Assembly (NCBI GenBank): GCA_014193315.1
Contig: BJHS01000011.1
Location: forward strand, 1-64,000
Direction: 5' to 3'
DNA: 64,000 nt
Source: Verrucomicrobiota bacterium
GTDB taxonomy: Bacteria > Verrucomicrobiota > Verrucomicrobiia > Opitutales > UBA953
Under the pieces are notes generated by a model that worked only from the letters and a program-made list of their open reading frames with translations, searched no databases and had not been told where the DNA came from. Positions 1-64,000 of this stretch are shown one piece after another. The translations under genes were made by a program, and so were the position numbers. Each line of letters opens with the position of its first letter. Positions within the stretch are counted from its first letter, which is position 1.

Positions 1-614
1 CCATCGACAAGGGCCTCGCCGAAGCCATCGCCGAGATCTTCTCCGAAGTCATCATCGCGCCGGAGTTCGACGCCGACGCCCTCGCCATCTTCGGCAAGAA
101 GAAGAACCTCCGCCTCATGCGCGCCAAGGTCGGCCTGCGCGCCGACACGCTCCGCGAAGTCCGCGCCGTCATCGGCGGCGTACTCGTCCAGGACCGCGAC
201 CAGAAGCCCGTCAACCCGCGCGACTTCAAAGTCGTGACCAAACGCGCCCCCACGGCCGACGAGATGACCGCGCTCCTCTTCGGCTGGAGGGTCGTCCGCC
301 ACGTGAAGTCCAACGCCATCGTCTACGCCGGCAAGGAACGCACGCTCAGCGTCGGCGCCGGCCAGATGTCCCGCATCGACTCCTCCCGCATCGCGGTCTG
401 GAAGGCCGGCGAAGCCAAGCTCCCGTTGCAGGGTTCGGCGATCGCCTCGGACGCCTTCTTCCCCTTCCCCGACGGCCTCATCGCCGCCGCCGAAGCCGGG
501 GCGACCTGTGCGATCCAGCCCGGAGGCTCCGTCAAGGACGCGGAAGTCATCGCCGCCGCCGACGCCCGCGGCATGGCGATGGTCTTCACCGGCATGCGGC
601 ACTTTAAGCACTGA
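1..614 (+). CDS. purH: PurH bifunctional AICAR transformylase/IMP cyclohydrolase, C-terminal part
   Basis: The reading frame is open from the left edge (codons in phase with position 3), so only the last 204 or so residues are present. PurH catalyses the last two steps of de novo IMP synthesis, and this fragment is the C-terminal formyltransferase domain. Supporting features are the [12 protein letters not shown] stretch near the start, the GGVLVQDRD segment, the KSNAIVYAG segment that in the family carries the catalytic Lys, and a closing [10 protein letters not shown]...GGSVKD...[11 protein letters not shown], which is highly typical. It is convergent with parB. A 20-bp perfect inverted repeat overlaps the stop codon. 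Identification is firm; the N-terminal half lies outside the window. Confidence 0.96.
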
Positions 615-644
615 GTTCCGCGCAGCGGAACTCAGTGCTTAAAG
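602..644. terminator. 20-bp perfect hairpin spanning the purH stop codon
   Basis: Positions 602-621 and 625-644 are perfectly complementary inverted arms (CTTTAAGCACTG... against its mirror) separated by only three bases, GCA. The TGA of purH (612-614) lies inside the left arm. No T-tract follows, so it is not a canonical intrinsic terminator. It could still end or protect the purH mRNA, and being symmetric it could act on either strand between the convergent purH and parB genes. Confidence 0.7.
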
Positions 645-648
645 CGTA

Positions 649-704
649 GTGGACAAGGGAGCACGAAGCCCCTTGCCCACGTGCCAACTTGCCCACTTGC
701 CCCC
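649..704. repeat. Octamer array, seven 8-bp units, between purH and parB
   Basis: The spacer reads as seven consecutive 8-bp units: GTGGACAA, GGGAGCAC, GAAGCCCC, then four TTGCCCAC-like units. The last unit ends at 704, directly against the parB stop codon (705-707 on the minus strand). The first unit is close to the reverse complement of the last four, so the array can fold back on itself. It belongs to the octamer family seen at seven other loci in this window. Confidence 0.75.
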
Positions 705-1616
705 TTAGAGTTTGACCCCGATCTTCTCCAGCAGGCGGGCGAGGTCGTCGTCACCGGTGAAGGGAATGGAGATCGTCCCCTTGGTACCCTTACGGACCAC
801 GGTCACGGGGGTGGCGAAATGGGAAGCCAGGCGCTTCTGGACATCGGCGACGACGGTCTTCTCAACCCGCCGGCGATTGCCTTTCTTGGAGACGGCGAAG
901 GCCTTGACCTCAGTCTCGGTGGCGCGGACGGAAAGGCCCTTCTCCACGACCAGGCGAGCGATTTGGACGCGGTGGGCCTGGTTCTCGAGGCCAAGAAGCA
1001 CCTTGGCGTGGCCGGCGCTGAGCTGCCCCTTGCCCAGGTAACCCAGGATCTCGCGGTCGAGTTGGAGCAGGCGGACAAGGTTGGCGATGCTGGCGCGCGG
1101 TTTACCAAGCCGCTCGGCGACGACTTCCTGCGTGAGGTTGAAGTCGCGCATGAGCGAAGCGACGCCCACCGCTTCCTCGACGGGGTTCAGGTCGGAGCGC
1201 TGCAGGTTCTCGACCATGGCCAAGACGGCGCTGGCCGAGTCGCTGGCCTCCATGATGCGCACCGGGATCGACTTCTGGCCGAGCAGCTTGAAGGCCCGGA
1301 GGCGGCGTTCGCCGGCGATCAATTCGTAGCCCGCCTTGACCTTACGCACGACGATCGGCTGCAGGAGGCCCTCGGAACGGATGGACTCGGACAGCTCCTT
1401 CACCGCCGCCTCGTCGAATTCCTTACGGGGTTGATGTGGGTTCGGAACGATGACGGCGACGGGCAGTTCGACCGGCACCAGCAAGTTGGCGGCCGCGACA
1501 GGAGCCGGGGCGGCGGAGGTCGGCGCGGTGGGCGCCGGGGCGGCCGGCTTGGCGACACCGCCGCCGATCAGGTTACCGAGTCCGCGACCGAGGGACTTCT
1601 TGGGAGGGGTGGCCAT
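705..1616 (-). CDS. parB: ParB/Spo0J-family chromosome partitioning protein
   Basis: 303 residues from an ATG at 1616, chosen because the protein then begins with KKSLGRGLGNLIGG, the usual start of chromosomal ParB proteins. The longer frame adds an unrelated 48-residue leader. Visible parts are an Ala/Pro-rich linker (about 22-45), the NPHQPRK box (about 59-65), the GERRLRA CTP-binding motif (102-108), the ENLQRSDLNPVEEA box (136-149), a helix-turn-helix near 165-185, and a C-terminal dimerisation region. ParB loads at parS sites as a CTP-dependent clamp and works with ParA and SMC in origin segregation. No parA lies next to it; the upstream gene, 4 bp away, encodes a LysM protein. I saw no parS-like TGTTTCACGTGAAACA site in the window. 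Confidence 0.95.
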   Translation of the reverse strand: MATPPKKSLGRGLGNLIGGGVAKPAAPAPTAPTSAAPAPVAAANLLVPVELPVAVIVPNPHQPRKEFDEAAVKELSESIRSEGLLQPIVVRKVKAGYELIAGERRLRAFKLLGQKSIPVRIMEASDSASAVLAMVENLQRSDLNPVEEAVGVASLMRDFNLTQEVVAERLGKPRASIANLVRLLQLDREILGYLGKGQLSAGHAKVLLGLENQAHRVQIARLVVEKGLSVRATETEVKAFAVSKKGNRRRVEKTVVADVQKRLASHFATPVTVVRKGTKGTISIPFTGDDDLARLLEKIGVKL

Positions 1617-1620
1617 AGAT

Positions 1621-2208
1621 TTAGCGGGGAAGGGTTTCGGGCTGCGGGATGAAGATCTCGACGTCGGCGCGGAGCGCCGCCGGGCTGGAAAGTTTATTCG
1701 CGGCGAGAATCCACTCGGACTTCGAACCATGCAGCCGCGCCAACTTGGAAACACTGTCACCGGACTTCACGCGGACCTTGATGCCCGTGCGCGGCATGTC
1801 GGCCGGCAGCCCGTCATCCACGGGCGGCTTGTCGGGAGCCGGCGGGACCCCGGCGGGCGGACGGTTCGCCACCGGGGTGGCGCCCTTGCCCGCGAGGGCC
1901 GCGTTCACCTGACGAGTCAGCTCCGCCAGCGCCGCGTTCACCTCGACCATCTGCTGCTTCATGCGACGATCGACCTCGGCCAGGATCTCGGCGCGAGCCT
2001 TGGCGATCGCCTCCGCGCTCCTCGCGGCGGGGGCTTGACCGCCCTTGGACTTGACCAACGCATCGCGTAGGTCCGCATTCTCCAACTTAAGTTTTTCTAC
2101 CTCATTCTTCAGTTCGGCCAAGTCCTGCTGCATCCCGGCAAACTGGGCGGCATTTTGGGCGAAGAGGGGGGCGAGACCGAGGAAAAGGAGGGCGAAACCA
2201 AAGCGCAT
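1621..2208 (-). CDS. Secreted coiled-coil protein with C-terminal LysM domain
   Basis: 195 residues from the ATG at 2208, which gives a clear signal peptide (MRFGFALLFLGLAPLFAQ). Residues about 25-60 and 75-110 are heptad-rich coiled coil (MQQDLAELKNEVEKLKLEN...), followed by an Ala/Pro-rich linker. A single LysM domain covers about 145-190 (VKSGDSVSKLARLHG... followed by IFIPQ). LysM domains bind peptidoglycan, so this is probably a periplasmic or cell-wall-associated protein. It is the first gene of a two-gene minus-strand unit with parB only 4 bp downstream, an odd pairing of envelope and segregation genes. No catalytic domain is visible. Confidence 0.85.
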   Translation of the reverse strand: MRFGFALLFLGLAPLFAQNAAQFAGMQQDLAELKNEVEKLKLENADLRDALVKSKGGQAPAARSAEAIAKARAEILAEVDRRMKQQMVEVNAALAELTRQVNAALAGKGATPVANRPPAGVPPAPDKPPVDDGLPADMPRTGIKVRVKSGDSVSKLARLHGSKSEWILAANKLSSPAALRADVEIFIPQPETLPR

Positions 2209-2346
2209 ACCCCGAGCCAAACACCTCCGCGCCCCAAGGGCAACCCTGTCCGTGGCCTGCGGGACCAAATCATCGGCACCCCTCCCCTGGGCCGCCCCAC
2301 CTTTGCCCCTTTCCTCCCCTTGGGCTTTCCGCTACGACCCCTACCC

Positions 2347-3423
2347 ATGTCCAAGATCCTCGTAGCGCTCTCGGGCGGCGTCGACAGCGCCGTGGCGGCC
2401 CTGCTGCTCAAGCAGCAAGGGCACGAGGTCCATGCGGCGTACTTCCGGACCTGGATGAACGAAGAAGGCCTGCCCTTCCCGGGGGAATGCCCGTGGGAAG
2501 ACGACGTCCGCAACGCGCAGGCAGTGGCGGAGCACCTCGGCCTGCCCTTCCGCATCATCGATCTCGTCCAAGACTACCGCGACACCGTCGTGCAATACCT
2601 GGTCGACGGCTATCGCCATGGCCTGACCCCGAACCCGGACATCATCTGCAACCGCGAGATGAAGTTCGGAGTCTTCCTCCGCAAGGCGCTCCAGGATGGC
2701 TACGATGTCATCGCGACGGGCCACTACGCGCGACGACGCGCGAACGCGGACGGAACCTTCGACCTACTCGAAGGCCTCGACCCGGGCAAGGACCAGTCCT
2801 ACTTCCTCGCGCTCCTTCGTCAGGAGCAACTCGCCAAGGCCATCTTCCCGGTCGGCGAGCTCTTGAAACCGGAAGTCCGCCAACTCGCCGCCGATGCCCA
2901 GTTACCCAACGCCGAGCGCAAAGATAGCCAAGGCATCTGCTTCCTCGGACAGGTCCCCGTGCAGGACTTCCTCGAGCGGCATATCCCGGATTCGCCGGGC
3001 CCGATCGTGAACGCCGCCGGCAAAGAGATCGGCAAACACCGCGGCCTCCACCGCTTCACCCTCGGCCAGCGCAAAGGCATCTGCCTGCCGTCCAACACCG
3101 ACCACGAGTACTTCGTCGTCGTGAAGAAGAACTTCGCTACCAACACCCTGCATGTCGCCTTCGACAAGCCCGACGCGCCTTGGCTGTACACGGACGAAGC
3201 CGTCGCCCGGGACTTCACCTGGCTCAACCAGCCCGTGGTCGGCGAACAAGCCATCCTCGCCCGCGTGCGCTACCGCGACAAGGCGACGGCTGCCCGCTTC
3301 ATCCCGCAAGCCGACGGCACCGTCCGCCTTCGCTTCGCCGAGACCCAACGCGGCCTCGCCCCCGGTCAAGTCCTCGCCGTCTACCGCGACCGCGTGCTGA
3401 TGGGTGGAGGGGTGTTTGTTTAG
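2347..3423 (+). CDS. mnmA: tRNA-specific 2-thiouridylase MnmA
   Basis: 358 residues from ATG 2347, where the protein starts with MSKILVALSGGVDSAVA, the PP-loop ATP-binding motif (SGGVDS at 9-14). The catalytic Cys pair is visible: Cys101 in NPDIICNREMKF and Cys198 in DSQGICFLG. GQRKGI follows near 283. The enzyme adds sulfur to U34 of tRNA-Lys, -Glu and -Gln in the cytoplasm. The longer upstream frame is GC-rich leader and overlaps the divergent LysM gene, so it was rejected. The TAG stop is also the first three bases of a heptamer repeat array. No Shine-Dalgarno sequence is seen; the leader is C-rich. Confidence 0.97.
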   Translation: MSKILVALSGGVDSAVAALLLKQQGHEVHAAYFRTWMNEEGLPFPGECPWEDDVRNAQAVAEHLGLPFRIIDLVQDYRDTVVQYLVDGYRHGLTPNPDIICNREMKFGVFLRKALQDGYDVIATGHYARRRANADGTFDLLEGLDPGKDQSYFLALLRQEQLAKAIFPVGELLKPEVRQLAADAQLPNAERKDSQGICFLGQVPVQDFLERHIPDSPGPIVNAAGKEIGKHRGLHRFTLGQRKGICLPSNTDHEYFVVVKKNFATNTLHVAFDKPDAPWLYTDEAVARDFTWLNQPVVGEQAILARVRYRDKATAARFIPQADGTVRLRFAETQRGLAPGQVLAVYRDRVLMGGGVFV

Positions 3424-3532
3424 GTGATAGGAAATAGGGAGTGGGTTTTGGGTGTTGGGTGCCTACGCCCTACCCCCACATACCCACCCCCCAATCCCTC
3501 AATCTCTTCTCCCTATTCCCTAATTCCTACCC
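3421..3532. repeat. Heptamer array (16 units) forming a hairpin between mnmA and ubiE
   Basis: Starting on the mnmA stop codon, the spacer divides into sixteen 7-bp units with no phase slip. Six are of TAGGNNN/TGGGNNN type (TAGGTGA, TAGGAAA, TGGGTGT...). They are followed by CTACNCC and CCTANNN types (CCTATTC, CCTAATT, CCTACCC). The right-hand units are the reverse-complement class of the left-hand units, so the array can form a long imperfect hairpin. The same TGGGTGT-TGGG-CTA centre recurs at 39455-39524. Confidence 0.8.
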
Positions 3533-3578
3533 CCGCCCTCTGCTTGACCTTCTGCGCTTTGTCCCGAACTTGAACCCC

Positions 3579-4268
3579 ATGCCCGAAGGCTCTGCCGTCC
3601 AACGCCTGTTCGCGGGAATCGCCTCGCGTTACGACCTCGCGAACCGCGTGCTCAGCCTTGGCCTCTGCGTCGGCTGGCGGGACCGCCTGGTCGCCGCGAC
3701 CCAAACGACCAGACCGACCAAGGTCGCCGACCTCGCCACCGGCAGCGGCGACGTGGCCTTTGCGTTGCGGGCGGCGCTACCTGCGTCCACGACCATCACC
3801 GGGTATGATTTCTGTGAGCCGATGCTTGCGCTCGGCCGGAGGCGCGCCGCGAAGGAGAAGGTCGCCCTCGAGTTCCAGCCCGGTGACTGCATGCGCTTGC
3901 CCATCGCCGACGAGGGGTGCGACGCGGTCACGATCGCCTACGGCGTGCGGAACTTCGAAGACCGGGCCCGCGGCCTCCGCGAACTCCGTCGGGTGACCAA
4001 GCCGGGCGGCTCCGTCTTCATCCTCGAGTTCTCCAAACCGGCCGCGTGGTTCGCACCCTTCCACTTCATGCATGTGCGCCTGATCTCGCCAATCCTCGCC
4101 GGACTCCTCACCGGCGATTTCGCCGCCTACCGTTACCTAGGCACCAGCATCGCGGGCTTCCCAGATGCCGCGGGCCTGACGCAGGAACTGAAAAACGCGG
4201 GTTTTTCGGAAGCTAGCCACGAAAGCATGCTGTTCGGTACGGTGGCGCTCCATCGGGCTAAAAAGTAG
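3579..4268 (+). CDS. ubiE: UbiE/MenG (UbiE/COQ5-family) quinone methyltransferase
   Basis: 229 residues from ATG 3579. The start is chosen where MPEGSAVQRLFAGIASRYDLANRVLSLG begins, the typical family N-terminus with the FxxIAxRYD motif. The SAM-binding motif I is VADLATGSGDVAFAL (49-63), followed by the family signature YGVRNFEDR and the LREL..V.KPGG post-motif. The C-methylation step makes menaquinol (or ubiquinol) in the membrane quinone pathway. Which quinone is used cannot be told from this gene alone; menaquinone is usual in this phylum. It follows mnmA after a heptamer array and precedes a tRNA-Arg gene. Confidence 0.93.
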   Translation: MPEGSAVQRLFAGIASRYDLANRVLSLGLCVGWRDRLVAATQTTRPTKVADLATGSGDVAFALRAALPASTTITGYDFCEPMLALGRRRAAKEKVALEFQPGDCMRLPIADEGCDAVTIAYGVRNFEDRARGLRELRRVTKPGGSVFILEFSKPAAWFAPFHFMHVRLISPILAGLLTGDFAAYRYLGTSIAGFPDAAGLTQELKNAGFSEASHESMLFGTVALHRAKK

Positions 4269-4328
4269 GCCTTTCCAAAAACTCCTTGCCATTCGAGTCT
4301 GGGATGGTTCTTTCAATCGTCTCGGAAC

Positions 4329-4403
4329 GGGCTCGTGGTGAAATGGATATCATTTCTGACTACGGATCAGACGTTTGGGGTTCGAATCCCTACGGGCCCA
4401 CCA
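4329..4403 (+). tRNA. tRNA-Arg (anticodon ACG)
   Basis: A full cloverleaf can be drawn. The acceptor stem GGGCTCG pairs with CGGGCCC, with one U-G pair. The anticodon stem TCTGA/TCAGA holds the loop CTACGGA, giving ACG, and the T arm carries GTTCGAAT. The discriminator is A, and CCA is encoded at 4401-4403. ACG implies adenosine-to-inosine editing at position 34 to read CGU/CGC/CGA. A terminator hairpin follows directly. Confidence 0.95.
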
Positions 4404-4411
4404 CTTTAAGC

Positions 4412-4445
4412 ACCACCCGGATTAAAATCCCGGGTGGTCTGTTTT
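4412..4445 (+). terminator. Intrinsic terminator of tRNA-Arg
   Basis: A 9-bp GC-rich stem (ACCACCCGG at 4412-4420 with CCGGGTGGT at 4430-4438) encloses an AT-rich loop and is followed by CTGTTTT. This is the classic layout of a Rho-independent terminator just after the tRNA. Confidence 0.8.
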
Positions 4446-4477
4446 AGGGCATGCCAGGGGCAGGCTTTGGATCATGG

Positions 4478-4503
4478 TAGGGATGAGGGGCCCTGCTCGT
4501 CCG
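4478..4503. repeat. 26-bp dispersed hairpin repeat, copy 1
   Basis: The 26 bases from TAGGGATGAG to CTGCTCGTCCG match 42729-42754 at 23 of 26 positions. In the second copy GGACGAGC and GCTCGTCC form a perfect 8-bp stem. Both copies sit in 3' spacers, here between tRNA-Arg and the end of the convergent kamA gene. Confidence 0.6.
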
Positions 4504-4550
4504 AACTACAGACTATCCCGAGCCCAAGCCCACCCCCGACTCCGCATCGC

Positions 4551-5717
4551 CTAACTCCGCAGTTCGGGTTTCGGCTCCGGCATCTGGGTGCCCGAAGGGT
4601 AGACGTACATCCGGTCCTCGAAATTACGGAGCTCGACGATACCATCATGGACGGCCTGCACGTATTCGGGGTTGATCGGCACCTTCCCGCCACCGCCCGG
4701 GGTGTCGATGATGAGTTGCGGCACCGCGTAACCGGTCGTGTGCCCACGCAGGGCGCGGATGATGTCGATGCCCTTCTGGATTGGCGCCCGAAAATGGGTC
4801 GAGCCCTCGATGAGATCGCAGGCGTATAAGTAATAAGGCCGCACGCGCATCATCAGCAACCGGTGAACCAAGGACTTCATCACCTCGGCGTCGTCATTGA
4901 TGCCGGCCAGGAGCACGGACTGATTGCCGAGCGGCACGCCGGCCAGCGAGAGACGTTCGCAAGCCGCGGCGAGCTCGCGCGTGACCTCCTTGGGGTGATT
5001 CGTGTGGATGCTCATCCACACCGGCCCATGCTTGCGGAAAATGTCGGCCAGCTCGGGCGTGATGCGCTGCGGCAGGAAGACCGGGATGCGCGACCCGAGG
5101 CGGATGAACTCGACGTGCGGGATGGCGCGAAGCCGGCCGAGGAGCGCGTCCAATTTAGCGTCGGACAGCAGCAAGGGGTCGCCCCCGGACAGGAGCACGT
5201 CGCGGATCTCAGGGTGGGCGGCGATGTACTGCAGCCCCTGCTCCATTTCCGGATGAAAGTCGTACGATTGGGCATTGGAGACCAACCGACTGCGGGTGCA
5301 GTAGCGGCAGTAGGCCGCGCAACGGTCGGTCACCAAGAAGAGCACGCGGTCGGGGTAGCGATGCACGATGCCGGGCACAGGCATCGTCCCCTCCTCGCCC
5401 ACCGGATCGGACGACTCGCCCGCCGCGACATAAGACTCCTCGATCCGCGGAACCACCTGGCGGCGCACGGGGCAGTTGGGGTCCTTGGGGTCGATCAAAT
5501 TGAAGAAGTGGGGCGTGATCGCCAGCGCCAGTTTGTGGGCGGCGAAGAGGCACCCCTCCCGTTCCTCCTTGGTCAGTTCGAGCATCGTCTCCAGCTGCGC
5601 CAGTGTCGTGATGCGGTTACGGAGCTGCCAGTGCCAGTCATTCCAATCGGCCGCAGGCACGTCGGCCCAACGGCCTTGGCCGGAGTGCCAGTCATCACGT
5701 CGATCAGCGGGATACAT
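4551..5717 (-). CDS. kamA: KamA-family radical SAM aminomutase, probable lysine 2,3-aminomutase
   Basis: 388 residues. The radical-SAM cluster motif is CAAYCRYC (Cys133, Cys137, Cys140). The conserved N-terminal LIDPKDPNCPVRRQVVP segment and the LLSGGDPL segment follow. Near the C-terminus are CDLIEG and IIDTPGGGG; in characterised lysine 2,3-aminomutases the Asp residues in these two places bind the lysine side chain. Both are kept, which favours lysine over glutamate as substrate. Known products are beta-lysine for lysine breakdown or compatible solutes, or, in the related EpmB, EF-P modification. Neither an acetyltransferase (AblB) nor an EpmA gene is adjacent, so the pathway is open. The PLP-binding lysine of the family could not be placed with certainty by eye. 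Confidence 0.88.
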   Translation of the reverse strand: MYPADRRDDWHSGQGRWADVPAADWNDWHWQLRNRITTLAQLETMLELTKEEREGCLFAAHKLALAITPHFFNLIDPKDPNCPVRRQVVPRIEESYVAAGESSDPVGEEGTMPVPGIVHRYPDRVLFLVTDRCAAYCRYCTRSRLVSNAQSYDFHPEMEQGLQYIAAHPEIRDVLLSGGDPLLLSDAKLDALLGRLRAIPHVEFIRLGSRIPVFLPQRITPELADIFRKHGPVWMSIHTNHPKEVTRELAAACERLSLAGVPLGNQSVLLAGINDDAEVMKSLVHRLLMMRVRPYYLYACDLIEGSTHFRAPIQKGIDIIRALRGHTTGYAVPQLIIDTPGGGGKVPINPEYVQAVHDGIVELRNFEDRMYVYPSGTQMPEPKPELRS

Positions 5718-5797
5718 CAGTTAAGAAGCGACCGTAGCACTTACCTGCCTGCATGCAAACGGGGAAGTCGAATCAGGACAGCTTGCCCCCCTGACTT

Positions 5798-5832
5798 CCC
5801 CAAAAACCAAACGCCCCGGCAGGCCGGGGCGT
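5798..5832 (-). terminator. Intrinsic terminator of the DUF1080 gene
   Basis: The inverted repeat ACGCCCCGGC / GCCGGGGCGT with a 2-base loop (5811-5832) is followed, on the minus strand, by TTGGTTTTTG. It lies 23 bp past the stop of the gene that ends at 5855. Confidence 0.85.
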
Positions 5833-5854
5833 CGTCAGGTGACGGGCGGGAGGC

Positions 5855-6634
5855 TTACTTCTTCTCCAGCACCCACATATTCCGGAACTCGACGGGGTCG
5901 CCATGGAACTGCAGCCCCAGGGGCAGCTTGTCGTCGTGCTTCTTGTAGGGCGGGTTGACCTTGTGGCTGCTGGGCCCGATGTACTCGGAATTATCCTGCA
6001 CTTTCACGCCGTTCATCACGACGGAGATGCGGGCCTTCGAGACCACCTTGCCGTCCTTGTCGAAACGGGGCGCGGTCCACTCCACGTCGTAGCTATTCCA
6101 CTCGCGGGACGGGTTGCAGGCGTTGAAGAGCGGCGGCAGTTGGCCATAGATCGCGGCCGTCATGCCGTCGGCGTAGGTCTCGGTCTTGGCGCAATCGAGC
6201 ACCTGCAGTTCGTAGGTGCGCATGAAGAAAATCCCGCTGTTGGAGTTGCCCTGCCCCTTCTTCTTCTCGTTCTTATCGTAGCCCTCGGCCGAGCGCCATT
6301 CGGCGTGCAGGGTGATATCGCCAAAGGACTTCTTGGTGTGGATACCATTCTTGCGGGCGACCATCGCGCCATCCTTGACCTCCCAAGTCACGCCCTTGGC
6401 CCCGTTGTCGGCTTCCCACTCGGCAGCGGCGTCCTTGCCGTCGAAGAGCACCACCGCGCCGGCCGGGGCGGCGGTCGTCGTGCACTGCAACTTGTCCTTC
6501 TCGGCGCGGGGCGGCTGGGGGCGGGTGGAGTCGTGGACGTGCCACTGGGTGCCGGGGATGAGCGGGGTATCCAGGTAGCCCTCGGCGCGGAGACCAGAAG
6601 CGGCAAACAGGAGAAGGAAGGCGGAGGTGCGCAT
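5855..6634 (-). CDS. Secreted DUF1080 (3-keto-disaccharide hydrolase-like) protein
   Basis: 259 residues from ATG 6634, which starts a signal peptide (MRTSAFLLLFAASGLRAE). A single DUF1080 domain covers about 60-257. It has the family-typical VVLFDGKDA..W start, WEVKDGAMV, then SNSGIFFM and the late NPPYKKHDDKLPLGLQFHGDPVEFRNMWV end. DUF1080 members adopt a concanavalin-like jelly-roll fold, and some cleave 3-keto-glycosides. The substrate here is unknown. The gene stands alone between convergent-facing kamA and divergent accA, and it has its own terminator. Confidence 0.88.
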   Translation of the reverse strand: MRTSAFLLLFAASGLRAEGYLDTPLIPGTQWHVHDSTRPQPPRAEKDKLQCTTTAAPAGAVVLFDGKDAAAEWEADNGAKGVTWEVKDGAMVARKNGIHTKKSFGDITLHAEWRSAEGYDKNEKKKGQGNSNSGIFFMRTYELQVLDCAKTETYADGMTAAIYGQLPPLFNACNPSREWNSYDVEWTAPRFDKDGKVVSKARISVVMNGVKVQDNSEYIGPSSHKVNPPYKKHDDKLPLGLQFHGDPVEFRNMWVLEKK

Positions 6635-6779
6635 TGGGGTGGGGTTAGGGGTTCCGACAGGCTGGAGGCCCAGAGGTTCGGGGAAAAGAGCGAAAAACGG
6701 CAAATTCGGGATTTTCGGGGCGTCCGCATCCCCCTATTCCCGTTGCCCTACGGCCTTAAAATGCCCTATTTAGTCCCCC

Positions 6780-7748
6780 ATGTCCGCCCCGAAGCCCCGC
6801 TTCACCCTTGAGTTCGAAAAGCCCATCCGGGAGCTCGAGGACAAGATCAACTCCCTCCGCGCCTCGTCCGAGACCGCCGGCATGGACGTGACCAAGGAGG
6901 TCCGCTCCTTGGAGGCCAAACTCGAGCAGACCCGCCGGGACGTCTACGGGAACCTGAACCCCTGGCAGCGCGTCCAGCTGGCCCGCCACCCCCGCCGTCC
7001 ATACTCCCTGGATTACATCGGGATGCTCTTCGACGACTTCCAGGAGTTGCACGGCGACCGCTTGTTCATGGACGACGAGTCGACCGTGGGCGGCACCGCC
7101 TTCTTCGAGGGTCGGCCGGTCATGGTCATCGGCCAGCAGAAAGGCCGTGACACCAAGGAGAACCTGCGACGCAACTTCGGCTGTCCCAACCCGGAAGGCT
7201 ACCGCAAGGCTCTCCGCCTGATGAAGATGGCTAGCACCTTCGGCCTGCCGATCATCACTTTAGTCGATACCCCGGGTGCCTTCCCTGGCATCGGTTCCGA
7301 GGAACGCCACGTGGCCGAGGCGATCGCTGTGAATCTCCGTGAGATGAGCCAGTTCGGCGTGCCCATCATCACCTTCGTCATCGGTGAAGGCGGCTCGGGC
7401 GGGGCGCTCGGCATCGCGGTCGCGAACAAGGTCTACATCCTGGAGAACGCCTACTACTCCGTCATCTCCCCCGAAGGCTGCGCCGCGATCCTCTTCAAGG
7501 ACCGCGCTCACGCGCCGAAGGCCGCCGAGGCCCTTCGCCTCGACGCCCCCAACCTCCTGAAGCTCGGCGTCGTCGACGGCGTCGTCAAGGAACCCCTGGG
7601 CGGCGCCCAGGAAGACCCGGCCGCCACAGGCTCCAACATCCGCAAGACCCTGCGCGACTCGCTGGCCGACCTCTCCAAGGCAAGCCCCGAGAAACTCATC
7701 GCGATGCGCTACGCCAAGTTCCGCGCGATGGGCGTCTACGGCGAATAA
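6780..7748 (+). CDS. accA: Acetyl-CoA carboxylase carboxyltransferase subunit alpha
   Basis: 322 residues, the usual family length. The N-terminus has the short helical region FEKPIRELEDKINSLR, then NPWQRVQLARHPRRPYSLDYI, GQQKGRDTKENLRRNFGCPNPEGYRKALRLM, the acyl-CoA pocket segment DTPGAFPGIGSEERHVAEAIA, and GEGGSGGALGI. It forms the carboxyltransferase with AccD and makes malonyl-CoA for fatty-acid synthesis. accD is not in the window. The start codon is preceded by TATTTAGTCCCCC, without a Shine-Dalgarno sequence. A strong bidirectional terminator follows. Confidence 0.97.
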   Translation: MSAPKPRFTLEFEKPIRELEDKINSLRASSETAGMDVTKEVRSLEAKLEQTRRDVYGNLNPWQRVQLARHPRRPYSLDYIGMLFDDFQELHGDRLFMDDESTVGGTAFFEGRPVMVIGQQKGRDTKENLRRNFGCPNPEGYRKALRLMKMASTFGLPIITLVDTPGAFPGIGSEERHVAEAIAVNLREMSQFGVPIITFVIGEGGSGGALGIAVANKVYILENAYYSVISPEGCAAILFKDRAHAPKAAEALRLDAPNLLKLGVVDGVVKEPLGGAQEDPAATGSNIRKTLRDSLADLSKASPEKLIAMRYAKFRAMGVYGE

Positions 7749-7774
7749 CGACGCCCGACTCGTCGCGGCAATAA

Positions 7775-7814
7775 CCACGAAAAAGGGCGCGTTTGCACGC
7801 GCCCTTTTTCGTGG
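7775..7814. terminator. Bidirectional intrinsic terminator between accA and the pseudopilin operon
   Basis: A long perfect stem, CCACGAAAAAGGGCGCG with its complement CGCGCCCTTTTTCGTGG, encloses a short loop. The A-run and T-run inside the stem give a U-tract on either strand, so it can stop both accA (plus) and the pseudopilin operon (minus). Confidence 0.92.
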
Positions 7815-7829
7815 TCGGACGGGCCGACC

Positions 7830-9179
7830 TCAACCACCGTTCGACAGAAGCCGGATGTAGCGGGTGTAGGCGCGTCCCTGCTGGACGATGATCCGCTTGA
7901 AGTCGTTGGTGGTGACCTTGGTGCCGCTCCCGGAAACGTTGGCGCTCGGCAGCGACTGGAGCAACGCGAGCTCCTTGGCGCCTTCGGGCGTCAGCACGGT
8001 CACGGACACCTCAATCGCTCGCAAAGAATACGGCAAGTAAGGCAATTGCGTCGCGGTCGGGGCGGTCGCCGAGGAAAGCGCGTCCGGATAAATCCGGTCG
8101 GAATAGATGCGCAACCGACCGCTGAACTCCTCGTAAGGGTGCGTGCCCGTTGTCACGACCGCCGGCACGGAAGGTACCGTCGGGGCGTAATGCAGGGGAG
8201 CGCTCAGGGTGTCGGCGGAACTGGTGCCGGTCGAATAAGCGGCCCGGTAACCGGTCCCGTTGCTGAATTTGGCCCCTTGGTCGAACACGTCGGTCTTGTT
8301 GACCGGCAAGATCGGCCGAAGCATGAGCGCCGGACGCTTCAGCGGATCGGTCAAGGGCACCGGCGCCACGGTAACCGTGGTCGACTGGGGCAAAGAGGAT
8401 GTGCACCAAAGCACCAAATTCATACCGACGACATTCGAAGCCAGGAAGTTGTGGTCATCCAGCGTCCAGGGCATCCCGGAGCTGCCGGAAACGACGGGAT
8501 TAATCAGGGGCGTGCCGGCGGTGGTATACTTCTGGTTATTATAGTCTCCGTAAGTCCGGGTGCCGGGGGTCGTCGTGGACCAATAATCCCACGGGGACTT
8601 CGGGGCGGCGGCGGTACCGGCAAGGATGATGGGCAGGGCGTCCGCAAAAGTCTTCTCGGAGTCGATGATCGTCCGATAGACCCCATAGATCTGCTGATTT
8701 CCGGTCCCTGGGGTATTGAACGGCGAGCGTTGCCCGATCCGATAGGCGACCGCGCAGACATCGCCCTTGAGGGCGACACGTGGCGCGGTGGCGGAAGTCT
8801 GGTCCGGCCGCCAGCGGGGGCGATCCTGCGGCGCGGCAAAGAGCATGATGATCGGGTGCTCCGCGGGATTCAGGTTGCCGACAGCGGGCGGGGGGGACGC
8901 GGGGCCGCCGGTGGCGGACGAGGCCGGCAGGACGATCTCCATCCAGCAACGACCGTCGGGGCGAATGACGGCGGTCTGGAAATCATTCTCCAAGGCGTCG
9001 AGGACGGAACGCGCCTCGCTCTGGGTACTCAGGTCGGCGACCGCCCGGTCATAGGCCTTGAAGGTGTCGGCGGCGATGGAGACGACCGCCAGCACGATGA
9101 TGACCATGAGGGCCGTCGAGACCATCAGCTCGATCAGCGTGAAGCCCCGGCGGGCCGGACGGAGGGAGGACGGGCTCAT
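7830..9179 (-). CDS. Large pseudopilin, Verru_Chthon cassette protein C-like
   Basis: 449 residues from ATG 9179, which overlaps the previous stop as ATGA. The N-terminus RRGFTLIELMVSTALMVIIVLAVVSIA is a type IV prepilin leader: cleavage after Gly, methylated Phe, and Glu at +5. A long Ser/Thr/Pro-rich globular part follows, with no enzyme motif seen. Its size and its place as the last gene of four resemble the J-type (GspJ/PilW) minor pseudopilins and the verrucomicrobial cassette protein C family. It is probably the tip or a structural part of a periplasmic pseudopilus. The family name is from memory and needs an HMM search. Confidence 0.78.
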   Translation of the reverse strand: MSPSSLRPARRGFTLIELMVSTALMVIIVLAVVSIAADTFKAYDRAVADLSTQSEARSVLDALENDFQTAVIRPDGRCWMEIVLPASSATGGPASPPPAVGNLNPAEHPIIMLFAAPQDRPRWRPDQTSATAPRVALKGDVCAVAYRIGQRSPFNTPGTGNQQIYGVYRTIIDSEKTFADALPIILAGTAAAPKSPWDYWSTTTPGTRTYGDYNNQKYTTAGTPLINPVVSGSSGMPWTLDDHNFLASNVVGMNLVLWCTSSLPQSTTVTVAPVPLTDPLKRPALMLRPILPVNKTDVFDQGAKFSNGTGYRAAYSTGTSSADTLSAPLHYAPTVPSVPAVVTTGTHPYEEFSGRLRIYSDRIYPDALSSATAPTATQLPYLPYSLRAIEVSVTVLTPEGAKELALLQSLPSANVSGSGTKVTTNDFKRIIVQQGRAYTRYIRLLSNGG

Positions 9180-9964
9180 CGGTTGATGATGATGTTTTGG
9201 ATGAGCAACGGGGTCTGCTCCATCGTCTTGTAGCCCGTGGGACCTGTCGGAGCCGTGAAGTCGTGCGGGAAGAACTCGGCCACAACGGGCAGGTAGGCGA
9301 CGCCAAAGAGATTCGGGTCGGCCGGGAGGCTGCCGCCCGCGATATAGCGAATGGCGGAAGGCTCGGCCGTGTTCGGGTCGACGGTCACCCGCTGACCGGC
9401 GAGCAACTTTGAAACGGTGATGCGGACGCGCATCGGCGAGCCGATCACATTCCGCTGCGCCGCCATTTCCGGGGTGAAGTTACCATCGGCCACATAGGCG
9501 ACTTCCATCGAGGAAGGGTTCGAAGTGATGTCATACCGATCCGTGCCCCCCGAGACGACCATGGCCTTATCGGGCCCGACGGTGCGACGGTCATAGACAA
9601 AGAGCCAGACCGCGGTGGCCGAAGTGGACGCGGGCGAAAGCAATCGATAGGTCAGTTCGAAGTTCGGGCCACCGCCTGGGGCGGGGTCAAGGGTGGTCAC
9701 CCCCTGCGGGAGGAACTTCGGGGGGTTCGTCGGCGCGGTCTCGCCTGCGGCGATGTAGGCGATGGACCGGGGATTATCCAAGGCACCGATGAGACGCGTC
9801 ACGCCGGCCAAAGCGCGGTTGGTATCCATGATTTCGCTGACCTGCGAAAAGGTCGCGCTCAGGATGCCGACCAAGGAGAGGATCGCGAGCCCGAGGATAC
9901 CGATCGCGAGGGTGACCTCGATGAGCGAAAAGCCACGGCGGCGGGGGGAGGCAGGGGAAGTCAC
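9176..9964 (-). CDS. Minor pseudopilin, Verru_Chthon cassette protein B-like
   Basis: 262 residues from a GTG at 9964, 4 bp after the previous stop. This start gives the short basic leader TSPASPRRRG followed by FSLIEVTLAIGILGLAILSLVGIL, a proper prepilin signal. The longer ATG frame would add 46 residues and run into the upstream gene, so it was rejected. FSLIEV rather than FTLIEL is usual for the I/V class (GspI, PilV). The rest is beta-rich with no enzyme motif. It overlaps the next gene by 4 bp. Confidence 0.78.
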   Translation of the reverse strand: MTSPASPRRRGFSLIEVTLAIGILGLAILSLVGILSATFSQVSEIMDTNRALAGVTRLIGALDNPRSIAYIAAGETAPTNPPKFLPQGVTTLDPAPGGGPNFELTYRLLSPASTSATAVWLFVYDRRTVGPDKAMVVSGGTDRYDITSNPSSMEVAYVADGNFTPEMAAQRNVIGSPMRVRITVSKLLAGQRVTVDPNTAEPSAIRYIAGGSLPADPNLFGVAYLPVVAEFFPHDFTAPTGPTGYKTMEQTPLLIQNIIINR

Positions 9965-9968
9965 GGGA

Positions 9969-10856
9969 TTACTTATAGAGGGTGGTCGAGGTGGTGGTAT
10001 CGAGCTCGTCGGGGTCGGAGGTGTAGGAAACGCTGCCATTCGGTCGCACGGAGATCGCGGCGAACTGGTTGATGTTATCGCAATCGACGGCGACCTTGCC
10101 ACTGGCCTGCACGCGCGCGGTGCCGACAGCCAACATCAGGACGACTTTGCCTAGGTGATTGGAGGCACCATTGGGCTGCAACTCGACATAGTACCAGGTC
10201 TTGCCGGCAGTATGCGGGGCGACGGCAAGCGAGGTCGGCTGGTTGATCGGCTCGAACCGCATCATCGGCGGGCTATTGGCCGCATCGGGCAGGCTCGTCC
10301 GGGCATTATCGCTGATCGCGGGCAGGACACTGCGATGCCCCAAGGCCGTGGACCAAATGCCGGCGCCGCCGCCCGGCAGCGGCGGGGCGGTAATGGTCGC
10401 GACGGGGGAGGAGTCCGTCAGCGGCGGGATGAAAAAGACATTGGGCGGCAGGATCGACGGGGCGTCGGGGGCATACCATTTGAAGTTGGTATTGGCGGTA
10501 TCCGTGATGGTCGCTGGATCGACGCCAGTCGGCGGAATCACGCTACCGATGGCGATGCAGAACTGGCGGAGGTGATTCACCGGATCCGTCTCGTCCTTAA
10601 GGATGAGTAGACGGTAGCGACCGTTGTAAGTGACGTTGGAGGCGAAGGAACCCCGATTCATCAAGGCCATCGCCCGGACGGACTGGACCGAGGAACCAAG
10701 CATCTTCTGCGCCGCGGGCAGACCGCCCCCCGTGCCTGGCCGGATACTCAGAAACACGCCGGCCAAAAGCAGGATGATCGTGATCACCATCAGCAACTCG
10801 ATGAGGGTGAAGCCGCGCCGAACGGCCCGGCCCATGGGACGCAGGAACGTACTCAC
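9969..10856 (-). CDS. Minor pseudopilin, Verru_Chthon cassette protein D-like
   Basis: 295 residues from a GTG at 10856 that overlaps the upstream stop as GTGA; an internal ATG at 10835 (MGRAVRRG) is an equally plausible start. The leader ends in RRG, then FTLIELLMVITIILLLAGVFL. The position after the major pilin-like gene and the length suggest an H-type pseudopilin. Near the C-terminus are VDCDNINQFAAISVRPNGSVSYTSDP residues typical of a folded beta-domain, with no catalytic signature. Confidence 0.75.
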   Translation of the reverse strand: MSTFLRPMGRAVRRGFTLIELLMVITIILLLAGVFLSIRPGTGGGLPAAQKMLGSSVQSVRAMALMNRGSFASNVTYNGRYRLLILKDETDPVNHLRQFCIAIGSVIPPTGVDPATITDTANTNFKWYAPDAPSILPPNVFFIPPLTDSSPVATITAPPLPGGGAGIWSTALGHRSVLPAISDNARTSLPDAANSPPMMRFEPINQPTSLAVAPHTAGKTWYYVELQPNGASNHLGKVVLMLAVGTARVQASGKVAVDCDNINQFAAISVRPNGSVSYTSDPDELDTTTSTTLYK

Positions 10857-11518
10857 TGGATGACGAAGATGTCGGCGGCGTCGGACGGGCTCAGGTCAGG
10901 ATTGAGGGTCCCGATATCTAGCTCGGTCGTGAAGATGATGATCCGGCCCGGGACGCCGGTGGTGCCCGCGGCATCGGCCAAGTCGGGCGGGAAGGTGCCG
11001 GCCAAGGACTTGATCAGACCATTGTTATCCAGGTCAAAACAGACGCGGATCGCGGTATTGCCCAAGCGGTCCTGCAGGATGGGGTTGGACTGCCAGGTGG
11101 AATCACCGGCCGCGAAATTAAAGAAGTCGTCCTGACCGAAAGCGCAGAACTCTATGGCCTGCCGGTTGTATTTGACGCGATCTCCGGAGGTGCCGCCGCT
11201 CAAGGCGGTGCCGGTGAGGTTCTTCCCGTACAAGCACTTGATGAAGATCATGGTTTTATTGGGATCGTCCAACTTATGTATGAAATCCTTCGAGGGGTCA
11301 TAGCTCGGGGACAGGTTGGGCAGGTAGGCACCGTACTCCTTCTTATATAGGGTGCAAGAGGTGGCCCACTGGGCGAAGACGGACTTGGCCTGAGCCTTAC
11401 GGGCCGCCTTCTTGACGGCTTTGACGGCCGGCACCAAGGCCGTGGCAAGGAGACCGATGATGGAAATGACCACCAGGAGCTCAATGAGGGTGAAACCTTT
11501 ACGGAAGCGGGTACGCAT
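10853..11518 (-). CDS. Major pseudopilin-like protein (GspG/type II secretion type)
   Basis: 221 residues from ATG 11518, giving the leader MRTRFRKG and then FTLIELLVVISIIGLLATALVPAVKAVKKAARKAQAKS. This is the commonest form of the class III signal, with an amphipathic helix running on. The C-terminal domain has CFDLDNNGLIKSL..., which could be a calcium-binding loop (DLDNNG) as in GspG. It heads the four-gene operon. No ATPase, inner-membrane platform or secretin gene is in the window, so these pilins must use machinery encoded elsewhere. Confidence 0.82.
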   Translation of the reverse strand: MRTRFRKGFTLIELLVVISIIGLLATALVPAVKAVKKAARKAQAKSVFAQWATSCTLYKKEYGAYLPNLSPSYDPSKDFIHKLDDPNKTMIFIKCLYGKNLTGTALSGGTSGDRVKYNRQAIEFCAFGQDDFFNFAAGDSTWQSNPILQDRLGNTAIRVCFDLDNNGLIKSLAGTFPPDLADAAGTTGVPGRIIIFTTELDIGTLNPDLSPSDAADIFVIQ

Positions 11519-11614
11519 AAAAAGCAGGGGGTAGAACCAGAGGGAAGTGAGTCTATCGCCCCCCATCCCCGATTGAACAGTCAAAAAGCGTCCGTTCCAA
11601 CCCACCCTCCGGGG

Positions 11615-13057
11615 TCAGCCCCGGAGAAAACCTAGACAAATGACTGCCAAGAACGTGGGGACTGCCGCCCACCCTGCCAACTTCCAGGGCGACACCGCTC
11701 CATCGAAATGGGGAGCAAGGATGGACTGCCCGGCGGGATTCGGCGCATTGGCGATCACCGTCAGCCCCCCCCCGGCCAAGGCCCCCGCAACGACGGCATG
11801 CCGCAAGGCAGCCGCGACCTCTCCCGGCGCCGCTAAGGCCGGCACCTGGGCGGCCAAGTAGGTAATGGCGGCGTTGTCGTTGAACGAAGTCAGAACCGTG
11901 GCCGCCACGAGCAATGCTTGGTCGCCTAAGCGGAGCAGGACCGGAGCGATCCACCAACCTTGCAGGCCACCCAGCACGACCAACCCGGCCAGAAAGAAAC
12001 CGACCAGCAGCGGCCCCCGGAGGCTCAGCGGCGACTGCCACTGCGGCGTCGCTACCGTGAAAGCAAGAAAGGCGAGCAACCCCCCGAGCATCAACACAGG
12101 GTGATGCCCAGCCAGCATGGCGACCGTCCATACCATAAAGAGAAGGTGAGCTCCGGTCACCCAGACCGGAATCGCTGGCTCAGGGCTCGCAGGCTTCGGT
12201 GCCCCGCGCAGGGCCGCGAGCTCACGACGGAAGCGCAGGAGGTAAAGTCCATTCGAGAGCAGAATCGTGGCCAAGGCGCCCAGCCCGAACTGTCGGAAGA
12301 CATCCGCAGCCCCCCACCCCCAGCCGCCCGCGACCATGACGATGGGCGGAGCGGCGAAGTGAGTCAGGGCGCCGCCGACCGACACATTGACGAAAAGCAG
12401 CGCCAGCGTGGCATACTTCAGCGACTCCGACGGTCGGAGCACGAAGAACTGACGGGACAGCAACCAGGCGCCAATCGTCATCGCCGCCGGCTCCGTGATC
12501 AGAGAGCCGAGCAACGGGGCCAGGGTCAGCAAAGTAAACCAGTGCGCGGCGGGCGACCCGCCGAGCAGGCGGGAGGTCGCGCCCAACGCTCGGCCGGCCA
12601 GGCTCACGATCGGACGGGCCGAGGCCAACGCCATAATCACAAAGACGAATAATGGCTCGATGAACTTGGAGGGACTGGTCGCCCCCGCCCCCATCGCCTG
12701 GGCGTAATCACCGCTCTCCACATAACGGCAGGCAAAAACCCAGCCCTTACCAGGCCAGGCGATGAGCACCGCGAAGAGCACGAAGGCCCAGAGGCCAAAA
12801 ACCGCTTCGACCTCGCCCAGCAGATGCAGGGCAGCGGCACGGAAGTCCGACGACTCCCCGCGCTCATTGACGGGCACCGAACCCGAGGCGATGCGCGCCG
12901 CGTGGGCGGACTCGAGGCGATGGGCCGCCCGGGCGAAAAACGGGGCGGCGAAGGCATGCAAAACCGCGAGGCCAAAGACCCCGCTCGCGACCGGCAGGAA
13001 CGGGTCGGCCTGAGCCGCGGCGACAAGTTCCGACCAAAGAGTGGCGGGGGCGGGCAT
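11615..13057 (-). CDS. Putative Na+/H+ antiporter (PF07399-like membrane protein)
   Basis: 480 residues with about 11-12 predicted membrane segments. It contains the conserved GSLITEPAAMTIGAWLLS region, a central AAPPIVMVAGGWGWG segment, TSFNDNAAITYLAAQVP and the late VIANAPNPAG. These polar breaks inside membrane helices are typical of ion-coupled transporters of the arsenite/Na+-H+ antiporter superfamily. The N-terminal part (about 25-75) carries a charged loop. It is divergent from the DUF4832 gene. Ion specificity is inferred from the family label only. A GC hairpin at 11607-11626 covers the stop codon but has no U-tract. Confidence 0.75.
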   Translation of the reverse strand: MPAPATLWSELVAAAQADPFLPVASGVFGLAVLHAFAAPFFARAAHRLESAHAARIASGSVPVNERGESSDFRAAALHLLGEVEAVFGLWAFVLFAVLIAWPGKGWVFACRYVESGDYAQAMGAGATSPSKFIEPLFVFVIMALASARPIVSLAGRALGATSRLLGGSPAAHWFTLLTLAPLLGSLITEPAAMTIGAWLLSRQFFVLRPSESLKYATLALLFVNVSVGGALTHFAAPPIVMVAGGWGWGAADVFRQFGLGALATILLSNGLYLLRFRRELAALRGAPKPASPEPAIPVWVTGAHLLFMVWTVAMLAGHHPVLMLGGLLAFLAFTVATPQWQSPLSLRGPLLVGFFLAGLVVLGGLQGWWIAPVLLRLGDQALLVAATVLTSFNDNAAITYLAAQVPALAAPGEVAAALRHAVVAGALAGGGLTVIANAPNPAGQSILAPHFDGAVSPWKLAGWAAVPTFLAVICLGFLRG

Positions 13058-13120
13058 CCCGTACCTAAATCCGCCGACTCAAGGATTGCAACCCGAGGCC
13101 GTGGGGAAAAAATAGCCCCG

Positions 13121-14794
13121 ATGCCCAAGTCCTGCGCGATCCTCTTGTTCGGCGCCCTCGCCCTCATGGCCAAGGAAGACACGCCGAAACTCGTCTACCA
13201 CGAATACCATGGGATGTTTGCCGATGACCCGGCCGTGCCCAACGGGTTGCGCAACCCCGAACGCGGGTTTCGGCTCGAGTGCCCGATCGGCCTAGGCGAA
13301 GGGCAAATCCTCGTCCAGCGGACCGACGGCCACATCGTCCGCAAGCGAGCCCCAGCGGCCAATGACGAGAAGCCCGTCCCTTTCCTGGGCGTCGATGTTA
13401 CCCGCAACGGCTGGTCTGACCGGGCGATGGCCGAGGCCATCAAAGGCTGGGAGGCCAAGGGCATCACGAGCTACCTCGGAATCGTCTGGCTTGATGAGTA
13501 CTGTAGCCGCCCGCTCGACCCGATCCTCTTTACCCGCCTGGAACGCTCGCTCGAGGTCTTCCGTCGCGCCGGCGTGAAACTGCAGATCCGGTTCGCCTAC
13601 GAACTGGACGACAGCAAGACGGCGGGGCCTGACCTCGCCATCCTCAAGGGGCATTGGGCCCAGCTCAAACCGGTGCTGGCCAAGAACCATGATATCCTCA
13701 CCGCGGTGCAGCTCGGCTCCATCGGTCGACGCGGTGAAGGCCCTAACGCCACGCGCCTGCCCGCCGACGTGGCGACGCACTCCGCGCTCTTACGCGACGC
13801 CTTCTCCGCGCTCCCACCCGACCGCGCGATCCTGATCCAATCGCCCACGATGCGCGAGGACCTGTTCACCGAGCTCAAGTGGCCCACCCGGCTCAACCAG
13901 GGCACGGCCTTCGAAAAGGGTAACCCCTCGGCGCGCACCGGCCAAGTGAACGCCAACTTCCTGGTCGACCTCAAGCACGGCGGCCAATTCGAGGCCGACA
14001 TCGGGGGCACCAACGCCGAATGGCAGAAGATGTGTGCCGAGACAATCTGGGTCCCGTACGATGCGGACCTCTCGGCCAAGGCAGTCGCCGAGAAGTTCTC
14101 GGCGGACGGCTGGCTGGTCGCCCAAGCGGCCTCCAACGAGCACGCCAGCACCCTCGGCCTGAGCCAAGGCTGGTCGGAATCGGCGGCCGACCGCAAAGAG
14201 GGCGTCGTCGATGGCTGGAAAAAGCAGCTGAAGACGAAGGCCGAAGCCACCAAACTCGGGCTTTCCGTCTCGGACGGCTATTTCACCGATGCCAAAGGCA
14301 ATGAGGTCTCGCGCTCGGCCTACGACTACCTGCGGGATCACGTCGGCTATCGCTACGAGCTGCTCAGCGCCACATGGCCGGTCAAGGTCAAGCAGGGGAA
14401 GGACTATGAGATCAAACTGCGCCTCGTGAACCGCGGTTTCGCCATCTGCCCCACCCCGCGCGGCCTCTACCTCGCCTACGTCCAAACCCCGCAGAAGTAC
14501 ACCCTGTCGCCGGGCGAGGGCGAAAGTTTCGACATCCGCCGCATCCTTCCCAACGCCGCCCTTCAGAACACCGAAAACGGGCAGGAGATCACAATCCGGG
14601 CCATCGCGCCCAAGGACCTTCAGGGTAAACACCAGATCGTCGTGATGTTCCCGGAGCTCAATTTCACCAAATTCCCCAACAAGCAGGACCAACGCAACAT
14701 GGTCCGCTTCGCCAATCGCGACGCACCGTTCTGGCAGTCCAACGATAAACTCTTCCAGGGCAATCTCCTGGGCGAGATCGACATCACGCGCTGA
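13121..14794 (+). CDS. Secreted DUF4874/DUF4832 protein, putative glycoside-hydrolase-like
   Basis: 557 residues from ATG 13121 (MPKSCAILLFGALALMAKED, a weak signal peptide). The NPERGFR motif near 45 is the hallmark of the DUF4874 TIM-barrel-like domain. The body has TRNGWSD, LGIVWLDEYCSRPL and VQLGSIGRRGEGPNAT, with conserved acids that look like a barrel active site. From about 380 the DUF4832 module follows, with NRGFAICPTPRGLYLAY. Such proteins are found with polysaccharide-degrading enzymes, but no activity is established. Convergent with the efflux operon with a 9-bp gap and no visible terminator. Confidence 0.75.
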   Translation: MPKSCAILLFGALALMAKEDTPKLVYHEYHGMFADDPAVPNGLRNPERGFRLECPIGLGEGQILVQRTDGHIVRKRAPAANDEKPVPFLGVDVTRNGWSDRAMAEAIKGWEAKGITSYLGIVWLDEYCSRPLDPILFTRLERSLEVFRRAGVKLQIRFAYELDDSKTAGPDLAILKGHWAQLKPVLAKNHDILTAVQLGSIGRRGEGPNATRLPADVATHSALLRDAFSALPPDRAILIQSPTMREDLFTELKWPTRLNQGTAFEKGNPSARTGQVNANFLVDLKHGGQFEADIGGTNAEWQKMCAETIWVPYDADLSAKAVAEKFSADGWLVAQAASNEHASTLGLSQGWSESAADRKEGVVDGWKKQLKTKAEATKLGLSVSDGYFTDAKGNEVSRSAYDYLRDHVGYRYELLSATWPVKVKQGKDYEIKLRLVNRGFAICPTPRGLYLAYVQTPQKYTLSPGEGESFDIRRILPNAALQNTENGQEITIRAIAPKDLQGKHQIVVMFPELNFTKFPNKQDQRNMVRFANRDAPFWQSNDKLFQGNLLGEIDITR

Positions 14795-14803
14795 GGGCCG
14801 GCC

Positions 14804-16213
14804 TCACCGGGCGACCGGGACGACCTCCGGCCGCGCCCCGCCGAGCGCCTTGATCAAGTCCACCTGGGCGCCCAGGCGATCCAAGCGGACGCGGGCGACG
14901 GCGAGTTGCGACTCCGCGAACCCGCGGCGCGCGGCCAGCAAATCGGGCAGCGGCGACTGGCCGGTACGATCGCGCACCTCGGCGACCCGGATCGCCTCCG
15001 CCGCCGCCAGCCGACGACGTTCGGCCGCCTCCCAGGCCGCGGAGGTCTCCCTGACATCGGCCAACGCATCCCGCACTTCCCGGAAAGCATTGAGCGTCGT
15101 CTTCTCATAGACGGCGACCGCCTGATGTTGCGCCGCCACCGCGACATCCACGCGGGCCGCCCCCCGCCCGTTGTCGAAGAGCGGAAAGCGCAGATCCAGC
15201 CCCAGCACGGAGGTCGAGGTGCCGCTCTCCATGATGCTGGCGAAATTTCTCCCCTCCGTCCCGATCGCGCCGGTAAGCGCAAACGACGGGAAGCGGGCGG
15301 CCTTTATATAACCAATCCGCGCGTTGGCGGCGATGAGCGCCTGCTCCGCGGCGCGGACATCGGGACGCCGGGCGAGCAAGTCGGAAGGCAAGCCGGCGGC
15401 GGGTAGCGGCGGCAGCGCCAGCGGCCGGGGGTCGACCGGTAGCAACAAGGCCGGTTGACCGATCAGGAAGCCCAGCAAATGCTCCGCTTGCCCGCGGGAC
15501 CGACGAGCGTCGGCCAGCAGGGTGACGGCGGTCGCGCGGGCCACCTCGCCGGCCGCCACTTCCGCCGCCTGACCGACCCCCGCGAGTTCGCGCCGACGGA
15601 TCAACGCCAGTTCGCCCTCACGAGCGGCGAGCACCGCCTGGGCCGCCTCGACCTGCACGTCCGTCGTCCGCAAGGTGGCGTAAGCCCGGACGACCGAAGC
15701 GACCAAGCCGAGTCGGACTTGCTCGGCGGCGTGGTCGGCGGCGAGCAATTGGGCCCGGGCGATTTCCTCGGCCCGGCGCAGCTTCCCCCAGAAGTCCAAT
15801 TCAAACGACGTGGTCAAACCACCCCGCAGCGTCCGGCGATTACGGCCCGCGGCTGTACCACCGACGGGCACGTAGGCACCATCGCTGACCTTGTAACGGC
15901 TGTCGGCGGCCGTGGCATCCACCGAAGGCAACCCCGCCCCGGCCGTGTCGTCCAACTGGGCCGAGGCTTCTTCGACGCGGGCGACGGCGATCCGCAGGTC
16001 GGTATTGGCGACGAGGGCGAGGGCGACCAGCCGGTCGAGTTCCGGCTCGGCGAAACCCTTCCACCACTCGGCAGAAATCTCCCCCGCACTTGGCGCTGAC
16101 TCGGGAAAAGCCGCGGCGCTCGGGACGACCGGGCGTTCGTAGTTGGGCCCTATCGTGCAGGCGGCCAAAAGGCCGGCGAGCGGCAAGCCCAGAAGCCAGG
16201 GGCGGTGGCTCAT
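14804..16213 (-). CDS. RND efflux outer-membrane factor (NodT/OprM family lipoprotein)
   Basis: 469 residues. The signal peptide ends in the lipobox LLAAC (Cys19), followed by TIGPNYERPVVP, the family hallmark. Two long alpha-hairpin repeats are visible (RIAVARVEEASAQLDDT... and the second set with AANARIGYIKAARFPSFALTG). The protein forms the trimeric TolC-like channel in the outer membrane. Its ATG overlaps the permease stop as ATGA, so translation is coupled. It is the last gene of the adaptor-permease-channel operon. Confidence 0.94.
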   Translation of the reverse strand: MSHRPWLLGLPLAGLLAACTIGPNYERPVVPSAAAFPESAPSAGEISAEWWKGFAEPELDRLVALALVANTDLRIAVARVEEASAQLDDTAGAGLPSVDATAADSRYKVSDGAYVPVGGTAAGRNRRTLRGGLTTSFELDFWGKLRRAEEIARAQLLAADHAAEQVRLGLVASVVRAYATLRTTDVQVEAAQAVLAAREGELALIRRRELAGVGQAAEVAAGEVARATAVTLLADARRSRGQAEHLLGFLIGQPALLLPVDPRPLALPPLPAAGLPSDLLARRPDVRAAEQALIAANARIGYIKAARFPSFALTGAIGTEGRNFASIMESGTSTSVLGLDLRFPLFDNGRGAARVDVAVAAQHQAVAVYEKTTLNAFREVRDALADVRETSAAWEAAERRRLAAAEAIRVAEVRDRTGQSPLPDLLAARRGFAESQLAVARVRLDRLGAQVDLIKALGGARPEVVPVAR

Positions 16214-19200
16214 GCGCGGGGCTCCTTCCGATCTCCGGTCAGGAGCTTGAAGAACAAGGGAATGAAGAGCGTGGCCACAAAGGTATCAAAGAGCATGCCC
16301 CCGAAGACGCCGGTGCCCATGGAACGACGGGCCCCGGCCCCCGCGCCCGCGGCGAGGACGAGCGGGACCACGCCCAAGACGAAGGCCATCGAGGTCATGA
16401 CCAGCGGGCGGAAGCGGATGCGCGCCGCCTCGACGGCGGCCTCCGCGGCAGACTTGCCGGCATCGCGCGCCTTGACGGCGAACTCGACGATCAGGATCGC
16501 GTTCTTCGCCGCGAGACCGATGAGCGTGACCAAGCCGATCTGGAAGTAGAGGTCGTTAGGGGTGCCGCGCACCCAGATGGCCACCAAGGCGCCGAGCAAC
16601 GCGAACGGCACGGTCAAAATGACGCCAATGGGTAGCGACCACTTCTCGTAGAGCGCGGCCAAGATGAGGAAGACCATCGTCAAGGCCATCAGGAAGGCCG
16701 GCAACGCCGAGGTGGCGGAGCGCTTCTCCTGCAGGGCTTGGGCGGTCCAATCCAGTTCGTAGCCTTCGGGCAAGGTCTCCTCGGCGATTTCCTCCACGAG
16801 GCGGAGCGCCTCGCTGGAACTGATCGACGGCGCCCCGGCCCCCAGCACCCGGGCGGCGACGAAGCCGTTGTAACGATCGATCTGCTCCGGGCCCGAGGAG
16901 GCCCGGAGGCGGACCAGGCTAGAGAGCGGGATCATCTTCCCGTCGGCCGCGCGCACATGGATGCGGCCGACATCCGCGGCATCCATGCGCTCCGAGGGCT
17001 TGGCCTGCATGAGCACCCGGTAGGTGCGGCCGGCGCGGTTGAAGTCATTGACGTAGCTGGCGCCAATCATCGCCTGCAACGACTCGTAGATATCGGCCAG
17101 CGGCACGCCGAGGCTCATCGCGCGGGCCTCGTCGACGTCCGCGACGTATTGCGGGACGCTGGTTCGCATTAGGGAGCGGAGGTTGACGATCAACGGGCGC
17201 CCGGCCTTATCGCGGGCGGCCCCCAGGGCGGCGATGAACTGGTCGGTCACCTGCCCGAGGCGGACAGGGTTGTCGTCCTCGCGGGCTTGGAGGTAGAACT
17301 CGAAGCCGCCCGCGGTACCGATGCCCCGAATGGGGGGCGGGTTCACGACGAAACACATCCCCTGCGTGAACGGGGCGGTCGCTCCCATGAGGCGGCCGGT
17401 CAGTTCCTCGGCGCCGACGGAGCGCTCCGACCAATCCTTCAGCGGGAGGAAGATGGTGCCCGCGTTGGTCTTCTCCCCGCCCCCGATGAGGTCAAAACCA
17501 CTGATGGCGAAGGCATGGAAGACGGCGGGGTTGTCGGTGGGCGTCCGGAGGAGCGTCGGCACGATATCAGCAATGTAAGCCCGGGTGCGCGTGACGCTGG
17601 CCCCATCGGGCAAGGACACCATGCCGAGCACATACCCCTGGTCCTCGGACGGCAGGAAGCCCCGCGGACGCTCCCAGAGCAGCGCGGCATTGGCGGCGAG
17701 GATCGCGAGGAAAAGGCCGCCCGCGGAACGCGGGTGAGCGAGCAACCACTTCACGGCGCGATTATGCCAATCGGCGAGCGCCTTGAAACGGCGCGCGAAC
17801 CAACCCAGGAAGCCGGTCGTCGCGCCATGCGTGCGCGGCCGCAGGATCGCCGCGCATAGGGCGGGCGTGAGCGTCAGGGCCACGAAGCCGGAGATGATGA
17901 CGGAGATCGCCACGGTGAAGGCGAACTGCCGGTAGAGGGTGCCGGCGATGCCCCCGAGGAAGGCCACCGGCAGGAACACCGAGACGAGCACGAGGACGAT
18001 CGCCACGATCGCGCCGGAGACCTCGTGCACCGAGGCCAGCGCCGCCTCGAACGGGGACAACCCTTTCTCCTCCATGAGCCGTTCGACGTTCTCGAGCACC
18101 ACAATGGCGTCGTCGACGACGATACCGATGGCGATGACCATCGCGAACAGCGTCAAGGTGTTGATCCCGAAACCGAAGACCCAGAGCCCCGCGAAGGTAC
18201 CGATGAGCGAGACCGGCACCGCGATCATCGGGATCAAGGTCGCGCGCCAGCTCCCCAGGAAGCAGAAGACCACGAGCAGGACGAGGATGCCGGCCTCGAA
18301 GAGCGTGTGCTCCACCTCACGGATGGAGGCGGCGACAAAGCGGGTGGTGTCGAACGGGACCTCGTAATCGACGCCCGAAGGGAAACGCTTCGAAAGCGAC
18401 GCGACCCGCTGCTTGACCGCGTCCGCGACATCCAAGGCGTTGGCACCGGGAGCGAGGAAGATGCGGATGCCCACGGCGGTCTGGCCGTCCAAGGTCGCCT
18501 GTTGCTCGTAACTCTGGGCGCCGAGCTCGACCGTGGCCACATCGCGGAGGCGCAGCACGCCGGCGGCCCCGGTGGCACGCAGCAGGATATTGCCGAACTG
18601 CTCCGGCGTCGCCAAGCGGCTGGGCGTGATGATGGGCATCACGATGGCCTGCCCCGCCACGGTGGGCTCCTGCCCGAGACGGCCCGCCGCGTACTGGTTG
18701 TTGCTGGAGCGGATGGCGCGAGCCACGTCACCTGCCGTGACGCCAAGCTGGGCCATCTTGTCGGGGCGCAGCCAGACGCGCATCGAATAGTCGCGGGCGC
18801 CAAAGATACCAGCGTCGCTGATGCCGGGCACGCGCTTGATCTCCTCGACGATATTGACGGCGGCGTAATTACTGAGGAAGACCGAGTCACGGCTCCCATC
18901 CTTGGAGATCACGGAAATCGACATCAGGATGTCGTTGGACCGCTTCTTCACGACGATGCCGAGGCGGCGCGCCTCGTCGGGTAGACGCGGCTCGGCGACC
19001 TTCACCCGGTTGGTCAGGTTAATGACCGCGAGGTCGGGATCGGAGCCTGGCTCGAAGGTGACGGTGATGGTGAGCAGACCGTTCGAGGAGGAGGTCGAGG
19101 AATAGTACAGCAGGTTGTCGGTGCCATTGATTTCGTCCTCGATCGGCGCCGCGACCGTCCGCATCAAGGTCTCCGCCGAGGCGCCGGGATAGGAGATGGC

Positions 19201-19338
19201 GATGGTCGCCGTCGGCGGCGCGATCTGCGGGTACTGCGAGACGGGCAGCAGACGGAAAGCCATGAGGCCCGCCATGACCACGATCAAGGAGAGGACCGTC
19301 CCGAAGATGGGGCGGCGGATGAAGAAATCCCAGGACAT
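16210..19338 (-). CDS. RND multidrug efflux permease (HAE1, MexF/AcrB-like)
   Basis: 1042 residues, the typical HAE1 length, starting MSWDFFIRRPIFGTVLSLIVVMAGL. Proton-relay acids lie in AIGIVVDDAIVVLENVER (TM4), and the TM10 lysine is in LIGLAAKNAILIVEFAVKARD. Two large periplasmic loops with TDNLLYYSSTSSSNG and the second-half counterpart are present, and the C-terminus is FFKLLTGDRKEPRA. It pumps drugs or other amphiphiles from periplasm and inner membrane using the proton gradient. Sequence style is nearer MexF/OqxB than AcrB. The substrate is unknown. Confidence 0.95.
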   Translation of the reverse strand: MSWDFFIRRPIFGTVLSLIVVMAGLMAFRLLPVSQYPQIAPPTATIAISYPGASAETLMRTVAAPIEDEINGTDNLLYYSSTSSSNGLLTITVTFEPGSDPDLAVINLTNRVKVAEPRLPDEARRLGIVVKKRSNDILMSISVISKDGSRDSVFLSNYAAVNIVEEIKRVPGISDAGIFGARDYSMRVWLRPDKMAQLGVTAGDVARAIRSSNNQYAAGRLGQEPTVAGQAIVMPIITPSRLATPEQFGNILLRATGAAGVLRLRDVATVELGAQSYEQQATLDGQTAVGIRIFLAPGANALDVADAVKQRVASLSKRFPSGVDYEVPFDTTRFVAASIREVEHTLFEAGILVLLVVFCFLGSWRATLIPMIAVPVSLIGTFAGLWVFGFGINTLTLFAMVIAIGIVVDDAIVVLENVERLMEEKGLSPFEAALASVHEVSGAIVAIVLVLVSVFLPVAFLGGIAGTLYRQFAFTVAISVIISGFVALTLTPALCAAILRPRTHGATTGFLGWFARRFKALADWHNRAVKWLLAHPRSAGGLFLAILAANAALLWERPRGFLPSEDQGYVLGMVSLPDGASVTRTRAYIADIVPTLLRTPTDNPAVFHAFAISGFDLIGGGEKTNAGTIFLPLKDWSERSVGAEELTGRLMGATAPFTQGMCFVVNPPPIRGIGTAGGFEFYLQAREDDNPVRLGQVTDQFIAALGAARDKAGRPLIVNLRSLMRTSVPQYVADVDEARAMSLGVPLADIYESLQAMIGASYVNDFNRAGRTYRVLMQAKPSERMDAADVGRIHVRAADGKMIPLSSLVRLRASSGPEQIDRYNGFVAARVLGAGAPSISSSEALRLVEEIAEETLPEGYELDWTAQALQEKRSATSALPAFLMALTMVFLILAALYEKWSLPIGVILTVPFALLGALVAIWVRGTPNDLYFQIGLVTLIGLAAKNAILIVEFAVKARDAGKSAAEAAVEAARIRFRPLVMTSMAFVLGVVPLVLAAGAGAGARRSMGTGVFGGMLFDTFVATLFIPLFFKLLTGDRKEPRA

Positions 19339-19347
19339 CGCGGGGGC

Positions 19348-20484
19348 TTACTTGGTGGCTGGCTTGACCGGGTCGCGGAGAACCAGGGGGGTGCCCGGGC
19401 GGACCTTGACCAGGTTATCGAGCACCACCTGATCGCCGGCCTTCAGGCCGCCGGAGAGGATGGCGCGGTTGCCGCTGACGAGTGCCAGCTCGACCGGACG
19501 CATCTGCGCCTCCTTCTCCGGGCCGAACACATAGACGAAGCGTCCTTGCGCGGACTGCAGCAGGCAGGAGGCCGGGACGGTGACGGCGCCGACGATCGGG
19601 CGGCCCGCCAGGCGGACGCGGACAAACTGCCCCGGCAGCAGCTGCGCCCCGCGGTTCGCGAACTCCGCGCGCATCTGGATGGTGCCGAGCCGGGACTCGA
19701 CCTGGGCGGCCACGAAATTGATCTTGCCCACCAAGGGCAGCGGCTGACCGGTGGCGTCGAGCACCTCGACCTTAGTGCGGGCGGCCACCGCGGCGTCCGC
19801 GGCGAAGAGCCGTTGGAAATCTTCCTCGGAAAGCCCGAAGCGGACCCAGACCTGCTCGCGTTGCACGACCGTCGTGAGCAACCCATCGGCGCCCGGCGAT
19901 ACCAGCGACCCTTCCGACCGGACCAAGCGCCCGGTGAAGCCGGCGATCGGGGCGCGGACCTCGCAGTAGGAGAGATCCAACTCGGCGGTACGCACCTTGG
20001 CCGCGGCGATATCGCGGGCCGCGAGGGCGGCGGCCGCGAGGGACCGGGCATCCCCCGCTTCCTTGACGCTGGCGGCGCGCGCCTCGAGCAGCGCCTGCTG
20101 CCGCGCGGACTCGGCCGCGGCCTGGTCGGCGCGGGCCTGCTCCTGGGCGAACTGGGCCTTCGCCAAGGCCAACGCGATCGAGTAGGGGGCGGGATCGATC
20201 CGGAAAAGTAGGTCGCCCGCCTTCACCACGGCGCCCTCCTGATAAGACTGGGCTAAAAGTATGCCCGAGACGCGGGCACGCACCTCGACCTCGCGGGCCC
20301 CCTCCACCTGGGCGGTCAGTTCGGCGAATTGAGGCACCGCGGCCACCTCGACGATCAGGGCATTGACCGGCAACGGGTCAGGTTTGACGGGCTTGCCCGG
20401 CTTGCCGTCCCCGCAACCGGGAAGCGCCATCAAGGCACCGAGGAGCAGAAGACCCTCGACAGGGTGCAATTTACATACAGACAT
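19348..20484 (-). CDS. RND efflux periplasmic adaptor (membrane fusion lipoprotein)
   Basis: 378 residues from ATG 20484. The leader MSVCKLHPVEGLLLLGALMALPGC ends in a lipobox (Cys24). Domain order is typical: beta-barrel/lipoyl half-motif (ARVSGILLAQSYQEGAVVKAGDLLFRIDP), alpha-hairpin (about 100-170, KAQFAQEQARADQAAAESARQQ), and the second lipoyl half (CEVRAPIAGFTGRLVRSEGSLV). The start codon lies inside the 24-bp palindrome that is probably the TetR operator, leaving almost no 5' leader. An alternative later start would lose the signal peptide. First gene of the efflux operon. Confidence 0.92.
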   Translation of the reverse strand: MSVCKLHPVEGLLLLGALMALPGCGDGKPGKPVKPDPLPVNALIVEVAAVPQFAELTAQVEGAREVEVRARVSGILLAQSYQEGAVVKAGDLLFRIDPAPYSIALALAKAQFAQEQARADQAAAESARQQALLEARAASVKEAGDARSLAAAALAARDIAAAKVRTAELDLSYCEVRAPIAGFTGRLVRSEGSLVSPGADGLLTTVVQREQVWVRFGLSEEDFQRLFAADAAVAARTKVEVLDATGQPLPLVGKINFVAAQVESRLGTIQMRAEFANRGAQLLPGQFVRVRLAGRPIVGAVTVPASCLLQSAQGRFVYVFGPEKEAQMRPVELALVSGNRAILSGGLKAGDQVVLDNLVKVRPGTPLVLRDPVKPATK

Positions 20485-20493
20485 GAATGTAAA
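20470..20493. promoter_or_regulatory. Probable TetR-family operator between the adaptor gene and its regulator
   Basis: TTTACAT (20470-20476) and ATGTAAA (20487-20493) form a perfect 7-bp inverted repeat with 10 bases between. It lies in the 24-bp gap and first codons between the divergent efflux adaptor (start 20484) and tetR (start 20509). The half-sites and CATGAATGTAA part resemble from memory the AcrR and TtgR operators. Repressor binding here would block both directions. Confidence 0.75.
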
Positions 20494-20508
20494 TCTACCT
20501 ACCCCCGT

Positions 20509-21156
20509 ATGGCTCGCAAGACGAAAGCAGAAGCCGCCCTGACACGTCACCGAATCGTTGAATCGGCCCGCCAGGTCTTCAGCCGTGCCGGCGTGGCGAA
20601 CACGTCGCTCGAGCTGGTGGCCAAAGAGGCATGCGTGACCCGCGGGGCGGTCTACTGGCATTTCCGCGACAAGGCCGACCTCTTCCTTGCGGTGCGCGCC
20701 GACACAGGGACGTTACTGCGGTTGCCACCGGCCGGCACGGGGGACGCCTTACGGCGACTGGAAGAGAGCCTGCTGGCGGCGATCCGCCGACTGGAAACAG
20801 AGCCCACCGCCCGGCAGACCTATGAAGTCATGCTGTGGAAGTGCGAGTACGTGGCCGAACTTTCCCCGGTGCGGACCGAGCTGATGACCGCCGGCCAAGC
20901 GTTCAGCGAGGAAGTACGTCAGCTCTACACCCAGGCCCGGGAAGCCGGCCTGACCGCGCCGAACCTAGACCCGGGGCTCGCGGCCCTGGAGACGTTCTGC
21001 CTCTACGCCGGTATGGTGAAACTTTGGCTCGCCGACAACACCGGCGAGGTCCTGCGACGGCGGGTCGAACCGATGATCCGCGCGCATGTCGCCAAGCACC
21101 GCCGCGAACCTGCATTGACCCCTCCCTCCGGGCGTGCTAATAAGAAAGCGAAGTGA
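20509..21156 (+). CDS. TetR/AcrR-family repressor of the adjacent RND operon
   Basis: 215 residues from ATG 20509. The HTH is clear at about 12-58: IVESARQVFSRAGVANTSLELVAKEACVTRGAVYWHFRDKADLF, very close to AcrR/TtgR/MexZ in the recognition helix (TRGAVYWHF). The C-terminal ligand domain has EYVAELSPVRTELMTAG. It is divergent from the efflux operon with a palindromic operator between, so autorepression plus repression of the pump is the simple model. Its stop overlaps the GTG start of the next gene, linking it to two unrecognised secreted proteins. Confidence 0.93.
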   Translation: MARKTKAEAALTRHRIVESARQVFSRAGVANTSLELVAKEACVTRGAVYWHFRDKADLFLAVRADTGTLLRLPPAGTGDALRRLEESLLAAIRRLETEPTARQTYEVMLWKCEYVAELSPVRTELMTAGQAFSEEVRQLYTQAREAGLTAPNLDPGLAALETFCLYAGMVKLWLADNTGEVLRRRVEPMIRAHVAKHRREPALTPPSGRANKKAK

Positions 21157-21779
21157 AGTCCCTCTCCCATGGGTTGCTCTGCCTGCTGGTTGCCTCCCTC
21201 GGTGCCGCGACCGACGAGCCTTCCCCGCCGACCACCCTGCCGTTCATCTACGACGAGATCGGCGGCAAGTTCCTCCTGCGCCTGGACAACCGCCGCTACC
21301 AACTCGCATCGACACTCAAGGACTCGGTCGCCCACCTGCTCGCCGACGCGAACTACCCGCAGGCGAAACTCTGCCACGAGGACTACAAACGGGCCCTAGC
21401 CGAGAAAGCCAAGGCCGAGGCCACCGTCGCCCGCTACGATGCCAACGCCAAGCGTCTCGGCACGGTGGTCGAACGGGCCCGGCAAAGCCTGGAATCGGCG
21501 CGGAATCAACTTTCGCTCTACCGAAGCTACCCGACCTATGAGGCGGCTCAGTTGCTTTTCCTGCAAGAGCAGGTCACCCGGGCGACCGCCCAGTTAGCGA
21601 TGGCCGAAGATCAGGAAAACCGGGCTCGGCAAAAGACCGAGGAGGTCCGGCAGGCCACCGAACCCGCCCAGGAACGGGCGGAGAAGGCGCGTCAAGCCTA
21701 CCAGGCGGCGTTGACGAGTTACGAGAAGACCTTGGCCAGCCTACGCGCCCTGGCGTTGTCGGCCGGCACGGCGCTCTAG
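21153..21779 (+). CDS. Secreted coiled-coil protein of unknown function (paralogue 1)
   Basis: 208 residues from a GTG that overlaps the tetR stop (GTGA), so it is probably co-translated with the repressor. The signal peptide is KSLSHGLLCLLVASLGAA. After a short N-terminal region (GGKFLLRLDNRRYQLASTLKDSVAHLLADANY), residues about 70-200 are almost all alpha-helical coiled coil rich in Ala, Glu, Lys, Arg and Gln. It ends in RALALSAGTAL. The next gene is a diverged copy with the same layout and the same GTAL end. I do not recognise the family. Position suggests a periplasmic protein co-regulated with the efflux system. Confidence 0.75.
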   Translation: MKSLSHGLLCLLVASLGAATDEPSPPTTLPFIYDEIGGKFLLRLDNRRYQLASTLKDSVAHLLADANYPQAKLCHEDYKRALAEKAKAEATVARYDANAKRLGTVVERARQSLESARNQLSLYRSYPTYEAAQLLFLQEQVTRATAQLAMAEDQENRARQKTEEVRQATEPAQERAEKARQAYQAALTSYEKTLASLRALALSAGTAL

Positions 21780-21835
21780 GACTTCCCGGCCAAGCCGACA
21801 TTGACGGACCGCGGGAAGCGACTAGGGATAGCCAC

Positions 21836-22480
21836 GTGAAGGTCTCCCCCGCCCTCCTCGCCCTGCTGTCGGGCGCCATCCTCGTGATGGCCGCGCCGGT
21901 CGAGGAGACGCCGGCGCCGCCACTGCCACCCACGCTCTACGCCCAACCGGCCGGAAAAATCAAGGTACGCTTCGAAGGCAAGTCCTTCCTGTTGGCCGAG
22001 GAGTTCAAACCCGCGGTCACCCGGTTGCTGGGCGAGGCCAACTACGCGAAGACGCGCGAGTTCTACCTCTCGGTTCGCCGAAGCCTCACCGAGAAAATCC
22101 TGCTCGAGGCGAAGATCCGCCAGGTCGAGTCACTGGCCAAGGGCGCGAACGACCGGCTCGAAAATTTGCGCGCGAAGCACGTCGAATTGAAGGCGAAGCT
22201 CCTGGCGATGCGGCTCGACCCGGAAGCATTCCCCGACGCCGACCTCGACAGTTACGTCCGACTAGGCACCAGCATCGCCGCGACCGCCGCCCAGATTGAC
22301 CGCGAGGAGGAACTCGCCGCCAGCGCCCAAGGCAAGTTCGAGGACATGCGCCTCAAGGTCGAACCGGCCCTGCAGGCCGCCCGCAAACTGAGCGACGACT
22401 ACCTCGAGACACTCAAGGCCTACGAACGTCCGATCACCGAGCTCCGCGAACTAGCCGTCGCCAAGGGCACCGCGCTCTGA
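21836..22480 (+). CDS. Secreted coiled-coil protein of unknown function (paralogue 2)
   Basis: 214 residues from GTG 21836. The signal peptide is KVSPALLALLSGAILVMAAP, followed by a Pro-rich linker and then GKIKVRFEGKSFLLAEEFKPAVTRLLGEANYAKTREFY. That last stretch aligns by eye with the matching part of the upstream gene (shared ANY core and helix pattern). A long coiled coil (about 75-205) and the shared end ELAVAKGTAL follow. The two genes look like a tandem duplication that has diverged strongly. No enzymatic motif, no Cys. Family unrecognised. Confidence 0.75.
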   Translation: MKVSPALLALLSGAILVMAAPVEETPAPPLPPTLYAQPAGKIKVRFEGKSFLLAEEFKPAVTRLLGEANYAKTREFYLSVRRSLTEKILLEAKIRQVESLAKGANDRLENLRAKHVELKAKLLAMRLDPEAFPDADLDSYVRLGTSIAATAAQIDREEELAASAQGKFEDMRLKVEPALQAARKLSDDYLETLKAYERPITELRELAVAKGTAL

Positions 22481-22545
22481 GCCCAGCCGGCGTTTTCGCT
22501 GGCGAGGGTCCAACCAGCACCTAGTTTGCGCTCGCCCCGCCTACC

Positions 22546-23670
22546 ATGCGCTCGCTTACCCTGCTCCTCGCCTTGACCGCCCTGCTCGGCGCCCAGACGC
22601 CCGCCACCGCCAAGCTCGACCCAGCGATGGCCGCGAGCGCAACCAAGGCCGGACCGGACCTCGCGTGGCATGATCCGGCAGGCTGGGGCATCGAAGGCCG
22701 GCTCTGGCCCGAGCAGGAACGTCGCAGCTACTTCGATCGCCTCCCCGCCGCCGCCGAGCAGACGGTGCCGGCGGCGGTCTGGAACCTCAGCCGCGATAGC
22801 GCCGGCCTGATGGTCCGCTTCCGCACCGACGCGAAGAGCATCCATGTTCACTACAAGGTGACCAAGCCCGCACTGGCGATGCCACACATGCCAGCCACAG
22901 GCGTGAGCGGCGCCGACCTCTACGCGCGTGACGGCCAAGGTCGCTGGCGCTGGGTGAACGTGACGCGCCCGGCGCAGGTGGAGACGCGGACCGAGTTGAT
23001 CGGCGGTCTCGACGGCACGTCGCGCGAGTACGCGCTCTACCTGCCGCTCTACAACGGCGTGCAGTCCCTGGAGCTGGGCGTGCCCAAGGGCGCCGCATTC
23101 GCGGGCTTGGCCCCGCGTCCCAAGCCGATCGTGTTCTACGGCACCTCCATCACGCACGGGGCCTGCGCCAGCCGGCCCGGCATGGTCCACACGGCGGTCC
23201 TCGGTCGACGGCTCGACGCGCCGGTGGCGAACCTCGGCTTCTCGGGCAACGGCCGGATGGACGCCTCCGTGGGCGCCCTCCTCGCGCAGGTGGACGCGGC
23301 CGCCTACGTCATCGACTGCCTGCCGAACATGGGGCCGGAACAGGTGACCGAACGGTGCGTCCCGCTGGTCAAGCAACTGCGCACCGCTCACCCCGACACC
23401 CCCATCATCTTGGTGGAAGATCGCCGCATGACCAACGAGTGGCTCCAGCCTGGCCGCCAGAAGTTCCACGACCGTAACCACGCGGCGCTGCAGGCTGCCT
23501 TCGCCGAACTCAAGCAACAAGGCATCCCGAAACTCCATTACATCCCGGGCGACGCCCTTTACGGCACGGACGGCGACGGTGCGACGGATGGCTCGCACGC
23601 GAGCGACCTCGGGTTCTTCCGCCAGGCCGACGTCTTCGAGCCGGTGCTGAAGGAGGCGCTGGGTCGCTGA
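22546..23670 (+). CDS. Secreted SGNH/GDSL esterase with GxDLY N-terminal domain
   Basis: 374 residues with signal peptide MRSLTLLLALTALLGAQT. The N-terminal half carries the GADLYARDGQGRWRWV motif of the GxDLY jelly-roll domain. The catalytic SGNH domain starts near 195. Block I is FYGTSITHG (Ser201), followed by NLGFSGNGRMD and block V DGSHASD (Asp348, His351). Related two-domain proteins are carbohydrate esterases acting on acetylated glycans. The substrate here is unknown. It is a single gene between the coiled-coil pair and yhhQ. Confidence 0.88.
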   Translation: MRSLTLLLALTALLGAQTPATAKLDPAMAASATKAGPDLAWHDPAGWGIEGRLWPEQERRSYFDRLPAAAEQTVPAAVWNLSRDSAGLMVRFRTDAKSIHVHYKVTKPALAMPHMPATGVSGADLYARDGQGRWRWVNVTRPAQVETRTELIGGLDGTSREYALYLPLYNGVQSLELGVPKGAAFAGLAPRPKPIVFYGTSITHGACASRPGMVHTAVLGRRLDAPVANLGFSGNGRMDASVGALLAQVDAAAYVIDCLPNMGPEQVTERCVPLVKQLRTAHPDTPIILVEDRRMTNEWLQPGRQKFHDRNHAALQAAFAELKQQGIPKLHYIPGDALYGTDGDGATDGSHASDLGFFRQADVFEPVLKEALGR

Positions 23671-23722
23671 TTTTCCACCGCCCCCGCTGGCGTCCCCGAC
23701 CGTTTCATTCAGACTGCCTCCC

Positions 23723-24427
23723 ATGAACCGCGGCTTCCGCTACTACGACCTAATCCTCGGCGCGTTCGTGGCCGTGCTGCTCTGCTCCAACCTGATCGGC
23801 CCCGCCAAGGTCGTGATGCTGAACCTGCCGTGGCTGGGCCCGACGCAGTTCGGCGCGGGTAACCTGTTCTTCCCGCTGTCCTACATTTTCGGCGACATCC
23901 TCACCGAGGTCTACGGCTACGCGCTGGCCCGCCGCGTGATCTGGGCTGGCTTCGCCGCGATGCTTTTCGCCACCGTGATGACGTGGGTCGTCCTGGTGCT
24001 GCCGGCCAGCCCTGACGAGCCCTTCAGCGCGCAACTCCAACCCGCCCTGGTGCTTTGCTTCGGGGGCGGCTGGCGCATCGCCCTGGGCTCAATCCTGGCC
24101 TTCTGCGTGGGCGATTTCCTGAATTCCTACGTGCTCGCCAAACTCAAGGTACGCACCCAAGGCCGCCATGCTTGGCTACGCTTCATCGTCTCGACCATCG
24201 TGGGGCAGGCGATCGACAGCCTGATTTTCTACCCGCTGGCCTTCGCCGGCATCTGGACGGGGGCGACCTTACTCAAGGTCATGGCGGCCAACTGGGCGTT
24301 CAAGGTGCTCGTCGAGGCCGCGATGACCCCCGTGACCTACGTCGTCTGCGAGAAACTCAAGCAAGCCGAAGGCGTCGATGCCTACGATGCCCAGACCGAC
24401 TTCACGCCCTTCTCGCTCAAAGGCTGA
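23723..24427 (+). CDS. yhhQ: Queuosine precursor transporter, YhhQ/VUT family
   Basis: 234 residues with about six membrane segments. Family signatures are NLFFPLSYIFGDILTEVYGYALARRVIWAGF, the paired acidic motifs GDFLNSYVLAKLK, and GQAIDSLIFYPLAF near TM5. These transporters take up 7-cyano- or 7-aminomethyl-7-deazaguanine for tRNA queuosine synthesis; some homologues were once called vitamin uptake transporters. No queuosine biosynthesis gene is nearby. The next feature downstream is a tRNA-Leu on the other strand. Confidence 0.9.
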   Translation: MNRGFRYYDLILGAFVAVLLCSNLIGPAKVVMLNLPWLGPTQFGAGNLFFPLSYIFGDILTEVYGYALARRVIWAGFAAMLFATVMTWVVLVLPASPDEPFSAQLQPALVLCFGGGWRIALGSILAFCVGDFLNSYVLAKLKVRTQGRHAWLRFIVSTIVGQAIDSLIFYPLAFAGIWTGATLLKVMAANWAFKVLVEAAMTPVTYVVCEKLKQAEGVDAYDAQTDFTPFSLKG

Positions 24428-24445
24428 AGGTCGGAGAGAGCGTCG

Positions 24446-24526
24446 TGCCCAAGACCGGGCTCGAACCGGTAAGCCTTGCGGCGACAGATTTTAAGTCTGC
24501 TGTGTATGCCATTCCACCACTTGGGC
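24446..24526 (-). tRNA. tRNA-Leu (anticodon TAA)
   Basis: On the minus strand the acceptor GCCCAAG pairs perfectly with CTTGGGC. The anticodon stem GCAGA/TCTGT encloses CTTAAAA, anticodon TAA. A long variable arm GCC-GCAA-GGC identifies a class II tRNA, and the T arm is ACCGG-TTCGAGC-CCGGT. The discriminator is A. CCA is not encoded, unlike in the other three tRNAs in the window. Confidence 0.94.
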
Positions 24527-24572
24527 CGACCCGAGGAACTTACCCGTGGGTGCCCGTCTGGCAAACCCGGAA

Positions 24573-24920
24573 TCAGGCGCCGGCCTTGTCGAGCAGCGGC
24601 TGACAGAGTTTGTAAACCCCGCCGGTGAGGGCACAGGCCACGAGCAACGCCGGCCAGAATGCGAGGCCGGCCTTCAAGAGGTAAGGCAGGGCGAGGAACA
24701 GGACGAACGACGGGATCGTGTAAGCGAGGATGGACCAATTGAGAGCGATGACCTTGGCCTGATCGCCGGTATCCACCCACGTCCAGATCATCACCATCAG
24801 GCTCGTCAGGGGCAGCGCGCATAAGAGCGCGCCCAGGGAAATATCGCGCTTCGCAAGCTCGGCGGCGCCGACGATCACGGTGGCCGAAAGGAGGAACTTC
24901 AGGATCAGCTGCAGGCTCAT
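24573..24920 (-). CDS. Small DUF3147-like membrane protein
   Basis: 115 residues from ATG 24920, with four membrane segments: LILKFLLSATVIVGAAELA, LGALLCALPLTSLMVMIWTWV, WSILAYTIPSFVLFLALPYLL and FWPALLVACALTGGVYKLC. The RDISLGALLCALPLTSL stretch between TM1 and TM2 fits the DUF3147 family of four-helix proteins, whose function is not known. The much longer frame upstream of this ATG is the antisense shadow of trpA and was rejected. Confidence 0.75.
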   Translation of the reverse strand: MSLQLILKFLLSATVIVGAAELAKRDISLGALLCALPLTSLMVMIWTWVDTGDQAKVIALNWSILAYTIPSFVLFLALPYLLKAGLAFWPALLVACALTGGVYKLCQPLLDKAGA

Positions 24921-25025
24921 GCCGCCATCCTGCGGAGGCCCGGGCCGCGGGCAAAGCGGAAATGCCCGTGGCCAGCCCAATAAGTCGCCTTGCCCTCCCG
25001 CCCAAAGGCGGCTTGCCTCGAGGCG

Positions 25026-25817
25026 ATGGACCGACTCGCCCAGACGTTCGCTCGCTGCAAAGCCGAAGGCCGCCCGGCCTTCGTGAGTTACGTCTGCGCT
25101 GGCGACCCCGACGTCGCCACCTCCAAGGCCATCCTGCTGTCGCTGGCGGCCAACGGGGCCGACATCCTCGAGGTCGGCGTGCCGTTCTCGGACCCGCTGG
25201 CCGACGGCCTGACGAATCAGCTCGCCGCGCAGCGCGCCCTGGAGGGCGGCATGACCTACGACGGCCTGCTCGACATCCTCGCCACGACCCGCGCCGGTAC
25301 GGATAAGCCGATCGTCCTCTACTGTTACTACAACCTGCTCTTCTCCTTCGGGGTCGATGCGTACTGCCGCAAGGTCAAGGTCGCCGGTGCCGACGGCCTG
25401 CTCGTCCTCGACTGCCCGCCGGAGGAGGCCGATGAGCTCATCGCTGCTTCGAAGAAGCACGGCCTCGCCAACATCTTCATCGTCGCGCCGACGACCCCGC
25501 CGGCGCGCGTGGCGCTCATCGCCCGCCACGCCAGCGGCTTCATCTACTACGTCTCGCGCGAAGGCGTGACCGGCGAGCGTTCCGAGCTCGCGGCCAACCT
25601 TGCCTCTGCGGTCGCCGAGATCAAGAAACACACGGCCTTGCCGATCTGCGTTGGCTTCGGCGTCTCCACCGCCGCGCACGTTCAGGCCATCGCCAAGGTC
25701 GCCGACGGCGTGGTCGTCGGCAGCGCCCTCGTCAACGTCATCGCCGCGCACAAGGATAAGCGCGTCGAAGCCGCCCCCGCCATCGGCGCGAAGGTGCGGG
25801 AGTTGTTGGGTCGGTAA
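25026..25817 (+). CDS. trpA: Tryptophan synthase alpha chain
   Basis: 263 residues from ATG 25026. Catalytic Glu49 (ADILEVGVPFSDP) and Asp60 (LADG) fall at exactly the standard positions, and the loop GFIYYVSREGVTG and phosphate-binding GFGVSTAAHVQ are present. It cleaves indole-3-glycerol phosphate to indole, which is channelled to TrpB. The usual DGPTIQ motif reads DGLTNQ here. trpB is not adjacent in the window, so trpA is separated from the rest of the trp genes or stands alone. Confidence 0.95.
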   Translation: MDRLAQTFARCKAEGRPAFVSYVCAGDPDVATSKAILLSLAANGADILEVGVPFSDPLADGLTNQLAAQRALEGGMTYDGLLDILATTRAGTDKPIVLYCYYNLLFSFGVDAYCRKVKVAGADGLLVLDCPPEEADELIAASKKHGLANIFIVAPTTPPARVALIARHASGFIYYVSREGVTGERSELAANLASAVAEIKKHTALPICVGFGVSTAAHVQAIAKVADGVVVGSALVNVIAAHKDKRVEAAPAIGAKVRELLGR

Positions 25818-25830
25818 GCCCCCTCATCAG

Positions 25831-25985
25831 GGACAGAGGCAGGAAACAGGAGAGCACCTCGGTCGTTCGCTCACTTCCTCGCCCTGTCACTAACCCTGTC
25901 CCTGCAACCTAAGGTGGCAGGCGGCATCGCCCCTGACTGGTGCACGCTTAGCCTTGTCCACTGGCCAACTGGCCAGAGGGCCAGC
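25831..25985. repeat. Composite hexamer and octamer repeat block between trpA and pyrB
   Basis: Positions 25831-25850 (GGGACA, GAGGCA, GGAAAC) and 25882-25909 (CTAACC, CTGTCC and relatives) are inverted hexamer-type arms. Positions 25954-25985 are four clean octamers: TTGTCCAC, TGGCCAAC, TGGCCAGA, GGGCCAGC. A C-rich pyrimidine tract then runs on to the pyrB leader. No open frame of interest is present. Confidence 0.7.
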
Positions 25986-26077
25986 CTACTTCCCACCCCC
26001 TTTCCTCTTGCCAACCCCCTCCCCCTCCCCACTTTCCCCATGGTCCTAACTTCGTTGGGGCCACGCACCTACCCAGC

Positions 26078-27019
26078 ATGGCCAAACAAGACTCCTGGAC
26101 GAAGAAAGACCTGACCGGCATCGAGGAACTCAGCCTAGCCGAGATCGAGTTCCTCTTCCGCCAGGCCGACCGTTTCCTGCCCGCCCTCGCCCCGGGCAAA
26201 GGGCTCGACCTGATGAAGGGACGCACGGTGGTGAACCTCTTCCTTGAGCCGAGCACCCGCACCCGCACGGCCTTCGAGATCTCCGCCAAGAAGCTCGGGG
26301 CCGAAGTGGTCTCGATCAACACCACCGCCTCCTCCCTCGTGAAGGGCGAGACGCTTCGCGACACGGCCCTCAACATCCGCGCGATGGGCGTGGACGCCAT
26401 CGTCATGCGCCACTCCTCCGCCGGCGCGGCCCGCTACCTCGGCGAGGTGCTTGATATCTCGGTGGTGAACGCCGGCGACGGGGCTCACGAGCACCCGACC
26501 CAGGCCTTGCTCGACGCCTTCACCCTGCGCCAGCGCTTCGGCAAGGTGGCCGGACTCAAGGTCACCATCCTGGGCGACATCCTTTTCAGCCGCGTCGCCC
26601 GCTCCAACATCCTCTGCCTTTCGAAACTTGGCGCCGAAGTCACCCTCGCGGGCCCGGCCACGCTGGTCCCGGCCGCGCTCAAGGAAGCCTTCCCGCAGGT
26701 CCGCATCGTCCACGACCTGAAGTCCGCCCTGCGCTACTGCGACGCCGTCATGCTGCTGCGCATCCAGCACGAACGGCAGACGACCACGCACTTCCCCTCC
26801 CTCGGTGAGTACACCTCGCAGTTCGGCCTCAACGCCGAACGCGCCGGCTGGCTCAAGCCCAAGGCCATCGTGATGCACCCTGGCCCCATCAACCGCGGGG
26901 TCGAGGTCGAGAGCGAGGTCGCCGACGGCCCCCGCTCCGTGATCCTCGAACAGGTCCGCAACGGCGTCGCCGTCCGCATGGCCGTTCTGCACCTTTGCAC
27001 GAAAGCCCTTTCCCGATGA
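26078..27019 (+). CDS. pyrB: Aspartate carbamoyltransferase catalytic subunit
   Basis: 313 residues. The carbamoyl-phosphate loop STRTR is at 59-63 (FLEPSTRTRTAFE), followed by the KGET loop (SLVKGETLRDT), HPTQALLDAF near 142-151 and the late MHPGPINRGVEV. It makes N-carbamoyl-aspartate in pyrimidine synthesis. Its stop overlaps the start of the dihydroorotase-like gene (ATGA), as in bacteria where the two proteins form a complex. No pyrI regulatory subunit is seen. Confidence 0.97.
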   Translation: MAKQDSWTKKDLTGIEELSLAEIEFLFRQADRFLPALAPGKGLDLMKGRTVVNLFLEPSTRTRTAFEISAKKLGAEVVSINTTASSLVKGETLRDTALNIRAMGVDAIVMRHSSAGAARYLGEVLDISVVNAGDGAHEHPTQALLDAFTLRQRFGKVAGLKVTILGDILFSRVARSNILCLSKLGAEVTLAGPATLVPAALKEAFPQVRIVHDLKSALRYCDAVMLLRIQHERQTTTHFPSLGEYTSQFGLNAERAGWLKPKAIVMHPGPINRGVEVESEVADGPRSVILEQVRNGVAVRMAVLHLCTKALSR

Positions 27020-28311
27020 ACCCCGCCGACCCCTCCCCCCTCTGGATCCGCGGCGCGCGCGTGCTCGACCCGGCGTCGGGCCGCGACGAGGCCAAGGGCG
27101 ACGTCTTTGCCCGCGAGGGCGTGCTGGTCGCACGGCTCTCCGCCGCGGAGCAGGCCAAGGCCCGCGTGATCGACGGCCAAGGCCTCGTCGTCGCCCCTGG
27201 CTTCGTCGACCTGAACTGCCGCTTGGGCGAACCCAGCCGCACGGCCCGCGAGACGGTCCGGACCGGTACCCGCGCGGCGGCCGCCGGTGGCTTCACCACC
27301 CTCCTGACGATGCCCGACTCGCTCCCCGCGGCGGACAACGTAGGCACGATCCAGCTACTCCGCGAGATCTGTGCCCGCGAGGCGGCGGTCCGCGTCCTGC
27401 CGACCGGCACCTTGACCAAAGGCCATGAAGGCAAGGCCCTCGCCCCGATCGGCTCGCTGAAGAAAGCGGGCGTGGTCGCGGTGACCGACGCCACCTCCGG
27501 CGTGCAGAACAACGAGATCATGCGCCGGGCGCTCGAGTACGCGGCGATGTTCGACCTCGTGGTGCTCGACCATTGCCAGGATAGCAGCATGACCGACGGC
27601 GGCCAGATGCACGAGGGTGCCTGGTCCTTGAGGCTCGGCCTCCGCGGCCTGCCTCGCACCGCCGAGGAAATCGTCGCATCCAGCGACTGCCTGCTGGCCG
27701 AACTGACCAAGGCGCGCATCCACCTGCAACACCTCTCCTCCGGCGGATCCGCCGAGATCGTGCGTCGCGCCAAGGCTCGCCGCCTCCCGGTCACGGCCGA
27801 GGTCTCCGGGCTCCACCTGTTGCTCGCCGATGCGTCGCTCAAGGATTACGACACGCGCTTGAAACTGAACCCGCCGCTGCGCGAGGAAGCCGATCGCGCC
27901 GCGCTCGTCGCCGCGCTCGTCGACGGCACGCTCGACGCGGTGTGTTCCGACCACTCGCCCTGCACCGCGACCGAGAAGGACTGCGAGTTCGATCAAGCGC
28001 CTTTCGGCGCGGCTTCGCTCGAGACGACCTTCTCCGCGGCCTTCGAGGCGGTGGTACTTTCCGGCGCGGCGGACCTCGCCCTGCTCATCGCCCGCCTCAC
28101 CGTCGGTCCGGCCAAGGCCCTCGGCCTCGACGCCGGCACCTTACGCGTCGGCGCCGCGGCGGACATCGTCGTGCTCGACCCCAAGGCGAAGTGGACCCCC
28201 TCGGCCCGGACCTTGTATTCGAAGTCAGGGAACAACCCCCTGACCGGTCGGGCGATGCTGGGTCGCGCGGTCGCGACGTTCGTCGGGGGTCGCCAGGTCC
28301 ACGGGGCCTAA
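27016..28311 (+). CDS. Dihydroorotase-like protein, probably non-catalytic (PyrC'/PyrX type)
   Basis: 431 residues from ATG 27016, coupled to pyrB. The overall fold and several family motifs are clear: GFVDL near 62-66, VLDHCQD, HLQHLSSGGSAEIV, VCSDHSP and the end NPLTGRAMLGRAVATFVGGRQV. The metal-binding HxH of type I dihydroorotases, expected as DLHxHxRxPG, reads DLNCRLGEPS here: the two His positions are Asn67 and Arg69. In pseudomonads a similar inactive PyrC' is needed to assemble active PyrB. The same structural role is inferred. Some other ligand-type residues remain, so loss of activity should be tested. An active PyrC is expected elsewhere. Confidence 0.88.
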   Translation: MNPADPSPLWIRGARVLDPASGRDEAKGDVFAREGVLVARLSAAEQAKARVIDGQGLVVAPGFVDLNCRLGEPSRTARETVRTGTRAAAAGGFTTLLTMPDSLPAADNVGTIQLLREICAREAAVRVLPTGTLTKGHEGKALAPIGSLKKAGVVAVTDATSGVQNNEIMRRALEYAAMFDLVVLDHCQDSSMTDGGQMHEGAWSLRLGLRGLPRTAEEIVASSDCLLAELTKARIHLQHLSSGGSAEIVRRAKARRLPVTAEVSGLHLLLADASLKDYDTRLKLNPPLREEADRAALVAALVDGTLDAVCSDHSPCTATEKDCEFDQAPFGAASLETTFSAAFEAVVLSGAADLALLIARLTVGPAKALGLDAGTLRVGAAADIVVLDPKAKWTPSARTLYSKSGNNPLTGRAMLGRAVATFVGGRQVHGA

Positions 28312-28320
28312 GCCGTGACG

Positions 28321-29271
28321 ATGGATAAGTCGCTCGAGAGCACCCCCGCCTTCACCTCCTGGGATTGGGCCTGCTTCGGCTACACCCTCGTGCTCGGCCT
28401 GCTCGGGCTCTTCTGGCTGGGTCGCTGGCTCCGCGAGGAACAGCCGGACGAGCCCGCCCCGAGCTCGGTGACGGAAGCCTTGTTCGGCCTAGGCTTCGCC
28501 CTGCTCGCCTTTGGCTTCATCTACCCCTGGGTGCAAGCCACGCTCATTCGCCAGTTCCAGTCGGAGCAGCTCCTACCTTCGGCTTCCACGCAACTGTTGA
28601 TGGGTTTGATGGGGCAGCTGGTGGCCACCGCCCTGATGGTCGCCCTCTGGCTCGCCCTGCGCAACGCCGTCGCCTGGACCCCGACCGCCGCGCCTTTCCT
28701 GCCACCGCCGACTGACCCGACGGAGCCGAACCTCCCGCCGAATGACCCGTGGTCCGCCCGCTCCGGACTCACCCCCGGCATCATCGGCACCGCGCTGGTC
28801 TGCACCATCGGCCTAGGCCTTGCGGGCGGGGTGCTTTGGAAGGCGATCCACGTGGCCTGGGAATTCGTCGCCGCCCACGGGTTCCCCTTCGCCGCCCCGG
28901 CGGATGAGCCACAAGACGTCGTGCAATTGGTGCTCGATGTGCCCGTGCCGTCCCGAACCTTCACGATGCTGACGCTGACGGTCGCGGTGGGGGCGCCGAT
29001 CATGGAGGAGATCGCCTTTCGCGGGATGATCTACCCGGGCTTGAAGCGGCTACTCCCGCCCTCGCGCCTACCGGCCGTGATCCTTACCGGCCTGCTCTTC
29101 GCGACCGTGCACCTCAGCTGGTCGGCGGCCCTGCCCTTGCTGGGCTTCGGCTGCTTCCTCTGCCTGGTCCGCGATCGCTACGGGCTGCTCGCCTGCATCG
29201 CGGTGCATGCGACTTTCAACTTCACGAACCTGATGTGGTTGAAACTGGCGCCGAACGCCTCCAGCCTCTGA
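28321..29271 (+). CDS. CPBP-family intramembrane metalloprotease
   Basis: 316 residues from ATG 28321; a GTG six bases upstream is possible. It has several hydrophobic segments. The CPBP (Abi/Rce1-like) active-site motifs are all present: EEIAFR with Glu229, Glu230 and Arg234, His264 in HLSWS, and HATFN with His296 and Asn300. A Pro-rich loop (about 118-140) lies between the first and second hydrophobic halves. Known relatives cleave prenylated proteins, or act in bacteriocin immunity or sporulation. The role here is unknown. It lies tightly between pyrC' and thiL. Confidence 0.87.
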   Translation: MDKSLESTPAFTSWDWACFGYTLVLGLLGLFWLGRWLREEQPDEPAPSSVTEALFGLGFALLAFGFIYPWVQATLIRQFQSEQLLPSASTQLLMGLMGQLVATALMVALWLALRNAVAWTPTAAPFLPPPTDPTEPNLPPNDPWSARSGLTPGIIGTALVCTIGLGLAGGVLWKAIHVAWEFVAAHGFPFAAPADEPQDVVQLVLDVPVPSRTFTMLTLTVAVGAPIMEEIAFRGMIYPGLKRLLPPSRLPAVILTGLLFATVHLSWSAALPLLGFGCFLCLVRDRYGLLACIAVHATFNFTNLMWLKLAPNASSL

Positions 29272-29274
29272 GCC

Positions 29275-30240
29275 ATGGGCGCCCTGACCACGCAAGCCGA
29301 CCGCTCCGTGGCCAAGCTCACGGAAGAGGAAATCATCCATCGCGTGGTGCAAGCCCTCGGGGTGGCGACCCCGCCTTTCCCGGAAGGACCCGGCGGCGAT
29401 TGCGCCATCCTTGACACGACGCGCGGCGGACGGCGCTACCGCGCCAGCACGGTCGACTCCGTCCTGCTGGGCCGCCATTTCGACTTGGCCTGCGCCGGGC
29501 ATCGCGCGGGCGCGAAGTTGGTCAATCGCAACCTCTCCGACCTCGCCGCCGCCGGCGCCACCCCGTCCGACGGGTTACTCTCGCTTCTCCTGGGCCCCGA
29601 CGTCGACGTCGCTTGGCTGGAAGACTTCGCCCACGGCGCCGGCAAAGCAGCCGCCAAGGCCGGCCTGGATTTGGTCGGCGGCGATATCTGCCGGGCCCCG
29701 GCCGGCATGTTCGCGGGGACGCTGGCCCTGCAAGGCTTCGCCCACCGTGTCCTCACCCGACGGACGGCTACCGTGGGGGATGCCCTGTTTGTCACCGGAC
29801 AACTCGGCGGCTCGCTCTACGGCCACCACCTCGACTTCACCCCGCGACTGGCCGAGGGCGAGTGGCTCTGTGGCCAAGGCGAGGTCACCGCATGCACCGA
29901 CCTCTCTGATGGGCTGGCGAAAGATCTGCCTGGGCTGCTCGGGCCGAAGCTCGACGCGCGCGTGGACCTGACGACGCTCCCGCTCAGCAACGCGGCCCAA
30001 GCGCTGGCCAAGGCCGATGGTAAACCAGCGCACGAGCATGCCCTGAACGACGGCGAGGACTACGAGCTGCTCTTTACCGTCGCCACCGACCGCGCCGACT
30101 TCCTCGAACGCGCCTTCCGCCAAGCCTTCCCGCTCACCCCGCTCACCCGCCTCGGCGCGACCGAAGCCGGCAGCGGCCGCCTCCTCGACCTTGCCACCGG
30201 CGAGCCGGTGAAGGCGAAGGGCTTTGGGCATTTTGGGTGA
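29275..30240 (+). CDS. thiL: Thiamine-monophosphate kinase
   Basis: 321 residues, 3 bp after the previous stop. The PurM-like fold is shown by GPGGDCAILD near 40-49, VDSVLLGRHFD, NRNLSDLAAAGATP, the Gly-rich DLVGGDICRAPAG, VTGQLGGSLYG and LSDGLAKDL, and the C-terminal NDGEDYELLFT. It phosphorylates thiamine monophosphate to the cofactor form. It is the last gene of the pyrB-pyrC'-protease-thiL run. No TPP riboswitch (THI box) is visible in this region. Confidence 0.94.
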   Translation: MGALTTQADRSVAKLTEEEIIHRVVQALGVATPPFPEGPGGDCAILDTTRGGRRYRASTVDSVLLGRHFDLACAGHRAGAKLVNRNLSDLAAAGATPSDGLLSLLLGPDVDVAWLEDFAHGAGKAAAKAGLDLVGGDICRAPAGMFAGTLALQGFAHRVLTRRTATVGDALFVTGQLGGSLYGHHLDFTPRLAEGEWLCGQGEVTACTDLSDGLAKDLPGLLGPKLDARVDLTTLPLSNAAQALAKADGKPAHEHALNDGEDYELLFTVATDRADFLERAFRQAFPLTPLTRLGATEAGSGRLLDLATGEPVKAKGFGHFG

Positions 30241-30261
30241 AGGCGGGGCTATGGCCCACAA

Positions 30262-30489
30262 GTTGATCCGTTGATCGGTTGGCCAGTTGGCCGGAGCGTT
30301 ACAAGAGCATGGGCCGATTTTCGATTGAGCGCCAAGAGGGAGTGGTAACCAGACATGAGGAGGCGAAAGGTCACATCGACCCCGGGGATGGCTGTCAGCT
30401 CCGATTGCCATCGCTGCCCTCTCACCGCCCCCGTGCCTTGGGATTGCTGTCTCTCCCTGGCCAACTGGCCAACCGATCAACGGATCAAC
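30262..30489. repeat. Inverted pair of four-unit octamer arms between thiL and the small membrane gene
   Basis: Left arm 30262-30293 is GTTGATCC, GTTGATCG, GTTGGCCA, GTTGGCCG. Right arm 30458-30489 is its reverse complement at 31 of 32 positions. About 164 bp lie between the arms with no clear gene. Each arm is itself a clean 4 x 8-bp tandem array. The element sits between convergent genes. Confidence 0.85.
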
Positions 30490-30503
30490 CTCCTGGCTAC
30501 CCC

Positions 30504-30956
30504 CTACAACTTAAACTGCCGGATGATGACGAAGAGCGCGAAGATCAGGGCGCAACCGGCGAAGGTGACGGTGGTGGTCTCGTAGGTGGAGAGAAGGCGG
30601 ACGACGGTCTCGAGGAGGCCGATGCACTTGGCGGTCTGCACCTCGGCCTTACCCAGCGCCGTCTCGGCATAGCGGGCGGCGGCCTCGAGCTTCTTGTTAT
30701 CCGACTTCACCCCTTCGTCGGTGATGAGGACCACCGCGGTCTCGGTCGACTTCATCGCGACCTTGTAGCCTTCGACGGACTTCTGGATTTCCTTGGTGGC
30801 GGTCAGCACATTGTCCGTGGTGTCTTTCAGCTCGTGGCTGAACCAGAGACCAGCCAGCGAGACGAGCAAGGTCACGACAGCCATGCCGACGATGCCGACT
30901 TCGGCCTGGACGAGGCCACCGCGGACAGGACGGCGGGAGGGTTGGGTCTTATTCAT
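30504..30956 (-). CDS. Small two-TM membrane protein with helical periplasmic middle
   Basis: 150 residues starting MNKTQPSRRPVRG, a basic N-terminus. TM1 is about 20-40 (VGIVGMAVVTLLVSLAGLWF). A heptad-rich helix follows (about 45-120, LKDTTDNVLTATKEIQKSVEG... AETALGKAEVQTAK). TM2 is about 128-147 (VTFAGCALIFALFVIIRQF). The layout resembles small sensor or four-helix-bundle proteins, but no signalling domain follows. It is 18 bp downstream of the holin-like gene and probably cotranscribed with it. Family unrecognised. Confidence 0.65.
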   Translation of the reverse strand: MNKTQPSRRPVRGGLVQAEVGIVGMAVVTLLVSLAGLWFSHELKDTTDNVLTATKEIQKSVEGYKVAMKSTETAVVLITDEGVKSDNKKLEAAARYAETALGKAEVQTAKCIGLLETVVRLLSTYETTTVTFAGCALIFALFVIIRQFKL

Positions 30957-30974
30957 GATAGTTTTGGTAAAAGT

Positions 30975-31484
30975 TTAGGCACCCTTGGGTTTGGCCGGTT
31001 TCGCCTTTTTCGCAGGCTTGGCCGACTTCGCCGCCACGGACTTGCGCGCGGCGGACTTGGGTCGGGAACGTTTCTGGCCGGAGGAACGCTTGCGCCGGCG
31101 CCGGGGGGAGCCGCGGGCTGGTTTCAGGAGGCCGAGTTTCTCCCGCACGCTGTGCGTGATCCATTCGACGAGTTCGGGGGCGAGGGCGCCGGTGAGTCCC
31201 TGGATGATCGCCTTGTTGATGGCGGAAAGTTTCCAGGCGTACGTGACGAAGAAAGCGATGATCGCGAAGATCGCCGCCGCGAGGATGTGCTTGAGCGAAC
31301 GTCGCCAATGGGTCTCCGCGGCCTCGTCGATCAAGAGCCGGCCGACCATCGCCGCAGCCCCGATGAAGGACACGATCCAACCGCCGCTCCCGAAAGTCTT
31401 CAACGCGAGCGCGAAATTACGGACGGAGTCGTCGGCGCCCCCTTGGGCGGCCAGCCAGGAAAGCGTGGCAGGCAGGATCACCAC
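30975..31484 (-). CDS. Holin-like (LydA-type) membrane protein with histone-H1-like tail
   Basis: 169 residues from a GTG at 31484. This start is chosen because GGGGAGG, one of the few good Shine-Dalgarno sequences in the window, lies 6 bases upstream. The frame is open 35 codons further up. Two hydrophobic segments (about 32-52 GWIVSFIGAAAMVGRLLI, about 68-86 ILAAAIFAIIAFFVTYAW) and the WRRSLKHILAA and GLTGALAPELVEWI segments resemble LydA/superfamily III phage holins by eye. From about 118 the tail is extremely basic (RRRRKRSS..., then AKPAKKAKPAKPKGA), like bacterial H1 homologues. No phage genes surround it. Confidence 0.6.
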   Translation of the reverse strand: MVILPATLSWLAAQGGADDSVRNFALALKTFGSGGWIVSFIGAAAMVGRLLIDEAAETHWRRSLKHILAAAIFAIIAFFVTYAWKLSAINKAIIQGLTGALAPELVEWITHSVREKLGLLKPARGSPRRRRKRSSGQKRSRPKSAARKSVAAKSAKPAKKAKPAKPKGA

Positions 31485-31624
31485 CGGTAACCTCCCCTCG
31501 CCGGTGTCTGCGCGAAGACCGGAATGATGCAGGTTGATGGAATGACTGGGGACAAGGCGGAGTCGCCACGCAGGGCGGAGACCAGTCAAGCCCGGGGGAG
31601 GCTGGACTCAACCACCAACGCCGC

Positions 31625-32071
31625 TCAAAGGGCCAGGCGGCGGGCCGGGCGGCCCTCGTCGACCTCGATGTAGTCGAACATCGTATCCACCCCGGCCTCC
31701 GGCCCGAGCTGGTTCTCCTTCAAGCGACGGAGAAGCACCTCGTTGGCCTCGTCGCGCCAGCCGCGCTTCGTCATAAAGCCGTTCCAAATCTCGATATCGT
31801 TCGTGCTCAGTCGTCGGCCCTTGGACTCAGCCCAAACCAGCGCTTCCTCCGCCGTGGCCTGAGGGTGCTGGAGCACCCAGACGCGCAGCTCATCGTAGGC
31901 GACCCCGAGGTACTGGCAGCAGCGGTCATCGAAGGCCGCACCCAGGTTGTTGACAAAATCAGGGTGGAGCTGCCCCGCCGCATGCAGGCGGAGTTTGGAG
32001 ATCAGGCGCGGCAGGTAGACGAAGCCGCGGACGGCATCATAGGGGCTAAGCAGGCCAGGGACGGTAGGCAT
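31625..32071 (-). CDS. DUF5069 family protein
   Basis: 148 residues. It carries the family pattern of a conserved LPRLISKLRLHAAG start (about 20-33), a central FDDRCCQYLGVAYDELRVWVL, and WAESKGRRLSTNDIEIWNGFMTKRGWRDE. No signal peptide or membrane segment, so it is cytosolic. The function of DUF5069 proteins is not known; they are common in Verrucomicrobiota and Planctomycetes. It lies 140 bp upstream of the holin-like gene on the same strand and may have its own transcript. Confidence 0.8.
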   Translation of the reverse strand: MPTVPGLLSPYDAVRGFVYLPRLISKLRLHAAGQLHPDFVNNLGAAFDDRCCQYLGVAYDELRVWVLQHPQATAEEALVWAESKGRRLSTNDIEIWNGFMTKRGWRDEANEVLLRRLKENQLGPEAGVDTMFDYIEVDEGRPARRLAL

Positions 32072-32188
32072 GCCCCAAGTTAAGACACCCGGAAATCAGG
32101 CGGAAGCGTAAAAGGCACGGGGCGGACGCCTCTCATTTTTATGATTTCACTTTTGCCCTCGCCCTCCCCGCCCCTTATCCCCCTTCCC

Positions 32189-32938
32189 ATGCGCACCCCC
32201 GCCGCCTTCCTCCTCGCCTGCCTACTGGCCCTCCCCGCGTTCGCCGCCGACGGTGCCAAGCCCGCCCCCAAGGCGGACGCGAAAGCCGCCTCCCCCAAGC
32301 CGCTCGCGGAACAGCCGTTGCGCATGGCGAAGGATATCGCGGCCTTCGAGGCCAAGGATAAGGCCAACCCACCCCCTCAGCATGCCCTCCTCCTCAGCGG
32401 CGCGAGCTCGTTGCGCATGTGGAAGAATGTGGACGAAGCGCTCAAGCCCTACCTGGTGATCAACCGCGGCTTCGGCGGCTCCTACACCACCGAGGTCCTC
32501 GGTTACATGGATCGCATCACCCTGCCTTACCACCCGCGCGTGGTCGTCTTTCATTGCGGCGGTAATGACGTCAACGCCGGCGACGCGGCCGAGGCCCCGC
32601 TCGGCCGCATCCGCGAGTACGTGAAGCGCCTGCGCAAGGACAACCCCGACTCCGCCGTGGTCTTCATGGCCACCACGCGGGCCCCGTCCCGCAAAGCCAA
32701 GTGGCCGGAACTCGACAAGTTCAACGCCGGCCTCGCCGCCTACTGCAAGGAAGAGTCGAACGTCTGGTTCGTCGATATCAACCCCGCCCTCAATCAGGCC
32801 AGCGGCGAAGGCAAGGAAGGCCACTACCTCAAGGATAACCTCCACCCCAGCGAACTCGGTTACCAAGAAATCGCCAAGGTCCTGAAGCCCTCCGTCGACG
32901 CCGCTTGGAAGGCGACGGAAGCGGCGTTTAAGAAGTAA
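32189..32938 (+). CDS. Secreted SGNH/GDSL-type esterase
   Basis: 249 residues from ATG 32189, giving the signal peptide MRTPAAFLLACLLALPAFAA and an Ala/Lys/Pro-rich linker. Block I is LLLSGASSLRMWKN with the nucleophile at Ser73/74, block II is INRGFGGSYT, block III is CGGNDVNAG (Asn126), and block V is DNLHPSELGY. The full set is present, in contrast to the related but truncated gene at 43049-43408. Likely a periplasmic ester hydrolase; the substrate is unknown. Confidence 0.88.
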   Translation: MRTPAAFLLACLLALPAFAADGAKPAPKADAKAASPKPLAEQPLRMAKDIAAFEAKDKANPPPQHALLLSGASSLRMWKNVDEALKPYLVINRGFGGSYTTEVLGYMDRITLPYHPRVVVFHCGGNDVNAGDAAEAPLGRIREYVKRLRKDNPDSAVVFMATTRAPSRKAKWPELDKFNAGLAAYCKEESNVWFVDINPALNQASGEGKEGHYLKDNLHPSELGYQEIAKVLKPSVDAAWKATEAAFKK

Positions 32939-33278
32939 GCGGGGCTAAATCCGACAGTTGATCTGTCGATCGGTTGGCCGGCTGGCCAGAGGGTGACGCA
33001 TTAAGCCCAGAAAGGAATCCGTTAGGGCTGACCGTCCCCGTCGGACGTGTCTCTTGGGAAAACGCAGCCGAGTACGGATTACGGAGTACGGAACGGCGCA
33101 TCAGCCAAAAAGCAGGCCGCACCCATTCCCTGACCCCATCAGTACTCAGTACTCCGTACTCGCTTCTACACTCCATACTCGATCCAGCACCCGATCCGGC
33201 ACTCTACCGTATCTATCCCCGCCCCTGTCCCTTATCTATTTTACTCCTCCCTCGCCTGCCCCCACCTTCTGACCACCG
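32939..33278. repeat. Gene-free spacer holding an octamer array and composite element copy A
   Basis: This 340-bp spacer holds no gene. Positions 32957-32988 are four octamers (GTTGATCT, GTCGATCG, GTTGGCCG, GCTGGCCA). Positions 33023-33190 form element copy A. It starts TTAGGGCTGACCGTCCC, has a GAGTACG-type heptamer arm (33070-33097), a loop GCATCAGCC...GACCCC, and a CAGTACT/CCGTACT arm (33140-33188). Copy B lies inverted on the other side of the MFS gene. A pyrimidine-rich stretch leads to the MFS start. Confidence 0.8.
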
Positions 33279-34541
33279 ATGTCCTCCCCTTCCGAGCAGC
33301 CCACCCCCGAGCGCTTCCCGAACGGGCCGTTCGTGCGCTACATGGCCGGCGAAGGGATCTCGATGACGGGGACGTGGATGCAGGGTATGGCGTTGGGTTG
33401 GGTCATGACGGAGGTCGTCGCCCGCGAAGGCCTCCAGCGCTATGAAGGTCTCCTCCAAGCCTTGCCGCACCTCGCGAGCGGTCTGGTCATGCTGGCGCTC
33501 TTCCGCCCGGGCGGCGCGTACGCCGACCGCCATGACAAGCGCTTCATTCTTCAGGTCTGTCAGTTCGCGCAGATCGGCTTCGCCCTCGTGATCGGCCAGC
33601 TCATCGCCCACGACGCCTTGCACACCTGGCACCTCATCGCGGCGGCGGCCCTGCTTGGCATCTCCAGTTCATTCGAAATGCCGGCCGCCGCGGCGATCGT
33701 CCCGGAACTCGTAGCCAAGGAGAACGTCGCCAAGGCCATCTCGGTGGACCGCGCGGTCTTCCACGCCACCCGACTCGTCGGTCCGGCCGCCGCCGGCTAC
33801 CTCGTCACCAGCTACGGCGCCGAATGGGCTTTTTACCTGAACGCGGCTTCTTTCGTGGCGCTGATGATCGCACTGGCCACCCTACCCCGTCGACCGCAAG
33901 GCACGGCCGAGGAAGAGCAGAAACGTCAAGGCGGGGCCGGGGAAGGCTTTCGTCACGTCCGCCAGGACAAACCTAGCCTCGCGATGGTCGCCCTACTCGC
34001 GACCAACACGCTCTTCGTCTTCCCCGTCATCATCGTACTCCTCCCGCTGTACGCGAAGAACGACCTCCACGCCACCGCCAAGGAAATGGGCCTGTTGATG
34101 CTGTGCTCCGGACTGGGCTCGGTCTCCGGATCACTCCTCATCATGGCGCTGAATGTCGCGTGGCGCCGCATCGCCATCCTGACCGGCATGGTCCTCGCCT
34201 GCGGCGCGCTCGTCAGTCTCAGCCAGGCCACCGGACTGATTTGGGCTGGCCTCTCGCTCGTCACCCTGGCCGTGGGCGTGTCCACGCTGGTTGGCCTCGC
34301 CAACACCATCGTCCAAGAACGCTCGCCGGCGGAGCTGCGCGGGCGCGTCTCCGCGGTGGCTGGACTGAGCTTCTTCGGCTTCCTACCCTTCGCCGCGGTC
34401 ATCATGGGCTGGATGACCGACCTCTTCAAACTACGCAACGTCCTGCTAGGCTCGTCGATCTGCTACGCCATCATCGGTCTTCTCGTGATGCTCACCCTCG
34501 GCAGCAAGGTCACCGGGGACGAGGAACGCAGCAGTGAGTAG
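33279..34541 (+). CDS. MFS transporter, EntS-like (MFS_3) exporter
   Basis: 420 residues with about 11-12 membrane segments. The N-terminus FPNGPFVRYMAGEGISMTGTWMQGMALGWVM is typical of the EntS/MFS_3 group. The A-motif-like loop GGAYADRHDKRFILQ follows TM2, then ISSSFEMPAAAAIVPELVAKENVAKAISVDRAVFHATRLVGPAAAGYLV. The second half repeats the fold with VQERSPAELRGRVSAVAGLSFFG. Members export siderophores or drugs; the substrate is unknown. The gene is flanked by two inverted copies of a composite repeat, and its TAG stop is part of a GAGTAGG heptamer. Confidence 0.9.
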   Translation: MSSPSEQPTPERFPNGPFVRYMAGEGISMTGTWMQGMALGWVMTEVVAREGLQRYEGLLQALPHLASGLVMLALFRPGGAYADRHDKRFILQVCQFAQIGFALVIGQLIAHDALHTWHLIAAAALLGISSSFEMPAAAAIVPELVAKENVAKAISVDRAVFHATRLVGPAAAGYLVTSYGAEWAFYLNAASFVALMIALATLPRRPQGTAEEEQKRQGGAGEGFRHVRQDKPSLAMVALLATNTLFVFPVIIVLLPLYAKNDLHATAKEMGLLMLCSGLGSVSGSLLIMALNVAWRRIAILTGMVLACGALVSLSQATGLIWAGLSLVTLAVGVSTLVGLANTIVQERSPAELRGRVSAVAGLSFFGFLPFAAVIMGWMTDLFKLRNVLLGSSICYAIIGLLVMLTLGSKVTGDEERSSE

Positions 34542-34780
34542 GCCGCGGGGAGTAGGGAGTGGGGAGTCGAGTCCTGGATCGAGTACAGAGGGCTGAGTTC
34601 TGAGTATAGAGAGCTGAGTACAGATCGGGTCAGGAAATTGGTATGTTCTGCTTTTGGGCTGATGCATCGTACTGTACTCCGCAATCCGTACTCAGCTGCG
34701 ACCCCCCAAAAGTCACGGCCGACCGGGACGGTCAGCCCTACCTAATTAATAACTGTCCCTGTCCCGTCCCTGCCCCTGGC
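34536..34780. repeat. Composite repeat element copy B (inverted) with hexamers
   Basis: Heptamers GAGTAGG/GAGTGGG begin on the MFS stop codon. A clean run of six GAGNNNN units covers 34581-34622 (GAGTACA, GAGGGCT, GAGTTCT...). The loop 34623-34665 and the arm 34669-34695 follow, and the end GGGACGGTCAGCCCTA (34725-34740) is the mirror of the start of copy A. Hexamers CTGTCC, CTGTCC continue at 34753-34770. Read on the minus strand, it is homologous to 33023-33190 over the whole length. Confidence 0.8.
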
Positions 34781-34800
34781 GAACTTTGCTCGCCCCAAAG

Positions 34801-34875
34801 TGGTGCACCCGTTGGGACTCGAACCCAAATCGCCGGCTTCGGAGGCCAGAATTCTATCCATTGAAATACGGGTAC
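34801..34875 (-). tRNA. tRNA-Arg (anticodon CCG)
   Basis: On the minus strand GTACCCG pairs with CGGGTGC, including one U-G pair. The anticodon stem CTGGC/GCCGG holds CTCCGAA, anticodon CCG. The T arm is TTGGG-TTCGAGT-CCCAA. The discriminator is A and CCA is encoded (34801-34803). Confidence 0.95.
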
Positions 34876-34934
34876 TGAAAATCCATCCAACCGAGGCAGG
34901 CAGAGCGAGTCAACCCTTCCCCTCCGCCTTGCAT

Positions 34935-35756
34935 TTACTTAGCCGCGTCCTTTTCTTCCCGCGCCTTGGCTTCCGCCGCCTTGGTCGCTTTGGCTTCCGC
35001 CGCGGTCACCGGGGGCTTCCCGCCCACCTTACCATTACCACCCTTGGCGTCGGGATCGGGCTCGGCATCGAGGCGATCGGGGATCGACATGATGCGGGGC
35101 ACCGTCCGGGACGCGTCAGGCACGACGAAGAGCAGGTTGCGCATGCGGGCTTCCTTGACCCAGCTTCCGCGCACGATGGGAACGGTCTCCGTCTCCGGGG
35201 GGACCGGCGAGGCATCGACATAGACGACGTAAGGCTCATCGATACCGACGGTGGGCATGCACAGGGCGGAGCCCTTGGGGTTCACGGTGACGGTGGCATT
35301 GCCGAGCTTGGCGTAGATGATGCGGTCCGAAAGGTTGAACCAGACCACGGCACCTTCCGGGGCGCGATTCTTATGAAACTCCACCGGCAGCATGATGAAC
35401 GAAAGTGGGCCCGGCTGGCCGGTCGGGAGCAGGACGATTAGCGCGTCGCTCATCGCCTCCGGAATGTCGGTGAAAGGGGTGTTCTCCGGCAACGGCTCAG
35501 CCTTCGTCGGGGCCTTTAACGCGGCATAGACGCGGACCACGCCGGAGGGCAATTTCGCCCGGGCCGCCGAGATGGTCAGGCGCGGGAGGTCGAAATCGGT
35601 GCTTTCCTTCCCCACCACGAGGACGACCTTTTCCGGCGCATCAAAGGGGGCCTGAAAGTAGAGCATCCGGCAGGTCCGCGTGGAACTGCCCGGGGTGTCG
35701 GCGGCGCTAGCGAGTGCAGCGATACCAAGGACGAGGAGGGAGGAAAGCTTGTTCAT
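34935..35756 (-). CDS. Secreted protein of unknown function with Ala/Lys/Glu-rich C-terminus
   Basis: 273 residues from ATG 35756 with signal peptide MNKLSSLLVLGIAALASAAD. The middle (about 25-225) is predicted beta-rich (RMLYFQAPFDAPEKVVLVVGKESTDFDLPRLTIS..., VVWFNLSDRIIYAKLGNATVTVNPKGS). The last 45 residues are low-complexity Ala/Lys/Glu/Gly (TAAEAKATKAAEAKAREEKDAAK). No catalytic motif seen and family not recognised. It lies downstream of the CE15 esterase with 73 bp between and may share its transcript. The longer frame upstream is the CE15 shadow. Confidence 0.7.
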   Translation of the reverse strand: MNKLSSLLVLGIAALASAADTPGSSTRTCRMLYFQAPFDAPEKVVLVVGKESTDFDLPRLTISAARAKLPSGVVRVYAALKAPTKAEPLPENTPFTDIPEAMSDALIVLLPTGQPGPLSFIMLPVEFHKNRAPEGAVVWFNLSDRIIYAKLGNATVTVNPKGSALCMPTVGIDEPYVVYVDASPVPPETETVPIVRGSWVKEARMRNLLFVVPDASRTVPRIMSIPDRLDAEPDPDAKGGNGKVGGKPPVTAAEAKATKAAEAKAREEKDAAK

Positions 35757-35829
35757 GAAACCAAGGGGAGCGGGTGGCTCAAAATGAGGGGTCTCCCCCA
35801 CCTTGACGATACAACAATTCAGGTTTGGC

Positions 35830-37107
35830 CTATTTACGGGCGAGCACCCGGTCCGCAAAATCGAGGTAGGCCTGCCAATCCTCGAGCGTGACGTCATGCT
35901 TACCGGCACGCACGTGGTAGCCGATGGACTGGCCGACCCTCTGGCCGACCGCCGGGTAGACCTCGGTGCCAAGGCCAGGCTGGCCGAGGAGTTTAAAGAC
36001 CGGCTCGGCCGCCAGCGCCCCGAGGAACTCGCCCTTGGGGTCCGACCAGCGGTCCTCGACGGCGCTGGCGACGTAGAGCGGGCGGGGGGCGATGAGCGCG
36101 AGGAGGTGGTGCTGGTCAAGGGGCATGCGGTCCTCTTTCTCGGCGAAGGTGGCGTAGCGGGCGGTGAACCAATGCGGGAAGCCGCGACCAGGGTAAGCGC
36201 CGGCGATGATGCCGACGGTCTCGCCGAAGATCCGTTTGCCGAGGGCGGCACCGCCGCAACCGGACTCATTGGAGATGATGAGCGCAAAACGTTCGTTCTG
36301 GGCGCCGGCCCAGAGCGAGGCCTTGCCGAGACGCGAATGACCAATCACGGCGACACGCTTGGCGTCGACCGCGGGAATCTGCTCGAGCGCGTCGAGCGAA
36401 CGCGAGAGGCCCCAGGCCCACGCGCCGATGCAGGCCCAGTCGCCATCCTTCCACACGGTATTCGCACCGTCAGGGGAGAGCGCCGCGCGGAAGCCCTGCT
36501 TCCAGCCTTCGGGGAAGTCGGGTTCGAAATCCCCGCAGTAGACCGTCGCCAGCGCGTAGCCGCGCGCGATTAGAGTCTCGACCTGCCAGCGGGCGGCCTG
36601 ACTACCCCGCCCTTTCTCGGCAGCGCGGCTCGACCCATCGGCCGCGGCCCACTGCTTCGAGACCCAGGTGGAGGGCAGGAGGACCGCCTTATCTTCAACC
36701 GCGGTGTGATTGCCGCCGAAATTGAGCCCGAGAAAAACCGGGACAGCCCCCTTCGCCCCATTGGGTACGTAAAGCAAGAGATCGAAGGCCGGGCCGGACT
36801 TGCCGATCGGCCAGACCTTGAGCTGCGTGCGCGTGGCCTTGCCGTCGAGGGCCGTGGCGGAAGTTTCGACGACCTCGGACACCGCGGCCAGCTGGCGCGG
36901 ACGCGTGTCGGGCGTGCGACCGTAGATGTTCTCCTCGACCAGCTTCATCACCTCGGGTCGGCGGGACTCGCGCCACTGCTTCGCCTCCACGACCCGGCGG
37001 CCGGCGTTGTCCACCAGCGGATCCGGCAGCGTGTACGGCGGCACCTTCGCCTCATCATCGATCGTGGCAGGTATCGTCGCGGCCAGGAAAAGCAGGGGTA
37101 GAAGCAT
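35830..37107 (-). CDS. CE15-family glucuronoyl methylesterase
   Basis: 425 residues with a weak N-terminal signal (MLLPLLFLAATIPAT). The alpha/beta-hydrolase nucleophile is Ser258 in VIGHSRLGKASLW. SNESGCGG follows (about 280-287), then VEDRWSDPKGEF and the late KHDVT His near 408. GLNFGGNHT near 127-134 forms the oxyanion region. In CE15 enzymes these residues cleave ester links between lignin alcohols and glucuronoyl side chains of xylan. Bacterial members have GHSRLG as here. The first bases of the gene run straight into a heptamer repeat array. Confidence 0.9.
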   Translation of the reverse strand: MLLPLLFLAATIPATIDDEAKVPPYTLPDPLVDNAGRRVVEAKQWRESRRPEVMKLVEENIYGRTPDTRPRQLAAVSEVVETSATALDGKATRTQLKVWPIGKSGPAFDLLLYVPNGAKGAVPVFLGLNFGGNHTAVEDKAVLLPSTWVSKQWAAADGSSRAAEKGRGSQAARWQVETLIARGYALATVYCGDFEPDFPEGWKQGFRAALSPDGANTVWKDGDWACIGAWAWGLSRSLDALEQIPAVDAKRVAVIGHSRLGKASLWAGAQNERFALIISNESGCGGAALGKRIFGETVGIIAGAYPGRGFPHWFTARYATFAEKEDRMPLDQHHLLALIAPRPLYVASAVEDRWSDPKGEFLGALAAEPVFKLLGQPGLGTEVYPAVGQRVGQSIGYHVRAGKHDVTLEDWQAYLDFADRVLARK

Positions 37108-37108
37108 G

Positions 37109-37256
37109 AGGGATTGGGGTTTAAGTATTAGGAATCAGGGATTAGGTTTTAGAAAGACGGAAATAATCACCGAACTAAAACCCACCCCTTCTTCCCACCC
37201 CCCTAACACCTAATCCCCAATCCCTAATCCCTACTCCCTATTTCCCCCTCTCCTAC
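37109..37256. repeat. Inverted heptamer arrays between CE15 and folA
   Basis: Left arm 37109-37157 has seven units (AGGGATT, GGGGTTT, AAGTATT, AGGAATC, AGGGATT, AGGTTTT, AGAAAGA). Right arm 37201-37256 has eight units of the complementary class (CCCTAAC, ACCTAAT, CCCCAAT, CCCTAAT...). The left arm starts one base after the CE15 start codon, and the last right-hand unit contains the folA stop codon. The AT-rich centre has no gene. Confidence 0.85.
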
Positions 37257-37744
37257 CTCTCCCAGACCTCAAACGTGTACTTCACGCCTTCGTGTTCTCC
37301 GTCCTGCGCGAAGGTCCGGCGGGTGAAGTGACTCTGCCAATCGGCGGGGAAGCGGCGGTCGCCTTCATAGTCGCGATGGATCCGGGTGATGAAGAGCTTG
37401 GTGCAGAGCGGGAGGCCCTCGGCGTAGATGCGTTCGCCACCGGTGATCCACACGGGGCCGGACCAAGGCATCGACTGAGCCACGCACAGCGCCTCTCCGA
37501 GGTCGGCCGCACGCTCGGCACCCGGAAAAGCCTTCTCCAAATCTCGCGAGACGACCACGGTCCCCCTCCCCTCCAAGGCCTTACCGAGTTCAGCGTAGCA
37601 GGCCGGGCCTTCGATCATGATGCCGCCGCGGGTGGTCTCCAGAAACCACGCCAGGTCCTCCGGCAGGTGCCAGGGCAGCCGACCAGCCGCCCCGATGACG
37701 CCATTGCGGGCGACGGCGACGATGCACTGGACGGGCTTGGGCAC
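37253..37744 (-). CDS. folA: Dihydrofolate reductase
   Basis: 163 residues from a GTG at 37744, the standard length. Family landmarks are CIVAVARNGVIGAAGRLPWHLPEDLAWF at the start, IMIEGPACYAELGKALEGRGTVVVSR, WITGGERIYAEGLPLCTKLFITRI, and an EGVKYTFEVWER end. It reduces dihydrofolate to tetrahydrofolate. The normally conserved GRxTYxSL-like segment reads IEGPACYAELG, a mild departure. thyA is not adjacent. The leader before the GTG is TTAAACCC with no Shine-Dalgarno sequence. Confidence 0.93.
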   Translation of the reverse strand: MPKPVQCIVAVARNGVIGAAGRLPWHLPEDLAWFLETTRGGIMIEGPACYAELGKALEGRGTVVVSRDLEKAFPGAERAADLGEALCVAQSMPWSGPVWITGGERIYAEGLPLCTKLFITRIHRDYEGDRRFPADWQSHFTRRTFAQDGEHEGVKYTFEVWER

Positions 37745-37839
37745 GGGTTTAAAGTGGGGCTAACCCCCTCTGGCGCAAGCGCAAGGGAGGGCCCGCTGGA
37801 CAGATTGACAGAGGCCGATGGGGTGGGCAAGGTGACCCG

Positions 37840-39441
37840 ATGATTACCTGGCTACAGAACGCCACCTCCAAGCACCACCGCACGATCTTCGGCTTCCTGC
37901 TCGTGATCGTGGTCGTCTCCTTCGTCGGTTACGGCTTCGCCGGCCGCGGGGCCCTCGGCCCCAATTCCGAGCTCCGCTACATGGGCATCGACCTTGCGGA
38001 CTCGCGCAACCGCCAGCGCTACTACTTCGACTGCCAGACTTTCTCGCTCGGTCGCATCCAGGGTCTGACGATGCAGTCGCGTATCGCCGAACTGCACCTG
38101 GCCGACGAACTGGGTATCCCCGAGCCGACCGAGGGCGAAGTCCGCCGTATCGCCCGCGAGATGTCCAAGATGTTCGCGACCAGCGCCGACGGCAAGCCGT
38201 CCGACGACGGGGTCACCAAGTTCCTGGCTTTCACTTCCCGCCAGCTGAGCGTGAACGAGCCGGAGGCCGCCGTCCGTTTCGAAACCTTCATCAAGGATAC
38301 CTGGCGCATCAACAAGCTCTTCACCACCTTGTCGGGCAAAGGTCACGCCACCGCCGCCTTGCTCAAGCGCCAGTTGGACCGCTCCCGCACGCTCTGGACG
38401 ACCGATGTGGCGACGTTCGCCACAAAAGACTTCAAGCCGGCGATCAAGGACGACGAAGCTGCGATCAAGGCAGCCTTCGACAAGAACAAGGAAGCCTACA
38501 AATTACCGCCCCGCGTGGAGGTCACCGCCGTCACGATCTCCAACCTCACCCCCGACACCGCCCCGATCACCGACGACGAGATCGTGAACTACGGCTACAA
38601 CCTGGCCGAGAAGTTCAAGTTCGAGACGGGCAAGGTGAAGGAACAGGCCCTCGCGAAGCGCCCGGAGATCGAGAAGATCATCCGACAAGACCGCGCCGTG
38701 ACGAGCCTCGCGGGGCAAGTGTCCGACGAGCTGGCCGAGAAATTTGCGACCGACGCGACCAAGGCGAATAACCCGGGTTTCGCCGAGTGGCTCAAGAGCC
38801 GTAAGGCCGTCCTGAAGACCCTGCCCACCTTCGACGTGGGGGCGGCCCCGACGACCGAGAAGGTGCCCGCCGAGGCCCTGCGGGCCGCCGGCGAGCTGAC
38901 CGAGAAGGAGTGGCGCACCGAGGTCTACCGCACGGAAGATTCCGTGGTCTTCCTCACCCTGGTCAAGCGCACCGAAGCCCGCGTGCCTGAATTCAAGGAG
39001 GTCGCCAAACTGGCCACCGACAACTGGCGCGACGCCCAGCGTCAGCGATTGGTCAAGGAAGAGGTTCAGCTGCTCGGCAAGGCCCTCCAGTCCGACCAAG
39101 CCGCCGGCAAGACCTTTGCCGACAGTACCAAGGCCCTGGGCCTCAAGCTCACCTCCCCCGCCCCGTTCTCCATGAGCACGCTGCCCGACACGGTGCGTGC
39201 CTCCGAGGAAGACTCGCTGATGGCGATCGAACTGGCTGGCCTCAACAAGGTCACCCCAGGTCTGCGACTGGACAACGGCGACTACGCCTTCATCCGGGCC
39301 GCGAAGAACGAGCTCCCCAAGGAAGCCGTGAAGCCTGAGGAGCTCAACGAGTTCAAACAGTTCATCTCCAGCCGCCAGCGTAACCAAGCCGCCGACGGCG
39401 TGATGCAGGAGCTCGTGCCCGCCCCGCAGGTCCTGCGCTGA
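37840..39441 (+). CDS. PpiD/SurA-like membrane-anchored periplasmic chaperone
   Basis: 533 residues. An N-in membrane anchor (about 14-34, RTIFGFLLVIVVVSFVGYGFAG) is followed by a SurA_N-type helical domain (about 60-180), a long helical and beta region, and a C-terminal chaperone lobe (about 450-530). The layout is that of PpiD/PrsA-type folding factors, but I could not place a convincing parvulin PPIase signature, so it may be a pure chaperone. It is divergent from folA and convergent with gltX. AAGGTG 6 bases upstream of the ATG is a possible weak ribosome-binding site. Confidence 0.78.
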   Translation: MITWLQNATSKHHRTIFGFLLVIVVVSFVGYGFAGRGALGPNSELRYMGIDLADSRNRQRYYFDCQTFSLGRIQGLTMQSRIAELHLADELGIPEPTEGEVRRIAREMSKMFATSADGKPSDDGVTKFLAFTSRQLSVNEPEAAVRFETFIKDTWRINKLFTTLSGKGHATAALLKRQLDRSRTLWTTDVATFATKDFKPAIKDDEAAIKAAFDKNKEAYKLPPRVEVTAVTISNLTPDTAPITDDEIVNYGYNLAEKFKFETGKVKEQALAKRPEIEKIIRQDRAVTSLAGQVSDELAEKFATDATKANNPGFAEWLKSRKAVLKTLPTFDVGAAPTTEKVPAEALRAAGELTEKEWRTEVYRTEDSVVFLTLVKRTEARVPEFKEVAKLATDNWRDAQRQRLVKEEVQLLGKALQSDQAAGKTFADSTKALGLKLTSPAPFSMSTLPDTVRASEEDSLMAIELAGLNKVTPGLRLDNGDYAFIRAAKNELPKEAVKPEELNEFKQFISSRQRNQAADGVMQELVPAPQVLR

Positions 39442-39454
39442 GGAGACGAGGGTG

Positions 39455-39524
39455 TAGGTGTTGGGTGTTGGGAACCTACTCCCCACTCCCTAACTCCTCC
39501 CCCCTGCTTCCTACACCCTCACCC
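39455..39524. repeat. Heptamer array (10 units) between ppiD-like gene and gltX
   Basis: The units run TAGGTGT, TGGGTGT, TGGGAAC, then CTACTCC, CCACTCC, CTAACTC, CTCCCCC, CTGCTTC, CTACACC, CTCACCC, in one unbroken 7-bp phase. The last unit contains the gltX stop codon. The centre is almost the same as in the mnmA-ubiE array at 3421-3532. Confidence 0.8.
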
Positions 39525-40874
39525 CTTCAACCTCTTCAACACGGTCTCCTGGCCGAGGACGCGGAGGACGGCTTGGAGATGAGCGCCGCCGCCCTGGCCG
39601 GAAACGGCGAACCGGACGGGCGCAAAGTAGTCGGTAGGCTTACGGCCGTGGGCTGCACCGACGGTGGCGAAGGCGGCATCCATCGCGGCCTCGGTCCACA
39701 CGCAGCCCGCGAGGGCGGGCAGGATCTCGGCCACGCGGGCCTGCGGGTCGCCGCCCTTCTTGGTGAGGTTGGCCAGCGCGTTCTCGTCCTTCTTGAAGTC
39801 GTCGGTGAAGAAGAACCGCACGAAGTCGGGCAGGTGCTCCAGCGAGACGGCCTTCTCCTGGACCACCGCGAGGACTTCCTCTAGGCGGGCATCGGTCACC
39901 TGTGCGTCGATGACGCCCGCGTCCGCCAGGACCGGGCGGGCGAGCGCGGCGAACTGGGCCGGGGTCAAAGCGCGTAGCGTCTGCATATTCACGTTCGCCA
40001 TCTTCCGCTCGTCGAACCGGGCGTTGGACTGGTGCACCGCGCCGACCTCGAACTGCGCGATGATGTCGGCGATGGGCAGGACCTCGCGCCCGTCCGTCGG
40101 CGTCCAACCGAGCAGGCAGAGGTAGTTGCGCACGGCCTCGGGGAGGTAGCGGCGCTGCTGGTATTCCTCGATCAGCGCGCCCCGGTCGCGCTTGGACATC
40201 TTGCCCGGACCGTCGGTCTTGAGGATCAGCGGGATGTGGGCGTACTTCGGCGGCTCGACGCCGAAGGCCTTGAAGAGCTCGAGGTGCTTCGAGGTGTTGG
40301 AGAGGTGGTCCTCGCCCCGGATCACGTGCGTGATCTTCATCGCGATGTCGTCGACCACGTTGACGAAATGGAAGACCGGCTCGCCGTTGGAGCGGAAGAT
40401 CACGAAATCACGGTCCTCGGCGCGCTCGACACGGCCGCGGACCAGGTCATCGAGCACCATCGGGGCGGCGTCGACCTTCTCGATCTCCTTCTTCAGGTGG
40501 TCGTCGAAGACCGTCGAGCGGGCGCCCTCGAGGCGCAGCCACCAGGCACCGTCTTTCTCGTAGGCGCGCCCCTTGTCGGCCAGCTCCTTGAGTTTGGCGT
40601 GGTAGAGCTCGGTCCGCTGGGACTGGAAGTAAGGGCCGTGTTCGCCGCCCACGACGGGGCCTTCGTCCCAATCCGTCCCGAGCCAGTGCATGGAATCGAG
40701 GATGACCTTCAGGAATGCGTCGGAGTTGCGCTCCTTGTCGGTGTCCTCGATCCGCAGGATGAACTTGCCGCCGGTGTGCCGGGCGTAGAGCCAGTTGAAC
40801 AGGGCCGTGCGGGCGCTGCCGATATGGAAGAACCCGGTGGGGCTGGGCGCGAAACGCACGCGGACGGAGGACAT
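39519..40874 (-). CDS. gltX: Glutamate--tRNA ligase
   Basis: 451 residues from ATG 40874. The HIGH motif is in [21 protein letters not shown], the class I companion [11 protein letters not shown] follows, and the KMSKS loop is [11 protein letters not shown]. The start is chosen because [14 protein letters not shown] is the normal N-terminus; the long upstream extension is the glnS leader read backwards. It charges tRNA-Glu. A separate glutaminyl-tRNA synthetase is encoded divergently, so GltX here is probably discriminating. The stop codon is inside a heptamer array. Confidence 0.95.
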
Positions 40875-40876
40875 GC

Positions 40877-40990
40877 CCAAGGAATAGACGGAAAGCCGAG
40901 CCAAGGGGAAGTTATTTAAGCGGCGGCCGGGCCCCGCCCCACATTCCCCTTTCCCTTCCGAGGCCTTTCCGTCTATTCCTAGGGCTTGGG
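40877..40990. promoter_or_regulatory. Mirrored promoter/leader region of gltX and glnS
   Basis: The gltX leader (minus) and glnS leader (plus) share the sequence CTTTCCGTCTATTCC, followed by CTTGGGC a few bases on. On the plus strand these are the inverted arms 40877-40895 and 40965-40990; the right arm has a 6-bp insertion. TTCCCCTT also recurs upstream in both. TCTATT could be a -10 element, so this may be duplicated promoter core or a shared operator that co-regulates both synthetases. Confidence 0.6.
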
Positions 40991-41013
40991 CGACCCCGCC
41001 CGCCCCCGCAGCC

Positions 41014-42687
41014 ATGTCCTCGGAAACGCACCGCCACTTCATCCAGCAGATCGTCGACGCCGACCTCGCCGCCGGCAAGCACGCCGCGATCGCCACGCGC
41101 TTCCCCCCGGAGCCCAACGGCTACCTCCACATCGGCCACGCCAAGTCGATCTGCCTCAACTTCGGCCTCGCCCTGGAATTCAAGGGCCGCTGCCACCTGC
41201 GCATGGACGACACCAACCCCACCAAGGAAGAGGTGGAGTATGTCGACTCGATCAAGGAGGACGTCCGCTGGCTCGGCTTCGACTGGGGCCAGCACTACTA
41301 CCAGGCGTCCGACTACTTCGCGCGGATGCACGCCGACGCCATCCGGCTGATCGAGCTGGGCAAGGCCTACGTGTGCTTCCTGTCCCAGGAAGAGATCCGC
41401 GCCCACCACGGCGACGAGAAGACCCCGGGCAAGCCGACTCCGACCCGCGACGCCACCGTCGCCGCCAACCTCGCGGCGTTCGCCCAGATGACCCGCGGCG
41501 AGTTCGACGAGGGCAAGGCCGTGCTGCGCGCCAAGATCGACATGGCGTCGCCCAACATGCACCTGCGCGACCCGGTCATCTACCGCATCCGCAAGACGTC
41601 CCACCACAACACCGGCGACACGTGGTGCGTCTACCCGATGTACGACTACGCGCACCCGCTGGAGGACGCCTACGAGGGCATCACGCACTCCATCTGCACC
41701 CTCGAGTTCGAGGTGCACCGCCCCTTCTACGACTGGCTACTGCGCACCCTCGACACCCCCGCCAAGCCGCAGCAGATCGAGTTCGCCCGCCTCAACCTCA
41801 CCTACACGGTGATGTCCAAGCGCCGCCTGCTCGAGCTCGTGCAGGAGAAACGCGTGTCCGGCTGGGACGACCCCCGCATGCCCACCATCTCCGGCATGCG
41901 TCGCCGCGGCTACACCCCTGCCGCCGTCCGCCGCTTCTGCGAGACCGTCGGCATCACCAAGCACAACTCCCTCTCCGACGTCGCCCTGCTCGAGCACGCC
42001 GTCCGCGACGACCTCAACAAGACGTCCTCCCGCTTCATGACGATCCTCGACCCGGTGAAGCTCGTCATCGAGAACTACCCCGAGGGCCAGGTCGAGGAGC
42101 TCGACGCGACCAACAACCCCGAGGACCCCGCCGCCGGTACCCGCAAGGTGCCCTTCTCCAAGACCCTGCTCATCGAGCGGGCCGACTTCATGGAGATCCC
42201 GGAGAAGAAGTATTTCCGCCTGACCCCCGGCCAGGAGGTCCGTCTGCGCTGGGGCTACTTCGTCACCTGCACCGGCTGCAAGAAGGACGCCGCAGGCAAC
42301 GTCACCGAGGTCACCTGCACCTACGACCCGGCCACCCGCGGCGGCGACGCCCCGGACGGCCGCAAGGTCAAGGGCACGATCCACTGGGTCTCCGCCGCGC
42401 ACGCCGGCGACGTCGAGGTCCGCCTCTACGACCGCCTCTTCTCCCACGAGGACCTCAACCACATCCCCGAAGGCGTCGACTGGCGTACCCTCCTCAACCC
42501 CGGCTCGCTCTCCGTGATCCGCGGCAAAGTCGAACCCGCCCTCCTCGCCCTCGCGCCCGCCACGCGCGTCCAGTTCGAACGCACCGGCTACTTCTGCGTC
42601 GACGCCAAGGACTCGCAGCCCGGCAAGCCCGTCTTCAACCGCACCGTCGGCCTCAAGGACTCCTGGGCGAAGGTGGCGGGAAAGTGA
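41014..42687 (+). CDS. glnS: Glutamine--tRNA ligase
   Basis: 557 residues. HIGH motif: [53 protein letters not shown] is typical of GlnRS. The KMSKS equivalent is [11 protein letters not shown], and [31 protein letters not shown] distinguishes GlnRS from GltX. The C-terminal anticodon-binding beta-barrels follow from about 345 ([35 protein letters not shown]). Codon choice is very strongly G/C-ending, which suggests high expression. Divergent from gltX with mirrored leaders. Confidence 0.96.
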
Positions 42688-42728
42688 CGGGCAGGGGCAA
42701 CACCGCGTGCTGACCTAGTATCCGGAGT

Positions 42729-42787
42729 TAGGGACGAGCGTCCCTGCTCGTCCGCCCCACGCACTGCCCCTGACCCTGTCCCTGACC
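42729..42787. repeat. 26-bp hairpin repeat copy 2 followed by a hexamer array
   Basis: Positions 42729-42754 repeat 4478-4503 at 23 of 26 bases and hold the stem GGACGAGC/GCTCGTCC. Positions 42764-42787 are four hexamers: CTGCCC, CTGACC, CTGTCC, CTGACC. The block lies between glnS and tRNA-Ser; no gene is seen. Confidence 0.65.
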
Positions 42788-42872
42788 CTTTCATGGGCCT
42801 TTCGTGCGTCCTTTCTTCTCCCTTGACCCACCCCCCTCCCTGCCTTTGATGCACCTTCTAGCTGGTCAACAA

Positions 42873-42960
<88 letters not shown>

Positions 42961-43048
42961 GCTGAGTCTAAGTCGATAATCATGAACGGGATATCGCCCT
43001 TCTGACCTTATGCGGGCGGCGGAACTCTAACAAAAAGCCCAACAAAGG

Positions 43049-43408
43049 TCAGCGGCAGTCACTGGTGTTGTTACCACCCTCGAAAAGAATCACGGCCCGC
43101 GGCTTGAAGGCGATCGCGAGGTTATCGATGAAGTACTCCTCGGCCTGCGTCATGCGGCTGCCCCCGATGCCGTAGTTATGGACCGTCAAGGGGGCGAGAT
43201 CATCCTGCACACCCTTCCACAACTGCATGTGCGAGCTACCGATGCAGATTACCGCACCCGGCGCGGGCGGATCCTTCCGTGCGGCGGCGAGGGTCTTCTG
43301 GTACAGGGCCAGGACCTTCGCGGAGGTGGATTTATCCGTCAGCACCTCGTCCGCGGCGAGGACGCCGACGACCGAAAGACCGAGGGCCAGGAGGTGGTGG
43401 CGGAACAT
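43049..43408 (-). pseudogene. Truncated SGNH/GDSL esterase
   Basis: 119 codons from ATG 43408 with signal peptide MFRHHLLALGLSVVGVLAAD. Block I (ICIGSSHMQLWKG) and block II (NYGIGGSRM) are intact. The sequence changes right after FEGGN, where related proteins continue as GGND..., and stops seven codons later (NTSDCR, stop). The block with the catalytic Asp-His pair and about half the domain are missing. Only 88 bp remain before tRNA-Ser, so the rest has been lost and not merely frameshifted. It is 5 bp downstream of the sulfatase gene and probably cotranscribed. Confidence 0.72.
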
Positions 43409-43413
43409 GGCGC

Positions 43414-44826
43414 TTACTTGCCCTCCTTGGCCTTCTTGCCCTTCTTCTCGTTGCCGGCGCTGCGACCTGAGCCGTCGCCCGACTCGTCCTTATGGCCGGC
43501 CGCGGGATTCAAGCCCGCCAGGGCGGCGGCCAGACGCTCGCGGGCGGCCAAGGCGGCCGGATCCTTGGTGTCGGCCGCGACGGCCAGCTCCTTGAACGGC
43601 GCATCCTTCATGTCATACAAAGTGCCGGTCTGGTCGAGCTTCCAGCCCGCCTCGCGGACATAGTAGTTGTTGCTCAACTGACAATAAGCCCAGGTCCGCG
43701 GCGACGTATCGGCGCCCTTGAGCTGGGAGACGAGGCTGCGACCATCGATCACGCGGCCGCCGGGCAGCGGCGCGCCGGCGACCTCGGCGAACGTCGGCAG
43801 GAGGTCGCTCGCGTCGGCGACGTTGGGGTTGACCTTGCCGGCCGGGGTGACGCCGGGCCAGGTGGCGAAGAACGGCACGAGGCCGCCGCCTTCCTTCATC
43901 GAGCCTTTTTCGCCCTCCAGGCGGCGGCCGCCGATGGTCGCGTCGGGCGCGTTCGGCTTGGCGCTGCCGTTATCCCCCATGAACACGATCAGCGTGTTGT
44001 CGCGCAGCTTGAGCCTGTCGAGCGCGGTCATCAGCTTGCCGACCAGCTTGTCCATGTAGCCGATGTTGTCCGCATAGTGACGCTTCCGCCGGGCCTCCTC
44101 GGTCTCGCCTTTCGGCGCGGGCGCGCTGTCCGGCGTCGGCAGGATCTCGCCGTGCACGTGCGACATCGAGTAATAAAGGAAGAACGGTCCTTGGCGATGA
44201 GCCTCCAGCCAGGCCGTGGCGTCCTTGTGCAGGAGATCCGGGATATACTCGTCGTCCTTCACCTTGATGGTCTTGCCGTCGATGACATAGCTGTCGGGGT
44301 CGCCGCGCACCTGCCCGCCCTCGGACATCGGCTTGGCGACCTTGCTGTTCCAGTACATGCCGCTCCCCTTGAAATGGAAGTCGTGGTCGAAACCCCACTC
44401 GGCCGGATCGCCCGAAGGCGAAAGCTGGCCCCACTTGCCGATCATGGCCGTGGCGTACCCCGCTTGCTTGAGCACCGTGGGGATCATCCGTTCGGCCCTC
44501 TCGCCGGTGCGGACGACGGTCTTGCAGGCGTCCTGGCTGACGGCGCCGGTGCGGAAAGCGTAGCGGCCGGTCAGAATCAACGCCCGCGACGGACCGCAGA
44601 GCGGCACGGTGTAGAAGCGGGTGAAACGCACGCCGGCCTTGGCCAACGCATCGATGTTCGGGGTCTTGTAGCGGTCGGAACCATTGCAGCCCAGTTCGGC
44701 GAAGCCCAGGTCGTCGGCCAAGATGAAGATGATGTTCGGCTTCGCGGCCGGCGTCGCTTGCGCGGCACCGCATGCGGCGCCGAGACCGAGCAAGGCAAAG
44801 ACGAAGAGGAGGTGGCGGGCTTTCAT
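43414..44826 (-). CDS. Secreted sulfatase (arylsulfatase A family)
   Basis: 470 residues with signal peptide MKARHLLFVFALLGLGAACGA. The metal-binding start NIIFILADDLG and the sulfatase signature PLCGPSRALILTGRY are present. Cys77 in CxPSR is the residue turned into formylglycine. MGDNGS supplies later metal ligands. The C-terminal 60 residues are a charged Ala/Gly/Lys tail (GNEKKGKKAKEGK). It removes sulfate esters, probably from an algal or host glycan. A formylglycine-generating enzyme is not in the window. Divergent from the cytochrome gene. Confidence 0.93.
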   Translation of the reverse strand: MKARHLLFVFALLGLGAACGAAQATPAAKPNIIFILADDLGFAELGCNGSDRYKTPNIDALAKAGVRFTRFYTVPLCGPSRALILTGRYAFRTGAVSQDACKTVVRTGERAERMIPTVLKQAGYATAMIGKWGQLSPSGDPAEWGFDHDFHFKGSGMYWNSKVAKPMSEGGQVRGDPDSYVIDGKTIKVKDDEYIPDLLHKDATAWLEAHRQGPFFLYYSMSHVHGEILPTPDSAPAPKGETEEARRKRHYADNIGYMDKLVGKLMTALDRLKLRDNTLIVFMGDNGSAKPNAPDATIGGRRLEGEKGSMKEGGGLVPFFATWPGVTPAGKVNPNVADASDLLPTFAEVAGAPLPGGRVIDGRSLVSQLKGADTSPRTWAYCQLSNNYYVREAGWKLDQTGTLYDMKDAPFKELAVAADTKDPAALAARERLAAALAGLNPAAGHKDESGDGSGRSAGNEKKGKKAKEGK

Positions 44827-44957
44827 AAAAGGGTGGCTTCGGGGATAAAGGCGGGCTTCGGGGATTCAACCCCTCAAATGTCCGAAAAATGCGGAGAAAA
44901 TAACCGTCGAAGCAATAACCGCTCGCCACCCCTCAGGCCCGGGGCCCAAATGAGCCC
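44827..44957. promoter_or_regulatory. Divergent promoter region between sulfatase and cytochrome genes
   Basis: The 131-bp divergent spacer holds two direct copies of AATAACCG (44899-44906 and 44914-44921, 15 bp apart). On the sulfatase side it holds two copies of ATCCCCGAAGCC. Either pair could be regulator sites; this is only suggested by their position. Confidence 0.35.
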
Positions 44958-47663
44958 ATGACCTGTCCGGCCAACCCTGCCGACCGCCGCCCCCTTACCC
45001 GTCGACTCTTCGTTCTGGTACTGCTGGGACTGGCCGTCTCGGCCCCCGCCGAAGTGTCCCTGCCTGGCATCGCCCAGGCCAAGCTCGAGCCCGCCGCCAA
45101 AGGCCGTCTGTTACTCGAGGAACTGAACTGCGTGGCCTGCCACCGCTCAACCGACGAGGCCAAGGCTGCCTCGAAGCAGGCGCCGCGTCTCAGCGACGTG
45201 GCGAACCGGGTGAACCCGGGCTACCTCGCGCCGTTCATCCGCGACCCGCACGCGGTCAAACCCGGCACGACCATGCCGGCGCCGCTGGCCGGCCTGACCG
45301 CGGCCGAGCAGACGAGCGCAGCCGAAGAGATTTCCCAGTTCCTGCTTTCGACCCAGCCTTCCCGCTTCGCCCCGGAAGCGCCCGATGCCGTCGCCGCCGC
45401 CCAGGGCGAGAAACTCTTCCAGGCCCGCGGTTGCGCGGCGTGCCACTCACCCCGCGACCCCCAAGGCCGGGAGACGCTGGCGGCGACCTCCGTCCCCCTC
45501 GGGGCGCTGGAAGGAAAATACAGTTTCCGCAGTCTGGTGGACTTCCTTCGCCAGCCACACATCAGCCGCCCGTCGCTGCGCATGCCCGACCTCCGCCTGC
45601 CGGCCCGCGAACTGGAATGCATCGCCCACTACTTGCTTCGCGACACGGTGGTGCCAGGCCACCTTAATTACACGATGTATCGCGGCCAGGTCTGGGAAGG
45701 CATCGGCCACGAGGCGGTCGAACCGGAGCGCGCCGGCCTCACGGCGGACTTCACGCTGGCGAACCTGGACCGCATCCACCACCACCTCGCGGTGCGCTTC
45801 GAAGGCTGGATCAACCTCCCCGCGGCCGGCGATTACACCTTCTCCCTGAAAGCCAACGGGGCCACGCTGACGGTGGACGGCAAGGAAGTCGTGGCGCTGG
45901 CGCCCAAGGATCGCCGCGGACCTCAGGCGATCGAAGGCAAGGCCACCCTCGCGGCAGGTTGGCGCAAGCTGCGGCTGGATTATTACCACACGGGGCGGGA
46001 GCCCTCCCTTGCATTTAATCTTACCGGCCCCGGCTTCCCGCGCGGCCCCATCCCCTCGACGATGCTATCCGTATCCGACCGCCCCATCGCGCCGTTCCGC
46101 GCGCCGACGCTAGACCCGACGTTGGTCGCCCGCGGGCGTGAGCGTTTCGCCCAGCTGGGTTGCGCCCGTTGCCATGACGACCTGGGCGTGAATTCCCCCG
46201 AGGCGACCCCGCTCGCCAAACTGACCCCTGAGCAAGGCTGCTTAGCCACCACCCCCAGCCAAGGGGTGCGCTTCGACCTCTCCGTCGAACAGCGCGGCTG
46301 GATCATCGCGGCGCTCCGCGCCGGGCCCGCGACGGTGGCTTCGCCCGAGCAAACCCTGCACGCCGAGCTGGCGCGATTGAACTGCCTCGCTTGCCATGAG
46401 CGGCGCGAGCTCGGCGGGATCCCACCGACCCGCAACGCCCTCTTCACCGGGACCGCTCCCGCCCTCGGCGACCAAGGCCGCCTGCCCCCTCCGCTCTCGG
46501 ACGTCGGGGCCAAGCTCACCCCGGCCGCCCTGGAAGCCGCCTTACTCCAAGGCCACCGTCAGCGTCCGTACGTCGATGCGGCGATGCCGCAGTTCGGCGA
46601 GGCCAACGTGCGCCGCCTGATCGCGCTGTTCGCCGAAGTGGATCACCTCGAGACGGTCAAGCCGCCGACCATCGCGAACCTCCAGGAGTCGCGGAACGCC
46701 GGCTACGAGATGGTCGGTGCGAAGGGCTTCAGCTGCATCGCTTGCCATGATTTCAACGGGCAGAAATCCGCCGGAGCCGGGGCGCTCGACCTCGTCAACC
46801 TCACCCAGCGACTCCAGAAGAACTGGTTCCACCTCTACATGCGTTCGCCGCAACGCTTCCACCCGGGCATCATCATGCCAAACTACTGGCCCGGCGGGCA
46901 ATCGCTCCGACCCGATGTCCTGGGCGGCGACACGGACCAGCAGATCGAGGCCCTCTGGCGCTACCTCGAGACCGGCAAGCAAGCCAAGAACCCCGCGGGA
47001 CTTTCCCGCCAGTCCAAGGAGCTACGCGTCACGGACGTCGCCGAGATCGCCCGAGGCCGCAGCAGCATCGGCTACCGCGGCCTCGCCGTGGGCTACCCCG
47101 GCCGCATCAGCCTCGCCTTTGACACCGAAGAGATGGCGCTTCGCCAGCTCTGGAAGGGCGAGTTCGCCAACGTGGACCTAGGCTCCTTCCAGCCGCGGGC
47201 CCTGGACACGATGGCGTCCCTGCCGGCGGGCGTGCCGTTCCATCGACTGAAGTCGCTGGAAGACAACTGGCCGGCCAAAGGCAAGACCACCTTCGGCTTC
47301 CCGCAGAACCTCGGCTACCAATTCCGCGGCTACGACCTGGACGCGGCCCGGCGCCCCACCTTCCACTACGAGTACGGCGAGGTGAAGGTGGACGATCGCT
47401 TTGAAGACATGGTCGACGCGGCGGGCGCGGCCTTCTTCCGCCGGACCCTGCGCCTGACGGCGCCGGCGGGCACGACCCCCTTCACCTTCCGCGTCGCGGC
47501 CGGCACGAAGGTCAGCGCCACCGGCCCGCAGGCCTATGCGGCCGATAAATTAAGGGTGCGGCTCATCGCGTCACCCGCCGCCATCCTGCGCGAGGGCGAG
47601 TTATTGATCCCGCTCACGCTGCCCGCCGGCACCACCACCCTCACCCTCGACTACCAATGGTAA
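44958..47663 (+). CDS. PVC-type multiheme cytochrome c with PA14 domain
   Basis: 901 residues, N-terminal signal (about 13-31). Five CxxCH haem motifs are visible: CVACH at 58, CAACH at 159, CARCH at 402, CLACH at 476 and CIACH at 593. A PA14-like carbohydrate-binding domain lies between the second and third (about 240-365, VRFEGWINLPAAGDYTFSLKANGATLTVDGKEV). After about 680 comes a haem-free beta-rich C-terminal domain. Such proteins are hallmarks of Planctomycetes and Verrucomicrobiota and probably carry electrons from periplasmic sugar oxidation. The next gene, a propeller dehydrogenase-like protein, overlaps at TAATG, so the two are likely partners. Confidence 0.88.
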   Translation: MTCPANPADRRPLTRRLFVLVLLGLAVSAPAEVSLPGIAQAKLEPAAKGRLLLEELNCVACHRSTDEAKAASKQAPRLSDVANRVNPGYLAPFIRDPHAVKPGTTMPAPLAGLTAAEQTSAAEEISQFLLSTQPSRFAPEAPDAVAAAQGEKLFQARGCAACHSPRDPQGRETLAATSVPLGALEGKYSFRSLVDFLRQPHISRPSLRMPDLRLPARELECIAHYLLRDTVVPGHLNYTMYRGQVWEGIGHEAVEPERAGLTADFTLANLDRIHHHLAVRFEGWINLPAAGDYTFSLKANGATLTVDGKEVVALAPKDRRGPQAIEGKATLAAGWRKLRLDYYHTGREPSLAFNLTGPGFPRGPIPSTMLSVSDRPIAPFRAPTLDPTLVARGRERFAQLGCARCHDDLGVNSPEATPLAKLTPEQGCLATTPSQGVRFDLSVEQRGWIIAALRAGPATVASPEQTLHAELARLNCLACHERRELGGIPPTRNALFTGTAPALGDQGRLPPPLSDVGAKLTPAALEAALLQGHRQRPYVDAAMPQFGEANVRRLIALFAEVDHLETVKPPTIANLQESRNAGYEMVGAKGFSCIACHDFNGQKSAGAGALDLVNLTQRLQKNWFHLYMRSPQRFHPGIIMPNYWPGGQSLRPDVLGGDTDQQIEALWRYLETGKQAKNPAGLSRQSKELRVTDVAEIARGRSSIGYRGLAVGYPGRISLAFDTEEMALRQLWKGEFANVDLGSFQPRALDTMASLPAGVPFHRLKSLEDNWPAKGKTTFGFPQNLGYQFRGYDLDAARRPTFHYEYGEVKVDDRFEDMVDAAGAAFFRRTLRLTAPAGTTPFTFRVAAGTKVSATGPQAYAADKLRVRLIASPAAILREGELLIPLTLPAGTTTLTLDYQW

Positions 47664-49144
47664 TGCGCCGACTTTGCCTCGCCCTGGCGGCCTTCGCCCT
47701 CCCCCCCTCACTCCCCGCCGAGGACCTCGGTGCGATGTGGGGCACCGCCGCCGCGGAAGCGAAGTACTACCCGGTCGTGAACATCCCGATCCCGACCACC
47801 GTGCCGCTGCGACCGGGCGGCCTTGAGGTCCTGCCAGATGGCCGCCTCGCCGTCGGCACGCGTCGCGGTGACATCTACTTCGTGACCGGGGCGTTCGCGA
47901 CGCCCCCAAAGCCGGAATACCACCTGTTCGCGACGGGGCAGGACGAGATCTTCTCCCTGGCTTGGCGCGACGGGGCGATGATCTCGACGTCCTTCGGCGA
48001 AGTGACGCGCATCAGCGACCTCGACGGAGACGGCGTGGCTGATCGCTACGAGACGCTCTCGAACAATTGGGGCTACGCCGAAGGGCATGAGTTCGCCTTC
48101 GCGTCCAAGCCCGACGCGGAAGGCAATGTGTGGATCGCACTTGGCCTAAGCGGCTCCTACGAATCGCATAACCTCTTCCGCGGCTGGGCGGTGAAAGTCA
48201 CCCCGGACGGACGGATGATTCCGGTGTGCAGCGGCCTGCGCAGCCCCGGCGGCGTCGCCGCCAATGCCCAAGGCGCGATGTTCGTCATCGAGAGCCAAGG
48301 CCCGTGGAATGGCTGTTGCTCGCTCAAGCCCCTCAAGCCCGGAGCGTTCCTCGGACACCCGGCGAGCTACAACTGGTACCCCTACACCGCCGACCTCAAG
48401 GCCCCGGTGAAGCCGAACAGCAACTCTCGGCTGACCGTTGAGCGGGCCCGCGTCGCGGAGCTGGTCCCGCCGGCGGTCCGCTTCCCCTACATCAAGATGG
48501 GGCGTTCGATCTCGGGCTTCCGCCTCGACACCACCGGCGGCAAGTTCGGTCCGTTCTCGGGTCAGTTCTTCCTCGGTGACTACACCCTGAGTATCGTCCT
48601 CCGCGCCACGACCGAACAGGTCAACGGCGTCTGGCAGGGGGCCTGCTACCCGTTCCGCGAAGGCCTCGCCACCGGCCTGATGAACGTCGAGTTCTCCCCG
48701 CAAGGCCAGTTGGTCGTCGGGGGCTTCACGACGAACACCCAATGGCCCGTGCGCGGCACGGAGCCCTTCGCGCTGCAACGGCTCGACTGGAGCGGCCTCA
48801 CGCCATTCGAGGTGAAGGAAATCAATATCCGCCCCGATGGCTTCCTCCTGACCTTCACCCTGCCCGTCGATCCCGCGGTTGCGGCCGACCCGGCGAACTA
48901 TGCGGTCTCGACCTACACGCACATCTACCAGGGCGGCTACGGCAGCCCCGAGGTCGACCAGACCGAGCCGCGCGTCCTCAAGGCCGTGCCCTCCGCCGAC
49001 GGCCTCTCCGTCCGCCTGACGCTCGCGAAGATCGAGCTCGGCCATATCCATGAGTTCGACTTCGCCAAGGTCCGCGGCCGCGATGGCGCGCCGCTGCTGC
49101 ACACGAAGGCCTACTACACGGTCAACGAGATCCCGCCCAAATAA
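47663..49144 (+). CDS. PVC-type propeller protein, sorbosone-dehydrogenase-like
   Basis: 493 residues from the ATG in the TAATG overlap (another ATG at 47657 is in frame). Signal peptide MRRLCLALAAFALPPSLPAE. Repeated blades include GGLEVLPDGRLAVGTRRGDIYFV, EIFSLAWRDGAMI, ISDLDGDGVADRYETLSNNWGYAEGHEF (DLDGDG calcium loop), and LRSPGGVAANAQGAMFVIESQG. The C-terminal 110 residues form an Ig-like domain also seen at the end of the 55295 gene. It may be a PQQ-dependent sugar dehydrogenase or a binding propeller; cofactor residues could not be confirmed. Coupled to the cytochrome upstream. Confidence 0.8.
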   Translation: MRRLCLALAAFALPPSLPAEDLGAMWGTAAAEAKYYPVVNIPIPTTVPLRPGGLEVLPDGRLAVGTRRGDIYFVTGAFATPPKPEYHLFATGQDEIFSLAWRDGAMISTSFGEVTRISDLDGDGVADRYETLSNNWGYAEGHEFAFASKPDAEGNVWIALGLSGSYESHNLFRGWAVKVTPDGRMIPVCSGLRSPGGVAANAQGAMFVIESQGPWNGCCSLKPLKPGAFLGHPASYNWYPYTADLKAPVKPNSNSRLTVERARVAELVPPAVRFPYIKMGRSISGFRLDTTGGKFGPFSGQFFLGDYTLSIVLRATTEQVNGVWQGACYPFREGLATGLMNVEFSPQGQLVVGGFTTNTQWPVRGTEPFALQRLDWSGLTPFEVKEINIRPDGFLLTFTLPVDPAVAADPANYAVSTYTHIYQGGYGSPEVDQTEPRVLKAVPSADGLSVRLTLAKIELGHIHEFDFAKVRGRDGAPLLHTKAYYTVNEIPPK

Positions 49145-49153
49145 CCCCTCGAC

Positions 49154-50182
49154 ATGTTCCCTCGCAGCCTAGCCCTTATCCCCCTGCTCGCTCTCACGGT
49201 CTGCGCCCACCCCGTGCCGGACAACCCGCAATGGCTCACCTACGCGGGCGGCGAGGGCCCCGGTAAAGGCAAGCACATCGTGCTCATCGCCGCCGATCAG
49301 GAATACCGCAGCGAGCAGTCCATGCCGATGCTGGCGAAAGTACTCAGCACGCACCACGGGTTCGATTGCACGGTACTCTTCGCGGTGAACGACCAAGGTT
49401 TGGCCGACCCGACCATGCCGGTCTACCCAGAGAAAGGTAAGGAAAAGGAATTCAAGACGCACCACATTCCCGGGCTGGAGCACCTCGCCTCCGCCGACCA
49501 GGTCATCTTCTTCTGCCGGCTGCTGACGTTACCGATGTCCGAGCGCGAGCAGATCGTGAAGTACGTCGACTCCGGCAAGCCGTTCATCGCGCTGCGCACG
49601 GCGAACCACGGCTTCCACGCCGCCCTCCCCTATAAGATCGATGGCAAGCAGGTGAACTGGGGCGAGGACATGCTCGGCGGCAGCTTCCGTGGGCACCATG
49701 GCCGCTACCATGCCGACTCGACCCGGGGCATCTTCGTCGAGGCGCAGAAGGAGCACCCGATCCTCCGCGGCGTCACCGACGTCTGGGGCAACTCCGACGT
49801 CTACCGTACTTACAAAGAAGGCGGGAGCCTGCCCGCCGGGTGCACCGCGCTCGTCTGGGGACAGCCGCTCATGGGCCGGCAGCACGACGACCCGCCGAAC
49901 CCCAAGCTGGAGCCGCTCCCGGTGGCTTGGTTCAAGACTTGGCACACCAGCGGCGGGCTCGATGCGCGCGTCTTCCAATGCACGATGGGGAGCGGCGACG
50001 ACTTCCGCAGCGCCGGCCTGCGCCGCCTGGTGATCAACGCCGCCTATTGGGGCATGGGGATGGAGTCCGTGATTTCCCCCACGCGCTCGGTCGAGACCGT
50101 CGGCCCCTACGAACCGCTGCGCACCGGGTTTGATTACCAGCGGCTCGGCGTCACACCCAAGCCGGTGTCGGCCTACCGGTAA
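49154..50182 (+). CDS. Secreted ThuA-domain protein
   Basis: 342 residues with signal peptide MFPRSLALIPLLALTVCA. The ThuA-like (class I glutamine amidotransferase-like) fold is shown by HIVLIAADQEYRSEQSMPMLAKVL, DQVIFFCRLLTLPMSEREQIVKYVDSGKPFIALRTANHGF, and the late RVFQCTMGSGDDFRSAGLRRLVINAAYWGMG. ThuA proteins take part in trehalose and other disaccharide breakdown in rhizobia. In PVC bacteria they travel with propeller and cytochrome genes as here. It follows the propeller gene by 9 bp and is part of the same operon. Confidence 0.87.
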   Translation: MFPRSLALIPLLALTVCAHPVPDNPQWLTYAGGEGPGKGKHIVLIAADQEYRSEQSMPMLAKVLSTHHGFDCTVLFAVNDQGLADPTMPVYPEKGKEKEFKTHHIPGLEHLASADQVIFFCRLLTLPMSEREQIVKYVDSGKPFIALRTANHGFHAALPYKIDGKQVNWGEDMLGGSFRGHHGRYHADSTRGIFVEAQKEHPILRGVTDVWGNSDVYRTYKEGGSLPAGCTALVWGQPLMGRQHDDPPNPKLEPLPVAWFKTWHTSGGLDARVFQCTMGSGDDFRSAGLRRLVINAAYWGMGMESVISPTRSVETVGPYEPLRTGFDYQRLGVTPKPVSAYR

Positions 50183-50199
50183 GCAGCCCGGGATCCCCC

Positions 50200-50218
50200 A
50201 GGTTTATTTTATAAACCT
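50200..50218. promoter_or_regulatory. AT-rich 19-bp palindrome upstream of the 50255 gene
   Basis: AGGTTTAT and ATAAACCT are perfect inverted 8-bp arms around TTT, in an otherwise GC-rich spacer 37 bp before the start of the next gene. It could be an operator or a weak hairpin; no T-tract follows. Confidence 0.4.
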
Positions 50219-50254
50219 TGTGTATGAATCCGTCGGGGGCACGGTCAGGGGCGT

Positions 50255-50752
50255 ATGCCTTTCCTCGCCTGGCTGGTCTTCGCCGCCCTTTCACCGAACC
50301 CGGCCCCCGCCGCCGCCGCCCCGGCGCCCAACCAAGGCAACTACGCGAGCTTCGTCGCTAGCCGCGCGGCGCTCCAGACGCGACACTCGACCACCCAAGC
50401 CAAAATCTACGCGGACCCGGCGAAGGCGCCTGACGTCGCCCACCGCGACATGGCCAAGATCATCGAAGAAACCGCCACGCTCAAGGCCGCGGTGACTCTC
50501 TTTGAGCGCGAACGGGCGCTCTACTGGAATAACCCCGGCTATTGGCGCAGCTACTGGGACCGCGGGCCTGGCGCCCATTTCATCGTGATGAAACTCTTGG
50601 CTAAACTCGACGCCCTCGCCGCCCTGCCGCCGACCGGCGACGCCCCCTACACCCGCGTGGACCTCAACACCGTCCAGAAGACGTTGGACGGTTGCCGAGA
50701 GGCGCTGGACCTCGACCGGCAACTGCAGCTCGCCGCCCAGTCGATCCGGTAG
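50255..50752 (+). CDS. Small secreted alpha-helical protein, unknown
   Basis: 165 residues with signal peptide MPFLAWLVFAALSPNPAPAAAA. The mature part looks alpha-helical (FVASRAALQTRHSTTQAKIYADPAKAP..., ETATLKAAVTLFERERALYWNNPGYWRSYWDRG) and aromatic-rich near the middle. No Cys and no enzyme motif. Family not recognised. It lies between the ThuA gene and a sulfatase on the same strand, behind an AT-rich palindrome, so it may be transcribed separately. Confidence 0.6.
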   Translation: MPFLAWLVFAALSPNPAPAAAAPAPNQGNYASFVASRAALQTRHSTTQAKIYADPAKAPDVAHRDMAKIIEETATLKAAVTLFERERALYWNNPGYWRSYWDRGPGAHFIVMKLLAKLDALAALPPTGDAPYTRVDLNTVQKTLDGCREALDLDRQLQLAAQSIR

Positions 50753-50843
50753 CGACCCGCCGCGACCGCGGCGAGAGCTGAGGGAAATCCCTTGTTTCGG
50801 ACGCTTTACAGAACAGGGAGCAGCCCTAGGGTGAGTCTACCCC

Positions 50844-52295
50844 ATGAGACCCGCCCAGCTCATCGCCTGGCTGATGTTCGGCCTGGCTGACCTTGCCGCC
50901 GCCGAGCCGACCAAGCCCAACATTCTCTTCCTCATCACCGACCAACACATGGCCGACGCCTTGAGTTGCGCGGGTAATCCCTACGTCAAGACGCCCAACC
51001 TCGACAAGTTAGCGGCCCGGGGGGTGCGCTTCACGCGAAACTATGTCGCCAACCCGCTCTGCGTCCCCTCGCGGGCCAGCCTCTTTTCCTCGCGCATGCC
51101 GCACGAGCTCGGCATCTACGGGAACACCCTCGGCACCGACCTGGCGGGCAAGGGCGTGCCGACCATGGGAGAGCTCATGCGCGCCGGAGGCTACGAGACG
51201 TACTACGCCGGCAAGTGGCATGTGCACGAAGCCTTCCCGGGCTACGCCACCGTCGCCAAGCGCCGGACCTTGCCCGGCTTCGAGCTGTTGCCCATGGAGG
51301 GCGGTAAGGACCCCCGGGCAGGCGACAAGAAGACCGAACAGAAGTCCCCGCAGTGCGACCCCTTTGTCGCGATGGCGGCCGTGAAATTCCTCGAAGCCAA
51401 ACACCCCAAGCCGTTCCTCCTGACGGTCTCATTACTCAACCCCCACGACATCTGCGAGTTCCCCTACTTTGAAGGTTTCAAGACGATGCTGCCAGCCGAT
51501 GAATCGGCGTTGCCCCCGCTCCGACCCAACGCGCAAGACACCACCGTGGTACCCTCCGTGCTGCATTCGGAGAAGGAAAACCGCGGGGCGTGGTCCTACG
51601 GGCGCTGGACCGAACGGCAGTGGCGCCAATACCAGTGGGTCTACTACCGACTCGTCGAGTCGTCCGACCGCCTCCTGGGACAGGTCATCGATGCGCTGGA
51701 GCGATCCGCATTCAAGGACAACACGCTCATCGTCTTCACCTCGGATCACGGCGAGATGCTGGGCTCCCACCGGCTCATCTCCAAAGAGAAGCTCTACGAG
51801 GAGTCCGCCAGCGTGCCGCTCATCTTCGCCCTGCCAGGCAAAACCGGCGCCGTGAACACGCGAAGCCTGACGAGCGGCCTCGACCTGATGCCGACCTTCC
51901 TCGACTTCGCCGGCGTGCCCCGGCCGGTGGAATTACGGGGGCACAGCCTCCGCCCGCTGCTCGAAGGCCAAGCCTACCAAGAGCCCGCCTTCGTCGCCGC
52001 CGAATCGTTCGACCCCGAGGCGCGCATGATCCGCACCAGCCGCTACAAGTACATTAAGTACACCTACGGCGAGAACACCGAGCAGTTCTTCGACCTCGAC
52101 CAGGACCCCCACGAACGGCGGAACCTGATCGCCCAACCCGAGCTGGTGGCGGAGATTGAACGTCACCGTGCGCTCCTCGCCAAGTGGATGGCCGACACCA
52201 AGGATGAATTCAAGAAGGGCTCCGAGACCCTCGCCCAAATCAAGGCACGCGAGGAATCGGACGAGGACGGTAAAGCCAAGGCCAAGAAAAAGTAG
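50844..52295 (+). CDS. Secreted sulfatase
   Basis: 483 residues with signal peptide MRPAQLIAWLMFGLADLAAA. The metal site start is NILFLITDQHMADALS (Asp33, Gln34, the DQ variant of choline-sulfatase/iduronate-sulfatase-like groups). The signature is PLCVPSRASLFSSRMP with Cys73 to be made formylglycine. FTSDHGEMLGSH supplies the second metal motif. EQFFDLDQDPHERRNL is the common C-terminal subdomain. The tail is Lys-rich. Its sequence style differs from the sulfatase at 43414, so a different sulfate position or sugar is likely. Confidence 0.93.
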   Translation: MRPAQLIAWLMFGLADLAAAEPTKPNILFLITDQHMADALSCAGNPYVKTPNLDKLAARGVRFTRNYVANPLCVPSRASLFSSRMPHELGIYGNTLGTDLAGKGVPTMGELMRAGGYETYYAGKWHVHEAFPGYATVAKRRTLPGFELLPMEGGKDPRAGDKKTEQKSPQCDPFVAMAAVKFLEAKHPKPFLLTVSLLNPHDICEFPYFEGFKTMLPADESALPPLRPNAQDTTVVPSVLHSEKENRGAWSYGRWTERQWRQYQWVYYRLVESSDRLLGQVIDALERSAFKDNTLIVFTSDHGEMLGSHRLISKEKLYEESASVPLIFALPGKTGAVNTRSLTSGLDLMPTFLDFAGVPRPVELRGHSLRPLLEGQAYQEPAFVAAESFDPEARMIRTSRYKYIKYTYGENTEQFFDLDQDPHERRNLIAQPELVAEIERHRALLAKWMADTKDEFKKGSETLAQIKAREESDEDGKAKAKKK

Positions 52296-52362
52296 GCCGG
52301 CCGGAGGCCCTCCGCGTGCGACGGCTTGCAGGCCACCGCTCCCTCGACACAGTGGCGGGCTC

Positions 52363-53679
52363 ATGGCCAACCCAAGCGCAAGCGAACTCCTGAACAAAGC
52401 CCTCGCCACGGCGGCGACCGGCGATGTGACCGCGACGAAGGCCGACTTCGACAAGGCGATGAAGGCGGCCGAGTTCGGCGATGGCGGCACGCTCGACCAC
52501 GTGATGCATGCCTATGCGGCCTACTTGCGGGCGCAGCGGGAGTTCCCGAAGGCGATCCAACTGAACCGCATGCGACTCGACCTGCGACGCCTCGCCAAAC
52601 GGGAGGAGCCCGGCCTGATCGTGGACGGCATCCTCGACCTAGCGATCACGCTGCGCGGGGCCGGCGAGAACCTCGAGGCGGAGGCTTTGCTGCATGAGGC
52701 CATCGCCATGGCCGAGGCTTCACCGATGCCATCGGCGCTGGTGGCGAACGCGTTGATCTACCTCAGCATGCATCACTTGGAGCGCAAGGAGTTCGCCAAG
52801 GAGCTGGCGTTGCTCGAGCGCGCATTGAAGGCCCGAGAGGCGGACCCAACCTGCCCTCCCGCCGAACTGGCCCTCACCCGCGACCAAACCGCCAAGGCCT
52901 GCCTGCGCGCCAAGGATTTTCCCCGCGCCCGCGAGCTTTTGAGCCAAGCCCTACCGGTGCTCGACACGACGCCGCAGTTCGACCTCGACCCGAATATCCC
53001 CCAAGGCTGGCTAGCCTTGGCCACGCTTTGCGCCGAACAAGGAAACCTGCCTGCGGCCGCCCGCCACGCCCGCCAGGCCTTTGAGCGAGCCCGGAAGTTA
53101 GCCAGCAAACTACCCCATGCGCCCACGGAACTGCATTTCTTCGTGCTCCAGACCGCCCACCAGGCCGCGACCTACGCGGCGATGGCGCAGCAACCCGCCG
53201 AGGCCGCCCAGCTCACCTGGGAGGCTCATGAGCACGCCAAGGCGAATTTCGCAGGCAACCCGCTGCCCGCCCTGGAGACCTTACAGATTCACTTGAACTA
53301 CGTGATTGGCGCAGGGGAATTCGCCAAGGCCGAGCCGCTGATGCGCCAGGTGGTGGCAGGCAAGATGATGCTGCTCGGCGAGGACCACCTCGATCTCAGC
53401 GTCCCCTTCAATAACCTCGGGTTCATCCTCATGAACCTCGGTAAGGATGCCGAGGCCGAGACCTGCTTCCGCAAGGCCTGGGCCGCGTGCGTGCGCGCCC
53501 CCGCCACCGAACACAACGGCCACGCGCTTAAGAATCTCGGCCTGCTTTATCAGAAACAAGGCAAGACCGCCGAGGCCACCGCTGAGTTCAAGGCCGCCCT
53601 CGCCGTACTGGAACCACAGCTCGGCGCAGAGCATCCCGTGGTGAAGATGGTGAGGGCGGGAGCGGCCAGCTCCCGCTAG
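52363..53679 (+). CDS. TPR-repeat protein
   Basis: 438 residues from ATG 52363; the earlier in-frame ATG lies inside the sulfatase gene and was rejected. No signal peptide, so cytosolic. About eight tetratricopeptide-like helix pairs are visible, most clearly at the C-terminus (LSVPFNNLGFILMNLGKDAEAETCFRKAWAA, GHALKNLGLLYQKQGKTAEATAEFKAALAVLEPQLG), similar to kinesin-light-chain-type TPRs. Function unknown beyond protein binding. A hairpin (GCGGGAGC/GCTCCCGC, 53656-53676) occupies the last codons, and an octamer array starts on the last base of the stop codon. Confidence 0.82.
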   Translation: MANPSASELLNKALATAATGDVTATKADFDKAMKAAEFGDGGTLDHVMHAYAAYLRAQREFPKAIQLNRMRLDLRRLAKREEPGLIVDGILDLAITLRGAGENLEAEALLHEAIAMAEASPMPSALVANALIYLSMHHLERKEFAKELALLERALKAREADPTCPPAELALTRDQTAKACLRAKDFPRARELLSQALPVLDTTPQFDLDPNIPQGWLALATLCAEQGNLPAAARHARQAFERARKLASKLPHAPTELHFFVLQTAHQAATYAAMAQQPAEAAQLTWEAHEHAKANFAGNPLPALETLQIHLNYVIGAGEFAKAEPLMRQVVAGKMMLLGEDHLDLSVPFNNLGFILMNLGKDAEAETCFRKAWAACVRAPATEHNGHALKNLGLLYQKQGKTAEATAEFKAALAVLEPQLGAEHPVVKMVRAGAASSR

Positions 53680-53923
53680 CTGGCCGGCGGGCAAGTGGGC
53701 CGGTGGACAAGGGGTGGTGCGTTTGCCGCCTAGTTAGAGAAACAAACAGGGTCAGGGAAAGGGAGGCAGAGGTTTGAGGGATTAGGGAGTGGGGAGTGGG
53801 CCGAACACCTACTTCCTAAATCCTAGACCTCTTCAGAGCTGCTGCCCCTACCCGCGCGCGGAGCGCGATAAAAGCGGAGACAGGTCTACCCTTGCCCACG
53901 TGCCCAGTGGCCAGCCGGCCAGC
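53679..53923. repeat. Nested octamer-hexamer-heptamer-octamer block between the TPR gene and tag
   Basis: Octamers at 53679-53710 (GCTGGCCG, GCGGGCAA, GTGGGCCG, GTGGACAA) pair with the inverted octamers at 53892-53923 (TTGCCCAC, GTGCCCAG, TGGCCAGC, CGGCCAGC). Between them are hexamers (53747-53770, CAGGGT, CAGGGA, AAGGGA, GGCAGA) and eight heptamers (53776-53831) that rise as TAGGGAG/TGGGGAG and fall as ACTTCCT/AAATCCT. No gene is seen in this convergent spacer. Confidence 0.82.
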
Positions 53924-53956
53924 TCTGTCTCTCCAACCCCTTGCCCACCTGCCAGC

Positions 53957-54517
53957 TCAAACTCGCTTCGCCCTAAAACAACCCTTCACATGCTCGTCGT
54001 ACACGCCGACGGCCTGGAGCATGGCGTGAATGATGGTGGGGCCGACGAATCTCATACCGCGCCGCTTAAGTTCCTTGGAGATGGTGAGCGCCTCCGGGGA
54101 GACGCCGAGCGGGGTGGCCGAGCGACGTACGATGGGGCGATCGTCGACCAAGGACCAGAGCCAGCGCGCGAAGCTGCCGTGCTCCGCGGCGATCGCGAGG
54201 AACGCACGGGCGTTCGGCGCGACGGAAGCGAGTTTGCCGCGATGGCGGATGAGCCCGGCATCCTTCATCCAGAGGTCGACCTTCGCCGGCGTAAAACGGG
54301 CGACCTTGCGCGGGTCGAAGCCCGCGAAGACCTGCCGGTACCGCTCACGCTTGCGAAGCACGGTGAACCAAGAGAGCCCGGCCTGCGCGCCCTCGAGAAT
54401 CAACTGCTCGAACAGCAAGCGGTCGTCATGGACCGGCACGCCCCATTCCTGGTCATGGTAAGCAACATAGAGCGGGTCATCCCCGCACCAGGCACAACGT
54501 GACCGCGGCTTCGCCAC
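53957..54517 (-). CDS. tag: DNA-3-methyladenine glycosylase I
   Basis: 186 residues from GTG 54517, one base after the upstream stop; this gives the normal start AKPRSRCAWCGDDPLYVAYHDQEWGVPVHDD. The family zinc-binding residues (N-terminal Cys and His, late His/Cys in DEHVKGCF) are visible, as are FEQLILEGAQAGLSWFTVLRKRERYRQVFAGFDP and the late MRFVGPTIIHAMLQAVGVYDEH. It removes 3-methyladenine from alkylated DNA. It is the second gene of a two-gene unit with the GGCT-like gene. Confidence 0.93.
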   Translation of the reverse strand: MAKPRSRCAWCGDDPLYVAYHDQEWGVPVHDDRLLFEQLILEGAQAGLSWFTVLRKRERYRQVFAGFDPRKVARFTPAKVDLWMKDAGLIRHRGKLASVAPNARAFLAIAAEHGSFARWLWSLVDDRPIVRRSATPLGVSPEALTISKELKRRGMRFVGPTIIHAMLQAVGVYDEHVKGCFRAKRV

Positions 54518-54518
54518 C

Positions 54519-54971
54519 TCAGGCCTTGGTGGAAAGGCCGCGCAGCCAAGTGATCCAACCTGCGGGTAGACCGCGGGCCAAGGCACCCCGCAGGATTTTA
54601 TCGTGGTAGGTCTTCGACGGCAGGTGCGGTCCGGTGGGATCAACGACGCGGAACGCCTGGCAATCCAAGGGACAATCCTCCACGCCAGCCTCATGGACCG
54701 TGACCTTGATGCGCTTATAAGCCGCCCCTTCCGCCTCGGCGAGGCGATGCCAGTCGTCGGCCGTCAACTCGTAGATCGCCCCCCAGACACCACTGGCTCC
54801 CTCGTCATCAATGATGTCGGCCGAACCGCCACCCCAGGTCGAACTTGGGTGCGTGAACGCCATCCGGTGCTTCGGCAGGAAAGCCTTGCCGCGGTACTGC
54901 GACCCTGGACAACGACGCTCCATCTGAGTAGCATCGAGGTTGGAAGCGTAAGCGAAGTAGTACCGACTCAT
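54519..54971 (-). CDS. Gamma-glutamylcyclotransferase-like (GGCT/AIG2) protein
   Basis: 150 residues. The family start YYFAYASNLDATQMERRCPGS has the YGSN-like YASN loop that binds the gamma-glutamyl group. GVWGAIYELTADDWHRLAEAEG follows, with the expected catalytic acidic residue in the LAEAEG region, then YKRIKVTV. Members make 5-oxoproline from gamma-glutamyl peptides or amines; the exact substrate is unknown. It lies 1 base upstream of tag. Confidence 0.85.
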   Translation of the reverse strand: MSRYYFAYASNLDATQMERRCPGSQYRGKAFLPKHRMAFTHPSSTWGGGSADIIDDEGASGVWGAIYELTADDWHRLAEAEGAAYKRIKVTVHEAGVEDCPLDCQAFRVVDPTGPHLPSKTYHDKILRGALARGLPAGWITWLRGLSTKA

Positions 54972-55294
54972 GGAAAAGTCCAGTTTGGTCGGACGTCAGG
55001 GGAAAAGCAAGGGGCCGAAGCGAGCTTCGCTCGCGAGGGATTGGGGAATAGGTGGCAGGGAGGAGCTGATGGTACGGGCAACGGCCCGACCCGTCGCTTA
55101 AGTTGCTATATTTCCTCACGCTCAAGGCCTCAGAGCCTCTGGGCCTCTAACTACTTCCTAATCCCTACTCCCTAGTCCCCTACTTAGAAGGAACCTTCGC
55201 CGCCAAAAGCACTCCTATACGTTCGACAATGGTGCAGGCATGGCTCAAATCGACCTAACCTACCCCGCACCCACCCCTTTTACCCAAGCACCCT
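54972..55294. repeat. Divergent spacer with heptamer and octamer arrays
   Basis: Left heptamers at 55036-55063 (AGGGATT, GGGGAAT, AGGTGGC, AGGGAGG) face right-hand heptamers at 55153-55187 (ACTTCCT, AATCCCT, ACTCCCT, AGTCCCC, TACTTAG). Directly before the right arm are four octamers, 55121-55152 (CTCAAGGC, CTCAGAGC, CTCTGGGC, CTCTAACT). The remaining 100 bp lead to the 55295 start through a C-rich leader and probably contain its promoter; no gene is seen. Confidence 0.7.
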
Positions 55295-57805
55295 ATGATG
55301 ACCCCACGCAACCTGTTCACCCTCAGTGCTCTGGCGCTGTCGGTCTTCACTGGCTTCGCCGCCGATGCCCCCAAGAAGGCAGAGGCGCCGAAGAAGGCGG
55401 CCAAGCCGACCGGAAAATACATGGAGATGGACTACGGTCGCTTCTTAAGCGCCTCCATCGACAACGCCCAGGGAAAGAATCCTTTCGAGAACAAGGGTTG
55501 CGCCGCCAATAAGGCGATTCTGGTTAACCTCGGCAACGAGGAAGCCGGCTACGCCTTCGACACCGAGACCCTGCGCGGCGCTGGCCTCTGGTCCGGCGGC
55601 TGGTTCAAGCGCAAGGGCGTCGCCTTCGATGGTGGGCACGGCCCTAACCCGGCCCCCGCCGAGGGCGCCGACCTCTTCGTCGAGACCAACCCCGGCCCCG
55701 GCTGGAGCCAGAACGGTAGCTTTACCGACCCCCGCAAACTCCCCGTCGGCCCCGCCGGCGTCATGTCGCCGATCCCGCTGGGCCCGCTGCCCCGCGAGCA
55801 CTCCAAGTACCTCGGCCTCTACCTCTCGGGTGACCGCGTCACCTTCGCCTACACTGTCGGCGGCGCCAGCCTCCTTGAAAGCGCCGAACTCGAGACCATC
55901 GATGGCGTCAAGGTCATCAGCCGCACGTTCACCGTCATTTCCGGCGAACTGACCGAATCCCTCCGCCTCGCGAACCTGCCCTACGGCGGCTCGATGAAGG
56001 CCGACAATCTCACCGCCGCCCTCACGCTCGGCAAGGGCAAGCCGGGGGGCGAACTGCCCACCGCGGTCGCCGTCCACGGCGTCGCGGGCGCGCTTTCGAC
56101 CGAGGGCAACATCCTCGTGCTCAAACCCGGCAAGGTCGCCGCCGGCGCCAGTTTCAAGGTCTCCTTCGCCCACGGCGGCAAGGACGCGGAAGCCAAGCAG
56201 GCCCTCGCCAAGGCCGCCGCGGGCGCCACCAAGCCCACCGACCTGCGCGCCTTCACCAAGGGCGGCCCGTCGCACTGGAAGCAGGAAGTCGTCACCGAGG
56301 GTGTCCTCGGCGAAGTCGACCAGGCCAAGCAGGTCGAGACCGTCAAGGAGCAGATCGCCAAGGCCACGGACGCGAACAAGAAGGCCGCGCTACAGGACAA
56401 GCTCGCCGAAATCCTCAACGCCCCTTACCTCGTCGACAACGTCACCGTCCCCGAGACCAACCCCTACAAGTCCTGGATCCGCGTCGGTGCCCTCGCCTTC
56501 TTCAAGGACGGACGCATCGCCTTCTCCACCTGGAGCGGCGACGTGTGGGTCGGCCAGATCGCCGACGCCAAACTGTCCAAGATCAGCTGGCGCCGCTTCG
56601 CCACGGGCATCTTCCACGGCCTCGGCCTGACGGTCGTCAACGAGGAGCTCTACGTCCTCGGCCGCGACCAAATCACCCGCCTGAAGGACCTCGACGGCGA
56701 CGGCGAGGCGGACTTCTACGAGAACTTCAACAACGACGTCCAGGTCACCTCGAACTTCCACGAGTTCACGTTCGACCTACAGACGGACACCCAGGGTAAT
56801 TTCTACTTTCTCAAGGGCGGCCCCGTGAACCCGGGCGGCCGCGGCTGGGGTCCCCTGAGCGACCACCACGGTTGCATCTTCAAGGTGTCGCCCGATGGCA
56901 AGAAGTTCGAAGTCTACGCCACGGGTATCCGCGCCCCGAACGGCATGGGCGTCGGCCCCAACGGTGAGGTCTCCAACGGCGACAACCAGGGCACCTGGGT
57001 TCCTGCCGATTACATCCACCTCTCCAAGCCGGGTGAATTCATCGAGGTCCCTGACCTCGCCCACCAGACGCCTGCCCCCACGAAGTACTCGCCGCACCTC
57101 TGCTGGATACCGTACGACGTGGACAACTCCAACGGCGGCCAGACCTGGGTGACCAGCAAGCAGTGGGGGCCGTTCGAGGGCCGCATGCTCTACCTCTCCT
57201 ACGGCAAGTCCTCGCTCTTCGGCGTCCTCCAGGAACGCGTGGGCGACGTGGCCCAGGGCGGCGTGGTCAAGTTCCCGCTGAAGTTCACCACCGGCCAGAT
57301 GCGCGGCCGCTTCAGTCCGGTCGACGGCCAGCTCTACACCTCCGGCCTCAAGGGCTGGCAGACCAACGGCGTCAAGGACGGGGCCCTCCACCGCGTCCGT
57401 TACACCGGCAAGTCCGTGACCATGCAGGAGACGCTCCACGTCACCACGCAAGGCATCACCATCGGCTTCACCGGCGCCCTCGACAAGAAGTCCGCCGGCG
57501 ACCTCCAGAACTACTCCATCGAGCAGTACAACTACCTGTACTCCGGCGCCTACGGCTCCGCCGACTACAAGGTCAGCAAGCCCGGCGAGAAAGGCACCGA
57601 CCCCGTCGCGATCAAGTCCATCAAGGTCTCCGACGACGGCAAGACCGTCTTCCTCGAGGTCCCCGGACTGAAGCCCGTCGAGCAGATGCGCATCAAGATG
57701 AACGTGAAGGCGGTCGACGGCACCCGCGTGCCCGACGAAGTCTGCAACACGATCAACGTGGTGCCGGAAAAGCAGGGCTCGGACTACCGTAGCTTCGCCA
57801 AGTAA
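55295..57805 (+). CDS. DUF6797-type PVC propeller protein
   Basis: 836 residues with signal peptide RNLFTLSALALSVFTGFAAD and a Lys/Ala-rich linker. The DUF6797-like N-terminal domain starts MEMDYGRFLSASIDN and has YAFDTETLRGAGLWSGGWFKRKGVAFDG. A six-bladed-propeller-like part covers about 385-700, with VGALAFFKDGRIAFSTWSGDVWVG, LKDLDGDGEADFYENFNNDVQVTSNFHEF and TGIRAPNGMGVGPNGEVSNGDNQGTWVPA. The end (about 710-820) is an Ig-like domain like that of the 47663 gene. Probably a periplasmic sugar dehydrogenase or binding subunit that feeds the cytochrome encoded next. Codon use is strongly G/C-ending. Confidence 0.8.
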   Translation: MMTPRNLFTLSALALSVFTGFAADAPKKAEAPKKAAKPTGKYMEMDYGRFLSASIDNAQGKNPFENKGCAANKAILVNLGNEEAGYAFDTETLRGAGLWSGGWFKRKGVAFDGGHGPNPAPAEGADLFVETNPGPGWSQNGSFTDPRKLPVGPAGVMSPIPLGPLPREHSKYLGLYLSGDRVTFAYTVGGASLLESAELETIDGVKVISRTFTVISGELTESLRLANLPYGGSMKADNLTAALTLGKGKPGGELPTAVAVHGVAGALSTEGNILVLKPGKVAAGASFKVSFAHGGKDAEAKQALAKAAAGATKPTDLRAFTKGGPSHWKQEVVTEGVLGEVDQAKQVETVKEQIAKATDANKKAALQDKLAEILNAPYLVDNVTVPETNPYKSWIRVGALAFFKDGRIAFSTWSGDVWVGQIADAKLSKISWRRFATGIFHGLGLTVVNEELYVLGRDQITRLKDLDGDGEADFYENFNNDVQVTSNFHEFTFDLQTDTQGNFYFLKGGPVNPGGRGWGPLSDHHGCIFKVSPDGKKFEVYATGIRAPNGMGVGPNGEVSNGDNQGTWVPADYIHLSKPGEFIEVPDLAHQTPAPTKYSPHLCWIPYDVDNSNGGQTWVTSKQWGPFEGRMLYLSYGKSSLFGVLQERVGDVAQGGVVKFPLKFTTGQMRGRFSPVDGQLYTSGLKGWQTNGVKDGALHRVRYTGKSVTMQETLHVTTQGITIGFTGALDKKSAGDLQNYSIEQYNYLYSGAYGSADYKVSKPGEKGTDPVAIKSIKVSDDGKTVFLEVPGLKPVEQMRIKMNVKAVDGTRVPDEVCNTINVVPEKQGSDYRSFAK

Positions 57806-57891
57806 GCCACCCCGCCCAGACGCCCCGAAGGCCCAGCCACCCGCCCGCCGCATTGCGATGCTTGCCATAGGCGGGCAAAGTGACGCAATGG

Positions 57892-59919
57892 ATGGCGAAG
57901 CCCGCGACCATGCCCCGCCTCCTGCTCCTCGCTCTACTGCTCGTCACCGGCCTCCACGCGGCCGAGCCGCAGGCCGGCCTCGCCGTGACCTTCACCGCGA
58001 GCGGCAAGTCCGATGCCCGCGCCGACCGGCTGCTGGCCCTACACGTGCCGGCCGGTCAGGCACCCACCCCCTTCATCGCCCCCGGCCCGTTCGTCGCGAA
58101 GTGGGAAGGCCAGATCCAATCGCCAGTCCGCGGGACCTTCACCTTCGCTGCGGAAAGTTCCGGCGGCTTCAAACTTAGCCTCAATGGTCAGCCGCTCATC
58201 GACGGCCCCGCCCCACGGACCGTGACGCTCAATCAAGGCAACAACACGCTCGTCGCGGAATTGCCCAGCGCCAAGCAGGGCGACACGTTCGTCCGCCTCA
58301 CTTGGTCCTCCAAAGACTTCCTGCCGGAGCCGGTGCCAGCGACCGTGCTCTCTCATGTGGCCGGCACCGCGGAGGTCGCGGCCCAGCGACTCCGCGAGGG
58401 TCGCCTGCTCTTCGCCCAACTGAACTGTGCTTCCTGCCACGCCGATGCGCGGATCCCGGCCAAGGGCCAAGGCCTGCCGGAACTCGGCCACAACGCGCCG
58501 CTGCTCGCCGACCTCGGTAGCCGCTATAACCCGGCCTTCCTCGCGGAGTGGATCCATGACCCGCACTCCGTGCGCCCGCATACCTGGATGCCCAAGGCCC
58601 TGACTGGGCCCGACGCCGCCCAGCAGGCTGCCGATCTTGCGGCGATGCTCACCCAGGGCGCCGCGCCCACCACCGGCAAACTCGACCCCGCGCTCGTCGC
58701 CCCCGGCGGCGCGCTGTTCGCCAACCTCGGTTGCATCGGTTGCCACCAACGCCCCGACGCCGAGGTGGACGGTAAGCCCGAGACACTGGGCCGCATCCCC
58801 CTCGCCCACCTATCCGACAAGTACCAGTTGCGCGTCGATGCGCTGGCCGACTACCTGAAAGATCCCGCGAAGAACTACCCGGCGACCCGCATGCCGAACT
58901 TTCGCCTAGCCGACGAAGAGGCGCGCCAGCTCGCGACCTACCTGCTGGCCAACGGGCGCATGATCAAGCGGGAGGCCTGGAAAAGGGGCGACGCCACCCG
59001 GGGGGCCGCGCTGATCGTCTCCGCCGGTTGCCTCAATTGTCACGCGGGCATGCCCGCGACCACCCAGCCGCCACTGACCAAGGTGGTGGACGCCGGGGCG
59101 AAGGGCTGCCTCGCCCCCGATGCCGCCGCCCGGGCGCAAGCGCCCGACTTCAGCCTCGCCCCCGCGCAACGCGCCGCGCTCCTCGCCTTCCTGGCCACCG
59201 ACCTCGCGTCCCTCAAGCAGGACACCCCGGCGGAGTTCGCCGAACGCCAGATACGCGACCTCAACTGCGTCGCCTGCCACGCCCGCGATGCCCAAGGCAG
59301 CACCTGGTCGAAGGTCGACGGCGAGTGCAAGCAACTGCGCGACGCCCTCCCCTCCAAGGAACACGTTGAAGGCGAACCCGTGCCGGACGCACCGGTTCCC
59401 GCGATGACGTGGTTCGGCGAAAAACTCCAGACGCCATGGATGACGAAGTTCATCGGCGGGCAGGTCGGCACCAAGCCGCGCACTTGGCTCATCGGCCGCA
59501 TGCCCGGGTTCGCGACCCACCTGACCGAAGGCCTCGCCCTCGGCCTCGCCCACCAGCACGGCCTACCCGCCCAAGAACCCGCGGAAAGCGCCCCCAAGGC
59601 CGAGCTGACCGCGCTCGGCGAGAAGTTAATCGGCGTGGACGGCGGCTTCAACTGCGTCACCTGCCACGCGGTCGGCGACACCCCGGCCACCGCGGTCTTC
59701 GAGGCCCCGGCGATCAACTTCAAGCAGACTGCCGAACGCCTCCGTCGCGGCTACTTCCTCCGCTGGGCGCTCGCCCCGGTGCGCATCGACCCGGAAACCA
59801 AGATGCCCAAGTACGCCGACGCCGAAGGGATGACGCAATTGACCGACACCCTCGACGGCAAAGGCATCGAGCAATTCGAAGCCATCCGACAATACCTGCG
59901 CACCCTCGAGGGCAAGTGA
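57892..59919 (+). CDS. PVC-type pentaheme cytochrome c with N-terminal PA14-like domain
   Basis: 675 residues from ATG 57892 (ATG 57910 is also possible). The signal peptide PRLLLLALLLVTGLHAAE is followed by a short PA14-like domain (about 30-150, KWEGQIQSPVRGTFTFAAESSGGFKLSLNGQPLIDG). Five CxxCH motifs follow: CASCH 179, CIGCH 281, CLNCH 380, CVACH 459, CVTCH 588. Between them are Met-rich MPN and MPK segments that may be sixth haem ligands (WMPKAL, RMPNFR, KMPKYAD). Same parts as the 44958 cytochrome in a different order. Probably the electron acceptor for the 55295 propeller. Confidence 0.87.
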   Translation: MAKPATMPRLLLLALLLVTGLHAAEPQAGLAVTFTASGKSDARADRLLALHVPAGQAPTPFIAPGPFVAKWEGQIQSPVRGTFTFAAESSGGFKLSLNGQPLIDGPAPRTVTLNQGNNTLVAELPSAKQGDTFVRLTWSSKDFLPEPVPATVLSHVAGTAEVAAQRLREGRLLFAQLNCASCHADARIPAKGQGLPELGHNAPLLADLGSRYNPAFLAEWIHDPHSVRPHTWMPKALTGPDAAQQAADLAAMLTQGAAPTTGKLDPALVAPGGALFANLGCIGCHQRPDAEVDGKPETLGRIPLAHLSDKYQLRVDALADYLKDPAKNYPATRMPNFRLADEEARQLATYLLANGRMIKREAWKRGDATRGAALIVSAGCLNCHAGMPATTQPPLTKVVDAGAKGCLAPDAAARAQAPDFSLAPAQRAALLAFLATDLASLKQDTPAEFAERQIRDLNCVACHARDAQGSTWSKVDGECKQLRDALPSKEHVEGEPVPDAPVPAMTWFGEKLQTPWMTKFIGGQVGTKPRTWLIGRMPGFATHLTEGLALGLAHQHGLPAQEPAESAPKAELTALGEKLIGVDGGFNCVTCHAVGDTPATAVFEAPAINFKQTAERLRRGYFLRWALAPVRIDPETKMPKYADAEGMTQLTDTLDGKGIEQFEAIRQYLRTLEGK

Positions 59920-59931
59920 CCTGCGGCGCGG

Positions 59932-60534
59932 CTAGGAAGGGTTCGCTTCGGCACGGGTCGCGACGTCAGCGAACTGCGCCCGCTGCAATTGGCTCCAAGT
60001 GACACCGTTCTGATAGAAAGAGGCGGCCGCCCGGAGCTCGGCGCAAGGACGGGGCGGGCGACGCGCCGGACCGGATAGCCGTTGCGAATTCAGCACGCCG
60101 ATCGGCAAATTGGAATACCGCCGGGCCAAACGGATGGGCAAGGCGAACTCCGGATTGCCCGTCACGACGATGGCCGCATCGAAGCATCCGAGCATCACAT
60201 CCGACAACAGGTGAGACGTGAGGTTAACCTCGGTACCGCGCTCCTCGAGCCGCACCCCCAGCCCGGCCGGCAAAGCGCGCCGACGGAAGCGCCCCTCGAT
60301 CAGGTAGAAATTGGCGATCGTCCTTAATAATTCCCAATGGACACGCTGAGCCTCGACCTCGGCCGGGGCGAAGTCGGCCCTCGGCAATGAGGTGCCGAAA
60401 TACTTGACGCAGTGGATGGGATTATCGGGGAAAGCCTGCTCGACCAAGGCGGCCGGGTTAAGTCGACCAAGGTTGGTCCCCTTGATCGTCGTCTGGAATA
60501 GGTGGTTGCCGTCGATATAAAGCCAGGTGCGCAT
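59932..60534 (-). CDS. NYN/PIN-like domain protein, putative ribonuclease
   Basis: 200 residues from ATG 60534, where MRTWLYIDGNHLFQTTIKG begins. The YIDGNHLF start, LSDVMLGCFDAAIVVTGNPEFALPIRLARR and its conserved acids (Asp in YIDGN, DV, D before AAIVV, TGN) fit the NYN subgroup of PIN-like nucleases. No signal peptide or fused domain. The role is unknown; NYN proteins range from RNA decay to defence. It is convergent with the cytochrome gene (12-bp gap) and preceded by an unusually AT-rich spacer. Confidence 0.75.
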   Translation of the reverse strand: MRTWLYIDGNHLFQTTIKGTNLGRLNPAALVEQAFPDNPIHCVKYFGTSLPRADFAPAEVEAQRVHWELLRTIANFYLIEGRFRRRALPAGLGVRLEERGTEVNLTSHLLSDVMLGCFDAAIVVTGNPEFALPIRLARRYSNLPIGVLNSQRLSGPARRPPRPCAELRAAASFYQNGVTWSQLQRAQFADVATRAEANPS

Positions 60535-60840
60535 GTCGTAAAAATGCAGGGGCGACCCATTGGCTGGGCCGCCCCGCGTCCAGCGCCCGGAGGGGCCTGG
60601 AGAGATGTACCCAGAAATATGTGCCTTAAATCCCTGCCAACAAACACTTTGAGATAAGGTAAAAAACCCAATTCCAGCCTCCGTTGCGGCTTTCACCTCG
60701 CCAATAACTATTGTATTAAAACGACAAACCGAAGTAAAGCCCGCCGGGCATCGCCGAGCGCCCTACCCTTAAATCGCGAGGGAAACTTTCTCGACTGCCT
60801 CACCGACCCCGTTTCTGCTATACCCCACCCCAAGCCCCCC
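60535..60840. other. Divergent spacer with AT-rich core
   Basis: Positions about 60615-60740 are clearly more AT-rich than the rest of the window (AAATATGTGCC, GATAAGGTAAAAAACCC, CTATTGTATTAAAACG). No ORF, tRNA or short-period repeat array is visible. It probably holds the promoters of the NYN gene and of the Gfo/Idh operon; GCTATA at about 60817 could be a -10 box for the latter. Confidence 0.45.
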
Positions 60841-62367
60841 ATGTCCCAACTCAATCGTCGCAACTTCATCAAGACCTCGGCCATGGCCGCCGCGGCCGCT
60901 GGCCTAAGCGCCCGTGCCTACGGCCAGATCTCCGGCGCCAACGGCGACCTCCGCGTCGGCGTGGTCGGCTTCCGCAGCCGTGGCCAGGAACACCTCAAGG
61001 AACTCTCCAAGATCAAGGGCGTCCGCATCACGGCCCTCTGCGACGTCGACGCCGGCGTGGTCGCCAAAGGCCTGAAGCAGTACCCCAACGCCAAGGGCTA
61101 CGCCGATATCCGCAAGATGCTCGAAAGCGGCGAGATCGACGCGGTCTCCATCGCCTCCCCGAACCACCAGCACTCCATCCAGGGCATCTTGACACTGCAG
61201 GCCGGCAAGCACCTCTACGTCGAAAAGCCTCTCTCGCATAACATCTTCGAAGGCCAGCAGCTCGTCGCCGCCTCCCAGCACTTCGGCAAACTGATCGTCC
61301 AGGCGGGCACCCAGAGCCGCTCCGGTGCCGGCATCCGGGCCGCCATTAAGGCCGTCCACGCCGGGGAGTACGGCAAGGTGAAGGTCGCCCGTGCCATCTG
61401 CTACAAGCGCCGCAAGTCCATCGGCCCGGCCAAGAAGAACGCCATCCCCGCCAACCTCGACTACGACCTCTGGCACGGCCCGGCCGACCTCCAGGAGTCG
61501 ATCCGCGGCAACCAGACCGACAAGAACAGCGAGACCACGAACACCGGCCCGGTGCACTACGATTGGCACTGGTTCTGGAACTACGGCGGCGGCGACCTCT
61601 GCAACCAGGCCATCCATGAAATCGACATCGCGCGCTGGTTCCTCGGCACCCATGAAGTCGCCCCGGAGGTCGTCTCCGTCGGCGGTCGCTTCGGCTACGT
61701 CGACTGCGCCGAGACCCCCAACACCTTCATCTGCATCCACAACTACGCCAACGCCCCCCTCATCACCGAGGTCCGCGGCCTCACGGCGGACGGCAAGATG
61801 GGCGGCCCGGTCAATAAGTTCGGTAAATTCAAGAAGGCCCCCGAGATCGGCATCATCGTCGAGTGCGAGAACGCCACCATCGTGGTCCCCGATTACAACT
61901 CCGCCCAAGTCTACGACAAGGACGGCAACCAGACCAAGAGCTACGGCAAGGCCATCGAGCAAGTCGACCTCACCGGCGGCGCCTCGGGTCACCACGCCAA
62001 CTGGGTCGAGTGCATCCGCAATGGCTCGGCCGAGAACATCCACGCCCCGGTCCGCGAGTGCCACCTCTCGACCGCCCTGGTGCATTCCGCCAACATCTCC
62101 TACCGCCTCGGCGCGAAGAAGAGCGCCGGCGAGATCTCCGAGGCGATCAAGTCCAGCACCGGCCTCGCCGAAGCCTGGGGTCGCCTCCAGGACCACCTCG
62201 GGGTCAACGGCGTGAAACTCGACGAGACCAAGGCCACCCTCGGGGCCCCGCTCTCGATCGACCCGAAGACGGAGCTCTTCACCGGTGCCAACGCCGAAGC
62301 CGCCAACAAGGACCTTGTCGCCAAGCGCGAAGGTCGCGGCGGCTTCAAGATCCCGACGACCTTCTAA
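60841..62367 (+). CDS. Tat-exported Gfo/Idh/MocA oxidoreductase
   Basis: 508 residues. The twin-arginine signal NRRNFIKTSAMAAAAAGLSARAYG has Arg6-Arg7. The Rossmann domain starts at about 36 (LRVGVVGFRSRGQEHLKEL), with ASPNHQH and the catalytic EKPLSHN segment (Glu-Lys-Pro). The C-terminal domain has GGGDLCNQAIHEIDIARWFLG, with the family His-Glu-Ile-Asp. As in glucose-fructose oxidoreductase, a folded protein with bound NAD(P) would be exported. Probably oxidises or reduces a sugar or inositol at a ring carbon. It is followed by a terminator-like hairpin and a DUF1080 gene. Confidence 0.91.
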   Translation: MSQLNRRNFIKTSAMAAAAAGLSARAYGQISGANGDLRVGVVGFRSRGQEHLKELSKIKGVRITALCDVDAGVVAKGLKQYPNAKGYADIRKMLESGEIDAVSIASPNHQHSIQGILTLQAGKHLYVEKPLSHNIFEGQQLVAASQHFGKLIVQAGTQSRSGAGIRAAIKAVHAGEYGKVKVARAICYKRRKSIGPAKKNAIPANLDYDLWHGPADLQESIRGNQTDKNSETTNTGPVHYDWHWFWNYGGGDLCNQAIHEIDIARWFLGTHEVAPEVVSVGGRFGYVDCAETPNTFICIHNYANAPLITEVRGLTADGKMGGPVNKFGKFKKAPEIGIIVECENATIVVPDYNSAQVYDKDGNQTKSYGKAIEQVDLTGGASGHHANWVECIRNGSAENIHAPVRECHLSTALVHSANISYRLGAKKSAGEISEAIKSSTGLAEAWGRLQDHLGVNGVKLDETKATLGAPLSIDPKTELFTGANAEAANKDLVAKREGRGGFKIPTTF

Positions 62368-62380
62368 GTCGTCACCTCCC

Positions 62381-62420
62381 GGGGCGGGGCGGCCGCCAGG
62401 CCGCCCCGCCCCACTCTTTT
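62381..62420 (+). terminator. Strong hairpin and T-tract after the Gfo/Idh gene
   Basis: A 14-bp perfect GC stem, GGGGCGGGGCGGCC with its complement and a 4-base loop, is followed by ACTCTTTT. It stands between two functionally linked genes only 70 bp apart, so it may act as an attenuator as well as a terminator. Confidence 0.85.
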
Positions 62421-62437
62421 ACCATACCCGCACCCCT

Positions 62438-63823
62438 ATGAAGAAGCCCCTCCTCACCCTCGCCCTGTTGCCCCTCGCCGCCTTCGGCGCGGAGATCTTC
62501 AACGGCAAGGACCTCACCGGATTCGCCAAGAAAGGCGGCGAAGCCACCTACGCCGTCAAGGACGGTATCCTCGTCGGCACCTCGACGCTGAACACCCCGA
62601 ACACCTTCCTCGCCACCGAGAAAGACTACGCGAACTTCGTCCTCGAGTACGACTTCCTGAACGACCCGCGCCTCAACTCCGGCGTGCAGTTCCGCAGCCA
62701 TGCCTACGACAAGGCGACCGAGATCGTCGACGCCGCCGGCAAGACCATCAAGGTCCCCGCCGGTCGCGTACACGGCTACCAGGCCGAGATCGACACCGAC
62801 CCCAAGAACGTGAAGAAGCCCGACACCCTGGCCCGCATGTGGTCCGCCGGCCTCTACGAGGAAGGCCGCCGCGGCTGGATCGTCCCGGGCTTCGGCGGTG
62901 GCGACGCCCTCGCCTTCTCCAAGCAAGGCCGCGAGGTCAGCAAGGTCGGCGAGTGGAACCACGTGAAGGTCGAGGCCAACGGCAACCGCGTCCGCACCTG
63001 GCTTAACGGCGTCCAGCGCGTCGACGTCCGCGACGACGGCGACCTCGCCGGCTTCATCGCCTTCCAAGTCCACGGGATCGGCAACGCCAAGGACCGCGCC
63101 GGCACTACCGTGCAGTGGAAGAACATCACCCTCACCGAAGTCGCCGACAACACCCTGACCGAGTCCGAGAAGTCCGACGGCTGGGTGCTGCTCTTTGACG
63201 GCGTCTCGACCAAGGGCTGGCGCTCGGCCAAGGGCCCGGCGTTTCCCGAGTCGGGCTGGTCCGTCAAGGAAGGCACTCTCCGCACCGCGGCCTCGGGCGG
63301 CAAGGAATCCGCCGCCGCCGGGGACATCGTCACCCTCGGAGCCTACAAGCAGTTCGAAGTCACGGTCGACTTCAAGCTGACCACCGGCGCCAACAGCGGC
63401 CTCAAGTACTACGCGCAACCGTCCCTCAACCAAGGCGCCGGCTCGGCCTTCGGCCTCGAATTCCAGATGCTCGACGACGACGTCCACGCCGACGCCAAAC
63501 TGGGCCGCGACGGCAACCGCACGGTCTCGTCGCTCTACGACCTGATCACCGCCAAGAACAAGCGCCCCAACGCCATCGGCCAGTGGAACAACGCCTACGT
63601 CGTGACCAAGGGCACCAAGGTCGAGCACTGGCTCAACGGCCGTCTGGTTGTCGCCTATGACCGTGGCTCGCAGGAGTTCCGCGATCTCCGGGCCAAGTCC
63701 AAGTACGCCGACCCCAAGTTCGGCGCGAACTTCGGCGAGTGGGAATCCGGCCACATCCTGCTGCAAGAACACGGCGACGAAGTCTGGTTTAAGAACGTCA
63801 AGATTCGCGACCTGAGCAAGTAA
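62438..63823 (+). CDS. Secreted protein with two DUF1080 (3-keto-glycoside hydrolase-like) domains
   Basis: 461 residues from ATG 62438 with signal peptide MKKPLLTLALLPLAAFGAE. Domain 1 (about 19-230) starts IFNGKDLTGFAKKGGEATYAVKDGILVGTS and has NSGVQFRSHAYD and GYQAEIDTD. Domain 2 (about 240-460) starts WVLLFDGVSTKGWRSAKGPAFPESGWSVKEGTLRT and has NSGLKYYAQP and LEFQMLDDDVHAD. Both keep the family NSG segment and a late W.N..V, so both may bind sugar. Paired with the upstream Tat oxidoreductase, it fits a periplasmic oxidise-then-cleave glycoside pathway. Confidence 0.9.
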   Translation: MKKPLLTLALLPLAAFGAEIFNGKDLTGFAKKGGEATYAVKDGILVGTSTLNTPNTFLATEKDYANFVLEYDFLNDPRLNSGVQFRSHAYDKATEIVDAAGKTIKVPAGRVHGYQAEIDTDPKNVKKPDTLARMWSAGLYEEGRRGWIVPGFGGGDALAFSKQGREVSKVGEWNHVKVEANGNRVRTWLNGVQRVDVRDDGDLAGFIAFQVHGIGNAKDRAGTTVQWKNITLTEVADNTLTESEKSDGWVLLFDGVSTKGWRSAKGPAFPESGWSVKEGTLRTAASGGKESAAAGDIVTLGAYKQFEVTVDFKLTTGANSGLKYYAQPSLNQGAGSAFGLEFQMLDDDVHADAKLGRDGNRTVSSLYDLITAKNKRPNAIGQWNNAYVVTKGTKVEHWLNGRLVVAYDRGSQEFRDLRAKSKYADPKFGANFGEWESGHILLQEHGDEVWFKNVKIRDLSK

Positions 63824-63846
63824 GGCCGGCGTCAGCCGACCGCGAT

Positions 63847-63872
63847 GGCGGGCCTCCGGGCCCGCCTTTTTT
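63847..63872 (+). terminator. Intrinsic terminator after the two-domain DUF1080 gene
   Basis: GGCGGGCC (63847-63854) pairs with GGCCCGCC (63859-63866) across a 4-base loop and is followed directly by TTTTTT. Confidence 0.92.
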
Positions 63873-63896
63873 GCGCCGATGCAAGGGGGCACGCCC

Positions 63897-63980
63897 GTGC
63901 CCACATGCCCACTGGCCAGCGTGCCAGCCCTGTCTCCCCCCCTTGCCTTTCCTGCCCCTACTCCCTAGTCCCCTACTCCC
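63897..63980. repeat. Octamer array followed by heptamers at the right edge
   Basis: Four octamers cover 63897-63928 (GTGCCCAC, ATGCCCAC, TGGCCAGC, GTGCCAGC). A CTGTCTCC and C-rich tract follow, then heptamers at 63958-63978 (CTACTCC, CTAGTCC, CCTACTC), ending two bases before the next ATG. Confidence 0.75.
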
Positions 63981-64000
63981 ATGCGCCTCCTCGTCTTGCT
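63981..64000 (+). CDS. Start of a further gene, cut by the window edge
   Basis: ATG at 63981 opens MRLLVLL, which looks like the start of a signal peptide, directly after a C-rich leader ending CCC as at most starts in this window. Only 20 bases are present, so the product cannot be named. Confidence 0.45.

What the first reader, a model, noticed from the sequence alone, without database searches (positions are those of the whole stretch)
649..63928. A family of degenerate 4 x 8-bp tandem arrays confined to spacers
Eight-base-phased arrays occur at 649-704, 25954-25985, 30262-30293, 30458-30489, 32957-32988, 53679-53710, 53892-53923, 55121-55152 and 63897-63928. Most have exactly four units, with cores such as TTGCCCAC, TGGCCAAC, GTTGATCG and GTTGGCCA. 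Units differ within and between loci, yet the phase is never broken. Unit content drifts while period and copy number stay fixed. That argues for a structural or protein-binding role, or for a dedicated generating mechanism, rather than simple slippage. I know of no described verrucomicrobial repeat of this kind. Short tandem repeats of cyanobacteria are the nearest analogy from memory.
Basis: seen in the sequence. Interest (0 to 1): 0.78.

Follow-up and report, generated by a model that had tools for sequence, protein, structure and literature searches.

The report
Strand-oriented degenerate repeat modules between genes
The short, imperfect 8-letter repeat arrays seen between genes of this lake bacterium are real, belong to a larger lineage-specific vocabulary of 6-, 7- and 8-letter arrays, and mostly point one way relative to the neighbouring genes, which hints at a role at the ends of gene transcripts.

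Summary
All nine arrays exist as stated, outside called genes. Period-8 spacer windows number 23 against 1.4 in shuffles; period 7 is stronger (35 vs 1.1); genes are 20-30 times poorer in both. For the main one (GTTGAYCN GTTGAYCA GTTGGCCN GTTGGCCA) 227 of 296 distinct non-coding copies have exactly four units. In 27 orthologous pairs, unit positions 1 and 4 changed at 0 and 1 of 108 sites, position 8 at 37.

The G-rich strand mostly reads inward from the gene edges (36 of 41, 73 of 90 and 179 of 215 arrays). Opposed family A neighbours face inward 21 times, outward never. Family A starts within 60 nt after a stop 99 times, next to a start 13 times.

Gaps between opposed arrays are mostly unique (24 of 38), which speaks against an ordinary MITE. 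RNA-pair coevolution tests were negative or weak. High counts are confined to one Opitutae genus. Best reading: REP-like dispersed modules, probably acting on RNA at 3' ends. Mechanism unproven.

The parts
30262..30293 (+). Family A array GTTGATCC GTTGATCG GTTGGCCA GTTGGCCG, 21 nt after the stop of the + gene 29275-30240; left arm of an opposed pair in a convergent spacer
30458..30489 (-). Family A array (reverse complement GTTGATCC GTTGATCG GTTGGCCA GTTGGCCA), 14 nt after the stop of the - gene 30504-30956; right arm of the same pair
32957..32988 (+). Family A array GTTGATCT GTCGATCG GTTGGCCG GCTGGCCA, 18 nt after the stop of the + gene 32189-32938
649..664 (+). Family B left arm (2 units, GTGGACAA GGGAGCAC)
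   Evidence: the orthologous spacer in G051 also has opposed B arms with other units
673..704 (-). Family B right arm (4 units, TTGCCCAC GTGCCAAC TTGCCCAC TTGCCCCC)
25954..25985 (-). Family B array upstream of the + gene 26078-27019 (C-rich strand is sense)
   Evidence: similar array at the orthologous place in G051
53679..53710 (+). Family B left arm; its head TAG coincides with the stop codon of gene 52363-53679; kept in G051 with one change
53892..53923 (-). Family B right arm of the same spacer; this arm is missing in the orthologous G051 spacer
55121..55152 (-). Family F array (CTCAAGGC CTCAGAGC CTCTGGGC CTCTAACT; G-strand GAGGCYCN)
63897..63928 (-). Family B array after gene 62438-63823, upstream of a gene that apparently starts at the window's right end (read from the sequence, not called)
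33070..33092 (+).
33139..33161 (-). Family C right arm
34548..34567 (+). Family D, period 7 (GGGAGTA), after the stop of gene 33279-34541
37202..37240 (-). Family D array; an opposed degenerate arm is visible by eye at about 37107-37150
53777..53800 (+). Family D array between the family B arms 53679 and 53892
55151..55179 (-). Family D array next to the family F array
42764..42789 (-). Family E, period 6 (AGGGTC/AGGGAC)

Best explanation
The arrays are dispersed extragenic modules of REP size (about 32-40 bp for the 8-bp families), each built of tandem 8-, 7- or 6-nt units. SHOWN: they are far commoner in spacers than in genes or shuffles; they are richest in convergent spacers; in most cases the G-rich strand reads inward from the gene edge, so a transcript tends to carry the G-rich form after its stop codon and the C-rich form before the next start. 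SHOWN for the first family: the usual number of units is four, each with its own type, and two Gs per unit (positions 1 and 4) hardly change between orthologues while position 8 drifts. STRONGLY INDICATED: copies of that family descend from a common 32-40-bp word rather than from separate slippage. INFERRED: because orientation follows transcription, the working form is most likely the G-rich RNA just after the stop codon; regular G contacts every 8 nt over four units would be read by an RNA-binding or RNA-end-processing protein (3'-end formation, stabilisation or insulation of the neighbouring gene), much as REP elements are thought to do. INFERRED: spread is by copying of single arms between spacers (ectopic recombination or template switching), not by transposition of the whole paired structure.
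For: Excess and rarity in genes: (41 arrays vs 2.3 shuffled in G000; 90 vs 3.4 in G051). Four units with unit-specific types, 5 of 301 in genes, 99 within 60 nt after a stop vs 13 next to a start. Orientation by spacer half: 36 of 41, 73 of 90, 179 of 215. Opposed neighbours of family A: 21 inward, 0 outward in 131 spacers; all families, G-then-C vs C-then-G: 8 vs 0, 20 vs 3, 35 vs 1. Within 80 nt after stops: G-sense 49, C-sense 8; before starts: C-sense 30, G-sense 1 (two genomes summed). Conserved G1/G4, free position 8, in 27 orthologous pairs. Convergent vs divergent spacers with arrays: 9 of 40 vs 4 of 95 (G000), 18 of 41 vs 9 of 81 (G051). In G000 and G051 together (spacers of 100 bp or more), stops with a G-sense array within 80 nt have an intrinsic terminator in 2 of 42 cases, stops of array-free spacers in 57 of 220 (Fisher p 0.002), stops of spacers with arrays elsewhere in 13 of 48.
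Against: The terminator result did not repeat in 76 loci of other genomes: 5 of 61 vs 7 of 70, and 11 of 57 with arrays elsewhere. Orientation has exceptions in 12-19% of arrays by spacer half and 4 outward pairs against 63. No binding protein or processing enzyme was identified. Array-free spacers already have C-rich leaders (sense GC skew about -0.13 to -0.22 before starts), so the C-sense-before-start half may reflect a general leader bias; after stops array-free spacers show skew near 0. Orthologous sites often lack the array (127 comparisons, not de-duplicated, against 27 distinct pairs with it), so any function is dispensable locus by locus. Retained pairs were defined by 24 or more of 32 matches, which limits the change that could be seen. 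104 of 252 family A arrays have a start as upstream edge, usually far away (median 159 nt). Array-bearing trailers fold less stably than array-free ones (-33 vs about -39 kcal/mol per 100 nt).
Confidence: 0.4

Rival explanations
1. Foldback or MITE-like mobile elements: each G-arm and C-arm pair is the terminal inverted repeat of a non-autonomous transposon that inserted whole.
For: Arms in one spacer tend to be of the same family: mean complementarity 15.0 vs 7.8 permuted in G000 (8 spacers, 0 of 200 permutations), 13.1 vs 8.7 in G051 (18 spacers, 0 of 200). The spacer that holds the pair at 30262/30458 is only tens of bp long and without arrays in the 27 fetched congeners other than G014 and G051. 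A family C interior recurs at two window loci and, in G051, in a local triplication.
Against: 24 of 38 gaps between a G-array and the next C-array (17 of the 26 with like period) have no match elsewhere in the fetched part of the genome, and several of the others match embedded GTAG palindromes or local duplications; but only about a third of each genome was searched, so rare copies could be missed. In loci of other genomes arm concordance was weak (11.7 vs 10.4, reached in 16 of 200). Successive whole insertions should give outward-facing neighbours, but C-then-G order is 4 against 63. Many family A arrays have no family A partner in the spacer. No Y1 transposase match in the own genome or G051; other transposase families were not searched.
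Confidence: 0.2
2. RNA (or cruciform) hairpins: the two arms of a spacer, or units 1-2 with 3-4 of one array, pair, and the pairing is what is selected.
For: Inward order of arms and family concordance in a spacer. Units of family A can pair with each other if G-U is allowed; arrays fold better than mononucleotide shuffles (-9.2 vs -6.4 kcal/mol) and the sense strand better than the antisense (-11.4 vs -8.7 with 6-nt flanks). Mismatches on the transcribed strand of tandem spacers: G-U 11, A-C 5; convergent spacers, + strand: 15 vs 3 (few pairs).
Against: Own partner is no better than other same-family arms in G051 (rank 0.52, n 14; 0.79, n 5 in G000). Without regard to transcription G-T and A-C mismatches are about equal (15 and 18; 62 and 51). 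Swapping units between arrays leaves the folding energy unchanged (-9.06 +- 0.14 vs -9.17) and the natural unit order is not the best-folding one. Array-bearing trailers fold less stably than array-free ones. By inspection several families (D, E) have little internal complementarity; not tested.
Confidence: 0.15
3. Neutral debris: selfish or mutationally generated repeats (slippage plus template-switch copying of one arm into the other), with orientation left by purifying selection against G-rich leaders only.
For: Very fast turnover between orthologous spacers, with the family exchanged in at least two of 11; unit-number changes; template switching can create and maintain hairpins (PMC8794818, search listing and start of abstract only).
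Against: Does not explain G-sense after stops (49 vs 8), four units with unit-specific types, or G1/G4 conservation.
Confidence: 0.2
4. Double-stranded DNA operator: tandem 8-bp subsites for an oligomeric DNA-binding protein, for example in nucleoid organisation.
For: Two nearly invariant Gs per unit, fixed spacing, four subsites.
Against: Orientation follows transcription; families of different period share the same bias.
Confidence: 0.05

Closest known systems
REP elements / BIMEs and RAYT-mobilised GTAG palindromes (PMC3733652, passages read)
   Same: About 20-40 bp, extragenic, often downstream of genes, single, in opposed pairs and in clusters; O. terrae (Verrucomicrobia) is described there as highly enriched in GTAG repeats.
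   Different: Here no GTAG tag and no single stable palindrome, but four 8-nt tandem units with inward orientation bias. In 12 fetched loci with a Y1-type gene of the genus, only 3 hold loose 3-unit array matches, while 5 hold GTAG palindromes. GTAG palindromes coexist with the arrays in the same spacers.
TAACTGA heptamer direct repeats of Beggiatoaceae (PMC4679880, abstract and section list read)
   Same: Intergenic short tandem repeats in sets of a few copies, proposed to act after transcription.
   Different: One fixed heptamer, mostly just upstream of start codons; here degenerate units of period 6, 7 and 8, family A mostly after stops.
G-quadruplex heptamer repeats of Xanthomonas and Nostoc (PMC4692102, search listing and start of abstract only)
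   Same: G-rich arrays of short period; period-6 arrays here often carry four GGG runs (0.73 in G051 vs 0.09 shuffled, 0.38 vs 0.07 in G000).
   Different: Family A does not fit a quadruplex (four GG runs in 9%).
STRR sequences of cyanobacteria (recalled)
   Same: Short tandem heptamers between genes.
   Different: Perfect copies of a heptamer; here unit content varies with fixed phase.
STAR elements of staphylococci (PMC3532100, search listing and start of abstract only)
   Same: Interspersed intergenic direct repeats that vary in location between species.
   Different: No comparison of sequences or organisation was made.

Membership tests
REP elements | 20-40 bp, many extragenic copies | tested here: met
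   296 of 301 distinct family A arrays outside called genes, 227 of 296 are 32 bp
REP elements | GTAG or CGTC tag at one end | tested here: not met
   Family A copies of 4-5 units are preceded by YTA in 37% of 249 and otherwise varied
REP elements | Imperfect palindrome giving a stable stem-loop | tested here: inconclusive
   Sense MFE -9.2 vs -6.4 mono-shuffled, but no coevolution and natural unit order not optimal
REP elements | Cognate RAYT transposase gene in the genome | tested here: not met
   PF01797: 0 matches in G000 and G051; 28 of 55 genus genomes match at E 0.001, 24 over the cut-off; array-rich G025 also has none
MITE / foldback transposon | Conserved element including interior, flanked by terminal inverted repeats | tested here: not met
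   24 of 38 gaps between opposed arrays unique in the fetched third of their genome; family C is a partial exception
MITE / foldback transposon | Target-site duplication at an empty orthologous site | not tested
   The nearest relatives found are 88-89% identical in one protein and spacers do not align closely enough
Intrinsic terminators | GC-rich hairpin followed by T run | tested here: not met
   2 of 42 stops with a near G-sense array have one anywhere in the spacer
G-quadruplex repeats | Four runs of GG or GGG with short loops | tested here: inconclusive
   GGG runs enriched for period 6, GG runs for period-8 arrays of the general scan (0.64 vs 0.36 and 0.30 shuffled), 9% in family A
Known Rfam RNA | Match at gathering score | tested here: not met
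   The window's only matches are four tRNAs

The most novel reading that the evidence does not exclude
A new class of RNA-level punctuation. In this freshwater Opitutae genus each lineage keeps its own vocabulary of degenerate 6/7/8-nt tandem codes; a dedicated oligomeric protein reads regularly spaced Gs (G1 and G4 of each 8-nt unit, four units) in the trailer of transcripts, and the code words are copied from spacer to spacer, so a whole transcript-end system changes its words while keeping its grammar.
Probability: 0.2. Interest if true: 0.85.

Novelty: new variant of a known kind. Interest (0 to 1): 0.6.

Why it matters
It shows a bacterial lineage whose gene spacers carry a set of lineage-specific degenerate repeats with a clear bias of direction (80-90% of arrays, 63 of 67 opposed neighbours). 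If the trailers act on RNA, this would be a transcript-end system different from both intrinsic terminators and known REP-based ones, and it gives a natural experiment: the same orthologous 3' ends with and without arrays, or with different families, in dozens of species. It also warns that standard tandem-repeat searches miss such elements: TRF reported period 8 at only 5 of the 9 arrays.

Tried and rejected
Slippage alone: unlikely for family A because unit types are position-specific and the usual copy number is four. Whole-element transposition: gaps between opposed arrays are mostly unique in what was searched. RAYT mobilisation: no Y1_Tnp match in the own genome; of 12 fetched Y1 loci 5 carry GTAG palindromes and 3 carry loose 3-unit array matches. 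RNA pairing of units 1-4/2-3: attractive from the consensus fold, not supported by unit-swap and order tests. Mutual information between columns seemed mostly to reflect sub-families. G-quadruplex as a general explanation: fits some period-6 arrays, not family A. Terminator replacement: significant in two genomes, not repeated in loci of other genomes. DNA methylation: in BS10 the reported methylated motif is ACGAG (PMC6329791, passages read), unrelated to the array words. C-rich arms as Rho loading sites: considered, not tested. Register-locked switching between 8-bp families: offsets were spread from -4 to +3, so not supported. One search used loose orthology and a low identity cut-off; both are superseded (one search gave 8% change at positions 1 and 4, 37% at position 8). 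One search failed for a scripting error and was rerun.
Full report
Check of the observation. The nine arrays are present as written. With a simple codon-usage gene caller trained on 864 kb of the same genome, eight lie between called genes and the ninth (63897) after the last called gene of the window. In 301 spacers (50,643 bp), windows with 16 or more of 24 matches at lag 8 number 23, against 1.4 +- 1.1 in 30 dinucleotide shuffles; the density is 4.54 per 10 kb in spacers and 0.21 in genes. Lag 7 gives 35 against 1.1, lag 14 gives 20 against 1.4, lag 6 gives 15 against 1.8 (but genes also have 3.1 per 10 kb at lag 6, a multiple of three); lags 4 and 5 show a small excess (8 and 7 against 1.8 and 1.7), lags 9, 10, 11 and 13 none. 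The gene caller is crude, so start positions and some short genes are approximate.

Anatomy. An array scan (periods 6-8) gives 41 arrays in the G000 sample (2.3 +- 1.2 in 10 shuffles; periods 7: 22, 8: 11, 6: 8) and 90 in the sample of the relative G051 (3.4 +- 1.6). Period-7/8 arrays in genes: 13 in 805,620 bp and 16 in 688,161 bp, against 33 and 64 in the spacers. By eye the words fall into about ten families (labels are mine): A GTTGAYCN, B GTGGGCAN/GCTGGCCN, F GAGGCYCN and J GTGCAAAN (period 8), C GAGTACN, D GGGAGTA, G GCGGTTA, K GGAAACC, L GGTGGCG (period 7), E CAGGGN and TAGGGC (period 6). They are mixed with GTAG palindromes of the usual REP kind.

Direction bias. In G000 19 G-rich arrays lie in the left half of their spacer and 17 C-rich ones in the right half, against 4 C-left and 1 G-right; in G051 38 and 35 against 7 and 10; in 76 loci of other genomes (the 80 listed, less two from G051 and two with non-Opitutae titles) 93 and 86 against 16 and 20. 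That is 36 of 41, 73 of 90 and 179 of 215. Neighbouring arrays are ordered G-then-C 8, 20 and 35 times and C-then-G 0, 3 and 1 times. For family A alone, in 131 spacers, opposed neighbours face inward 21 times and outward 0 times, and like-directed neighbours number 63. Within 80 nt of a gene edge, arrays after stops are G-sense 49 and C-sense 8; before starts C-sense 30 and G-sense 1 (two genomes summed). Array-free spacers have C-rich leaders but almost no skew after stops.

Family A census. Among sources totalling 2.33 Mb (own sample and loci, G051 sample, the 80 listed loci, the loci) there are 301 distinct arrays with at least three units, 5 of them in called genes. Of the other 296, 227 have four units, 44 three, 22 five, 2 six, 1 nine. 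Units 1-2 are mostly GTTGA, units 3-4 mostly GTTGG; position 8 is mixed. 99 arrays begin within 60 nt after a stop and 13 within 60 nt of a start; 6 end within 60 nt of a gene. The loci were fetched because they contain family A, so densities there mean nothing; order and orientation were not selected for.

Evolution. In 27 distinct orthologous pairs (upstream flank 72-98.5% identical, array kept at 24 or more of 32 ungapped positions) substitutions by unit position are 0, 7, 5, 1, 11, 18, 14, 37 of 108 each. The array on one side was chosen for GTTG, the other side was not, but the 24-of-32 cut-off favours similar arrays. In 127 further comparisons (not de-duplicated) the array is not there. 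At the 30262 spacer, G014 keeps the left array with changes only at unit positions 6 and 8 (its contig ends before the right one), G051 has other modules, and the other 27 fetched congeners have a spacer of tens of bp without arrays (30 of 49 matching genomes were fetched). Of 52 spacers aligned between G000 and G051, 11 hold a G000 array; in two of them (window 3424-3578 and 37108-37252) the period-7 family of G000 is replaced by period-6 arrays in G051 with G arms left and C arms right in both.

Distribution. GTTGATCNGTTGGCCN with one mismatch: 40 places in the own genome, 0 for the reversed control. Among 54 congeners 50 have a match, 23 of them 9 or more (up to 71); 18 other genomes of the family have 0-2 and 42 of the order 0-6. 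The reversed control is not always empty in array-rich genomes (up to 23 in G029). A scan of the 84,980-species collection for a stricter pattern found 93 stretches; of the 80 listed, 77 have Opitutae, Opitutus or Verrucomicrobia-type titles. Family C is found in 16 of 55 genomes of the genus, 11 of them with 14 or more places, and not in array-rich G029, G034 and G011, so the words are distributed separately. Stretches of G068, G091, G106 and of the congener G041 (the last chosen as poor in A and C) hold 4, 2, 6 and 2 arrays against 1.0, 0.2, 1.4 and 0.8 shuffled; those of G029, G040 and G021, partly chosen around known places, hold 7, 19 and 38 against 0.2, 0.4 and 0.8 (periods 5-10).

Mechanism tests. 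Arms of one spacer are of the same family more often than permuted (0 of 200 permutations in G000 and G051; 16 of 200 in the other loci), but within a family the own partner is hardly better than others. Swapping units between arrays does not change folding energy and the natural unit order is not optimal. Gaps between opposed arrays have no match elsewhere in the fetched part of the genome in 24 of 38 cases, 17 of 26 where both arrays have the same period. A Y1 transposase is not found in the own genome or G051. Stops followed by a G-sense array mostly lack intrinsic terminators in G000 and G051 (2 of 42 vs 57 of 220) but the difference is absent in other loci (5 of 61 vs 7 of 70). Rfam finds only four tRNAs in the window.

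Conclusion. The arrays are best filed as REP-like dispersed extragenic modules of a new build, whose orientation and conserved Gs point to a role on RNA at transcript ends. The acting partner, the copying mechanism and even the need for a function remain unshown. Paper searches (open-access library only; others listed titles each, of many more matches) listed no description of such arrays in Verrucomicrobia. Passages of a Lake Biwa long-read study (PMC9426551) mention intergenic tandem repeats at deletions, in a context of Planctomycetes, but nothing of this kind. Subscription papers were not searched.

Noticed in passing
G051 stretches L284-L323, own sample: Repeated GTAG-headed palindromes (GTAGGGACCAGCGT.., GTAGGGCTGACCGT.., GTAGGGGCAGCACC..; 23, 15 and 14 copies in the G051 sample) although no Y1 transposase match was found in G000 or G051.
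   Followed up: partly
L332, L335: Two loci with a Y1-type transposase match in congeners hold clusters of near-identical GTAG palindromes, as expected of REPtrons.
   Followed up: partly
window 53677-53710: The stop codon TAG of gene 52363-53679 is at the same time the head TAG of a family B array; the same holds in G051.
   Followed up: no
G051:C7, about 66383-67040 (L287): A unit with family C arms and a GTAG palindrome is repeated in tandem at the place where G000 has one related copy (window 32939-33278).
   Followed up: partly
array-free spacers of G000 and G051 samples: Sequence just upstream of start codons is C-rich (sense GC skew about -0.13 to -0.22), with almost no skew after stops.
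   Followed up: partly
L189, L204, L216: Three of the 80 listed pattern matches have titles outside Verrucomicrobia (Polynucleobacter MAG, Rhodobacteraceae MAG, Pseudomonas). L189 has flanks about 81% identical to an own-genome locus, so it is probably a mislabelled bin; L204 and L216 resemble each other and may be a coincidental coding match, not checked.
   Followed up: partly
G041 stretches L350-L355: The one low-GC congener sampled (GC 0.53) has almost no arrays while G029, G040 and G021 (GC 0.60-0.62) are rich; whether this is a rule was not tested.
   Followed up: no

Follow-up and report, generated by a model that had tools for sequence, protein, structure and literature searches.

The two inverted repeats that flank an MFS transporter gene in a Verrucomicrobiota bacterium of the order Opitutales are likely to be homologous copies, here called A and B, of a non-coding intergenic cassette composed of two modules, and not a device that moves or inverts the gene between them. 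Both copies lie in the window, by which we mean the whole stretch of 64,000 nucleotides that was analysed (contig BJHS01000011.1), and the genome it belongs to (2.36 Mb in 44 contigs) is numbered G000 among the genomes compared. The locus itself is ordinary, and it is the genus-wide repeat repertoire behind the locus that is unusual. The features of the locus are listed here with their coordinates in the window.

32141..32938, plus strand: GDSL lipase gene (Pfam Lipase_GDSL_2, E 1.5e-20), the syntenic neighbour upstream of copy A
33016..33195, plus strand: copy A, a composite cassette of R palindrome, spacer, heptad hairpin and distal CTCGATCCAG-type repeats (self-comparison, genome search)
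33023..33047, plus strand: R module in copy A, a GTAG REP whose tag has decayed to GTTAG (TAGGGCTGACCGTCCCCGTCGGACG; motif comparison)
33069..33162, plus strand: heptad hairpin of copy A, with arms at 33069-33092 and 33139-33162 (24 nt, 88% complementary) and a 46-nt loop
33279..34541, plus strand: gene for an MFS transporter of 420 aa, located between A and B and outside the repeat unit (Pfam MFS_3, E 1.7e-37; MFS_1, E 5.8e-37)
34567..34740, minus strand: copy B, a composite cassette inverted relative to A (self-comparison, genome search)
34611..34699, minus strand: heptad hairpin of copy B, with arms at 34612-34625 and 34684-34697 (self-comparison)
34716..34740, minus strand: R module of copy B, an intact GTAG REP (GTAGGGCTGACCGTCCCGGTCGGCCG) that matches the consensus R perfectly
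34801..34875, minus strand: tRNA-Arg(CCG), the syntenic neighbour downstream of copy B
35830-37107, minus strand: glucuronyl-esterase-like gene beyond the tRNA-Arg, with one ORF without an assigned family between them and DHFR after it

A sequence-only reading of this DNA had described inverted composite copies of 170-180 bp on either side of the MFS gene, diverged and collinear, and this description is correct. Copy A used as a query against its own genome recovers copy B at 78% identity over ~172 bp (query 8-179, E 5.4e-33), and the words that had been named in the copies (GGGCTGACCGTCCC, GAGTACGGATT, GCATCAGCC, AAAAGCAG, TGACCC and CTCGATCCAG) are present in an order common to A and B. Self-comparison of the region gives one inverted arm pair of 146 nt at 79% (33016-33161 / 34602-34747) and a second of 34 nt at 76% (33171-33204 / 34557-34590). 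The next-best matches to copy A after B are fragments of 33-40 bp, and a third full-length copy was not found in this genome-wide search of its own genome with copy A. The pair is genuine, its similarity being far above what chance would give, and no other such pair exists in its own genome. At the gathering threshold, Rfam recognizes only tRNAs in the window region.

The first module, R, has the sequence TAGGGCTGACCGTCCCGGTCGGCCG, preceded in most copies by a G that makes the tag GTAG, and sister forms such as TAGGGCTGACCGGCCCGGTCAGCCG are known in the genus. R fits the GTAG REPs, palindromes of 20-40 bp with GTAG at one end: B and most other copies examined carry the tag, and it is decayed in copy A, which reads GTTAGGG where copy B and most relatives read GGTAGGG, and in the A copies of Opitutae bacterium BS10, where it is GGCAG. 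R is present in 29 of the 55 genus genomes against none for the reversed control, and an order-wide scan of 132 genomes (5 of the genus, 5 of the family's other genera and 122 of other families) gave matches in the genus plus a single genome from the other families. Copies within 3 mismatches number 5 in G000, 13 in G058 (BS10), 26 in G014 and 20 in G034, which is lower than the >100 copies per genome given as usual for REPs (PMC2817692). As background, R-family REPs matched 8 places in a 461-kb sample of the window genome and none in 174 kb taken from two others. No R lay inside a predicted ORF in the 52 places checked.

Eight loci, two each in G063 and G029 and one each in G008, G001, G004 and G024 (L192, L193, L194, L196, L197, L200, L203 and L204), have a short Y1/RAYT ORF (136-190 aa) bracketed by R-family REPs, at spacings from a 6-bp overlap with the ORF end, seen at several loci, to ~95 bp away. 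This flanking position identifies R as a REP of a RAYT group of the genus. In the window genome no R-linked RAYT was found, the best Y1 match there scoring 19.7 bits, below the family cut-off, with no R nearby. Large Y1 ORFs of ~310 aa in G014, G034 and on contig C21 of G000 were considered as the source of R and rejected, as no R lies beside them. Larger Y1 transposase ORFs of 303-314 aa were also seen at L056 (G014, contig C15) and L057 (G017, contig C86), and palindrome families unlike R (GGGGTCAGACTACTACATCGTAGTCTGACCCC; GGGGTCAGACCGCTTC...GAAGCGGTCTGACCCC) bracket such larger ORFs. Outside A and B, R also occurs head to head with an adjoining GTAG palindrome, in doublets such as L018 and L079; such a REP doublet (REPIN) is absent from A and B, each of which holds a single R without a head-to-head partner.

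The second module is a hairpin with arms made of degenerate 7-mers in tandem, GAGTACG on one side and CGTACTC on the other, and in copy A the arms read CGAGTACGGATTACGGAGTACGGA and TCAGTACTCAGTACTCCGTACTCG. Arm length differs between copies by whole 7-nt units, also between the two G014 contigs of the B site, of which C189 has one heptad fewer than the other. Across the copies of three species 88% of stem cells are paired, against at most 41% when the arms are slid, and covariation in the stem is weak, with two pairs changed on both sides, a number reached by 17 of 500 shuffles. RNA fold z is -2.8 on the plus strand and -3.2 on the minus strand for A, and -2.9 on the minus strand and -2.0 on the other for B. 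The pattern GAGTACGGAGTACGGAGTAC at up to 3 mismatches, counted so that overlapping registers of one array score several times, has 48 matches in G000, 89 in G014, 153 in G058, 130 in G021 and 137 in G032, but is rare or absent in many of their congeners, and the reversed control yields 0 or 1. The heptad stem belongs to a large genus-restricted dispersed family, and all four paired arrays in a 461-kb sample run in the order GAGT-loop-ACTC.

The genomic setting of intergenic hairpins was surveyed in these 461 kb of the window genome, sampled by stretches. For intergenic folding, convergent gaps had a mean z of -2.68, codirectional gaps -1.18 and divergent gaps -0.49, the gap classes being approximate because they come from simple codon-score gene calls, and convergent gaps, few in number, fold strongly in G055 and G062 too. 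Tandem periodicity in the gaps of the window genome is in excess at 6, 7 and 12 nt, the excess at lags 7 and 6 being absent in G062, G040 and G055. Of 172 gaps, 17 hold a long gapped hairpin with a score of at least 30, and shuffling the gaps left none. Since intergenic folding is strongest between convergent genes, the cassettes read as gene-end hairpins or as tolerated repeats. The window holds further long imperfect hairpins at 30262-30489, 37106-37245, 53678-53924 and 3421-3529, whose arm words are GTTGATC/GGCCAGTT, ATTAGGG-like, GGGCAAGT and TAGGTGATAGG. In other species the same two gaps as those of A and B carry unrelated hairpins, with arms GAGTATC, TAGCGGT, CAGGGA, ACCGGAA and others, or REP dimers.

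How far these hairpins serve the gene ends is a separate question from what they are. The cassettes may be purely neutral repeats, the outcome of REP insertion and slippage-prone DNA with no gene-end role, so that the bias to convergent gaps would come from purging from promoters and genes. We regard this as a serious contender, though we lean away from it, and it bears on the gene-end role only, overlapping with our reading of the identity of the element and of its not moving the gene. Several findings are what neutrality would predict: heptad copy number is unstable, unrelated cassettes occupy the same gap in different species, and the terminator consensus is not enriched, as canonical intrinsic terminators around the cassettes number 2 sites, both on R, against 1.5 expected by chance, and the loops of the heptad hairpins are long, with no U-tract following the stem. 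The orientation of R is also random relative to genes (9 same and 12 opposite with respect to codirectional genes), which makes a directional terminator role of R unlikely; the idea that R acts as an orientation-dependent terminator and explains the inversion through the opposite strands of the GDSL and tRNA genes was rejected on the same counts. On the other hand, folding is stronger towards gene ends than dinucleotide shuffles account for, and the arms remain complementary across diverged copies, although palindrome-templated mutation could suffice for the latter without selection.

The distribution of the full cassette among relatives is narrow. A genome-wide search with A covered 57 genomes (its own, 36 others of the genus and 20 of the order), and in these full A/B copies besides those of the own genome were found only in G014, again at the MFS locus and inverted, the orthologue of copy A lying at L058 2685-2862. 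Of the 18 genus genomes outside this search, G058 among them, the ones with a listed MFS locus were examined at that locus alone. At this locus G058 ("Opitutae bacterium BS10"; L068 / L114) carries B downstream of the MFS gene and three tandem A copies upstream with a period of ~207 bp, and two of these units, 99% identical, are the product of a recent tandem duplication. The search with A of the own genome and the 36 genus members revealed no full-length A/B elsewhere; contig C189 of G014 was considered as a third full-length copy and rejected, being the same B locus at 98% identity and adjoining the same tRNA. Cassette-free gaps are seen in G009 (83 bp upstream) and in G062 (113 bp upstream and 17 bp downstream). 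The window species, G014 and G058 form one clade on the GDSL tree (support 97/91), and the simplest history is a single gain, or a gain plus a duplication, in the ancestor of these three sister species, with the orientation fixed since. Concerted evolution of A and B was suggested by G014, where A and B are 93% identical and orthologues 82-92%, and was set aside since the copy tree gives it no support.

MFS orthologues occur in 46 of the 55 genus genomes, and thus the gene is resident and independent of the repeats. The MFS protein also matches contigs of Opitutales MAGs assigned to UBA953, UBA957, UBA7397, Opitutae bacterium BS6, BS10 and others, and judging by names the genus consists mostly of metagenome-derived Opitutales, largely from freshwater. 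Of the 30 related loci, the one in the window included, 29 have GDSL upstream and on the strand of the MFS gene, and 24 have tRNA-Arg downstream, the exceptions being contig ends or another downstream gene, and the order GDSL-MFS-tRNA-Arg is kept in genus members without A/B as well. The gene itself is variable in this fixed place. Between G014 and the window the MFS proteins are only 63% identical while GDSL is 93% identical, so that L087 of G014 and window 33279-34541 represent two strongly diverged allele groups at one syntenic position, and on the MFS tree the two groups split at 100/100 and cut across the GDSL tree. Comparison of the trees points to repeated exchange of MFS alleles at the locus across the genus, also in species without A/B. 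A and B as the edges of such swaps were considered and are not supported: G014 and the window stay similar beyond A and into the start of MFS, and alleles have also been swapped in species without A/B.

The earlier reading had gone further and proposed a mobile or amplified unit that could flip or move the transporter by recombination. Amplification stands in part, in that R is a RAYT-linked REP module, heptad arrays are dispersed and A is triplicated in BS10; the flipping or moving of the gene is not borne out, as it keeps the same place and orientation with or without A/B. That reading had named the absence of further copies together with a fixed orientation as evidence against itself, and this is what was found for the full composite at the species level, though not for its parts. 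An invertible cassette, whose MFS gene would be switched by A-B recombination as in phase variation, is highly improbable. A single gene does lie between inverted repeats, three sister species keep both copies, and exact runs shared by A and B reach 34 bp in G014 and 28 bp in G058. However, no inverted MFS gene was seen in any of the assemblies examined, with or without the repeats, and in the window A and B, at 78% identity, have a longest exact run of only 15 bp, short for homologous recombination. A Pfam scan of seven neighbouring proteins, of which two have no family, named no recombinase near the cassettes, and inversion would only silence the MFS gene, whose start and 5' leader are not within the repeats. 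Movement of A-MFS-B en bloc, like a transposon with terminal inverted repeats, has the inverted layout with R, a RAYT-linked REP in the genus, outermost, and the differing G014 allele (63% aa from G000/G058) between agreeing flanks in its favour, but is extremely improbable, since the gene sits at the same syntenic place in genomes without A/B and swaps alleles there too, the G014 swap edge is not at the repeat, and neither a second A-MFS-B locus nor an empty site for the gene was found in the genomes searched, the own genome and 36 genus members for the pair. Repeats next to the copies obscure their ends, where target-site duplications would lie, and the species offers no exact empty site.

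In the reading that we prefer, the MFS gene would already have been resident when the ancestor of the window species, G014 and G058 acquired the cassette on either side of it, by insertion or duplication. The first module of the cassette is a GTAG-tagged REP palindrome of the family that flanks RAYT genes elsewhere in the genus, presumably brought in by RAYT-catalysed single-strand transposition, and its second a long imperfect hairpin with degenerate 7-mer arms from a large dispersed family. Comparison of the copies shows change by 7-bp steps in arm length and by tandem duplication of the whole cassette, for which replication slippage and template switching within the palindrome are the likely route; the same two processes may have kept the arms complementary, with or without selection. 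The cassettes sit only between genes and mostly at gene ends. They are most likely retained as hairpins that the genome tolerates at 3' ends or in spacers, where they may stabilise or terminate the transcripts from either side or insulate them. A broader proposal is offered tentatively, and we think it rather doubtful: orthologous gaps might carry interchangeable hairpin cassettes with arms of differing 6-8-nt tandem words (GAGTACG, GAGTATC, TAGCGGT, ATTAGGG, CAGGGA, ACCGGAA and others across the genus), in which shape is kept and sequence replaced through RAYT-REP movement and palindrome-templated slippage, so that gene-end structure would be maintained through turnover.

As the case shows, turnover of intergenic repeats can produce a conspicuous inverted pair on either side of a gene where no switch is involved. 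A RAYT-linked REP family is also defined for a genus of freshwater bacteria, and one syntenic locus in ~30 species, with many differing hairpins, provides a large comparative set with which one can ask whether gene-end hairpins are selected for their shape or are by-products of palindrome-driven mutation.

Among known systems, the GTAG REPs, which include families of Opitutus terrae (PMC3733652), resemble R, which is a palindrome of ~25 bp, tagged GTAG at one end and scattered between genes. The GTAG-17 REPs of Opitutus terrae are head-to-head dimers 1-2 bp apart (PMC3733652), and other R copies likewise abut a second GTAG REP head to head, whereas R in A and B is single and joined to a heptad hairpin in place of a REP partner; R also differs in its restriction, with only 1 of 122 genomes sampled from the order's other families having the motif. 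The REPIN/RAYT system (Bertels and Rainey, 2011; PMC3116915) is matched by the R-family REPs at both ends of short Y1 transposase ORFs, but A and B are not REP doublets, the window genome is without an R-linked RAYT, and R copy numbers are low, from 5 to ~26 per genome for this pattern in the genomes noted. For the heptad module, the marine Beggiatoaceae have genome-wide intergenic tandem heptamers of TAACTGA, which are described as direct repeats and not as paired into hairpin arms (PMC4679880). The origin of hairpins by template switching (PMC8794818) supplies a mutational path by which long stems can stay complementary, though it is a mechanism and not an element family. The P6b stem of the Nostoc trnL intron consists of degenerate 7-mers with the Class II motif NNTGAGT, gains and loses 7-nt units on either arm, and has seen one class of repeat give way to another in that position (PMC4476775). 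It shares with the cassettes the degenerate 7-mer stem (NNTGAGT being close to GAGTANN), the 7-nt arm changes and the class replacement in situ, and differs in being a single stem within a tRNA intron where ours is a dispersed intergenic family. Degenerate and dispersed tandem 7-mers of the STRR-like heptanucleotide kind are found here as well, with 48 matches in G000 against 0 in the control, an excess at lag 7, and 7-nt indels.
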